Part shown: one piece after another, positions 1-34,633 of the stretch
Layout: each line of letters starts with the position of its first letter
Numbering within the stretch: the stretch's first letter is position 1
Assembly (NCBI GenBank): GCA_029940695.1
Contig: JAPYUP010000017.1
Location: forward strand, 1-34,633
DNA from: Candidatus Thalassarchaeaceae archaeon
Lineage (GTDB): Archaea > Thermoplasmatota > Poseidoniia > Poseidoniales > Thalassarchaeaceae
DNA length: 34,633 nucleotides
Reading direction: 5' to 3'
Notes under the pieces: generated by a model
Seen by the model: only the letters and a program-made list of their open reading frames with translations
Told to the model about the DNA's origin: nothing
The model's database searches: none
Translations under genes and position numbers: made by a program

Positions 1-2
1 TG

Positions 3-227
3 GTCTCTGCACTCGCAGCCATCGAGATGCCGCCGGACGGCGAGGTCGGGGCCATAAGCCTCGAAGGAGATCCTTTTCACAACCGCCTGCTCGACGAGTA
101 CGGAATCCAGGTCCCTGTGTTCCCTTGGAGTCACCACGGCGTCAGATACCTTCGCATCTCGGCTCAGTTGTACAATCACACAGACGAGTATCGCTATCTG
201 GCTAAGGCGCTGAAGGAAATCCTGTGA
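3..227 (+). CDS. Class V aminotransferase-like protein, C-terminal end (partial)
   Basis: The frame is open from the left edge of the window, so only the last ~74 residues of a longer protein are present. The visible part has the C-terminal layout of PLP-dependent class V aminotransferases of the isopenicillin-N-epimerase/cysteine-desulfurase-like group: a short segment ending PVFPW, a strand (VRYLRISAQLYN) and a closing helix (DEYRYLAKALKEIL). The RISAQLYN segment is the most characteristic part. The catalytic lysine and PLP site would lie upstream of the window, so substrate and exact function cannot be judged. The gene ends 42 bases before ubiX, which appears to have its own promoter. Confidence 0.6.
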   Translation, partial: VSALAAIEMPPDGEVGAISLEGDPFHNRLLDEYGIQVPVFPWSHHGVRYLRISAQLYNHTDEYRYLAKALKEIL

Positions 228-240
228 GGCCATACAACAA

Positions 241-246
241 TTGAAG
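241..246 (+). promoter_or_regulatory. Candidate TATA-position box of ubiX (TTGAAG)
   Basis: TTGAAG begins 29 nt before the ubiX ATG. This is where a TATA box would sit for a leaderless transcript, and the same box recurs at this distance before several other genes in the window. Inference only; no transcript data. Confidence 0.5.
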
Positions 247-269
247 CGGGGCAGCGAAGAGGGAAGATC

Positions 270-848
270 ATGCCTGAGGCTGTCGTGGCAATCACGGGCG
301 CATCGGGCGCGAACTATGGCGTCAGGCTAATCGAAGCACTGGCTGAAGCTGGCTGGGAGATGAGGCTGATAGTCACGCGCGACGGTGCGATAAATCTCGA
401 CCTAGAATGTGGGATCACTCCGAAGACCCTCGCTTCCCGCCCCGGCGTCACACTCGAAGACAACGACAATTTGGCCGCTCGATCGGCTTCTGGCTCTGCC
501 CGGTTCGATGCTTATGTGGTCTGTCCAGCCAGCGGTACGACTATCGGCAAGATTGCTGCAGGAATAAGTGACAATCTGGCGACTAGGAGTGCTCTCGTGG
601 CGATGAAGGAACGCCGCAAGTTAATCCTCGTTCCGCGCGAGGCCCCTTACTCGACTCCTCACCTCAAGGCGATGACTAAGCTCTCCGAGTGGGGGGTCGT
701 CATTCTGCCCGCCAGTCCCGGATTCTACCACTCGCCGACCACGATCGAAGAGCTCATCGATTTCGTGGTAGCCAGAATCCTCGACCAACTGGACGTCGAG
801 CATAATCTAGGCAAGCGTTGGACCGGCGGAGAAGTAAGCGTCGACTGA
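270..848 (+). CDS. ubiX: Flavin prenyltransferase UbiX
   Basis: This 192-residue protein matches the UbiX/Pad1 flavoprotein family in length and motifs. It opens with the FMN-binding strand-loop AITGASGANYGVRL. It also has the VCPASGTTIGKIAAGISDNL segment, the conserved basic LVPREAPYS loop, and the PASPGFYHSP segment near residue 150. The family attaches a dimethylallyl group to FMN to make prenylated FMN, the cofactor of UbiD-type decarboxylases; archaea use it in pathways such as the modified mevalonate route and quinone synthesis. No ubiD lies in the window, so the partner decarboxylase must be elsewhere. The ATG at 270 is supported by the TTGAAG box 29 nt upstream. The gene is cytosolic and appears complete. 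Confidence 0.93.
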   Translation: MPEAVVAITGASGANYGVRLIEALAEAGWEMRLIVTRDGAINLDLECGITPKTLASRPGVTLEDNDNLAARSASGSARFDAYVVCPASGTTIGKIAAGISDNLATRSALVAMKERRKLILVPREAPYSTPHLKAMTKLSEWGVVILPASPGFYHSPTTIEELIDFVVARILDQLDVEHNLGKRWTGGEVSVD

Positions 849-890
849 ACGACTTCTGACTGGTACCGGTCTGGCATGGGTTCAAGAACG

Positions 891-897
891 GTCCGAA
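891..897 (+). promoter_or_regulatory. Candidate TATA-position box of the SAP-M28 gene (TTCAAGA)
   Basis: TTCAAGA begins 29 nt before the GTG start at 920, matching the spacing of the TTGAAG-type boxes elsewhere in the window. It supports GTG 920 as the start. Confidence 0.4.
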
Positions 898-919
898 GGC
901 GCTCGGCAACAGTGATTAC

Positions 920-2686
920 GTGAGTCAGTGGGCCTCCAAGACCGTTGACGAGCTCAAACAAGAGCTGGGTTCCAGGGGGATGCCAGTATCGGGCAAGAAG
1001 TCCGAATTGGTCAAGCGGTTGGAGTTGGCGGGGCTGGATAGCGCTGTTCTCGAGGCAGAAATTGCCGCCGAAGACGCGAAGGTTTTCCCGTCAATGGTTG
1101 TGAATCGTCTCAAAGAGAGTTCCCAAGCCGCCATATTGCGCCTGAAGGGGCTACCGGTTGCCACGATGGTGGTCGCTGTGCTACTGGTAGTAGGAATGAC
1201 CGGGGGAGCCTTGCTTTACTCTGATGATTTCGTAGAATGGATTCAAGGAGAGCCTGACTACGCTCTGATCGACTTCGACAGCAACCAAACTAGGGCGTAC
1301 GCTGAGGGGCTCGTCAGCCTCGGACACCCAGAGTGGGGGGGCAGGCTGTCCGGGACGGAGGAAGAGAAGAACACGGCACAGTCCATCAAACTCAATTTCT
1401 CCAGCAGCGGGATGCCGGTGACCCTCGAGGAGTTCGAAGTGCCACTCTTCTACATGGGTAACGAATTCGAGATCATGATTTGCACTCCGGGCAACATCGG
1501 CAACATATTTGGCGGCCCAGCGCCATGCTCGGTCGCCGACATAGATCGGGACGAGACGGAGTTCACCCACAGGGAAGACTACGTGGTCCAAGGCTACAGC
1601 GGGGATGTCGACATTGTGGCCAGCAGCGATGTCAATGTCATAGACCTAGAAATGGGCAATGAATCTTCTGACTGGGGCTCAGCTGCCAATGGCATAGGAC
1701 TCGTCTGGATAATGGACGGTCAGGATGGAGATCCAGGCACGGAGAGCAACACCGTTCTACTGCTCAGAGCTCAGGAGAACAGTCTGAGGGGCCTGATTAC
1801 AGTGAACGCGAAGCAGAACTGCGACGAGTTGGTTTCCGGGGATTGCGTTCCATACTTCAAGTCCGTGGACATCACGCAGTTCGACGAGAAGCCCTACGAC
1901 ATCGGATTCGTCATGGTATCGAAGAGCCTTGGCGAGATGATCGCAGAACAGGTCGTCGAGGGTGAGAGTATGCTGCAGTTCGTGATCGAGGTGGACAACC
2001 AGGTTAACGTCAATATCCATGTGCCTTGCGGGATAATCGAGGGCAAGTCTGACTCGTTGATCATTATCGGGGCCCATCACGATACAGTGTACAACGGTCA
2101 AGGCGCTGTCGATAACACCGCCGGCACCGCTACTGTGCAGGAGATAGCTCGGCAGTTCGGCCTTCTCCAATCCGAACTCGGCCAGCCCAAGCACACAATC
2201 TACTTCTGCACCTGGGGCGGTGAGGAGGAAGGGCTCTGGGGTTCATCGGAATGGGTCAAGAAACACCAGGATACGCTCAAAGAGAATCTGAGGCTCTATG
2301 TCAACCTCGACATGAACCACGTGGATGCCCAGAGAAACTCTGGACTCACTCTCCAAGGCAATAGCCCTGCTGATGTAAAGCACATTGTGGGGCTGGTGAG
2401 TGCTTTCGCCAAGTCATACCCCGATCTCGCTTCCAAGTACGAAATCAACGTCAGGCACCTGGACTCCGAGCAGATGCCGTACAACTCCGATCACGCCCCC
2501 TTCGTGTACAACCTCGATGAGAGTGGAGGCGGCGACAACCACTACGGCAAAGCCGTGATGTGCTATGGATCCGGTTCTGAGGAATACCACACCTACCTCG
2601 ACAACATGGATCGATTCAACGAGGAGAGCCTGAAAATTTCGGGAGTCGTTTACGGCTCGCTGGTCCGCTACTTGGCTTGGGGTTAG
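920..2686 (+). CDS. Membrane-anchored M28 family peptidase with N-terminal SAP domain
   Basis: This 588-residue protein has three parts. Residues ~6-40 form a SAP motif (KTVDELKQELGSRG, then KSELVKRLEL), a helix-turn-helix usually linked to nucleic-acid binding. Residues ~78-100 are a single hydrophobic membrane helix. The rest is an outside-facing region ending in an M28 (aminopeptidase Y/S/IAP-like) zinc peptidase domain. The full two-zinc set is visible: H386 and D388 (GAHHD), D398 (AVDN), E435/E436 (GGEEEGLWGS), D464 (NLDMN) and H557 (EYHTYLD), so the enzyme should be active. It probably cleaves peptides at the cell surface, with the SAP domain left in the cytoplasm. The middle region (~110-330) may hold a PA-like insert but I cannot assign it. 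The start is GTG. The gene converges on the peroxiredoxin gene with a 2-bp gap. Confidence 0.85.
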   Translation: MSQWASKTVDELKQELGSRGMPVSGKKSELVKRLELAGLDSAVLEAEIAAEDAKVFPSMVVNRLKESSQAAILRLKGLPVATMVVAVLLVVGMTGGALLYSDDFVEWIQGEPDYALIDFDSNQTRAYAEGLVSLGHPEWGGRLSGTEEEKNTAQSIKLNFSSSGMPVTLEEFEVPLFYMGNEFEIMICTPGNIGNIFGGPAPCSVADIDRDETEFTHREDYVVQGYSGDVDIVASSDVNVIDLEMGNESSDWGSAANGIGLVWIMDGQDGDPGTESNTVLLLRAQENSLRGLITVNAKQNCDELVSGDCVPYFKSVDITQFDEKPYDIGFVMVSKSLGEMIAEQVVEGESMLQFVIEVDNQVNVNIHVPCGIIEGKSDSLIIIGAHHDTVYNGQGAVDNTAGTATVQEIARQFGLLQSELGQPKHTIYFCTWGGEEEGLWGSSEWVKKHQDTLKENLRLYVNLDMNHVDAQRNSGLTLQGNSPADVKHIVGLVSAFAKSYPDLASKYEINVRHLDSEQMPYNSDHAPFVYNLDESGGGDNHYGKAVMCYGSGSEEYHTYLDNMDRFNEESLKISGVVYGSLVRYLAWG

Positions 2687-2688
2687 GA

Positions 2689-3150
2689 CTAGCCTGCGCA
2701 GTAGGCAATCACTTCGTCGTAGTCGGGCTCTAGTCCTGGGTTCTCAGCGACCCAGACGTAACCCACAGAACCATCCGGCTCCACCACGAACACCGCGCGC
2801 TGCGAGGCTGTGAAGCCGGGGGCTCCGAAGTCGTGGATGGCTAGTCCGTAGGCCTCAATCGCGGTGCGCTGGACATCACAAAGCAGCGGGAAGCCAATGC
2901 CGTTGGCTGTGGCGAACTCGTTGTTGGCGAATACATTGTCAGCAGAAATTCCCAGAATGACCGTTTTAGCCCCCTCCAAACTCGACATTGAGTTGGTGAA
3001 GGTGCAGAGTTCAGTGGTACACACCCCGGTGAAAGCGGCGGGATAGAAAGCGAGTACTGCCCTCTTGCCGGAATAATCGCTCAGGGTCACCATCGCCCTG
3101 TCATGCGCCATCAACGTGAAGTCGGGTGCCGCTTCGCCTACGGATACCAT
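2689..3150 (-). CDS. Peroxiredoxin (AhpC/TSA, BCP/AhpE-like)
   Basis: This 153-residue thioredoxin-fold protein has the N-terminal signature of peroxiredoxins (GEAAPDFTL) and the active-site loop FYPAAFTGVCTTELC. The peroxidatic cysteine is C44 within the P-x3-T-x2-C pattern. C49 may be a resolving cysteine, as in some BCP/AhpE-type enzymes. It reduces hydrogen peroxide and organic peroxides using a thiol donor in the cytosol. A thioredoxin-fold gene with a CDEC motif starts on the opposite strand about 55 bp away and could supply electrons; that pairing is an inference from position. A TTGAAAG box lies 28 nt upstream of the ATG, suggesting a leaderless mRNA. Confidence 0.9.
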   Translation of the reverse strand: MVSVGEAAPDFTLMAHDRAMVTLSDYSGKRAVLAFYPAAFTGVCTTELCTFTNSMSSLEGAKTVILGISADNVFANNEFATANGIGFPLLCDVQRTAIEAYGLAIHDFGAPGFTASQRAVFVVEPDGSVGYVWVAENPGLEPDYDEVIAYCAG

Positions 3151-3171
3151 GGGGCGACTAGTAGGTTCTGG

Positions 3172-3179
3172 CTTTCAAT
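3172..3179. promoter_or_regulatory. Candidate shared promoter box of the divergent peroxiredoxin and thioredoxin-like genes
   Basis: On the minus strand this reads TTGAAAG, starting 28 nt before the peroxiredoxin ATG. On the plus strand it reads TTTCAAT, about 31 nt before the ATG at 3205. One element could therefore serve both genes. Confidence 0.4.
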
Positions 3180-3204
3180 CATGCTCATGCAGAGTGGAGT
3201 TCTC

Positions 3205-3519
3205 ATGAAGGAGCTGGTTTCCATTGCCGATTGGGGAGAGGCGATGGCGAGCGAGAGGGTTCTAGTAATGGTATCCAAGAGTGACTGCGATGAATGTGGA
3301 AAGTCGCTAGAGAGAGTAGCCGACCTCGACTTCGGAAATATCTGCATACTGGTTCTAGATAATCCAGAAGCGTTTCCACTTAGGGCAGAACTAGATTGGC
3401 TGAGGATAGAAGTCGACGTGGTCCCGTTCTGGAGGCTGTTCGTTTACGGCGATGTCGCAGGGACCGTTCGTGGTCCAAACCTCAAACGAGTCCAATCGAT
3501 GCTGTTCGACTCTGAATAG
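3205..3519 (+). CDS. Thioredoxin-like protein with CxxC motif
   Basis: The 104-residue product has a strand followed by a CDEC motif (SKSDCDECGKSLERV), then alternating strands and helices and a VVPFW segment in the place of the thioredoxin cis-proline loop. This fits a thioredoxin/glutaredoxin fold with a redox-active disulfide. The reading frame opens much further upstream, but I choose ATG 3205. GGAG sits five bases before it, and longer starts would run into the promoter and coding sequence of the divergent peroxiredoxin. ATG 3187 is a weaker alternative. It may act as the reductant for the neighbouring peroxiredoxin; this is inferred only from the divergent pairing. It abuts the end of argS with no gap. 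Confidence 0.6.
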   Translation: MKELVSIADWGEAMASERVLVMVSKSDCDECGKSLERVADLDFGNICILVLDNPEAFPLRAELDWLRIEVDVVPFWRLFVYGDVAGTVRGPNLKRVQSMLFDSE

Positions 3520-5259
3520 TCACATCCTCTGAGGGACCTCAATGCCAAGCAGTTCCAATCCGAGCTCTAGCTCCCTCGCCGTCAAGTCACATAGGGCAAG
3601 CCTACTGCGTACGGTGCTCTCGTCTCCCGCTGAGAGCACTGGGCATGTCTCGTAGAACGAGGCGAAGGCCGAAGCGATGGCATGCAGATGGGCGCATAGC
3701 CTGTGCGGGTTGTAGGCATGGGTGGACTCGTCCACTACTGAGGAGAACCCTACGAGCCTGCGAGCTAGAAGGCACTCCTCGGGAAGGGCGCATTCCAGTT
3801 CCGAGTCACTCAGAGATTCACGGTCATGGCCCCACTTGTGGAAGATACTGCAAATCCTAGCATGGGCGTATTGCAGGTAGGGGGCCGTGTCGCCGTCGAA
3901 AGAGAGCATCCTCTCCCAGTCGAAGACGTAGTCCTTGGTACGCTCGGTCGAGAGGTCGGCGTACTTCACCGCACCTATGCCAATGATCCGCGCCACACGC
4001 TCACGTTCCTCCCCCTGAAGGTCGGGGTTCTTCTCTTCGATTGCTGCCGTTGCCCTAGACACCGCCTCCATAAGAAGGTCGAAGAGTTTGATTACCTCGC
4101 CCTCGCGGCTCTTCAGAACCTTGCCATCAGTGTCCAGAACAGAGCCGAAGTTGACGTGGACAGCACTGTGGCGCTCATCCATGAAACCGGCTTGCTCGGC
4201 GACTTGGAAGACCATCTGGAAGTGCTGCTTCTGCGGTGTTCCGACAACGTAGAGTAAAGAGTCGCACCCAAGGCGCTCGACTCTATCTATTATGCAGGCC
4301 AAGTCTGATGTCGAGTAGTTGTAGCCACCGTCGGCCTTCCTGATAATCATCGGAAATGGTTCGCCCTCGCGATTCATCCACCCACCCGGATAGGTGACAT
4401 CAGCGCCCTCGCTATGCTCGAGCATGCCTGCCACACCCAAGCGCTCAACCACCAGAGGTAGGAGGGCCTGATACCTCGACTCACCCATAATGTCGTCGTC
4501 CGTCAATAGGACACCGAGCATCGAGTAGACCTCGTTGAAGTAACGCATCGACTCTTCAACTAGAATGTGCCACAGGCGCAGCGTCTCCTCGTCGCCTCCT
4601 TGGAGCAGCACCACGCGCTGCCTGGATCGGTCGGCGAACTCTACCTCAGAGACGAACTTGGCACGGGCTTGCTTGTAGAAAGAGTCGAGGTCGCCCACCC
4701 CCAAATCCTTGGCGGCCTCGCCCTCCCCGAGGTCGAGCAGGTGCTCGATTAGCATGCCGAATGGAGTTCCCCAGTCACCGACATGGTTCTCTCGGTGGAC
4801 GAAGTGGCCCTTGTACTCGAGCATCCTGACTATGGCATCGCCAATTACAGTGGAGCGGAGGTGGCCGACGTGCATTTCTTTGGCCACGTTGGGCGCCGAG
4901 TAGTCTACGACGTAGGTCCGCCGCTCTTCGGAGCCTATTCCTAGCCGTGAATCCGGCATCAGTGACTCAATGCGTCCAGAGAGCCAAGACGGCTGTGCCC
5001 GAAAGTTAACGAATCCGCTGATTGAAGAGACGTCAGCGATGCCTTCCAAGCTATCTCCGATGAGGTTTGAGACCTCGTCGGCGATTTCGTATGGTGACCT
5101 ATTGAGGGTCCTAGCCAGTGCATGACAGGGAAGAGCAGCGTCTCCGTGGTCCTCCACTGTCGCGCGCCTGAACAGGTGTGCCCACTCGGCCTCATCGATA
5201 CCAATCTGTGACATGGCCTTGGCTGTAGCAGGGCGGGCGTCCTCGATCAACTCCCTCAT
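3520..5259 (-). CDS. argS: Arginyl-tRNA synthetase
   Basis: This 579-residue class I synthetase charges tRNA-Arg with arginine. It has an N-terminal ArgRS domain (~1-100). The catalytic core carries the HIGH-equivalent HVGH at residues 130-133 within APNVAKEMHVGHLRST, and the KMSKS-equivalent KVLKSREG near 380-387. The C-terminal anticodon-binding helical domain ends in the typical LLGIEVPQRM. Length and order are normal for the family. It lies 12 bp downstream of aRF1 on the same strand, so the two are probably co-transcribed, and no promoter box is evident in the gap. Its stop codon directly abuts the stop codon of the convergent thioredoxin-like gene. Confidence 0.97.
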   Translation of the reverse strand: MRELIEDARPATAKAMSQIGIDEAEWAHLFRRATVEDHGDAALPCHALARTLNRSPYEIADEVSNLIGDSLEGIADVSSISGFVNFRAQPSWLSGRIESLMPDSRLGIGSEERRTYVVDYSAPNVAKEMHVGHLRSTVIGDAIVRMLEYKGHFVHRENHVGDWGTPFGMLIEHLLDLGEGEAAKDLGVGDLDSFYKQARAKFVSEVEFADRSRQRVVLLQGGDEETLRLWHILVEESMRYFNEVYSMLGVLLTDDDIMGESRYQALLPLVVERLGVAGMLEHSEGADVTYPGGWMNREGEPFPMIIRKADGGYNYSTSDLACIIDRVERLGCDSLLYVVGTPQKQHFQMVFQVAEQAGFMDERHSAVHVNFGSVLDTDGKVLKSREGEVIKLFDLLMEAVSRATAAIEEKNPDLQGEERERVARIIGIGAVKYADLSTERTKDYVFDWERMLSFDGDTAPYLQYAHARICSIFHKWGHDRESLSDSELECALPEECLLARRLVGFSSVVDESTHAYNPHRLCAHLHAIASAFASFYETCPVLSAGDESTVRSRLALCDLTARELELGLELLGIEVPQRM

Positions 5260-5271
5260 ATCTTCACATCC

Positions 5272-6519
5272 TCATGTGATTGCATATCTCAACAGGGCGG
5301 CGATGCCTCCGAACGCCGTGTTCAGAGTGGCCCCCTCCTCGGTGTCAACGGAGATGAGTCTGACTTCAGCTGATGTGTGCCCTGCTAGGGTAGTCAGCTC
5401 GTCGATCAGTTCCATTGTCCTGTCGGGGTCCTCACGAACGTTCTCTGACTTGCACGCAGGGCAATCAGGAATTTCCGAGAGCCTGTTCTGGGTCGCCACC
5501 CACTCATGCTTGCATACCTTGCACAGCCACCCGACTCGCCTTTTGCTTAGAGCCTCTGATAGAAGCAACGTCGCAACGGCTCCCTGTTCTAGGGTGGACC
5601 TAACCATCCCCTCGCCGTAGGTTGCCTTTGGGCTAGTCTGCATCACCTCACGTAGGAACTCGTCTACGAGCGTGCGCTCGCGATCGAGCTCGATTTGGTC
5701 CATCATCGAGCCAGCGCGTTGGATGAGTTCCCTCAGGCCGCTCTCGTTGGAGTAGCCGACATCGAAGAAGGGTTCTGTGATGAGCTTCTTGATCTCGTGA
5801 TGGAAGTAGTCGTGCTTGACCACGTAGTCCTTGGTGGCTCCCGGTCCGCCGATAATGATACCCCTAAGGTCCTGTGTCATCGGCAGCCAATACCTGCAAG
5901 CCCTCTCTGCCGCCTTCTTGAAGAACTCGTGAGCTGCCTCCTCGATAAGTCGCTCAAAGCGCTGTGCCGATTGGCCACCTCGTCCGTGCTTGGAGGGGAC
6001 CCGCGAGGTGATGTGCTCCTGGCAGTGAAGGCTCTTGCCGGAAGCAAGCCCATAGGCAGCCTCGGAGCGGTCGATGACGAAGAGTCCGTACGAGGTGCGA
6101 TTGATGAGCATCTCCTCGAGTTGACTGGTCTCGAAGGAGGAGTCGCACCTGTACCTGAATGAAGAGAATGGTTCGGGTGGGTCATCTACGACGGTGGTGA
6201 TGAGTCTGGTTTTGTTGTTCCCTACAATCACGTGGCCAACGAAGATAGCAAGCCCACCCTCCCCGGGGGTCTTGTAGCGGTTAATCATGGAAACGGCCGA
6301 CTCTAGCGCATCTGACACGTGTTTCCTAGTCGATTTCGACTTGATGTTGGCAGCTTGACCTGCCTCCTGTCCCAACTGCTGCCTGACATCGCTAATCATG
6401 CGGTCCGGAGGGATGATTACGGTGACCAGTTCGGTGCCCATGCCCCTCATCCCAGAGAGTTCTTTGAGGGTCTTCTTCAAGCGGAGCATCCGCTGCTGCT
6501 GTGCGAGCTCATCGGACAT
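5272..6519 (-). CDS. prf1: Peptide chain release factor aRF1 (eRF1 family)
   Basis: This 415-residue protein recognises all three stop codons and triggers peptide release. The stop-codon decoding domain carries NIKS (residues 58-61) and YRCDSSF (123-129), matching the YxCxxxF motif. The catalytic GGQ is at 181-183 (HGRGGQSAQRF). The C-terminal domain includes a C4 mini-domain (C333, C336, C353, C356), typical of archaeal members. The ATG at 6519 is preceded by a strong Shine-Dalgarno GGAGGT with a 5-nt gap, and a TTGAAAT box lies 40 nt upstream, consistent with a short leader. It heads a probable operon with argS and is divergent from UMP kinase. Confidence 0.97.
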   Translation of the reverse strand: MSDELAQQQRMLRLKKTLKELSGMRGMGTELVTVIIPPDRMISDVRQQLGQEAGQAANIKSKSTRKHVSDALESAVSMINRYKTPGEGGLAIFVGHVIVGNNKTRLITTVVDDPPEPFSSFRYRCDSSFETSQLEEMLINRTSYGLFVIDRSEAAYGLASGKSLHCQEHITSRVPSKHGRGGQSAQRFERLIEEAAHEFFKKAAERACRYWLPMTQDLRGIIIGGPGATKDYVVKHDYFHHEIKKLITEPFFDVGYSNESGLRELIQRAGSMMDQIELDRERTLVDEFLREVMQTSPKATYGEGMVRSTLEQGAVATLLLSEALSKRRVGWLCKVCKHEWVATQNRLSEIPDCPACKSENVREDPDRTMELIDELTTLAGHTSAEVRLISVDTEEGATLNTAFGGIAALLRYAIT

Positions 6520-6524
6520 ACCAT

Positions 6525-6530
6525 ACCTCC
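6525..6530 (-). promoter_or_regulatory. Strong Shine-Dalgarno of aRF1 (GGAGGT)
   Basis: On the minus strand GGAGGT lies 5 nt before the aRF1 ATG. It is notable because many genes here appear to lack a transcribed leader. Confidence 0.75.
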
Positions 6531-6552
6531 GTGAATTGCCGCGACGGGCGGC

Positions 6553-6559
6553 ATTTCAA
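6553..6559 (-). promoter_or_regulatory. Candidate promoter box of aRF1-argS (TTGAAAT)
   Basis: TTGAAAT starts 40 nt before the ATG. Taking ~28 nt from box to transcription start gives a leader of about 12 nt, just enough to include the GGAGGT. Confidence 0.5.
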
Positions 6560-6586
6560 CCCTTCAGCGCGACTTGAGCGTAGGCA

Positions 6587-6593
6587 TTGAAAG
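6587..6593 (+). promoter_or_regulatory. Candidate TATA-position box of UMP kinase (TTGAAAG)
   Basis: TTGAAAG starts 29 nt before ATG 6616. It lies inside the longer open frame that begins at 6574, which argues against that earlier start. Confidence 0.5.
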
Positions 6594-6615
6594 GCAGGGA
6601 GTCCGTCTAGGGTCG

Positions 6616-7317
6616 ATGGCGACCGTAGTCGTGGCGCTGGGAGGAAGCCTACTGCGTCCCGAGGTCGAGGAGCGTCATGATTGGCTTTTGGGGCTCGTGT
6701 CCATAGTGAGGGACCGTGTAGCCGTCGGTGATCGTCTAGGATTGGTGGTCGGCGGCGGCGCGCCGGCAAGGGAAGGAATCGAACTGGTAAGCCCAATCAT
6801 AGACGACATGAATCACCTAGACAAGATTGGCATCGCTGCAACTCGCCTCAACGCTACCATCATCAGAGAGGCACTGGCCGATGAGGGCATACCCGTCTCA
6901 GGAGCAATACCTCAGGAAGTGAGCGAGGCCGTCGAGGCTCTTCTCAGTAGCAAGGTGGTCGTGATGGGTGGGACCGTGCCCGGACACACTACCGACACAG
7001 TTGCAATCCAACTCGCCATCAGGAGCGGGGCTGGTAAGTGCGTAATAGCCACCAATGTCGCGAAGGTGTATGAGCAGGACCCGAAGGAACATCCCGAGGC
7101 GAAGTCGTTCGACAGCCTCACCCTGGATCAGTTGCAATCGATCGTCGGGCCGGCGGAGCATGCACAGGCCGGAGGTTCGCAGGTGGTCGACCCTGTTGGC
7201 GTGGGGGAAGCGGCGAGTCATGGCCTTCCTCTGGACATCCTAGACGGGAGAGAGCTGCAGAACATCCGCTTGGCCCTCGAGGGTGGTGACTTCGGCGGAA
7301 CAGTGGTGACTGGGTGA
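6616..7317 (+). CDS. pyrH: Uridylate kinase (archaeal UMP kinase)
   Basis: This amino-acid-kinase-fold enzyme of 233 residues phosphorylates UMP to UDP in pyrimidine synthesis. It begins VVVALGGSLLRP (phosphate loop), has a VVGGGAPAR glycine-rich segment, the archaeal UMP-kinase signature MGGTVPGHTTDTVA, the nucleotide-binding ATNVAKVYEQDPK segment and a C-terminal DILDGRELQNI. These separate it from isopentenyl phosphate kinase and acetylglutamate kinase, its nearest alternatives. The ATG at 6616 is chosen over a start at 6574 because it places the kinase fold at the N-terminus and puts a TTGAAAG box at -29. It fits functionally with carAB further downstream. A zinc-ribbon gene follows after 4 bp, probably in the same transcript. 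Confidence 0.9.
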   Translation: MATVVVALGGSLLRPEVEERHDWLLGLVSIVRDRVAVGDRLGLVVGGGAPAREGIELVSPIIDDMNHLDKIGIAATRLNATIIREALADEGIPVSGAIPQEVSEAVEALLSSKVVVMGGTVPGHTTDTVAIQLAIRSGAGKCVIATNVAKVYEQDPKEHPEAKSFDSLTLDQLQSIVGPAEHAQAGGSQVVDPVGVGEAASHGLPLDILDGRELQNIRLALEGGDFGGTVVTG

Positions 7318-7321
7318 TCTG

Positions 7322-7633
7322 TTGAGTCGCAAGGACACCATCCTCAAGGCTGCACGAAGGACGGCTCAGGAAGCACGTGCGGCAGCCTCACGCAGGAAGG
7401 AATCTCCTGCTCGTAGGCACGCCGAATCGAATGCCAAGCTGCACCGGCACTGCGTAGTTTGTTGGACTCCCATCCCCCTCGACAGCGACCCACCCATCTG
7501 CGGCAAAGATGACTGCGCAACGATGCAAGACAAGAAAGAGAGATCCAGGCGCAGGCTGACCTTCATGATGTACCTCTTCCCTGCCATCGCCGTGTTCTTC
7601 GTGATTCTCGAGGTCGTGGGGGCGTCAGGTTGA
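7322..7633 (+). CDS. Small zinc-ribbon membrane protein (DUF2116-like)
   Basis: This 103-residue protein has a basic, alanine-rich N-terminal helix (~1-40), then a zinc ribbon (HCVVCWTPIP, then CGKDDC), a short basic stretch (KKERSRRR), and one C-terminal membrane helix (~78-98). This arrangement matches the archaeal DUF2116 Zn-ribbon family, whose function is unknown. The start is TTG, 4 bp after the UMP kinase stop, so translation is probably coupled. The ribbon should face the cytoplasm given the positive charges next to the helix. The stop codon overlaps the TTGAAT that may act as promoter for the next gene. Confidence 0.75.
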   Translation: MSRKDTILKAARRTAQEARAAASRRKESPARRHAESNAKLHRHCVVCWTPIPLDSDPPICGKDDCATMQDKKERSRRRLTFMMYLFPAIAVFFVILEVVGASG

Positions 7634-7635
7634 AT
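7630..7635 (+). promoter_or_regulatory. Possible promoter box (TTGAAT) of the 195-residue membrane protein gene
   Basis: TTGAAT begins 32 nt before ATG 7662, slightly further than the usual 28-29 nt. Read-through from pyrH is an alternative. Confidence 0.3.
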
Positions 7636-7661
7636 CGCCAGACCGCACAGAGGGCATCCAC

Positions 7662-8249
7662 ATGATGGTCAGGGTTCTGTCCGTGCTTCCCGGTCTGGTC
7701 GGTCTTATCTGTACAATGATTCTCATCGCCAGCCTGTACGGCTACTCGACCGATGAGTCCGGGACAGATGTCCCAATTGTACCGTGTTCGGACGACGAAG
7801 CGATTGGCTGCCAAGTGGGGATGACTGGCGAGGACCTGTCGGTGCCGAATGCATTCATGCTGCTCGACATCGAACTCAAGGCCGAGTGGGAAGAGCCTGA
7901 AAGGAGTTGGTTGGCTGTGGTCGACGCAGCCGCTGCCATCGACTGCCCGCCCAACTCAAATGGCCTCACGACCTGTACGGAGGAGGACTTTGCGGAGTAC
8001 ATCGTCACGGGTGGGTCGGACGCTGACGGTTCGCTGATCTTCGAGGTCGGCCCTGGAGACTACAGGTTCATCACCGCGGGCAAGAACGGCGCAACCCTCG
8101 ACTCGCAAACGGTGACGCTGAGCACCTCGGTACACCTGAACGACTACTTTGAGATTGCACTGGCTATCGTTACGGTGCTACTGCTCGCCGGGGCTGGCGA
8201 GATGGCTTTCCCGATACGAAACCTGTGGAAACGCTTCAGGGATGCCTAG
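7662..8249 (+). CDS. Membrane protein of unknown function with two end helices and an external domain
   Basis: I do not recognise a family for this 195-residue protein. It has a hydrophobic helix at ~5-28 and another at ~165-185, with an acidic region of about 135 residues between them and a short basic tail (RNLWKRFRDA). The loop contains four cysteines (PCSDDEAIGC and DCPPNSNGLTTC) that could form disulfides outside the membrane. The topology suggests that both ends are cytoplasmic with one extracellular beta-rich domain. GAGGG lies about 8 nt before the ATG. Its neighbours are two small zinc-ribbon genes, so it may belong to a poorly known membrane unit. Confidence 0.6.
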   Translation: MMVRVLSVLPGLVGLICTMILIASLYGYSTDESGTDVPIVPCSDDEAIGCQVGMTGEDLSVPNAFMLLDIELKAEWEEPERSWLAVVDAAAAIDCPPNSNGLTTCTEEDFAEYIVTGGSDADGSLIFEVGPGDYRFITAGKNGATLDSQTVTLSTSVHLNDYFEIALAIVTVLLLAGAGEMAFPIRNLWKRFRDA

Positions 8250-8268
8250 TGGATCGGGCTCAGCATCT

Positions 8269-8274
8269 TTGAAG
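8269..8274 (+). promoter_or_regulatory. Candidate TATA-position box of the 38-residue zinc-ribbon gene (TTGAAG)
   Basis: TTGAAG begins exactly 29 nt before ATG 8298, the same spacing as at ubiX and UMP kinase. It supports this tiny frame as a real gene. Confidence 0.5.
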
Positions 8275-8297
8275 AACCCCATCTTGGTAGGGCTATC

Positions 8298-8414
8298 ATG
8301 ACAAGTATGGCTTGCCCTAAATGCGGTTCTGTGATAGAGGCCGAGGGGCTTGTCCCTTCCTTGGGAGGTTACGACCTCTACTGCGTAGTCTGCGGCCATA
8401 CTTGGCACGTGTAA
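8298..8414 (+). CDS. 38-residue C4 zinc-ribbon microprotein
   Basis: Translating from ATG 8298 gives a 38-residue protein that starts MTSMACPKCGSVIEAEG, continues through a glycine-containing linker, and ends LYCVVCGHTWHV followed by TAA. The two knuckles, CPKC and CVVC, are 20 residues apart and each is followed by glycine, the classic layout of a zinc ribbon (as in TFIIB, RPB9 or TFS). The whole protein is one ribbon, so it would most likely bind a partner or nucleic acid. A second in-frame ATG at 8307 could be used. It fills the gap between the membrane protein and the convergent GTPase. Zinc binding is inferred from the cysteine pattern. Confidence 0.7.
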   Translation: MTSMACPKCGSVIEAEGLVPSLGGYDLYCVVCGHTWHV

Positions 8415-8416
8415 AA

Positions 8417-9490
8417 TCAGGTCTGCCTACTGGCGTCTGATCTGCCGACCGATCCGAGTGGCTCGTCGTCACGCGGCCAATTCTCGGGGAGCGAGAGTGG
8501 GTCGAGAATCTCGTCCGCTGCGATAATCTCGATGAGATCCATCCTCAATTCCTCCAGGCCTTCCCCAGTCTCTGCGCTGATTCTCGACCCATTTCCCTCT
8601 ACTGTGGAGTCGAGGAGGTCAGACTTACTGCTGACCACTATGATGGGCCTCTCCGAGATGAGCTCGCGAACCTCCGCGAGCAAGTTCTGCTGCTCAGAGA
8701 CGGGCGTGTTGGAACCCTTCGAGCGATCGACTAGGAAAACCAGTGCGTCGCCGAGATGCTCGAGAGCCGCTATCGCCTGCATCTCGATTGGGTTCCTCTC
8801 TATCATCGGTCTGTCCAGCAGACCGGGCGTATCGACCATCTGGTAGGCCCTCCTGCGATGAACGAAGTGCCCAAGGTGCAACTGCTTGGTGGTGAACGGG
8901 TAGGAGGCCACCTGGGGCTCGCCGCTGGAGAGCGCGCTAATCAGTGCGGACTTGCCCACGTTGGGCGAGCCTGCGACGACGATGCATGGCTCCAGCGGGT
9001 CGATGGAGGGGAGTTTGCGAAGGATATCCCTCGCCTCTCCGAGCCACAGGATCTGAGGAGATATCTGACCGATAATAGAGGAGATTCTGCCATAGGCGTG
9101 GCGTCTGGCCTTGTGGAATCCGTCGATGTCCCTGAGCCTGAGAATCTTCCTCTGTGCCTCTCCAGCGATGCGTTGGGTCTGCTCCGCGGCCCATTGCAGG
9201 GCGCCTAGGTTCTTTCGATACTCATCGCAACCCACTGCGGCGTCGACCAGCGCACGATCGAACTCCGTGAGGGCATTGAGGCTGGGCCACCTGCCAACGT
9301 AGGAATTTAGCGTCTTAGTGATGACGTCGGAGGCAGACTGAACCATCCTGTTCATCTGTTTCCGGACCCGGTGGTACTTGTCCGGGTCCTCCACAAGATC
9401 AGCTTGGTTGCTCGCTCTTCCGAAGGCCTTGTCGAGGATCTCCTGGGGATAGAGGACCGTTGGGATACTCCGCCACTCCACTGATGCCAT
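8417..9490 (-). CDS. NOG1-like GTPase (ribosome-assembly type)
   Basis: This 357-residue protein has an N-terminal helical region (~1-155), then a GTPase domain. The G motifs are clear: G1 GSPNVGKS, G3 DTPGL, G4 SSKSD and a G5-like ISAETGEG. The order and the IPTVLYPQEILDKAFGRAS opening match the OBG-related NOG1 family, which acts in large-subunit ribosome assembly; archaeal members are shorter than eukaryotic ones, as here. The frame continues to a GTG at 9526, but ATG 9490 is preceded by GGAGG with a 7-nt gap, and the GTG lies inside a TTGAAG promoter box. The C-terminal tail is acidic and probably disordered. Confidence 0.88.
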   Translation of the reverse strand: MASVEWRSIPTVLYPQEILDKAFGRASNQADLVEDPDKYHRVRKQMNRMVQSASDVITKTLNSYVGRWPSLNALTEFDRALVDAAVGCDEYRKNLGALQWAAEQTQRIAGEAQRKILRLRDIDGFHKARRHAYGRISSIIGQISPQILWLGEARDILRKLPSIDPLEPCIVVAGSPNVGKSALISALSSGEPQVASYPFTTKQLHLGHFVHRRRAYQMVDTPGLLDRPMIERNPIEMQAIAALEHLGDALVFLVDRSKGSNTPVSEQQNLLAEVRELISERPIIVVSSKSDLLDSTVEGNGSRISAETGEGLEELRMDLIEIIAADEILDPLSLPENWPRDDEPLGSVGRSDASRQT

Positions 9491-9497
9491 TGGCTTG

Positions 9498-9502
9498 CCT
9501 CC
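9498..9502 (-). promoter_or_regulatory. Shine-Dalgarno of the NOG1-like GTPase (GGAGG)
   Basis: On the minus strand GGAGG lies 7 nt before ATG 9490. It decides the start over the upstream GTG at 9526. Confidence 0.7.
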
Positions 9503-9525
9503 GTCACCGCCGCCACGGCATCGCA

Positions 9526-9531
9526 CTTCAA
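9526..9531 (-). promoter_or_regulatory. Candidate promoter box of the NOG1-like GTPase (TTGAAG)
   Basis: TTGAAG starts 41 nt before ATG 9490. As at aRF1, the box is ~12 nt further out than in leaderless genes, leaving room for the Shine-Dalgarno. A second AT-rich segment (CTATTTAG, minus strand, near 9548-9555) is an alternative TATA box. Confidence 0.45.
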
Positions 9532-9580
9532 GGCATTAGTCGGGCCCTAAATAGTCAGAATGACAGGTAGGACCCGTTTC

Positions 9581-9588
9581 TTTTTCTA
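9581..9588 (+). promoter_or_regulatory. Possible T-rich promoter box (TTTTTCTA)
   Basis: A T-rich run begins 29 nt before ATG 9610 in the expected box position, though its sequence differs from the TTGAAG type. Confidence 0.3.
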
Positions 9589-9609
9589 TGACGACGCGAG
9601 CGTCGGAGC

Positions 9610-10059
9610 ATGACGGACGAACGCAGGGGGAAGCGGGTCGAGGACCTACCAGATTGGGCGAAGCGATTGTACGAGGACTATGGATCGCCAGAGCTGGATG
9701 GCCTAGGAGATGTCTTCCAAGGACCCCTGATGGGCCGCAAATCTGGGCTGAGGAAGGACGATATCATCGAAGTTCTCCTAGACAGGAGGATGCTTCCAGA
9801 GGATTGTGAGCCTTGGGTCAGAGGGATGCTCATCGGCACCACTCGAAGCGCCATTGAGATCCTCGACTATAATGGTGACTTCCGGTCCGTCGCCAGGGAC
9901 GTGATTGTCGAAGTCAGACTAGTCACGCACCTTCGAAGAACCTACATTGAGGACAGGGAGCTGCTGAAGTTCGAGAAAGACGACATGCGTCGTCGATCGG
10001 AGATGCACGAGAAGGCCGAGAAGACCGGTGAGGGCTACGAGAGCAGTTTGTGGGGCTGA
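9610..10059 (+). CDS. Protein of unknown function, first gene of the PCD-ferredoxin-oxidoreductase unit
   Basis: I do not recognise this 149-residue protein. It is charged and probably largely helical, without membrane segments or cysteines. Features include DLPDWAKRLYEDYG near the N-terminus, a central DDIIEVLLDRRMLPEDCEPWVRGM-like amphipathic region (its one cysteine is within it), and a long charged C-terminal helix (LRRTYIEDRELLKFEKDD). A homologue search is needed to say more. It is followed after 4 bp by the pterin carbinolamine dehydratase gene, so it is probably the head of a four-gene transcript. The start ATG is the only good candidate in frame near the promoter-like T-run. Confidence 0.65.
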   Translation: MTDERRGKRVEDLPDWAKRLYEDYGSPELDGLGDVFQGPLMGRKSGLRKDDIIEVLLDRRMLPEDCEPWVRGMLIGTTRSAIEILDYNGDFRSVARDVIVEVRLVTHLRRTYIEDRELLKFEKDDMRRRSEMHEKAEKTGEGYESSLWG

Positions 10060-10063
10060 TGGA

Positions 10064-10390
10064 GTGAGTAGCCTTGCAGAGCAGCAATGCGTTCCATGCA
10101 AAGGCGGCGTGCCGCCGTTGAGCGAGGTCGAGGCGGTGAAGCTCTCCGAACATCTGCAAGAAAGTTGGCATCTGGTCGACAACCACCATCTGACTCGCTC
10201 ATGGGAGTTTCCCGACTTCGCAAGCGCGATGGGGTTCACGAACAGCCTGGGTGCCATCTGCGAGCAGCAGAACCACCATGCAGACTTCGAACTCGGATGG
10301 GGCAGGGTGCGGGCGGTAATCTACACTCACAAAATCGACGGACTGAGCGAGTCGGACTTTGTCCTCGCAGCCAAGTTCGATCGAGTATGA
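10064..10390 (+). CDS. Pterin-4a-carbinolamine dehydratase (PCD/DCoH family)
   Basis: This 108-residue protein carries the complete PCD active-site pattern: EQQNHHADFELGWGRV followed by YTHKIDGLSESDFVLAAKFD, with the two histidines and the TH dyad in place. It also has the N-terminal CVPCKGGVPPL segment seen in many prokaryotic members. The family dehydrates 4a-hydroxy-tetrahydropterins. Prokaryotic PCDs without an aromatic amino acid hydroxylase have been linked by comparative genomics to molybdenum cofactor metabolism. That fits the molybdoenzyme later in this window but is only a suggestion. I choose GTG 10064, just after the previous stop; an upstream ATG at 10028 would overlap that gene by 32 bp. 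Confidence 0.85.
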   Translation: MSSLAEQQCVPCKGGVPPLSEVEAVKLSEHLQESWHLVDNHHLTRSWEFPDFASAMGFTNSLGAICEQQNHHADFELGWGRVRAVIYTHKIDGLSESDFVLAAKFDRV

Positions 10391-10399
10391 GGTGATGCG

Positions 10400-10720
10400 T
10401 TGCCGCATACACCTTTCCGCATGCACGTTTTTGTCTGCACTAACCAGCGCGCGGAGGGACATCCACGTGGATGCTGTGCAGACAAGCGCTCGCTGGACAT
10501 CATGACGCGTCTGAAGCGGGTGGCTAGGGCGGAGGGATTGGACGATGTCAGGGTCAACAAGTCTGGGTGCCTAGACCACTGTGAAAAAGGGCCATCCTGT
10601 GTGATCTACCCAGAGGGAACATGGTACACGCTTCCGGACGACGACGAGGGACTGGGTGAGATCCTCAATCACCTCAAAAGTGGTGAGGCTGCACAGGAAT
10701 ACACCATGGTGGGCGAATGA
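10400..10720 (+). CDS. Thioredoxin-like [2Fe-2S] ferredoxin
   Basis: This 106-residue protein belongs to the thioredoxin-fold [2Fe-2S] ferredoxins. It has the opening strand HVFVCTNQRAEGHPRGCC and the second ligand pair in KSGCLDHCEKGPSCVIYPEG. The likely ligands are C14, one or both of C25/C26, C57 and C61. It would shuttle electrons in the cytosol; candidate partners are the adjacent quinone oxidoreductase or the Mo enzyme complex, but nothing proves this. The TTG at 10400 is supported by a long Shine-Dalgarno (GAGGTGAT) just before it; ATG 10421 is the alternative. Its stop overlaps the ATG of the next gene. Confidence 0.85.
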   Translation: MPHTPFRMHVFVCTNQRAEGHPRGCCADKRSLDIMTRLKRVARAEGLDDVRVNKSGCLDHCEKGPSCVIYPEGTWYTLPDDDEGLGEILNHLKSGEAAQEYTMVGE

Positions 10721-11733
10721 GGAAAGTGATTTACCCCAAGGTCGGAGGTCCTGATTCCATCGAGATTATCGAGGTCGGGGATTTGGTGGCTGGGCCGGGG
10801 GAGGTTCGCGTTAGAGTCCACAGGACCGGGATCAACTTCGCCGACCTCATGATGCGACAAGGCCTGTACGGCTCCGCACCAGACTTCCCGTTCACGCCGG
10901 GTTACGAGGCCGCCGGGGAGGTCATGGACGTCGGCTCTGGCGTCGAGGGCGTTTCTAGCGGAGACCGAGTGATTGCCATGACTGGTTTCGGAGGGTATGC
11001 CGAGCAGGTAGTGGTCACTGCCGATCGTATAGTCAAACTGCCCGACTCGATCGACTTCGACAAGGGCGCGGCCATTCCTGTTAGCTACGGCACTGCCTAC
11101 CACATGCTCATCCACCTCGGAGACCTGCGCTCAGGTGACACCGTGCTGGTGCATCACGCCGCGGGTGGCGTTGGGTCTGCGGCAGCGCAGATCTGCGCTA
11201 CATACGGAGCCTCGCTGGTGATTGGGACAGCATCGAGACCCAAGCGCGAGTTCGTGGAGGCGATGGGCATGCGCTTTGTTGACCGGGAGAGGGAGGACTT
11301 CGTCGAGGTGTGCAAGCAGATGACCGGTGGCGAGGGTGTCCACCAAGCCATCGACCCCGTCGGGGGCAAGCACCTCATGAGATCATACAGGGCGCTGCGG
11401 AACGGCGGGAAGCTGCACGTCTTCGGCGCTTCTTCGGCGGTCCCCGGAGAGCGTCGATCGTGGCTTGCTGCGATGATGATGTGGCGAGGCACACCGAGCT
11501 TCGACCCACTGAAGATGATGAACTCAAACAAAGCAGTATTCGGAGTTCACATGGGGCGCCTCAAGGACGATCAGGTGTTCAGAGGACACCTGGAATCGCT
11601 ATCTGGAATGATGCTGAAGGGGCAGATAGACCCTGTAATCGACTCGGTCTGGCGCTTTGAGCAGGTAGCGGACGCCCAACGCCACATGCACGACAGGAAA
11701 AACCGTGGCAAAATTCTCCTCGACTTCTCATAA
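10717..11733 (+). CDS. NADPH:quinone oxidoreductase-like protein (zinc-independent MDR, VAT1/PIG3-like)
   Basis: This 338-residue medium-chain dehydrogenase/reductase has the GroES-like N-terminal half (VRVHRTGINFADLMMRQGLY, TPGYEAAGEV) and a Rossmann half with HHAAGGVGSAAAQ as dinucleotide loop. The catalytic and structural zinc cysteines of alcohol dehydrogenases are absent, which places it with quinone oxidoreductases or VAT-1-like proteins. It probably reduces a quinone or enone with NADPH. The closest VAT-1-like feature is the late MMWRGTPSFDPLKMM region. Its ATG overlaps the ferredoxin stop by 4 bp, so translation is coupled. It ends 1 bp from the convergent small alpha/beta-barrel gene. 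Confidence 0.85.
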   Translation: MRKVIYPKVGGPDSIEIIEVGDLVAGPGEVRVRVHRTGINFADLMMRQGLYGSAPDFPFTPGYEAAGEVMDVGSGVEGVSSGDRVIAMTGFGGYAEQVVVTADRIVKLPDSIDFDKGAAIPVSYGTAYHMLIHLGDLRSGDTVLVHHAAGGVGSAAAQICATYGASLVIGTASRPKREFVEAMGMRFVDREREDFVEVCKQMTGGEGVHQAIDPVGGKHLMRSYRALRNGGKLHVFGASSAVPGERRSWLAAMMMWRGTPSFDPLKMMNSNKAVFGVHMGRLKDDQVFRGHLESLSGMMLKGQIDPVIDSVWRFEQVADAQRHMHDRKNRGKILLDFS

Positions 11734-11734
11734 T

Positions 11735-12064
11735 TCACAGTCCCTCTGGAACGACCATTGTGAGAATCTCGCCGTTGCAGGCGAATTCGATATCATCAGG
11801 GAGATTGATTCCTCCTTCCCCCCAAGAGGCAATTATGGGTATGGCGATATCCTGGTAGGCATCGCTGTCTATCACTGAATTCATCGTCTCTAAATCGGGC
11901 CAGACACTGACCGCGATGACTCGCTCATCATCTGCGGCTAATGCCCCCCTCATACACCCATTCTGCAGGGCGAATGCGAGGAAGTTGTCCTTCCAAGCAT
12001 TCACCATTTCTTCTGTCACTTCATTGTCGCCGGTTTTGACGACCCAGTATCTTGCTATTGGCAT
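11735..12064 (-). CDS. Small protein, possible dimeric alpha/beta-barrel (ABM/EthD-like)
   Basis: The 109-residue product begins with a strand (PIARYWVVKTG), followed by a helix (TEEMVNAWKDNFLAFALQNG), a strand pair (GALAADDERVIAVSVWPD) and a second helix (LETMNSVIDSDAYQDIAIPI). This is the pattern of ferredoxin-like dimeric alpha/beta-barrel proteins such as antibiotic-biosynthesis monooxygenase relatives. The assignment is by secondary structure and the SVWPDLETMN-like turn only, so the function is open. It has its own promoter-like TTATACA 28 nt before the ATG. No partner gene is obvious. Confidence 0.5.
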   Translation of the reverse strand: MPIARYWVVKTGDNEVTEEMVNAWKDNFLAFALQNGCMRGALAADDERVIAVSVWPDLETMNSVIDSDAYQDIAIPIIASWGEGGINLPDDIEFACNGEILTMVVPEGL

Positions 12065-12085
12065 GGTTGACCTTGAAACCGAATC

Positions 12086-12092
12086 TGTATAA
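12086..12092 (-). promoter_or_regulatory. TATA-like box (TTATACA)
   Basis: On the minus strand TTATACA begins 28 nt before ATG 12064. It is the most canonical TATA box in the window and sets the reference distance for a leaderless start. Confidence 0.55.
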
Positions 12093-12130
12093 CCATTGCT
12101 GATTGGTATTCGGAGAACTGTGTGGTCCGA

Positions 12131-12547
12131 TTACAGGCGTACTGGGCGGGTCGCGCCGCAAGCCTGGCACTTCAGCAGAGTCGTGCGGTCCTCCCTCACG
12201 AATCTGGTATCGGGGGCCTTGCACTCACCGCACAGGATGTAGGTCTTGACGTAGGAGACAATCTTTTCCTTGATTCGCTTCGGGGGGACGCGCCCCTTGA
12301 ACATGATTCGGACCTGCTCCCTGCTGCCAGAGGTACCCAGCTCATTCAGTAAGTACTGAAAAACGTGGTTGGCGTCCCTGTCCATCGCATCGACGATGTC
12401 CGAGAAGTTCCTCAGAATGGTCTGGCTGCCCTCAATCATGATGTCAGGCTCGGGCATGGTCCAACGAGAGCGTTCGCTGATGTTCTTCGGGATGCGTTCT
12501 CTGGCCCTATCCAACAGAGACTCGTAGTCGTGGTCGCTCACGGCCAT
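12131..12547 (-). CDS. eif2b: Translation initiation factor aIF2 subunit beta
   Basis: This 138-residue protein is the beta subunit of the heterotrimeric aIF2 that carries initiator Met-tRNA to the ribosome. It has the short N-terminal helix (YESLLDRARERIP), the central alpha/beta domain (QTILRNFSDIVDAMDRD, then VFQYLLNELGTSG and RVPPKRIKEKIVSYVKTYILC) and a C-terminal zinc ribbon (CGECKAPDT and KCQACGATRPV). Length is normal for archaeal aIF2-beta. The frame extends upstream to 12694, but that region overlaps dUTPase and lacks family similarity; ATG 12547 gives the usual N-terminus. It is divergent from dut with 85 bp between. Confidence 0.95.
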   Translation of the reverse strand: MAVSDHDYESLLDRARERIPKNISERSRWTMPEPDIMIEGSQTILRNFSDIVDAMDRDANHVFQYLLNELGTSGSREQVRIMFKGRVPPKRIKEKIVSYVKTYILCGECKAPDTRFVREDRTTLLKCQACGATRPVRL

Positions 12548-12632
12548 GCGACCAAACAGGGGCTTTTCACCCCACCGGACACGCAGGGGTCTCTTGCCAA
12601 CGGTCAAGGACCTCTTCTGCACCCACCGACGC

Positions 12633-13082
12633 GTGAGCGAGCCGCTCGAGATCAAGGTAGCGCGGACCCACCCGAATGCGCGCATACCAACCAAGGGCAG
12701 CGTGCACGCAGCGGGCTGGGATCTCTATTCGCTAGAAGACACGGAGGTCCCCTTCCGAGGCAGCGTCAAGCTGCGTACTGGGTTGCACATAGCCATCCCA
12801 GTGGGCTACGAAGGGCAGGTGAGGGCTCGCTCTTCTCTCGGCTCGAAGGGGCTGATTCTACCCCACAGCATCGGCACCATCGACGCGGACTACAGGGGCG
12901 AGCTGTTCGTCCTGATGACCTGGATTGGTGAGGGGGACTCGTATGTCGTCAAGGCGGGCGAAAGGATTGCCCAGTTACTCATCACACCGATACCCAAGGC
13001 CGCATTCACCGAGGTGAAGTTCGAAGAGCTTGGAGAGACTGCCCGCGGGGAGGGTGGTTTTGGTAGCACCGGGCGCTTCTGA
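12633..13082 (+). CDS. dut: dUTP diphosphatase (trimeric dUTPase)
   Basis: This 149-residue enzyme hydrolyses dUTP to dUMP, keeping uracil out of DNA. All five trimeric dUTPase motifs are present in order: AAGWDLYS, RARSSLGSKG, GTIDADYRGE, GERIAQLLI and the C-terminal RGEGGFGSTGRF arm. The intact arm argues for dUTPase rather than dCTP deaminase. I place the start at GTG 12633 because it gives a normal N-terminus (SEPLEIKVARTH) and leaves an intergenic space to the divergent aIF2-beta. An earlier ATG at 12546 would overlap that gene's start. No convincing promoter box is visible. Confidence 0.92.
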   Translation: MSEPLEIKVARTHPNARIPTKGSVHAAGWDLYSLEDTEVPFRGSVKLRTGLHIAIPVGYEGQVRARSSLGSKGLILPHSIGTIDADYRGELFVLMTWIGEGDSYVVKAGERIAQLLITPIPKAAFTEVKFEELGETARGEGGFGSTGRF

Positions 13083-13089
13083 GTCTGTG

Positions 13090-13110
13090 CCATAGCCCAC
13101 TATTCTATGG
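13090..13110. repeat. Inverted repeat CCATAG-N9-CTATGG upstream of the GfcR-like gene
   Basis: A perfect 6-bp inverted repeat lies 8 bp after dut and 46 bp before the TTG of the next gene; a further CATAG follows at 13128. It could be an operator for the downstream HTH-containing regulator, a weak terminator for dut, or chance. Confidence 0.3.
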
Positions 13111-13155
13111 ATAACTCCCGGTGGATTCATAGCATCGTGTCGTTGGGGGACAGCG

Positions 13156-13737
13156 TTGCAGTTGAGCGTTGATGAACTTAGGGCCAAGGTCGAAGGTTTT
13201 CGTGCCAGTGGGCTGAATACCCAGCAGATCGCCGACGAGCTCTCGCTGTCGCAGACCACCATACAGTGGCTTTCCGCGAGCGACTTCATTGTTGAGGACA
13301 AGCCATCTGACATCAAAGTAGGTTGGAGGTCAATCGCTGTAAAGGCTGAGCGTATAGACGCGGTGGCATTCATTTTCTGTGACATCATCGAGGAGATGGT
13401 TGGGAACGAGGTTGATACCATCGTCGGAGTCAGCATCAACGGCATAGCCTTCGCTCAGGCAGTCTCCTCCCAACTAGGTCTCGAATTCGCGGTTATCAGA
13501 AGCATCAGCGAGGATCGCAGCGGTCACCTCTCTGAGGTCTACGCGGGAATCGTCGACAAGCGCGTCGTGGTCATCGATGACGTTTACTCCTCGGGAACCA
13601 CCATGAGGAAAACCGCGGCCAGCCTGAAGGAGGCGGGCGCCGACGTTAGGCTCTGCCTAGTTCTTGCGAACAAATCTTGGACCGATGACGTCGATGGAGT
13701 TCCACTGCGCGCTTTGGTCAGGGCGGCGACAGTCTGA
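13156..13737 (+). CDS. GfcR-type HTH-phosphoribosyltransferase transcriptional regulator (PyrE-like)
   Basis: This 193-residue protein joins an N-terminal helix-turn-helix (~1-45; GLNTQQIADELSLSQTT) to a type I phosphoribosyltransferase domain. The PRPP-binding loop is VVVIDDVYSSGTTMR at ~137-151. This layout is that of the archaeal orotate-phosphoribosyltransferase-like proteins, one of which, GfcR of Haloferax, is a transcription regulator of sugar metabolism. A DNA-binding regulator sensing a phosphoribosyl or sugar-phosphate ligand is therefore more likely than a biosynthetic enzyme. The start is TTG with GGGGGA 5 nt before it. The CCATAG inverted repeat upstream may be its own operator. 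lysS follows directly. Confidence 0.85.
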   Translation: MQLSVDELRAKVEGFRASGLNTQQIADELSLSQTTIQWLSASDFIVEDKPSDIKVGWRSIAVKAERIDAVAFIFCDIIEEMVGNEVDTIVGVSINGIAFAQAVSSQLGLEFAVIRSISEDRSGHLSEVYAGIVDKRVVVIDDVYSSGTTMRKTAASLKEAGADVRLCLVLANKSWTDDVDGVPLRALVRAATV

Positions 13738-13746
13738 GGCGTGGCA

Positions 13747-15324
13747 ATGCACTGGGCGGATTACACCGCGCTGAGACTGAGTGAGCGTGGGGGAGCACAG
13801 GTAGCCGCTTCGGGTATCACTCCCTCAGGTGAGTTCCACGTCGGCCACCTGCGCGAGATTCTCACGGCTGAGATGATTCACAGGGCCTGCTTGGATGCCG
13901 GTCTAGACTCGCGCTATCTCTTCATCGTCGACTCGATGGACCCCCTGCGTAGAGTATACGACTTCCTCTCTCCGGACTACGCGCGTTACATCGGGCACCC
14001 GCTGGCCTATGTGCCCGCACCCGGTTCCGATGGCAAGCCCGGGGATAGTAGCACTAGCTATGCAGAGCACTTCCTAGGCCCATTCCTCGAAGCTCTAGAG
14101 GACATCGGCGTCAAGCCCGAGGTCGTGATGAACCACGAGATCTACGAGAGTGGGGGCTTTGCCCGGAGCATTGACCTCGCGATTAGCAGCAAGGACGAGA
14201 TTAGGGGCATAATAGGAGACATCTCCGGCAGGGAAGTTCCCGAGAGCTGGTTCCCCTACAACCCGATTGGTTCCGACGGCAGCCTCGACGGGGTGAGAGT
14301 GACTGGGTATGAGCACCCGCACGTCCAGTGGGTGGACAGTTACGGCGTGGAGGGCTCCTCTGATATCCGCAAAGGCGAGGGTAAGCTCCCCTGGAGGATT
14401 GACTGGGCTGCAAGATGGGGAATCCATGGCATCACCTGCGAGCCCGCGGGCAAGGACCACGGTGCCGCCGGCGGCAGCTTCGACACCGGTATACCAATCA
14501 GCCGGCTGCTTGGAGGTGACCCCCCAGAGAAGATGGTCTACGAGTGGATCCAGCTCAAAGGCATGGGACCAATGTCGAGCTCATCGGGCCTCACAATCGA
14601 CCCGGTGGAGGCACTCGACCTTGTGCCACCGGAAATCTTGCGCTACGTGATAGCGCGCAGCAAGGTAAATCGTCACATCGACTTCGACACCGGTGCGGCC
14701 CTATTCGAGACAGCCGACGAGTACGAGCGGCTGGTCGCTGACCCGCCATCGGGCAGCGAGGAGGAGGTGAGCAAGCGCCAGCGAGTGGCCATGGAAACCC
14801 AACTCGGCGCAATTCGCCTGAGCCAGGTCGAGAGGAGGGGCGACCCGGCGGACTCAATTGCCGGCGTCTCGTTCCGTCACCTCGCGATGCTGGCGCAGGT
14901 CAAGTCAGCAGACGCGGACGTCTGGGGCTCCCTACGGCGCTCGGGCCACCTCGAGGGCGAGCCGAGCGAGGCCCTCGTCGGCAGACTCGCTCGCATGCGA
15001 GTGTGGGTCGATGGTCGGCACTTCCCCGAGACAGCTAGAATAGTCATCCAGACCGAGGTTAGCGACGAGGCGCGAGCGAGCCTGAGTGACGAACATAGGG
15101 GCTTCCTCTCCGTGCTGGCAGGCGCCCTTGCGAACTGCGAGTGGGGGGACGAGGCGATCAACGACTGCATCAGGAAGGCCTCGGATGAAGTTGGGATCGG
15201 CAGGCGTGAGGCCTATGTGGCGCTATACTGGGTGCTGCTGGGTAGGGACTACGGTCCCCGAGTCGCCTCTCTAGGCGCTGAAATGGACAGGGGTGACTTC
15301 CTCACTCTAATCGGTAGCACATAG
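13747..15324 (+). CDS. lysS: Lysyl-tRNA synthetase, class I
   Basis: This 525-residue enzyme is the class I form of LysRS typical of Euryarchaeota. It has ITPSGEFHVGHLRE (HIGH-equivalent HVGH at 31-34) and MSSSSG (276-281), the KMSKS-equivalent of this family, with the conserved EPAGKDHGAAGGS and GKLPWRIDWAARWG stretches between. ATG 13747 is preferred over GTG 13741: family members start MHWAD and GAGG lies 7 nt upstream. An oddity is the segment at ~173-205. There, family members as I recall them carry zinc-binding cysteine pairs (CxxCG and a later CxxCG-like pair), but this protein reads IGSDGSLDG and WVDSYGVEG, without cysteines. It is co-directional with the GfcR-like gene. Confidence 0.95.
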   Translation: MHWADYTALRLSERGGAQVAASGITPSGEFHVGHLREILTAEMIHRACLDAGLDSRYLFIVDSMDPLRRVYDFLSPDYARYIGHPLAYVPAPGSDGKPGDSSTSYAEHFLGPFLEALEDIGVKPEVVMNHEIYESGGFARSIDLAISSKDEIRGIIGDISGREVPESWFPYNPIGSDGSLDGVRVTGYEHPHVQWVDSYGVEGSSDIRKGEGKLPWRIDWAARWGIHGITCEPAGKDHGAAGGSFDTGIPISRLLGGDPPEKMVYEWIQLKGMGPMSSSSGLTIDPVEALDLVPPEILRYVIARSKVNRHIDFDTGAALFETADEYERLVADPPSGSEEEVSKRQRVAMETQLGAIRLSQVERRGDPADSIAGVSFRHLAMLAQVKSADADVWGSLRRSGHLEGEPSEALVGRLARMRVWVDGRHFPETARIVIQTEVSDEARASLSDEHRGFLSVLAGALANCEWGDEAINDCIRKASDEVGIGRREAYVALYWVLLGRDYGPRVASLGAEMDRGDFLTLIGST

Positions 15325-15340
15325 AAAGACGTCGGGTGGC

Positions 15341-15353
15341 CCTAGCACCTAGG
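15341..15353 (+). terminator. Possible terminator hairpin between lysS and carB
   Basis: CCTAG-CAC-CTAGG forms a perfect 5-bp inverted repeat in the 38-bp gap between two convergent genes, followed by short T-runs (ATTTCT, GTTTT). The stem is short, so this is a weak call. Confidence 0.25.
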
Positions 15354-15362
15354 AGCTGATTT

Positions 15363-18300
15363 CTAGAGTGTTTTAAGCTGCAGTAGCCGCGGTTCGGGAA
15401 TGCCGTTCCTCGCCTCATCGATTGCCTCAACCTCCATCCTAGAGCCGGCCATCGTGGTCACGAACGGTATGTTGAGTTCGACAGCGAGCCTGCGCATCAT
15501 GTTGCCGTCGAGTACTGCGCCACCCGTCGAGCGTGGTGTGTTGATGACCAGGTGAATCTTGCCCTGCCTCATCAGGTCGAGGGCGTCTGGGGACCTGCCC
15601 TCCGCAATCCTGTAACAAGTCCTGACCTCAAGGCCCCCTGCCTCGCGTAGCACCCGCGAGGTACCGCGGGTGGCGTATAGGGTGAACCCCATGTCCTGCA
15701 GGCGTCGGGCCAGCGGGATGCTGTCGTGCTTGTCCTTGTCCTTCACGGTGATGTACACACCGCCCTCGGTGGGGACGGGGAGCTCGGTGGCAAGCCTCGC
15801 CTTGAGGTAGGCAGCGGCCGCCCTCACGTGCGAGCCCATGACCTCTCCGGTCGACTTCATCTCGGGCCCGGGGGCCGGGTCGAGGCCTCGCAGCTTGATG
15901 AAGGGGAAGACCGGGACTTTGACGCAGACAGCGTCCGTCTGCGGCTCCGGGATGTCGAGGTCGGCCAGCCTGTCGCCCAGCGCGACGCGCGCAGCGATGC
16001 GCGCCAGCGGGATGCCAGTCGACTTGGCGACGAACGGGAAGGTGCGCGAGCCGCGCGGGTTGACCTCGAGCACGTACAGCAGGCCCTTGTGGATGGCGAA
16101 CTGAATGTTGAAGCAGCCCCTGATTCCCAACTCGATGCCGATTCGGGTGGTCCACTCCTCGACCTCCAAGAGAATCTCGTCGGGTACGTTCTGTGGCGGG
16201 ATGAAGCAGGTCGAGTCTCCTGAGTGGATGCCGGCCTCCTCGAGGTGTTCCATGATTGCGCCGACGAGCACCCGCTCGCCGTCGCACACTGCGTCCACGT
16301 CCAGCTCGACGGCGTTTCCCAGGTACTTGTCGATTAGAAGTGGGCGGGCGGGCGTCAGGTACGCCTCACGCATGTATGACTCGAGTTGCTTGTAGTTTGA
16401 GAGAATCTCCATACCCCGCCCCCCGAGCACGTAGGATGGTCGAATCAGCACTGGGTAACCGATCTCGTTGGCCGCCTCCCTGACCCCGTCCGGGGTGGTC
16501 GCGGTCATCCCGTTGGGCATCCTGAGACCGCACCTCGCGGCGAACCCCTCGAAGCGCTCGCGGTCGCTGGCCTCGTCGACGGCCTCGGGAGTGGTGCCCT
16601 CCATAATGAGCTCTAGGCCGAGGTCCGAGAGGTGAGGCAGTGTGTCGGCCAAGGGCAGAGCGAGGTTGATGGCCGTCTGGCCTCCGAACTGCAGCAGGAT
16701 GCCGTTTGCGTCCTCGCGCAGTAGCATCTCGGTGACGCACTCGAGAGTCAGCGGGTCGAAGTACAGCCGGTCGCTGGTGTCGAAGTCCGTGGACACGGTT
16801 TCAGGGTTGTTGTTGATGATGATGGCCTCGTGCCCGAGATCCTGTATCGCCCCAGCCGCGTGGACGCAGCCGTAGTCGAACTCAATCCCCTGCCCTATTC
16901 TAATCGGGCCCGAGCCGACCACCGCTATGCGCTGCTTGATCGAGCCTGCCAGACCTGGCACGAAGTCTATGCCGTGCTCTGACGAGCCCCCCTCGTATGT
17001 CGAGTAGTAGTACGGAGTCACTGCGGCGAACTCGGCTGCGCACGAGTCCACCATGCGGAAGCGGGGATGGATGTGCAAGGCGTGCCGGCGGTGGCGGACA
17101 GCCGTCTCGTCACACCCCACTGGGAGATTCTTGAATCCGCTTTCTAGGAAGCCGGTCAGCGCATCAGCGATGTGCAGATCGGTGAAGCCGGCACCCTTCC
17201 AAGACCTCATCTCGGCCTCGGGCACCTCGGATGGCCTCATGCCGATCTCCCCGGCAGCCCTTATCTCGGTCTCAATTGCAGCGATGTTTTCGAACCGATG
17301 CAGGAACCACCTCGTCACGCCACCGGTCAGGTCCCTGACGTCCTCGATCGAGTAACCCCTCCGGAAGGCCTCGATGATGGCACCCAAGCGCCTGTCGGTG
17401 GCGACACGCAGCCAGTCCTCCATCAGAGCGGTCGGCAGATGCTCGGCTGCTCGCTCGTCCATCGACTCGCCATCCGAGGCGTCGGACATGGTGAGTGGGC
17501 GGGGGTGGGGCTGGCCGTACTCGAGGCTGGCCCATGCCTTCAGGCAAGCCTCCTCGAAACAGCGACCTATGGCCATGACTTCGCCAGTGGATTTCATCGA
17601 GGTTCCGATACGCCTGTCGGCGGTGCGGAACTTGTCGAACGGCCATCGTGGGATCTTGACCACACAGTAGTCAAGGGTTGGCTCGAACGCGGCTGTCGTG
17701 TCCTCGCCGGTGATTGGGTTGGGCAACTCGTCGAGGGTGTACCCGACGGCAATGAGCGCGGACATTCGGGCGATTGGATACCCTGTAGCCTTGGAGGCGA
17801 GGGCGGAGGAGCGAGAGACACGGGGGTTGACCTCGATGACGCGGTACTCCCCCGTAGACTGGGCAACGGCGAACTGCACGTTGCAGCCCCCCTTGATGTT
17901 GAGGCGCCTGATCAACTTGAGAGAAGCGTTCCTCAGCATCTGGTGGTCGCGGTCGGAAAGGGTCTGTTGGGGGGCGACCACAATCGACTCGCCTGTGTGA
18001 ATTCCCATTGGATCGATGTTTTCCATCGTGCACACGATTATGGCGTTGTCAGCACCGTCACGCATGACCTCATACTCGTGCTCCTGCCACCCCATGATAC
18101 TCTCTTCGATTAGCACCTGGCCGATTGCTGAGTGAAGGATACCCTGGCTGGCAATCTCTACAAGCTCGCCCATGTTGAATGCTGTGCCGCCACCCAATCC
18201 ACCAAGCGTGAATGCAGGCCTGATGAGCAGTGGAAAGCCGTCGAGTTCCTCCGCAGCAACGATGGCCTCGTCGATGGATGCGCAGGCAATCGCCCTGCAG

Positions 18301-18728
18301 ACCGGGAGGTCGATCTCCTCGCAGACTCGCTTGAACTGGTCCCTGTCCTCCGCCTCGTTAATCGAAGGGAGGTTGCAGCCAATGAGCTCGACACCAAGTT
18401 CGTCCAGGGTACCGTCGTTGGCGAGCGCGGAGGCGATGTTCAGCGCGGTCTGGCCACCCATGCCAGCGAGCAGGGCATCGGGTCTCTCTAACTCCATGAT
18501 TCGCTTGACGACCTCTGGAAGCAGCGGCTCGATGTAGATCCGGTCGGCCATCTCCGGGTCGTTCTGGATGGTCGCTGGGTTAGAGTTGACAAGGACGACC
18601 TCGAAGCCATCGTCCCTGAGCGCCCTACAGGCCTGCGAGCCGGAGAAGTCGAACTCAGCGGCCTGACCTATGCGAATCGGGCCGCTGCCGAGAATCATTA
18701 TCCTACTGAGGTCGTTGCGGCGAGGCAT
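15363..18728 (-). CDS. carB: Carbamoyl-phosphate synthase large subunit
   Basis: This 1121-residue protein makes carbamoyl phosphate from bicarbonate, ammonia and two ATP for pyrimidine and arginine synthesis. It has the internal duplication expected of CarB. Each half starts with a GSGPIRIGQ loop (ILGSGPIRIGQAAEFD and VVGSGPIRIGQGIEFDYG) and has ATP-grasp signatures (IRPAFTLGGLGGG; IRPSYVLGGRGMEI; VLEVNPRGSRTFPF). A C-terminal MGS-like allosteric domain follows (~935-1100; ATRGTSRVLREAGG, NTPRSTGG). It is slightly longer than the ~1070 residues of bacterial CarB. Its ATG overlaps the carA stop (TGATG), so the two subunits are translationally coupled. Long antisense frames over this gene are compositional shadows. 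Confidence 0.98.
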   Translation of the reverse strand: MPRRNDLSRIMILGSGPIRIGQAAEFDFSGSQACRALRDDGFEVVLVNSNPATIQNDPEMADRIYIEPLLPEVVKRIMELERPDALLAGMGGQTALNIASALANDGTLDELGVELIGCNLPSINEAEDRDQFKRVCEEIDLPVCRAIACASIDEAIVAAEELDGFPLLIRPAFTLGGLGGGTAFNMGELVEIASQGILHSAIGQVLIEESIMGWQEHEYEVMRDGADNAIIVCTMENIDPMGIHTGESIVVAPQQTLSDRDHQMLRNASLKLIRRLNIKGGCNVQFAVAQSTGEYRVIEVNPRVSRSSALASKATGYPIARMSALIAVGYTLDELPNPITGEDTTAAFEPTLDYCVVKIPRWPFDKFRTADRRIGTSMKSTGEVMAIGRCFEEACLKAWASLEYGQPHPRPLTMSDASDGESMDERAAEHLPTALMEDWLRVATDRRLGAIIEAFRRGYSIEDVRDLTGGVTRWFLHRFENIAAIETEIRAAGEIGMRPSEVPEAEMRSWKGAGFTDLHIADALTGFLESGFKNLPVGCDETAVRHRRHALHIHPRFRMVDSCAAEFAAVTPYYYSTYEGGSSEHGIDFVPGLAGSIKQRIAVVGSGPIRIGQGIEFDYGCVHAAGAIQDLGHEAIIINNNPETVSTDFDTSDRLYFDPLTLECVTEMLLREDANGILLQFGGQTAINLALPLADTLPHLSDLGLELIMEGTTPEAVDEASDRERFEGFAARCGLRMPNGMTATTPDGVREAANEIGYPVLIRPSYVLGGRGMEILSNYKQLESYMREAYLTPARPLLIDKYLGNAVELDVDAVCDGERVLVGAIMEHLEEAGIHSGDSTCFIPPQNVPDEILLEVEEWTTRIGIELGIRGCFNIQFAIHKGLLYVLEVNPRGSRTFPFVAKSTGIPLARIAARVALGDRLADLDIPEPQTDAVCVKVPVFPFIKLRGLDPAPGPEMKSTGEVMGSHVRAAAAYLKARLATELPVPTEGGVYITVKDKDKHDSIPLARRLQDMGFTLYATRGTSRVLREAGGLEVRTCYRIAEGRSPDALDLMRQGKIHLVINTPRSTGGAVLDGNMMRRLAVELNIPFVTTMAGSRMEVEAIDEARNGIPEPRLLQLKTL

Positions 18729-20062
18729 CAGCCACCACTCCCGCTAGTGACAATCGCTGCATGGTCGATGCCGAGGTGGTCGGACACGATGCTCTGGAAC
18801 CTGTCGAACAGGGGCGATGCGTCGTGCGGTCCGGGACATGCTTCCGGGTGGAATTGGATGGTGAAGGCTGGCTTGCCGTGCAAGTCAAGGCCTTCGACCG
18901 TGTGGTCGTTGGAGTTCACGTGACGGACATTGAAGTCAGCACCTAGGACGTTCTCACCGGACTCAGATCGCGCGCCGCTCGGGTGCGGTGCCAGCATCCC
19001 CTGAACTGGGTCCTCCACGGCGAAGCCGTGGTTCTGGCTGGTTATGTACACCCTGCCAGTCTCCAGATCAAGCACGGGCTGGTTCGCTCCCCTGTGACCA
19101 TATCTGAGCTTGTAAGTGCGAAGACCGGCGGCTAGGCCCATCAGCTGGTGCCCCAAGCATATTCCCATCACGGGCATACCCTCCCTGACTGCAGCAGCGA
19201 GGGAGTTGCGGGCCACCGTCGCAGCCCCGGGGTGAGCCGGGTTGCCCGGACCGTTGGAGGCGAACACAGCGACTGGTGCCCAGTCACGCATGATGTCTTC
19301 GAGCGGCATGGTGGCTGGGCACCTCACGACCTCGAAGCGCCGGCAGAGCTCCCTGAGGATGTTATACTTGATTCCGCAGTCGATTGCCGCTAGCCTAGGG
19401 AGCGGTCGTCCCCGCTCGTCCTGGGCCCCAGAGTTGAGCAGGACGGTTTGGTCGCAAGTGACCTCGGCGACGAGGTCCTCGTCGTCGGGCGGGGTCATCT
19501 CATTCAGGATTCGCCACATCTCAGAGACGCGTTCGATGGGGCCGAACACACACAGCAAAGTGCCGTGCTCCCTGACTCGCCGAGTCAGGGCCCTGGTATC
19601 GACGCCCTCGATTCCAGGTACGTCATGCGCGACTAGTAGGTCGTGCACGCTGCCAACGGAGTCCCTGTGGTCGGGCAGGCCGGTGTGATGGCGGCACACC
19701 ACCCCTCGTGGGTGGACGCCCGAGGACTCCGAAATCCCAGGTATGATTCCATAGTTGCCCAGAAGGGGATAGGTGAAGGTCAGCACCTGACCTGCGAACG
19801 ATGGGTCGGTCAGGCTCTCCTGGTACCCACACATCCCAGTAGTGAAGACCAACTCGCCTTGGGCAATGGTCTCAGCACCGAACAGCCTGCCCTCGAACCT
19901 AGTGCCATCGGCGAGAAGAAGCAGGCCTCGCGAACCACTGGGCTGCTCGACGCCGCCAGATTCGACCATGACGTCGGCGGCATCCCTGAACACTGGGGCG
20001 GACTCAACACCACGAACACCGGCGCCCGGGGAGAAGCCTCGCCCTGCGGTAGTCTCCGACAT
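18728..20062 (-). CDS. carA: Carbamoyl-phosphate synthase small subunit (glutaminase)
   Basis: This 444-residue subunit hydrolyses glutamine and passes ammonia to CarB. The N-terminal CPSase domain starts near residue 45 (GLLLLADGTRFEGRLFGA). The class I glutamine amidotransferase domain shows the nucleophile C302 (MGICLGHQLMG) and the H405/E407 pair (IQFHPEACPGP). The first ~44 residues are a low-similarity extension. An ATG at residue 32 could be the true start, but a TTAAGAA box 29 nt before 20062 supports the longer form. A 15-bp perfect palindrome covers that box and could regulate the carAB operon. carB follows with a 3-bp overlap. Confidence 0.97.
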   Translation of the reverse strand: MSETTAGRGFSPGAGVRGVESAPVFRDAADVMVESGGVEQPSGSRGLLLLADGTRFEGRLFGAETIAQGELVFTTGMCGYQESLTDPSFAGQVLTFTYPLLGNYGIIPGISESSGVHPRGVVCRHHTGLPDHRDSVGSVHDLLVAHDVPGIEGVDTRALTRRVREHGTLLCVFGPIERVSEMWRILNEMTPPDDEDLVAEVTCDQTVLLNSGAQDERGRPLPRLAAIDCGIKYNILRELCRRFEVVRCPATMPLEDIMRDWAPVAVFASNGPGNPAHPGAATVARNSLAAAVREGMPVMGICLGHQLMGLAAGLRTYKLRYGHRGANQPVLDLETGRVYITSQNHGFAVEDPVQGMLAPHPSGARSESGENVLGADFNVRHVNSNDHTVEGLDLHGKPAFTIQFHPEACPGPHDASPLFDRFQSIVSDHLGIDHAAIVTSGSGG

Positions 20063-20080
20063 CAGTAATGCTGCCCAAGT

Positions 20081-20095
20081 ACGATTCTTAATCGT
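20081..20095 (-). promoter_or_regulatory. carAB promoter box within a perfect palindrome (ACGATT-N3-AATCGT)
   Basis: On the minus strand TTAAGAA (20085-20091) begins 29 nt before the carA ATG, the usual box position here. It lies inside a 6+3+6 perfect inverted repeat. A repressor bound there would block promoter recognition. The overlap is visible in sequence; regulation is inferred. Confidence 0.4.
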
Positions 20096-20135
20096 TGAGA
20101 GTGACTTGCTCGATTGGGCCTGAAGGATTCAGCCG

Positions 20136-20690
20136 TCACTCTTCTTCGTGGTTGATCACGATCTTGCCCCTGATGGAGGGGACTATCTCGATCAACCCCC
20201 CGTCGAACCTTGATGCCTCGTCAATCGGCCCGACCCAAGCGTCGAGGAATACGGCTAGCGCAGAGACCTCGGAATGAGGCTGGTTTCCGATTGAGACGTT
20301 GTGATCGGAGAGGCGAAACGTCTCTGACGGGACTTTCGTACCTCCAACCACCACGATGGCTGGCTTGTCAATGGGAATCTCCGGGAGGGCCTCACGCCAT
20401 GGTTGGCCGTACATAGTTAGGTGCACGATGGTGGCCTCGTCGCCCTTGGAAGCGCGCCTGAGCCAAGCCATCGGCTTGGGCTCGTAGCGACACTCGAACT
20501 CGCCACCGAAGTGCTCGGTCACAGAGTTCCAGGTCTCTAGGGCCGAGTGGTCCTCCTCACCGGCGAGCACCACTTCGTCAGCGCCGAATGCCCTCGCCGT
20601 CAGGCCCAAATGGGAGGTGATACGCTTGTCGCGCTCACGCCTGTGGCCGAGTCTGAGGACGGACAGCCTAGGCAGCTCGGCACGGGCCAT
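20136..20690 (-). CDS. trm56: tRNA (cytidine-56 2'-O)-methyltransferase Trm56
   Basis: This 184-residue SPOUT-class enzyme methylates the ribose of C56 in the T-loop of archaeal tRNAs. The family pattern is strong: VLRLGHRRERDKRITSHLGL at the N-terminus, LTARAFGADEV, IVVVGGTKVPSETF, and the SAM-knot segment VSIGNQPHSEVSALAVFLD. ATG 20690 lies 4 bp after the stop of the upstream membrane protein gene. A further in-frame ATG at 20717 would overlap that gene by 23 bp and adds residues without family similarity. It is expressed with the membrane protein gene, probably from the divergent promoter near 21370. Confidence 0.93.
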   Translation of the reverse strand: MARAELPRLSVLRLGHRRERDKRITSHLGLTARAFGADEVVLAGEEDHSALETWNSVTEHFGGEFECRYEPKPMAWLRRASKGDEATIVHLTMYGQPWREALPEIPIDKPAIVVVGGTKVPSETFRLSDHNVSIGNQPHSEVSALAVFLDAWVGPIDEASRFDGGLIEIVPSIRGKIVINHEEE

Positions 20691-20694
20691 TGGC

Positions 20695-21345
20695 TCACGC
20701 GTACGGAGGCTCCTCATCAGCCTGACCCTCGTAAGACGGTTCCTCGGCAGCGGGAAAAACGTTTACACCCATACTCAGCATGCTGGCCCTGACCCATTGC
20801 AGGAGCATCGCATCGAACATGAACCGTGATGCGAAGTGAATCATGATGGCAATCAGCACGAGCCTCCCCGATGCGAACAAGGCCGTATCGAGGCCGATGT
20901 CGTCGAAGTGGAGTAGAACTGGCTCAACGATGTAGAAGAGGGCCAGTACTACCAACAGCCCTCCTGCCTGAGAGAAATTCGCGTTCCCCTTCTCTCTGCC
21001 TACTACCATGACAAGGGTGGCCGCGAGGACCAGTGATGGGACAATTAGACTCAGTGCCTCGAAGTCGAAGGCCCCGATTAGGGAGACTGGGATTTCGGCA
21101 TCGTCCAACTTCGCAGCGCCCTTCTTGACGGCTATCCACCAGAACAGGGCGCTCGACATGAACAGGGCTCCAGAGATCCAGCCACGCTGGGTAATCATGT
21201 CCCTGACGTGGTGTGTATCCTTTGGCTGGAGTCTTTGGACGATGGACTCGAGGATGAACAGCGTCTCGGGGTCGTTGGCGGGTTCGACATCGGACAGAAG
21301 CTGTCCCGAGGCACTCTCTTCCGAGGTCTCCTCGCCCAGAACCAT
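20695..21345 (-). CDS. Four-helix membrane protein of unknown function
   Basis: I do not recognise this 216-residue protein. It starts with a ~50-residue acidic cytoplasmic region (with a helix near FILESIVQRLQPKDTHHV), then four hydrophobic helices at about 55-73, 97-116, 128-147 and 157-178, and ends in an acidic tail rich in E and P (EEPSYEGQADEEPPYA). No catalytic motif is visible. Both ends appear to be cytoplasmic. It precedes trm56 by 4 bp and is probably co-transcribed with it; a functional link is not evident. Its promoter box (TTATGAT, -29) overlaps the one for folP. Confidence 0.6.
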   Translation of the reverse strand: MVLGEETSEESASGQLLSDVEPANDPETLFILESIVQRLQPKDTHHVRDMITQRGWISGALFMSSALFWWIAVKKGAAKLDDAEIPVSLIGAFDFEALSLIVPSLVLAATLVMVVGREKGNANFSQAGGLLVVLALFYIVEPVLLHFDDIGLDTALFASGRLVLIAIMIHFASRFMFDAMLLQWVRASMLSMGVNVFPAAEEPSYEGQADEEPPYA

Positions 21346-21367
21346 CGCTTGATTGCCTCTCCGTCAC

Positions 21368-21376
21368 ATCATAAAG
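21368..21376. promoter_or_regulatory. Shared AT-rich box between divergent genes (ATCATAAAG)
   Basis: On the minus strand TTATGAT starts 29 nt before ATG 21345. On the plus strand the CATAAAG part lies about 27-31 nt before ATG 21401. A single AT-rich island is thus almost equidistant from both starts. Confidence 0.4.
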
Positions 21377-21400
21377 CAATCGTCGTTTAGGCGGGGCGAG

Positions 21401-22234
21401 ATGGCCGACTGGCGACCTATGCTCAATCACCGAGAGGGCGGAATCCCTCGAATCATGGGGGTTATCAATGTCACTCCCGACTCGTTTCACCCCGGTTCGA
21501 GGTCCCCCAAGACGCTCGAAGCCATCGCCCGGGCCGTTCGCATGGCAGAGCAGGGGGCGGACTGGATCGACGTAGGGGGCGAATCGACCCGCCCGGGCGC
21601 TACCCCCGTTACTATCGATGCCGAGGTGGAGCGTGTGATTCCCACAATCACTGGCATCAGGGATGCTCTGCCAGACGTTTGCATCTCCATCGACACTCGG
21701 AGGGCTGGCGTGGCCCGACAGGCACTAGATGCCGGTGCTGACCTAGTGAACGACGTCTCATCACTGAGCGATCCGGGCATGCTGGATGTTATCATCGAGC
21801 ACGGCTGCCCCGTTTGCGTCATGCACATGCAGGGCCTGCCGCAGAACATGCAGGACAATCCGCGCTACGAGGATGTGGTCGCTGAGGTCAGGGGGACTCT
21901 AGGAAGTGCGACTGGTCACCTCATGGATGCCGGCCTCGAACCCGGCATGATCGTCGTGGACCCCGGCATCGGCTTCGGCAAGAATCTCGAGCACAACCTC
22001 GCTCTGCTATCCGCCGGAAGGGACATTGCGCCTAGCAAAGACATGCCGCTGATGTGGGGAGCCAGCAGGAAGAGCCTGTTCCGTGACCTCCTAGGGAGGG
22101 AGTCTAGTGGAGGCAGACTTCCGGGCACGCTAGGAGTAGCGGCAATGGCCCCCTCCAAGGGGGTTGACCTCATCAGAGTGCACGATGTGGTCGATCACGC
22201 CGACCTTTACGCAGTGATGTCGGCACTAGGGTGA
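21401..22234 (+). CDS. folP: Dihydropteroate synthase
   Basis: This 277-residue TIM-barrel enzyme joins a pterin diphosphate with p-aminobenzoate (or a related aryl substrate in archaea) in folate-type cofactor synthesis. Signatures are GVINVTPDSFHPGSR, WIDVGGESTRPGA, the DxN-type DLVNDVSSLSD and VVDPGIGFGKNLEHN, with the C-terminal RVHDV. ATG 21401 is chosen over 21353 because it follows a shared promoter box and GC-rich leader; the earlier start would place the promoter inside the gene. Other folate-pathway genes are not adjacent. The TraB-like gene follows after 4 bp and is likely co-transcribed. Confidence 0.92.
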   Translation: MADWRPMLNHREGGIPRIMGVINVTPDSFHPGSRSPKTLEAIARAVRMAEQGADWIDVGGESTRPGATPVTIDAEVERVIPTITGIRDALPDVCISIDTRRAGVARQALDAGADLVNDVSSLSDPGMLDVIIEHGCPVCVMHMQGLPQNMQDNPRYEDVVAEVRGTLGSATGHLMDAGLEPGMIVVDPGIGFGKNLEHNLALLSAGRDIAPSKDMPLMWGASRKSLFRDLLGRESSGGRLPGTLGVAAMAPSKGVDLIRVHDVVDHADLYAVMSALG

Positions 22235-22238
22235 TTCT

Positions 22239-23408
22239 GTGGCTATCGAGGTGCGAAACGTAATCGATGTCGACGAGCGATTGAGGCTTGTCGGTACTGC
22301 GCATATCAGCACGCAGTCGGTCGAGCTCGTCCGCAGGCAGATTAAGGAGTGGGGTCCTGACCTAGTCGCAGTCGAGCTGTGCCCTTCGAGGATGGCAGCA
22401 CTCACCGAGCCCGAGACACTTGAATCCGAGGATCTGCTGAAGATTATCAACGAGGGAAGGTCGGCGATGATCCTGCTGCAATCCGCCCTAGCAGCCCAGC
22501 AGCGCAGGATGGGAATAACCTCCGGGGAACAGCCGGGAGCTGAGCTACTCGCCGCTATTGAGGCGGCTGAGGATGCCGAAATTCCAATCGAACTGATTGA
22601 CCGCGACGTGGTGATAACGCTCAGGAGGGCGTGGGCTAGGATGGGACTGGTTGAGAAGTGGAGGGTCCTCAACGCGCTCCTGTGGGACGAGGACGATGAC
22701 GAGGACGTCTCAATTGAGGAGATGCTCGGGGACTCGGACCTACTGAGTAAGTTGCTCGAGGATGCGCGGGCAGTCGCACCTAGGGCGGGAGAGGTCCTAA
22801 TCGACGAGCGCGACGCCTTCCTCGCTGGCAGGATTCAGCAGATTAGGGGGAAGGGGAAGATACTCGCAGTGGTTGGTGCCGGCCACCTCAAGGGCGTTGC
22901 CCATCACCTCGGAGAGCCTGCGATGGAAACTACCGGAAGGCTCGCAGAGCTCAAGCTCGAGCCCAAGAAGCCGACTTGGCCCAAGGCGGTGGTGATGACG
23001 ATTCCCCTACTGCTGCTAGGTGCTGTCATCTGGATGGTCTACAACGGTGAGATGGGGGACCTGCGGCAGACCGCGGAGACCTGGCTAGTCCTGAACGCCC
23101 TTCTGGCCGGCCTTGGTGTACTCGTTGCTCGAGGCCACCCGCTTTCCATTCTCGTCGGCGCGGTTGCATCCCCGATCACGTCCCTCAACCCCACCCTCGC
23201 AGCGGGCTGGTTCGCTGGCTACACTCAACTCAAAGTGGCTGCCCCGACAGGCAAGGACGCGCAGGACTTTCTGGCTCTCGACGAGCTCTCGCTTTTCTGG
23301 AGGAACCGGGTCGGCAGAGTGCTGATGGTAACGGCCTTGGGCAACCTGGGATCGACGCTCGGCGCTTGGCTTGCTGGAGGCGCCATCATCGGCCTGCTGC
23401 TCAGTTGA
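22239..23408 (+). CDS. TraB/PrgY family membrane protein
   Basis: This 389-residue protein has the TraB/PrgY domain in its first ~235 residues: the opening RLVGTAHIST, VAVELCPSRMAAL, and the closing VVGAGHLKGVAHHL. The acidic insertion EDDDEDVSIEEM lies near 150. The C-terminal part has about four membrane helices (~250-270, 280-300, 305-330 and 365-389), as in archaeal and bacterial TraB proteins. The fold is related to GumN/Tiki proteins, which are thought to be metalloproteases; here the GTAHxS and GHL motifs are preserved. The start is GTG. Its place after folP looks operonic, with no clear functional tie. Confidence 0.85.
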   Translation: MAIEVRNVIDVDERLRLVGTAHISTQSVELVRRQIKEWGPDLVAVELCPSRMAALTEPETLESEDLLKIINEGRSAMILLQSALAAQQRRMGITSGEQPGAELLAAIEAAEDAEIPIELIDRDVVITLRRAWARMGLVEKWRVLNALLWDEDDDEDVSIEEMLGDSDLLSKLLEDARAVAPRAGEVLIDERDAFLAGRIQQIRGKGKILAVVGAGHLKGVAHHLGEPAMETTGRLAELKLEPKKPTWPKAVVMTIPLLLLGAVIWMVYNGEMGDLRQTAETWLVLNALLAGLGVLVARGHPLSILVGAVASPITSLNPTLAAGWFAGYTQLKVAAPTGKDAQDFLALDELSLFWRNRVGRVLMVTALGNLGSTLGAWLAGGAIIGLLLS

Positions 23409-23462
23409 CTCCCTCGAAGAAGCATTAACTGATTCCCCCCCTTCTCATCAAACCGGAATCAC

Positions 23463-24872
23463 ATGGTGAACTACGGATTCGTTATTGACAATAGGACTTG
23501 CATCGGCTGTCACGCCTGCACCGTCGCCTGCAAGTCCGAGCACGACGTACCCATCGGCGTCAACCGCACCCACGTCAAGTACATCGAGAAGGGGACATAC
23601 CCTGACTCTACTCGCGAGTTCAGCGTCCACCGCTGCAACCACTGCGAGGACGCCCCATGCACCACTATCTGCCCCACCACGGCGCTGTTCACGCGCTCGG
23701 ACGGCATAGTCGACTTCGACGACGAGCGCTGCATAGGCTGCAAATCATGCATGCAAGCATGCCCCTACGATGCTCTATACATCGATCCCAACAAGGGTAC
23801 TGCGGCCAAGTGCAACTACTGTGCCCACCGAATTGAGCACTCCTATGAACCGGCTTGCGTGATCGTCTGCCCGACCGAGTCGATAGTCTCGGGCGACCTC
23901 GACGATGCCGACTCGAGAATCGCCCAGCTCATCGCCTCCCAGAACACGACCGTGCGAAAGCCCGAGTCGGGCGCCACCCCCAACGTGCACTATATCGAGG
24001 CCAGTGAGGAGATGCTGGACCCGGCTGCCACTGATGTGACCGGAATCGGTATGTGGACGGACCAGGCCTTCGGTGTGGGGCACTTCGCCAAGTATGCCGA
24101 GAGCAGGATAGATTCGGCGGACACATCGTCCATGATTGTGCAGTTGGCGCTGGAGAAGAAAGCGAGGCAGGCCGCTCCACGTGACCAAGCCATCATCCGC
24201 GATGTGATGGAGCGTCTGGAGAACGAATCGTGGGCGAAGCGGTCCTACGACCAGCCGAGCAAGGGGGTGCTCTGGGGATGGGAAGTCTCCACATACATCT
24301 GGACCAAGGCGATTGCATCTGGAACCTACCTTGTCGCGACGCTGCTGATGCTGGCCGGACTAGTCGAGATGACCGACGAGTTGTGGTGGGCCACTCTCGG
24401 CATCGGCATCGGCTTCCTCGCCGTCACCGGAATCATGCTCGTCATCGACCTCGACCGTCCCGAGCGCTTCCTCTACGTGCTGCTACGGCCAAACTGGGAC
24501 TCGTGGCTCGTAAAGGGGGCGTACGTCTTGGCCGGCTACGGCGCTGTGCTGGCCGCCAGCGCAGCGGTGCTACTGCTCGACCTCGATCGCGAGCTCCTGA
24601 TCTACCTCGCCTACGCCGGTATTCCTCTAGCGGCTCTGACAGGAATATACACCGCATGGCTGTTCCAGCAGGCAAAGGGGCGATCCTGGGCCAAGGATGG
24701 TCTCCTGCCGCTCAAGTTCATGGTCGAGACACTTGTCATAGGCGCCGCCGTCTTCGTCCCGCTCATGCAACGAGACCCGCTGGTCGTCGCTGCGGGTGCA
24801 GCGCTGCTGGCGGTGGCTTGGATTCACGACAAGCAAATGGTCAGGAAGCCCCAGATGGAGCCGCTTCTGTGA
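23463..24872 (+). CDS. Fused four-cluster ferredoxin and NrfD-type membrane anchor of a molybdoenzyme complex
   Basis: This 469-residue protein combines two subunits normally encoded separately. Residues 1-~140 form an NrfC/DmsB-type iron-sulfur domain with 16 cysteines in four groups (13-23, 58-70, 90-100 and 117-136), enough for four [4Fe-4S] clusters. A ~130-residue linker follows. Residues ~278-455 form an NrfD/PsrC-type quinone-interacting membrane domain with about six helices and the conserved DLDRPERFLYVLLRPNWDSW segment; PsrC and NrfD have eight or more, so this one is shortened. No signal peptide or twin arginine is seen, so the clusters should face the cytoplasm. The catalytic subunit gene starts 9 bp downstream. 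Together they would exchange electrons between a molybdenum site and the quinone pool. Confidence 0.85.
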   Translation: MVNYGFVIDNRTCIGCHACTVACKSEHDVPIGVNRTHVKYIEKGTYPDSTREFSVHRCNHCEDAPCTTICPTTALFTRSDGIVDFDDERCIGCKSCMQACPYDALYIDPNKGTAAKCNYCAHRIEHSYEPACVIVCPTESIVSGDLDDADSRIAQLIASQNTTVRKPESGATPNVHYIEASEEMLDPAATDVTGIGMWTDQAFGVGHFAKYAESRIDSADTSSMIVQLALEKKARQAAPRDQAIIRDVMERLENESWAKRSYDQPSKGVLWGWEVSTYIWTKAIASGTYLVATLLMLAGLVEMTDELWWATLGIGIGFLAVTGIMLVIDLDRPERFLYVLLRPNWDSWLVKGAYVLAGYGAVLAASAAVLLLDLDRELLIYLAYAGIPLAALTGIYTAWLFQQAKGRSWAKDGLLPLKFMVETLVIGAAVFVPLMQRDPLVVAAGAALLAVAWIHDKQMVRKPQMEPLL

Positions 24873-24881
24873 GATGATGTA

Positions 24882-27608
24882 ATGGGATGGACGTTCATCG
24901 AGAATCTCGCGCAGAGACTGAAGATTATTCCTGACCTAGACCGTAAGCGTTCTGTGGGAGCGAGCGTCCCTCTGCGCACCTACCCCGATCCCGAACACTG
25001 GCACGACCATGTCGAGCTCGACGCCAACGCGTGGCCAGAGCACGTCGAGCGACGCTACTCGCTGGTGCCGACGACCTGTTTCAACTGCGAGTCGGCCTGC
25101 GGCCTGCTCGCCTACGTCGACAAGGAGTCTGGGCAGGTCGCCAAGTTCGAGGGTAACCCGCACCATCCCGGCAGCCGTGGGCGCAACTGCGCCAAAGGAC
25201 CGGCCACGATTAACCAAATCAGAGACACCGAGCGCATCCTCCACCCCATGCGCCGGGTTGGCGAGCGCGGCGCAGGAGGCTGGGAGCGGGTATCGTGGGA
25301 CGAGGCCCTCGACGAGATTGCGGCCAAGATCCGTACCTCGCTCAAGACTGGTGCCAAGGACCGGGTGGTGTACCATGTAGGGCGGCCCGGTCACGAGGGC
25401 TACACGAATAGGATACTGAAAGCGTGGGGTGTCGACGGACACAACAGCCACACCAACATCTGCTCAGCTGGCGCCCGCACCGGATACGGGCTGTGGCAGA
25501 AGCACGACCGCCCCTCACCCGACCACGCCAACGCGAAGGTCATTCTGCTGAGCTCCTCGCACCTCGAGACTGGGCATTACTTCAACCCGCACGCGCAGCG
25601 GATCCTAGAAGGAATGATGGATGGCGCCAAGCTCATCGTCATCGACCCGCGCCTGTCAAACACCGCCGCGATGGCGGACCATTGGCTTCCCACATGGCCA
25701 GGCTCCGAATCTGCGCTCTTCCTCGCTTGGGCACGCATGATTCTCGAGCGCGACCTCTATGATCGGGATTTCATGGAGAACTGGGTCAACTGGGATATGT
25801 GGCTCGATGCAGCGCACCCTGACGAGCCACGCACATTCGAGCGTTTCATCGAACTGCTGCTCGATGAGTATGCCGAGTACACCCCGGAGTTCGCAGCCGA
25901 AGAGTGCAGGATTCCCGTTGAGCAGGTCATCGAGGCCGGCGAGGCGGTCGCCAATGCAGGCAGCCGCCTGTGCACTCACGTCTGGCGCTCTGCTGCGATT
26001 GGGAACCTAGGTGGCTGGCAGGTCGCTCGCTCGCTGCACCTGCTGAACGTGCTGACCGGCAGCGTGGGCACAGAGGGCGGCACCTCGCCGAACTCGTGGT
26101 CCAAGTTCAAGCCAGAGCTGTTCGATGAACCGCCTGACCCAGACGGCTGGAACGAGTTGCACTTCCCACCAGAGTACACCCTCTCGCACTACGAGATGAG
26201 CCACATCCTGCCGCACCTCGTCAAGGACGGACGCGGTACCATGGACGTCTACTTCACCCGCGTCTTCAACCCGGTATGGACCTACCCAGATGGCTTCTCA
26301 TGGATCGAGATGCTGGAGAATGAGGAGTCGATCGGATGCCACATCGCCCTGACGCCGACTTGGAACGAGACCGCCTTCTTCGCCGACTACATACTGCCTA
26401 TGGGTCATGCATCCGAGCGACATGATATCAACTCCTACGCAACCTCTGCTGGCAAGTGGGTGGCGTTCCGCCAACCGGTGCTGCGCGAGTACGCGCGACG
26501 CGAGGGGCGCGAGGTCGAGTTCACCCACGAGGTCAATCCCGGCGAGGTCTGGGAGGAGGACGAGTTCTGGAACGAGTTGTCGTGGCGTATCGACGATGGC
26601 ACGATGGGGATTCGCAAGCACTTCGAAAGCCCATATCGCGAAGGCGAGCGGATTACTATCGACGAGTACTACCAGTACACCTTCGAACGCGTCCCCGGGC
26701 TGCCCGAGGCGGCTGCCGAAGAGGGCCTGGATGCGCTCGGCTACATGCGCAAGCACGGTGCCTTCCTAATCGAGGATGCGACCTACTCGAAGCATGAGGA
26801 GGAGGGCTGGCCGACACCGAGCGGCAAGCAGGAGCTGTACTCGCAGACCATGGTCGAGTTCGGCTATCCCGAACACGCCATCCCGCACTACCGAATCCGC
26901 AGTCATGTCCATCCGGACAACCTGCAAGGCGAGGACGAATACTGCCTGCTCCCCAACTTCCGACTCCCCCAGCACATCCATTCACGCTCGGCCAATGCCA
27001 AGTGGTTGGTCGAGATCGCCCACCGAAACCCAATCTGGATCCATCCGAAGGACGCTGCGAAACTTGGCGTGGACGAAGGAGACCTGCTCAAGATCGAGAC
27101 CGAGATAGGCTGGTTCGTGGACAAGGTCTGGGTCACAGAGGGAATCAAGCCGGGAGTTGTTGGCTGCTCGCACCACATCGGACGTTGGAGGCGCAGTCAG
27201 GACCGTGGGAACCGATTCCTGACCAACGAGGTTGTCATAGAGGATGTCGGAGAGGGCAGGATGCGGATGAGGACGGTCTCGGGAGTAGAGCCCTGGAAGT
27301 CTGACGACCCCGATACGAACAGAGTCTGGTGGAGAGACGGGGGGGTTCACCAGAACATCACGCACGCAGTGCAACCGGACCCGATTAGCGGCGCCCACTG
27401 CTGGCTACAGAAGGTGCGATTGAGCCGCCCGGGACCCGATGAGAAGTACGGGGATGTAGAAGTGGACACCAACAAGTCATTCGAGTACTACAAGCGCTGG
27501 AACGAGATGGCCAAGCAGCGCGAGACCCACCCGAGGGGCGAGCGTCGTCCGCTGTGGATGAAGAGGCCTCTATCCCCTAAGAAGGAACACTGGTTCATGC
27601 CCGAGTGA
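24882..27608 (+). CDS. Molybdopterin oxidoreductase catalytic subunit (DMSO reductase superfamily)
   Basis: This 908-residue protein is the catalytic subunit of a complex iron-sulfur molybdoenzyme. An N-terminal [4Fe-4S] motif has C66, C69, C73 and C103 (TTCFNCESACG, GRNCAKGP). It is followed by the family segments ILHPMRRVGERG and WERVSWDEALDEIA. C194 in HTNICSAGARTGYG is the likely molybdenum ligand, as in polysulfide, thiosulfate and sulfite-type enzymes; S195 is the alternative. The molybdopterin-dinucleotide-binding domain starts near 680 (QHIHSRSANAKWL). There is no Tat signal. A cytoplasm-facing enzyme such as SoeA-type sulfite dehydrogenase, or a polysulfide-type reductase, is therefore more likely than a periplasmic one. 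The substrate cannot be read from sequence. Confidence 0.88.
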   Translation: MGWTFIENLAQRLKIIPDLDRKRSVGASVPLRTYPDPEHWHDHVELDANAWPEHVERRYSLVPTTCFNCESACGLLAYVDKESGQVAKFEGNPHHPGSRGRNCAKGPATINQIRDTERILHPMRRVGERGAGGWERVSWDEALDEIAAKIRTSLKTGAKDRVVYHVGRPGHEGYTNRILKAWGVDGHNSHTNICSAGARTGYGLWQKHDRPSPDHANAKVILLSSSHLETGHYFNPHAQRILEGMMDGAKLIVIDPRLSNTAAMADHWLPTWPGSESALFLAWARMILERDLYDRDFMENWVNWDMWLDAAHPDEPRTFERFIELLLDEYAEYTPEFAAEECRIPVEQVIEAGEAVANAGSRLCTHVWRSAAIGNLGGWQVARSLHLLNVLTGSVGTEGGTSPNSWSKFKPELFDEPPDPDGWNELHFPPEYTLSHYEMSHILPHLVKDGRGTMDVYFTRVFNPVWTYPDGFSWIEMLENEESIGCHIALTPTWNETAFFADYILPMGHASERHDINSYATSAGKWVAFRQPVLREYARREGREVEFTHEVNPGEVWEEDEFWNELSWRIDDGTMGIRKHFESPYREGERITIDEYYQYTFERVPGLPEAAAEEGLDALGYMRKHGAFLIEDATYSKHEEEGWPTPSGKQELYSQTMVEFGYPEHAIPHYRIRSHVHPDNLQGEDEYCLLPNFRLPQHIHSRSANAKWLVEIAHRNPIWIHPKDAAKLGVDEGDLLKIETEIGWFVDKVWVTEGIKPGVVGCSHHIGRWRRSQDRGNRFLTNEVVIEDVGEGRMRMRTVSGVEPWKSDDPDTNRVWWRDGGVHQNITHAVQPDPISGAHCWLQKVRLSRPGPDEKYGDVEVDTNKSFEYYKRWNEMAKQRETHPRGERRPLWMKRPLSPKKEHWFMPE

Positions 27609-27611
27609 GAT

Positions 27612-27827
27612 TCAAACGGCCCCGGTCATCCTGCCCCAGGTGACCATCTCCCAGCCCCTCTCGTGCAGGTAGTAGAACAGCATCTTGAGCGAGATATCAG
27701 CCCCAGCGAAAAGCGCGCCGTGCTCGAACTCGCCTGTGATGGCGATGACGATTGCAACCCCCGTGCAGGTCGCTATGGCCCTCCAACTAACCGCCTTGAC
27801 GAAGCTCCGAGAGCGGCTCTGTCCCAT
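27612..27827 (-). CDS. DUF2061 membrane protein (copy 1)
   Basis: This 71-residue protein fits the DUF2061 family: RSFVKAVSWRAIA at the start, a first membrane helix (TCTGVAIVIAITG), a second region with ISLKMLFYYLHERGWE at the end. I use ATG 27827, which begins just before the domain; the longer frame to 27938 adds residues without similarity and would overlap the next gene upstream. It converges on the Mo subunit gene with a 3-bp gap. The family's role is unknown. A second, diverged copy lies 107 bp upstream on the same strand. Confidence 0.8.
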   Translation of the reverse strand: MGQSRSRSFVKAVSWRAIATCTGVAIVIAITGEFEHGALFAGADISLKMLFYYLHERGWEMVTWGRMTGAV

Positions 27828-27934
27828 CTCCAACGGAGGCGACGGTACAGGCGTACCAATTAACTTGAACGGCTCGTCAAATAGCGCGGACGCGTTTTTG
27901 TCGTCACCCAAACAGACGCCACCGGCGGAGCGTC

Positions 27935-28222
27935 TCAATGAACGGGGCGAAGTTTCAGGTTCTGTGAATCTACATCGACGTCCTCAAGACCCCAATCCAA
28001 CGAACTCCAACCTCGCTCGTGCAGATAATACAGCAACATCTTGGTGAACAATTCGGTACCTCCAACGGTTGCTCCTGCTAACCAACTTCCAGTGACTATT
28101 CTCGTTATGATAATCGTGTCTATAGTTCCGATAGTCCTCCATGAGAGTGTCTTCACTAGGCTGCGTTTCTTACCTGCGTGCCCAGCTCCTTCAATATGCT
28201 CTGTAACGATGTGCTCTGTCAT
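27935..28222 (-). CDS. DUF2061 membrane protein (copy 2)
   Basis: This 95-residue protein has the same core as its neighbour: RSLVKTLSWRTIGTIDT, a hydrophobic helix (IIITRIVTGSWLAGATVGG) and LFTKMLLYYLHERGWSSLDWG. It has an N-terminal histidine/glutamate-rich stretch (MTEHIVTEHIEGAGHAGK) and a longer C-terminal tail that copy 1 lacks. The two copies share the domain but differ much at the sequence level, so the duplication is not recent. The segment around this gene is visibly richer in A and T than its surroundings. No function is known for the family. Confidence 0.8.
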   Translation of the reverse strand: MTEHIVTEHIEGAGHAGKKRSLVKTLSWRTIGTIDTIIITRIVTGSWLAGATVGGTELFTKMLLYYLHERGWSSLDWGLEDVDVDSQNLKLRPVH

Positions 28223-28281
28223 GTTATCACTATGCTTTGCAGAACGGTATGTAGGATAACCCCTCCTATGGCCTAAACTAG

Positions 28282-28288
28282 AAAAAAA
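28282..28288 (-). terminator. T7 run directly after thiolase
   Basis: Three bases past the thiolase stop codon the minus strand reads seven T in a row. Archaeal RNA polymerase commonly terminates at such T-tracts, so this probably ends the thiolase transcript and insulates the DUF2061 genes. Confidence 0.55.
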
Positions 28289-28291
28289 CAG

Positions 28292-29527
28292 TCAAATCGA
28301 CTCGATTACTACCGCAATTCCCTGCCCGCCGCCGATGCATGCTGTCGCTATTCCATATCGGCCACCACTGCGCTTGAGCTCGTGCGCCAGCGTCAGCACC
28401 AGTCGGGTGCCCGTGGCAGCCAGAGGGTGGCCTAGGCCCACCGCCCCGCCGTTTACGTTGACCCGTTTGAGGTCGATGCCGAGGTCGTTTACGCATGCCA
28501 CGGTCTGGCCAGCGAAGGCCTCGTTAATCTCCCAGCGGTCAATGTCGCCAGTCGTGAGGCCAGCGCTCCCCAGCGCCTTGAGGCTCGAAGGCACCGGCCC
28601 GTGAGCCATAATCGCAGGCTCGAGGCCGACGATGCCCCACGAAACTATCCTAGCCAACGGCTGGTCGCCATCGGCCTGAGCCCGGCTGGCCGACTTGACC
28701 ACGACTGCCGCAGCACCGTCGACCACACCCGAGGCGTTGCCAGCGGTCACCAGCGAGTCGGGTCCGAAGTGCGTGCGCAACGCGGCCAGAGACTCCGTGG
28801 TCGTTCCTCGGACGACGTGGTCCTCCTGGGTAGCGCCGACAGTGCCGCCGGGAGTCTCGACATCGACGATCTCACGGGCCCACAAACCAGTATCGATGCT
28901 TGCTTCTGTGCGTTGGTGGCTGAGGGCGGCGAACTCGTCGGCCTGCTCGCGCATCACGCCGTTGCGTCGGCACAGCTCGTCGCTGGTCTGGGCCATGAAG
29001 GAGCCACAGATGCCATCGCGCAGGTTGGTGAACAGGTAGTCCTCCATGTCCTTGGCCAGCTCCTCTCCCGCTCGGGGAGGACGACCGAGACGGTAGGTGT
29101 CTCTCATATCTCTGAGAACATGCGGAGCCTGGCTGAGGTTCTCCATGCCCCCGGCGACCACGACCTCGGCCTCATCGAGCATGATCATCTGCGCGGCGTT
29201 GACGATCGACTGCGCGCCGCTGCCACAGAGTCGGTTGAGCGTCAGCATCGGCACCTCCTGCGGGATTCCCGCCTTGAGCCCCGCATGGCGGGCTCCGAAG
29301 ATTGCCTGGCCTGAGGTCTGGAGGGCGTGGCCCATCACGACGTGATCGATGCTACTGGGGTCGGTGCCGGTGCGCTCCATGGCACCCATGATGGCGATTG
29401 CGCCGAGGTCCTCTGTGGTGATGGATGCCAACCTGCCACCCGGCTCGCCGTCACCGCGCTTGCCGCCCAGCCACTCGCAGAACGGGGTCCGCGCACCACC
29501 TACCACGACGACGTCTTCGCGTGCCAC
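28292..29527 (-). CDS. Acetyl-CoA C-acetyltransferase (thiolase)
   Basis: This 411-residue protein is a bacterial-type thiolase. It has the nucleophilic cysteine in LNRLCGSGAQSIVNAAQ, the conserved NVNGGAVGLGHPLAATG with the active-site histidine, and the C-terminal cysteine in TACIGGGQGIA. Such enzymes either join two acetyl-CoA or cleave 3-ketoacyl-CoA in fatty-acid breakdown; length and motifs do not separate these roles. No HMG-CoA synthase or beta-oxidation gene is adjacent, so a degradative use cannot be excluded. The start is GTG at 29527, with no ATG near the expected N-terminus (AREDVVVVGGARTPF). A T7 tract follows the stop. Confidence 0.92.
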   Translation of the reverse strand: MAREDVVVVGGARTPFCEWLGGKRGDGEPGGRLASITTEDLGAIAIMGAMERTGTDPSSIDHVVMGHALQTSGQAIFGARHAGLKAGIPQEVPMLTLNRLCGSGAQSIVNAAQMIMLDEAEVVVAGGMENLSQAPHVLRDMRDTYRLGRPPRAGEELAKDMEDYLFTNLRDGICGSFMAQTSDELCRRNGVMREQADEFAALSHQRTEASIDTGLWAREIVDVETPGGTVGATQEDHVVRGTTTESLAALRTHFGPDSLVTAGNASGVVDGAAAVVVKSASRAQADGDQPLARIVSWGIVGLEPAIMAHGPVPSSLKALGSAGLTTGDIDRWEINEAFAGQTVACVNDLGIDLKRVNVNGGAVGLGHPLAATGTRLVLTLAHELKRSGGRYGIATACIGGGQGIAVVIESI

Positions 29528-29579
29528 GCGTAAGCGACCATGAACCGCCTCAAGAGCATGACTGTTCAGGTGCGCTGGC

Positions 29580-30989
29580 TCAGGAGTCGTTCCCTTCCTC
29601 GGTCATGGAGCCGAGGTAGTCAGGGAGTTCGACGCCCGACATCTTTGCGACGTCGTGGATTGGCGGCAGGCTCTGGACGAGGCTGCTCACGAAGTTGCTG
29701 GTGGCGGACGATCCGTCGGCGTTGTTGCCGCTGTCCCATACGGTGATCTTGTCGATCTTGAGGTTTCGAATCGCCTCGACCTGTGCCGCCACCATGCTCT
29801 CTATCTTCTCGACCATGAGCAGGGTCGCTGCAGCCTTGGGGTCCCCAGAGGTGCTCGTGACCAGTTTGTTGTACCCATCCGCCTTTGCGTCGAGGACTTT
29901 CTGGATACCCTCCGCCTCGGCCTTGTACACCGAGAGGATGGCATCTGCCTCACCTTGGGCGATGCGCCGCTGGCGCTCGGCCTCAGCCTCCGCGGCAATC
30001 TCGATCTGTTGCTTGGAAATCTGCTCGCGGACGAGCTCGCTGGCCTTCAGCCGCTCTTCCTCTTCGCTGTAGAAGGCACGCTGGATGGCTGCCTCGGCCT
30101 CGGCCGTGGCGACGTCCGCCCGCTGCTTTGCAGCTGCCTTCGCCTGATCGAGGTCTGCGTTCACCGCGGCAATCTCCGCTTGCGCTGTGTTCTCACCAGC
30201 GATGGCCAATGCCTCTTGGTTCTCGACGTAGACGCGCTTGTCAGCCTCCGCGGCCTTGCGACCCTTCGCTGCCTCGGCCAAGTTCTGCGCGACCTGAATC
30301 TCTCGTGTCTTGTTCGCCTGTGCCGCACCGATGGCACCGTCCCTCTCGGCGTTGGCAACGTCGATTCGGGCCTGCTCGACTGCGTGGGCAGCTGCCTTCT
30401 TGCCGATGCTCTCGATGTAGTCCGACTCGTCTGTGATGTCGACGATGTTCACGTTGATTAGGAACAGCCCGACCTTGTTCAGCTCAGCGCTGACGTTGTC
30501 TTGGATGTGCCTCAGGAACTCGTCCCTGTCCTGGTTGATTTGCTCGATGGTCATCGATGCGACCGTGAGACGGAGTTGCCCGAAGATAATCTCCTCCGCC
30601 GTCTCCTCGATATCGACGGGTTTCAGGCCCAACAGGCGCTCGGCTGCGTTGGCCATTATGTTGGGCTCAGTGGAGACGCCGATGGTGAAGGTGCTGGGGA
30701 CGTGGATGCGGATGTTCTGCTGGGACAGCGCGTTCCTGAGGTCGATCTTGATTGTCATTGGCTTCAGCGAGAGGAAGGCGTAGTCCTGAATCAGCGGCCA
30801 GACCAACGCTGCACCGCCGTGCAGCGTCTTGGAAGCCTTGGTCACCTTCCCTGTGGTGCGACCGTAAATCACCATAACTTGGTCGGGCGGGCACCTCTTG
30901 TAGCGCTGTGCAAAGAACATCACGGCGGCCACCAGTACCAATACGGTTGCGAATATCATTATCGTCAGTATAGAAGTAGCATCTGCCAT
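29580..30989 (-). CDS. Flotillin-like SPFH-domain membrane protein
   Basis: This 469-residue protein starts with one membrane helix (~6-26), then the SPFH domain (QVMVIYGRTTGKV, then ALSQQNIRIHVPSTFTIGVS), and a long alanine- and glutamate-rich coiled coil (~200-370; repeated AEAEA-type runs). It ends in a domain with KIDKITVWDSG, typical of flotillin/YuaG (FloT). Flotillins scaffold ordered membrane patches. ATG 30989 gives the normal N-terminus; an upstream frame to 31061 adds a non-conserved segment. An NfeD-like gene lies upstream on the same strand. Flotillins are widely encoded next to NfeD proteins, so the pair is very likely functional. The 101-bp gap between them holds no clear promoter box; TTCAAG at 31000-31005 is too close to the ATG. 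Confidence 0.92.
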   Translation of the reverse strand: MADATSILTIMIFATVLVLVAAVMFFAQRYKRCPPDQVMVIYGRTTGKVTKASKTLHGGAALVWPLIQDYAFLSLKPMTIKIDLRNALSQQNIRIHVPSTFTIGVSTEPNIMANAAERLLGLKPVDIEETAEEIIFGQLRLTVASMTIEQINQDRDEFLRHIQDNVSAELNKVGLFLINVNIVDITDESDYIESIGKKAAAHAVEQARIDVANAERDGAIGAAQANKTREIQVAQNLAEAAKGRKAAEADKRVYVENQEALAIAGENTAQAEIAAVNADLDQAKAAAKQRADVATAEAEAAIQRAFYSEEEERLKASELVREQISKQQIEIAAEAEAERQRRIAQGEADAILSVYKAEAEGIQKVLDAKADGYNKLVTSTSGDPKAAATLLMVEKIESMVAAQVEAIRNLKIDKITVWDSGNNADGSSATSNFVSSLVQSLPPIHDVAKMSGVELPDYLGSMTEEGNDS

Positions 30990-31090
30990 TGGCTCAACTC
31001 TTGAACACAGTGGGGTCCGCCCCCCTGAAGAATGCTTTGCCGGCACGGGCCCCAAACACATTCGCAGGGTGCTGGAACCAGGGGGTGAGC

Positions 31091-31687
31091 TCAGACCCTC
31101 TTGACGACGAGGATATCTCCCATTATTCCGACGACCTCGATGAAATTGCCCGTGTCTATCTCGACGTCGTCGTGGGACTTGGCGTTGTAGGTCCGCTGTA
31201 CGCCATTCACCTCGACAGTGACCTGCCCGACGCCGCCTTGGGGGATCTTCAGGTAGGTCTGCCCCTTCGAGCCAACGGCATCCGAGGTCTCCGTAGTGCC
31301 GTCAGCCTGCAGGCTCACGAACAACGAGAAGAGCTTGCCAGTGGCGTACATCGACGCGGTTCCGGTCAGCGCACCGACTAGGACGGCGATGCTGGCGTTG
31401 CCGTTGGGCGTCTTCAGGACATACAGCCCGGCCAGGCCGAAAAACATCATGAAGGCCATGATGCCTTGGAAGGTGAGCGCCTTGAACGAGGCGTCGGCGC
31501 CCAGATCGACGTCTATGCCGAAGAGGCCGTCGAAGACGTCGGTGGCTATCCCCCCAATCATCAGCAGGAAGAAGTAGAGTACGAAGAGGATGCCTCCGAC
31601 CAGCGCGCTGGCTCCGAACAGAAGCTCGAGGCCGCTTGCGTCCCCAAGCCCGACAAGGTCGAACAGGTCGAAGTCCAGCAGACCCAT
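31091..31687 (-). CDS. NfeD-like membrane protein (flotillin partner)
   Basis: This 198-residue protein has three or four membrane helices in its first ~130 residues and a C-terminal beta-barrel domain (~135-198). That domain (GSKGQTYLKIPQGGVGQVTVEVNG, ending IEVVGIMGDILVVKRV) has the shape of the OB-fold of short NfeD/YuaF proteins. YuaF is encoded next to flotillin in Bacillus and forms membrane foci with it. Position directly upstream of flotillin supports the same role. The start is ATG 31687 with a TAAAATC box 28 nt upstream. Confidence 0.85.
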   Translation of the reverse strand: MGLLDFDLFDLVGLGDASGLELLFGASALVGGILFVLYFFLLMIGGIATDVFDGLFGIDVDLGADASFKALTFQGIMAFMMFFGLAGLYVLKTPNGNASIAVLVGALTGTASMYATGKLFSLFVSLQADGTTETSDAVGSKGQTYLKIPQGGVGQVTVEVNGVQRTYNAKSHDDVEIDTGNFIEVVGIMGDILVVKRV

Positions 31688-31708
31688 GACTGGGCGTCGG
31701 GTAGGTCC

Positions 31709-31715
31709 GATTTTA
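31709..31715 (-). promoter_or_regulatory. TATA-like box of the NfeD-flotillin unit (TAAAATC)
   Basis: On the minus strand TAAAATC begins 28 nt before ATG 31687. It is AT-rich and in the same position as the other boxes. Confidence 0.45.
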
Positions 31716-31748
31716 CTTGTTCGGCTGCATCTTGGGCAACGGTGCTCA

Positions 31749-32009
31749 TTATTTTGACCTGATTGTGCCGTAGTACCGCTCTAAGTTGAGGATTGGCCCG
31801 ATCGAGAGCCCGACCACGGCGAAGGAGACCACTAGGTTCGTGCTGTGGGACAAGAAGCTGGCAAGGACGGTGTAGGTGAACAGGCCGATAACGAACAGCA
31901 ACATCGGAATCGCAGCCCTGCGGAAGAAGATGTGGTAGCCGCCCATCTGTTCAAACGCTGGGTTGCCAATCACCCTGTCGAGGAACTCGGGGTCCTCATC
32001 GTCAGACAT
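31749..32009 (-). CDS. Small membrane protein of unknown function (two helices)
   Basis: This 86-residue protein has an acidic start (MSDDEDPEFLDRV), then two hydrophobic segments (~33-52 and ~58-74) and a short basic end (RYYGTIRSK). I find no family match. It begins 10 bp after the stop of the next gene upstream on the same strand, so the two small membrane proteins are probably co-transcribed and may act together. It sits just upstream of the NfeD-flotillin pair. Confidence 0.6.
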   Translation of the reverse strand: MSDDEDPEFLDRVIGNPAFEQMGGYHIFFRRAAIPMLLFVIGLFTYTVLASFLSHSTNLVVSFAVVGLSIGPILNLERYYGTIRSK

Positions 32010-32018
32010 GCTGCGCCC

Positions 32019-32363
32019 TCAGGCGACCAACCATGCCAGTAGCCCGATGAAGGTCATCCCGACTGGGAGGGCGTACCAAGCGGCCTTGAGGGCCTTCGGG
32101 GAGTTGTCGACCAGTTCCTTCTGACCCGTATCCGGGTTGACCTCCAGCACCATCTTCTCGGCCTTGTTGTAGGCAGTGGCGAACTCGGACTCGTGGCGTG
32201 CGAGGAATAACAGGAAGTATATGCCGAGCGCTATGGTCCCGCCGCCGCTGAGCTGAATCATCTGCGCTAGAAGGTCGGAGGTGCCCGCATTCAGCAGGGC
32301 CTCACCCAGCAGAAGTTGTGCCACGCCCAGCATGAACCACGTAATCGAGTCACTACGCGCCAT
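32019..32363 (-). CDS. Small membrane protein of unknown function (three helices)
   Basis: This 114-residue protein has hydrophobic segments at ~8-26, ~38-54 and ~93-113, with a charged cytoplasmic loop (~55-90, ESEFATAYNKAEKMVLEVNP) between the second and third. I do not recognise it. A TTGATG box begins 29 nt before its ATG, so it appears to head the unit with the following 86-residue membrane protein. Both lie between a thioesterase gene and the NfeD-flotillin pair; whether they associate with flotillin patches is open. Confidence 0.6.
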   Translation of the reverse strand: MARSDSITWFMLGVAQLLLGEALLNAGTSDLLAQMIQLSGGGTIALGIYFLLFLARHESEFATAYNKAEKMVLEVNPDTGQKELVDNSPKALKAAWYALPVGMTFIGLLAWLVA

Positions 32364-32386
32364 GGTGTATTGACCGTGAGGTCACA

Positions 32387-32392
32387 CATCAA
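32387..32392 (-). promoter_or_regulatory. Candidate TATA-position box (TTGATG)
   Basis: On the minus strand TTGATG begins 29 nt before ATG 32363, matching the TTGAAG-type boxes in spacing and four of six bases. Confidence 0.4.
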
Positions 32393-32409
32393 TGTATTGC
32401 CGGCACGTG

Positions 32410-32832
32410 CTACTCGGCCCCGCCTTGACTGGGGGGGCGGTTGGACCAGATTGCCCAAGTGCCCTTGGCGGTTGCCACCATAGATCCGTCGTCGGCCACC
32501 ATATCGCCCTCCATGTGGGCTAGGCTGCGTCCCCTGCGCACCACCCTGCCCTTGGCCGTCAGGTGCGTGCCGGAGGTGGCCGCGTTCAGGTACGATATGT
32601 CTAGTTGTGCGGTGGCGCACCACTCCTCCTTGGCGAGCGTGGAGACTAGGGCCCCGCCCATCGCAGTATCGAGCATGGTGGCGTGCAGGCCCCCGTGGGC
32701 CACGCCACCGAGGTTCAGGTGGTGCTCGGCCACGGTGCACTCGACAGCGCAGCCGCCGTCGCCAAAGCCGGTAATTTCGATGCCGATTGCGTTGGCGAGC
32801 TCGCTGAGCCTCGGCGTGGAAATATCCACCAT
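32410..32832 (-). CDS. PaaI-type hotdog-fold thioesterase
   Basis: This 140-residue protein has the single hotdog domain of the PaaI/YdiI acyl-CoA thioesterase group. The signature is HLNLGGVAHGGLHATMLDTAMGGAL, where the long central helix follows the HGG turn, and the strands CATAQLDISYLNAA and LTAKGRVVRRGRSLAHMEGDM follow. It would hydrolyse an acyl-CoA of unknown chain; aryl- or medium-chain substrates are typical. It may work with the thiolase in this region, although other genes lie between. The ATG at 32832 is clear; a TCAAAG segment lies 28 nt upstream. Confidence 0.87.
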   Translation of the reverse strand: MVDISTPRLSELANAIGIEITGFGDGGCAVECTVAEHHLNLGGVAHGGLHATMLDTAMGGALVSTLAKEEWCATAQLDISYLNAATSGTHLTAKGRVVRRGRSLAHMEGDMVADDGSMVATAKGTWAIWSNRPPSQGGAE

Positions 32833-32873
32833 GCAGCAGCCTGGTGCCGCGCCCCTTTGAGTGCAGCGGAGGG

Positions 32874-34622
32874 CTAGGCTTCAACCGACTCGCCGGTCTG
32901 GACGGCCCACAGCCTCGCGTAGAGTCCATCGTGGTCCACTAGACTGTCGTGGTCGCCGGTCTCGGTGATGCGGCCATCCTCCATCACAGCGATGACATCC
33001 GCGTTGCGAACCGTCGAGAGGCGATGCGCGATGATCAGCGTGGTGCGGTCTCTGGAGATCCGCGCTATCGAGCGCTGTAGAGCTGCCTCGGTCTCGTTGT
33101 CGACGTTGCTCGTGGCCTCGTCGAGCACCAGCACCGGGGCGTCCTTGAGAACCGCTCGCGCGATTGCTATGCGCTGGCGCTGTCCGCCGGAGAGCCGATG
33201 GCCGTCCTCGCCGATGTTGGTGTCCCAGCCTTCGGGCAACTGCTCGATAAAACCGGTCGCCTCGGCGACCTGGGTCGCCGCTACCATCTCGGCCTCGCTG
33301 GCCTCCGGCCGGCCGTAGAGCACGTTGTCGCGCACCGTGCCCGGGAACAGAGTGGTGGTCTGGCTGACCAAAGCTATCGAACCGCGCAGCGACTCCAGAG
33401 TCAGCTCGCGCACGTCGTGACCGTCGAGCCTGGCTGCCCCACCCAGCGGGTCGTGGAAGCGCAGCAGCATACGCACCAGAGTAGTCTTACCCGAGCCCGT
33501 GGCGCCCACTAGGCCCACAGTCTTGCCCGCGGGTACATCGAGGTCGATGCCCCGCAGGACATCCTCGCGACCGGGGTAGGTGAATTCGACGGCCTCGAAG
33601 CGGATGTCGCCCAAGACCTTCTCTAGGTGGGTGTCGCCCTCGACTATGCCAATCTCGGTGTCCAGAAGGTCGAGTACGCGCGTGGTCGAGGCCATGGCGC
33701 GCTGGTACAGATCGAAGGTCTCGCCCAGCCTAGTCAGCGGCCACAGCAGGCGCTGGGTGATGAACACGATAACCGAGTAGGCGCCCAGGCCAATCCTGCC
33801 CTCAATGGCGAACCACCCGCCGACCAGCATGTTGGCAGTGAAGGCGAACAGGATGGCCATGCGGATCAGCGGGACGAACGAGGCGGACAGCCGGATCGCC
33901 TCGCGGTTGGCGTCGCGATAGGACTGGGAGGCCTCGCTGACCCTGCCGGCCTCACGGGCCTCGGCGGTGAACGACTTGATCGTGGTGATACCGTGCAGGT
34001 TGTTGTTGAGGATGGCATTCATCTCGCCGACCTCCTTGCGCACCTTGGTGTAGCGCACCCCTATCCTGCGCTGGTACACGAACGAGCCGGCCACGATGAC
34101 GGGCACGGGGATGACGGCGAGGATGGCGACCTCGGGGGCCACCGAGAACATGATCGCGCTGACCACGATCACCGTGGTCGCCACGTGAAGCATGTCCGTT
34201 GCGCCCTGGTCGAGGAAGCGCTCGAGCTGGTTGACGTCGTCGTTCATAATCGCCATCAGCCCGCCCGTGCTCTGCTCTGAGAACCACTGCATCTCGAGGT
34301 CCTGGATGTGCGTGTAGGCCTGCATCCTAAGCTCGTGCTGGGCGGTCTGCGCTAGGTTGCGCCAGAGGACGGCGTAGAAGTACTGGAACAGCGACTCCAG
34401 CACCCATATCACGATTGTGAACGCGGTCAGGATGTACAGCTGGTCGTACACGTCGGGGTAGCCCAGGCCGGCGAGGAACGAGTCCTCCCGCTCGGCGACC
34501 ACGTCGATGGCCATGCCAATCAGGATCGGCGGTGCGAGGTCCCAGATCTTGTTGATGACCGAGCAGAAGGCAGCGAGGTAGACCGTCATCCTGTGCTCGC
34601 TGAGGTGCCAGAGCAACCTCAT
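32874..34622 (-). CDS. ABC exporter, fused membrane and ATPase domains
   Basis: The 582 residues seen hold a six-helix type IV ABC membrane domain (~1-310) and an ATPase domain (~335-582). The ATPase has Walker A GATGSGKTT, a Q-loop (LVSQTTTLFPGTVRDN), the LSGGQRQR signature, Walker B VLVLDEATS and the H-loop IIAHRLSTV, all intact. It is a half-transporter of the MsbA/LmrA-like lipid or multidrug type that would work as a dimer. Substrate is unknown. The frame remains open upstream of the ATG to the window edge (codons H-P-L), so the true start may lie outside the window. Confidence 0.9.
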   Translation of the reverse strand: MRLLWHLSEHRMTVYLAAFCSVINKIWDLAPPILIGMAIDVVAEREDSFLAGLGYPDVYDQLYILTAFTIVIWVLESLFQYFYAVLWRNLAQTAQHELRMQAYTHIQDLEMQWFSEQSTGGLMAIMNDDVNQLERFLDQGATDMLHVATTVIVVSAIMFSVAPEVAILAVIPVPVIVAGSFVYQRRIGVRYTKVRKEVGEMNAILNNNLHGITTIKSFTAEAREAGRVSEASQSYRDANREAIRLSASFVPLIRMAILFAFTANMLVGGWFAIEGRIGLGAYSVIVFITQRLLWPLTRLGETFDLYQRAMASTTRVLDLLDTEIGIVEGDTHLEKVLGDIRFEAVEFTYPGREDVLRGIDLDVPAGKTVGLVGATGSGKTTLVRMLLRFHDPLGGAARLDGHDVRELTLESLRGSIALVSQTTTLFPGTVRDNVLYGRPEASEAEMVAATQVAEATGFIEQLPEGWDTNIGEDGHRLSGGQRQRIAIARAVLKDAPVLVLDEATSNVDNETEAALQRSIARISRDRTTLIIAHRLSTVRNADVIAVMEDGRITETGDHDSLVDHDGLYARLWAVQTGESVEA

Positions 34623-34633
34623 CAGAGGATGTC

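Follow-up and report, generated by a model that had tools for sequence, protein, structure and literature searches.

Does a short TTGAA-like box that recurs at a fixed distance before start codons act as a TATA box, and are the transcripts behind it leaderless? The question arises from a 34,633-nt stretch of contig JAPYUP010000017.1 (assembly GCA_029940695.1), here called the window, from a Candidatus Thalassarchaeaceae archaeon of the order Poseidoniales. A first-pass annotation of the window had read such boxes as a non-canonical TATA element in widespread use. The archaeal TATA box, which serves both tRNA and protein genes, is centred at about -26/-27 from the transcription start, has T or A at every core position together with a TA step, and is immediately preceded by the BRE. 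Few parts of archaeal and eukaryotic transcription are as conserved as TBP and its box.

Box sites in the window and their recurrence in Poseidoniales

The sites are collected in Table 1, with distances taken from the first base of the box to the first base of the start codon. Nine of the ten boxes originally listed lie 28-29 nt before a start, as had been claimed; the exception is the box assigned to the SAP-M28 gene, for which an in-frame start 28-29 nt away was looked for and none was seen.

Table 1. Boxes and adjoining genes in the window (names as given by the earlier annotation where marked)
Feature	Position	Strand	Remarks
TTGAAG box	241..246	+	29 nt before ubiX ATG 270
ubiX-like gene	270..848	+	ORF; name from earlier annotation; matches in 27/30 genomes incl. 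own
TTCAAGA assigned to SAP-M28 gene	881..887	+	39 nt from GTG 920, off the claimed distance
Peroxiredoxin-like gene	2689..3150	-	ORF and matches; name from earlier annotation
TTGAAAG box	3172..3178	-	28 nt before ATG 3150
TTGAAAG box	6587..6593	+	29 nt before ATG 6616
UMP-kinase-like gene	6616..7317	+	gene call; name from earlier annotation; matches in 29/30 genomes incl. own
TTGAAG box	8269..8274	+	29 nt before ATG 8298
38-residue ORF, four cysteines	8298..8414	+	zinc ribbon of earlier annotation
TTATACA box (AT form)	12086..12092	-	28 nt before ATG 12064
TTAAGAA box (AT form)	20085..20091	-	29 nt before ATG 20062; carA of earlier annotation
TTATGAT box (AT form)	21368..21374	-	29 nt before ATG 21345
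TAAAATC box (AT form)	31709..31715	-	28 nt before ATG 31687; NfeD of earlier annotation
TTGATG box	32387..32392	-	29 nt before ATG 32363

The ten boxes were chosen after the sequence had been read. Counted over the window alone, TTGAA starts at -31 to -26 in 2 of 21 operon-first genes (0.32 expected, P 0.04) and TTSAW (S, C or G; W, A or T) in 3 of 21 (1.26 expected, P 0.13, not significant), figures that by themselves could reflect a run by chance. The rest of the sampled genome (G000; 621,527 of 1,417,712 bases) refutes such a run: among its 281 operon-first genes outside the window there were 15 TTGAA (3.3 expected, P 2e-6), 13 TTCAA (3.5 expected, P 7e-5) and 43 TTSAW (10.0 expected, P 8e-15). 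Since the box also recurs in three other genomes, chance retains a negligible probability, and the contention that repeated TTGAA is not fortuitous holds for the genome although it is weak for the window. The same counts correct the consensus to TT[C/G]A[A/T] and a following purine, with TTCAA about as common as TTGAA; the AT-type boxes are a genuine minority form.

The upstream alignment and motif discovery that the first-pass annotation had suggested were carried out, without a positional prior, on bases -50 to -5 of operon-first genes. Four Poseidoniales genomes from two families (G000, G007, G019 and G061) each yielded TTSAW, its first T standing at -30/-29. A 10-wide motif model reached likelihoods of 72-134, against at most 49-59 in shuffles, and a positional peak of 5.0-7.7 times the mean, against at most 3.0-3.9, with 12 approximate dinucleotide shuffles per genome as controls. 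TTSAW starting at -31 to -26 was found before 46 of 302 operon-first genes in G000 (expected 11.2), 30 of 186 in G007 (8.1), 45 of 207 in G019 (11.4) and 41 of 185 in G061 (12.5); for operon-internal genes the corresponding numbers were 1 of 107 (2.4), 3 of 65 (2.5), 2 of 44 (1.7) and 3 of 71 (4.4). The excess of the strict form over chance amounts to only about 12-16% of operon-first genes. A count of TTSAW before every ATG, made without gene calls, was discarded because codon phase dominates it.

Conservation upstream of one gene, mevalonate-kinase-like, bears on the box in both directions. Across its 73 distinct promoters the most conserved bases are A at -33, T at -25, A at -26, C at -22 and T at -28, in favour of an element at this place; position -27 is C in 37, A in 25, T in 11 and G in none, and the commonest string is CTCAT rather than TTSAW, which counts against a strict TTSAW box.

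The third base of the box and base composition

The third base is C or G in 162 of 192 TTNAW boxes of the four Poseidoniales genomes, one of them at 40% GC, and in 8 of 118 from five other genomes of the phylum. The main Poseidoniales form therefore does not have T/A at all core positions with a TA step. The absence of the TA step, which the earlier annotation had emphasised, is borne out for this main form but not for all promoters: TTWAW, too, is in excess at this place in three of the four genomes (7 in G000, 10 in G007 and 7 in G019, against about 2.2, 2.2 and 2.7 expected; no enrichment in G061), and in 71 of 76 loci the promoter of the TBP gene itself has retained TTTATAA. When motifs were sought in the control genomes, a TATA box emerged from G053 and G032 and a degenerate T/A-type box from G073; G064 and G069 yielded none that was clear and are covered by the fixed-pattern counts only. 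Over all DNA, the observed-to-expected ratio of TTWAW is 0.34-0.52 in the four Poseidoniales genomes; G073 has 0.39, and four relatives reach 0.80-0.95.

These numbers bear on a sober alternative, namely that an ordinary archaeal TATA box has become degenerate through base composition, with a TBP that accepts C/G at a single position. In G000, G007 and G019, three of the four genomes, the box and TTNAW of far non-coding DNA have indistinguishable C/G shares (p 0.35, 0.85 and 1), hence C/G may be permitted without being required. Furthermore, G073, which lies outside Poseidoniales and has 69% GC, carries C/G in 5 of 10 boxes, and higher genome GC goes with fewer recognisable TATA boxes according to one source (PMC8553660). 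On the other hand, the AT-rich G061 (40% GC) combines its TTSAW excess with no excess of TTTAW (3 vs 2.7 expected) and has a box-specific C/G preference (41:6 at the box vs 313:204, p 0.0002), whereas G032, at 64% GC and from a different order of the class, has no TTSAW (1.3 expected) and 11 TT[A/T]A against 1.7, albeit in 48 genes only. Haloarchaeal boxes, too, are given as TTWT in another source (PMC4983044). We consider degeneration through base composition possible but unlikely.

A probable leaderless signature and a BRE-like flank

The flanks of the box were examined at 162 TTSAW-anchored sites. G stands six bases before the box in 54% of them, against 23% of TTSAW sites genome-wide (p 2e-15), A stands four bases before it in 44% against 22% (p 1e-8), and a purine follows directly. 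The G and A directly upstream resemble a BRE and form a putative TFB site. In the four genomes the box lies at about -30 to -24 from the start codon, and between it and the start Shine-Dalgarno motifs occur only at chance level, as expected of a leaderless promoter: 38 of 210 genes (18%) with a box (TTSAW, TTWAW or TATA) have one, compared with a letter-shuffled baseline of 148 in 880, with 198 of 670 other operon-first genes and with 201 of 287 operon-internal genes (70%). The difference between genes with and without a box is significant when pooled (p 0.0009); per genome, with a slightly different box window, p was 0.05, 0.27, 0.016 and 0.042. The box is not confined to protein genes, as TTSAW occurs in 15 of 49 distinct regions upstream of tRNA genes (16 sites vs 3.0 expected).

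Could the box instead serve translation, or be bound by an abundant regulator? It is short, and TTGAA and TTCAA are mutual reverse complements; yet it occupies the position of the relatives' TATA box, bears the BRE-like flank and is present before tRNA genes, which makes this reading very improbable. We propose, with a probability of roughly four in five, that TT[C/G]A[A/T] plus purine, at about -29 to -24 from the start codon and together with the BRE-like pattern upstream, is the Poseidoniales equivalent of the TATA box for leaderless transcripts. Motif, position, chance-level Shine-Dalgarno motifs, occurrence before tRNA genes and contrast with relatives are direct observations, and in sequence terms they bear out the suggested TATA-like box, widely used at a leaderless distance. 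TBP would bind the TTSAW box and TFB the pattern upstream of it; RNA polymerase would start about 26 bp downstream of the box, on the start codon or next to it, and the mRNA would then be leaderless. Against the background of the phylum's other archaea, the TTTAWA box would have come to accept C or G as its third base, and this would now be the main form.

Viral contigs were searched as well, for viruses of the host. No relative of RadA was found in them; six contigs, whose hosts are presumed, carry a TFB 54-66% identical. In five of these six the box shows T in 3 and C in 1 among 31 operon-first genes, and C/G in 11 and T/A in 5 among all 111 genes with upstream sequence, most starts looking Shine-Dalgarno-led. 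With too few genes to decide, this result is not in favour of the C/G box.

TBP, a second TBP-like protein and known systems

An adapted TBP/TFB pair, as had been suggested, is a possibility on which the proteins give mixed signs. At the positions taken as minor-groove DNA contacts, aligned Poseidoniales TBPs are canonical and unchanged, and so give no sign of an adapted contact surface. The residue pattern could be parsed in 105 of 130 loci (93 in Poseidoniales, of which gap counts assign only 2 to the other family, plus 12 from elsewhere; some genomes count twice). The recognition helix of five TFBs likewise looks ordinary by eye. Poseidoniales TBP does carry an insertion in its C-terminal (second) repeat: judged from match coordinates, repeat-to-repeat spacing is about 146 aa in the Thalassarchaeaceae-like family, 112-120 in the other Poseidoniales family and about 92 in other lineages. 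Its best PDB match is 2z8u, from M. jannaschii. A structure model (mean pLDDT 50.6, 27 sequences) was too poor to use, so we make no claim on where the insertion lies in the fold.

A second TBP-like protein is encoded in 27 of 30 genomes including the window's own, and in 13 of 13 well-completed ones. In a draw across the phylum all 13 Poseidoniales have it, against a single one of the 46 others, whose match is weak (3.5e-4) and overlaps an ordinary TBP; it is order-specific in the genomes drawn. The member from the window's genome matches one TBP repeat marginally (Pfam 23.0 bits, cut-off 22.9), whereas that of G021 matches both (2e-7 and 9e-4); hhalign from the single sequence gave nothing credible, and no PDB match was found. 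Two promoter systems could be imagined, in which TTTATA is read by the ordinary TBP, and TTSAW by, or with the help of, this divergent second protein. Its presence in every Poseidoniales genome of the draw and the TTTATAA retained by the TBP gene would fit such a division; however, most of the residues taken as DNA contacts of TBP are, by eye, missing from the protein, its similarity to TBP is marginal in the window's genome, and both box types stand at the same distance, so that we judge two systems improbable.

We tentatively speculate that the promoter code was rewritten at the origin of Poseidoniales, by a TBP insertion, a second TBP-fold protein and a shift from TTTAWA to TT[C/G]AWR. The TBP gene would have retained the ancestral TTTATAA, which might let it sense free TBP, and canonical TATA would have come to be avoided elsewhere in the genome; this broader scenario is rather doubtful. 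If true, the shifted box, modified TBP and extra TBP-like protein would constitute a natural experiment in the evolution of core promoter recognition, in an order of abundant surface-ocean archaea. In practical terms, the box offers a promoter model to be applied to gene starts, operons and expression in uncultured members of the order, most of whose sites TATA-box scans would miss. Among the matches listed from the open-access literature, none deals with Poseidoniales promoters or TBP.

Poseidoniales TBP shares with canonical archaeal TBP the two repeats, the FPG and F-x-SG motifs and the conserved N and T positions, but not the second-repeat insertion. The Thermoplasmatota relatives, with their TTTAWA-type TATA box and BRE, have the same start-codon distance, a BRE-like upstream pattern and encoded TBP and TFB; in Poseidoniales, by contrast, the third base is mostly C/G and TTWAW is rarer genome-wide, as it also is in the relative G073. 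According to the haloarchaeal study (PMC4983044), 72% of protein-coding transcripts are leaderless in Haloferax volcanii, and the haloarchaeal box, preceded by a BRE of CGAAA, lies about 30 nt upstream of leaderless genes as in Poseidoniales, but with T/A at its third position where Poseidoniales have C/G.

The box inside and outside the window

Of the ten boxes that the first-pass annotation had placed at a fixed 28-29 nt from start codons, nine are borne out, while the box of the SAP-M28 gene lies 39 nt from its start. Inside the window, which is contig C10 of genome G000 (1,417,712 bases, 44 contigs), the excess is weak: TTGAA occurs twice in 21 operon-first genes (P 0.04) and TTSAW, i.e., TT[C/G]A[A/T], three times (P 0.13). 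The claim therefore needed testing outside the window. Genes were called with a simple codon-usage caller that placed each start where coding scored highest. The DNA covered comprised 621,527 bases of G000, 396,955 of G007 (same genus), 379,060 of G061 (another genus of Thalassarchaeaceae, 40% GC) and 400,000 of G019 (another family of Poseidoniales). Genes counted as operon-first if the upstream neighbor was on the opposite strand or separated by at least 50 nt; those without a called start or neighbor, or less than 60 nt from the end of a stretch, were left out.

In all four genomes motif discovery, run with no positional prior, converged on TT[C/G]A[A/T] near -29, the next base being preferably a purine, and exceeded dinucleotide shuffles in each; this check, proposed by the first-pass annotation, came out in its favor in the DNA sampled. 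With expectations derived from flanking positions, TTSAW sites at -31 to -26 number 46 in 302 operon-first genes of G000 (11.2 expected), 30 in 186 of G007 (8.1), 41 in 185 of G061 (12.5) and 45 in 207 of G019 (11.4); this excess is absent from the operon-internal genes of the same genomes. G000 minus the window still holds 43 sites in 281 genes (10.0 expected, P 8e-15). A fifth Poseidoniales sample, G020, has only 17 operon-first genes, with 3 sites against 0.5 expected and uninformative motif discovery. The box is real and recurs across Poseidoniales as far as sampled. Separately, one stop codon is reported inside the match of each of two ubiX orthologues (Table).

Coordinates of features
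Feature	Coordinates	Strand	Length	Copies
Divergent TBP-like protein	G000:C44:41349-41873; L040:1477-2004	-	175 aa	single
TBP with second-repeat insertion	L001:1480-2193; L109-L188			
ubiX orthologue	G017:C1:82203-82775			
ubiX orthologue	G021:C20:19538-20110			

Promoter context and probable leaderless transcripts

The first base of the 162 TTSAW sites lies chiefly at -29 (64), -30 (45) and -28 (20). When they are aligned on the box, a purine directly follows it, and the flank has G at -6 (p 2e-15) with A at -4 (p 1e-8), which resembles a BRE and is a putative one. Shine-Dalgarno motifs precede 38/210 genes with a TTSAW, TTWAW (TT[A/T]A[A/T]) or TATA box, which equals chance (148/880 when shuffled), 198/670 other operon-first genes and 201/287 operon-internal ones (box versus no box per genome: p 0.05, 0.27, 0.016, 0.042). 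tRNA genes have no start codon; in Poseidoniales, 15 of their 49 distinct upstream regions contain TTSAW (16 sites, 3.0 expected), with 13 of the 16 sites at -33 to -30, and in the five non-Poseidoniales genomes sampled from the phylum 0/26 do, against an expectation of about one. The box is probably a non-canonical TATA box with leaderless transcripts, as the first-pass annotation suggested, a reading well supported from sequence alone.

An orthologous footprint was read upstream of the gene beside TBP. This neighboring gene, called mevalonate-kinase-like from our own reading of its sequence, had parsable upstream regions at 75 of 80 loci (73 distinct), in which the most conserved bases are A at -33, T at -25, A at -26, C at -22 and T at -28. 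Position -27 carries C in 37, A in 25, T in 11 and G in none; the string at -29 is CTCAT in 32, CTAAT in 8, ATTTC in 7 and ATAAT in 6, some rows being displaced by a few bases through start choice. This supports a box at that place, but one with a middle C or A.

TBP, TFB and a second TBP-like protein

The TBP gene itself has TTTATAA within -34 to -21 at 71 of 76 loci (L109-L188; the other four of 80 are without an upstream region), and at many of them a second TATA-like or CATAAGTGCG element adjoins it (60 nt before TBP). TTTATA-type boxes also precede TBP at the three parsed loci of the other family and in the other parsed lineages. Across the four genomes, 22 operon-first genes have a T/A box only, and TBP, recognized by coordinates, accounts for four of these, one per genome.

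The 238-aa TBP of G000 finds its matches among archaeal TBPs. Among the best 80 of 358 loci, identity to named MAGs of Candidatus Thalassarchaeaceae/Poseidoniales (Marine Group II) rises to 95%, which assigns G000 to Poseidoniales. The residues N, V, F, F and T of each repeat, which we take to be the base contacts, form motifs that are the same in 93 Poseidoniales sequences (91 of one family) as in 12 others. Judged by repeat spacing, an insertion lengthens the second repeat by about 50 residues in Thalassarchaeaceae and by 20-28 in the other family; it is absent from the 12 aligned non-Poseidoniales sequences, and spacing is ordinary in other lineages, same class included, among the matches listed with both repeats. 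The evidence for the proposed adaptation of TBP is suggestive only. Structure prediction of TBP gave no usable model. TFB was not found in the G000 assembly and is present in 11/13 genomes of relatives; its recognition helix looks ordinary in the five sequences printed.

The second TBP-like protein (Table) scores 23.0 bits in Pfam against a cut-off of 22.9 in G000, and two TBP repeats were matched in G021. It occurs in 13/13 Poseidoniales and 1/46 other genomes of the phylum, as sought with a single-sequence query that remote relatives could escape; the lone outside match is weak and overlaps an ordinary TBP.

As a side observation, six viral contigs (L279-L284) encode TFB with 54-66% identity to Poseidoniales TFB, two of them 108-110 kb long, a size inside or close to the magrovirus range of 90-110 kb. 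Virus-like contigs examined for the box were of no help to its reading.

The third base of the box

For comparison, five genomes from other parts of the phylum were sampled, with 48, 72, 90, 65 and 63 operon-first genes. TTNAW boxes have T/A as their third base in 6/6 cases in G032 (same class, 64% GC), 33/33 in G053, 46/46 in G064, 20/23 in G069 and 5/10 in G073 (69% GC), and in only 30/192 across the four Poseidoniales genomes. Among these controls, TATA boxes emerged from motif discovery for G053 and G032, and none for G064 and G069. Base composition is not the whole cause of the C/G box, because the 40%-GC G061 prefers C/G beyond background (41:6 versus 313:204, p 0.0002) and the 64%-GC G032 does not use it. 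In G000, G007 and G019 the proportion of C/G matches that of the background (p 0.35, 0.85 and 1), since all of their DNA is poor in TTWAW. Three of the four Poseidoniales genomes still show an enrichment of T/A boxes. It can safely be stated that C/G at the third base has come to be accepted and now predominates. The C/G found in half of the boxes of G073 is possibly an independent shift.

The observed/expected ratio of TTWAW in the four Poseidoniales genomes is 0.34-0.52 in all DNA, coding included, and 0.48-0.69 far from genes, whereas in relatives outside the order it is 0.80-0.95 in all DNA of four genomes, G073 being the exception at 0.39.
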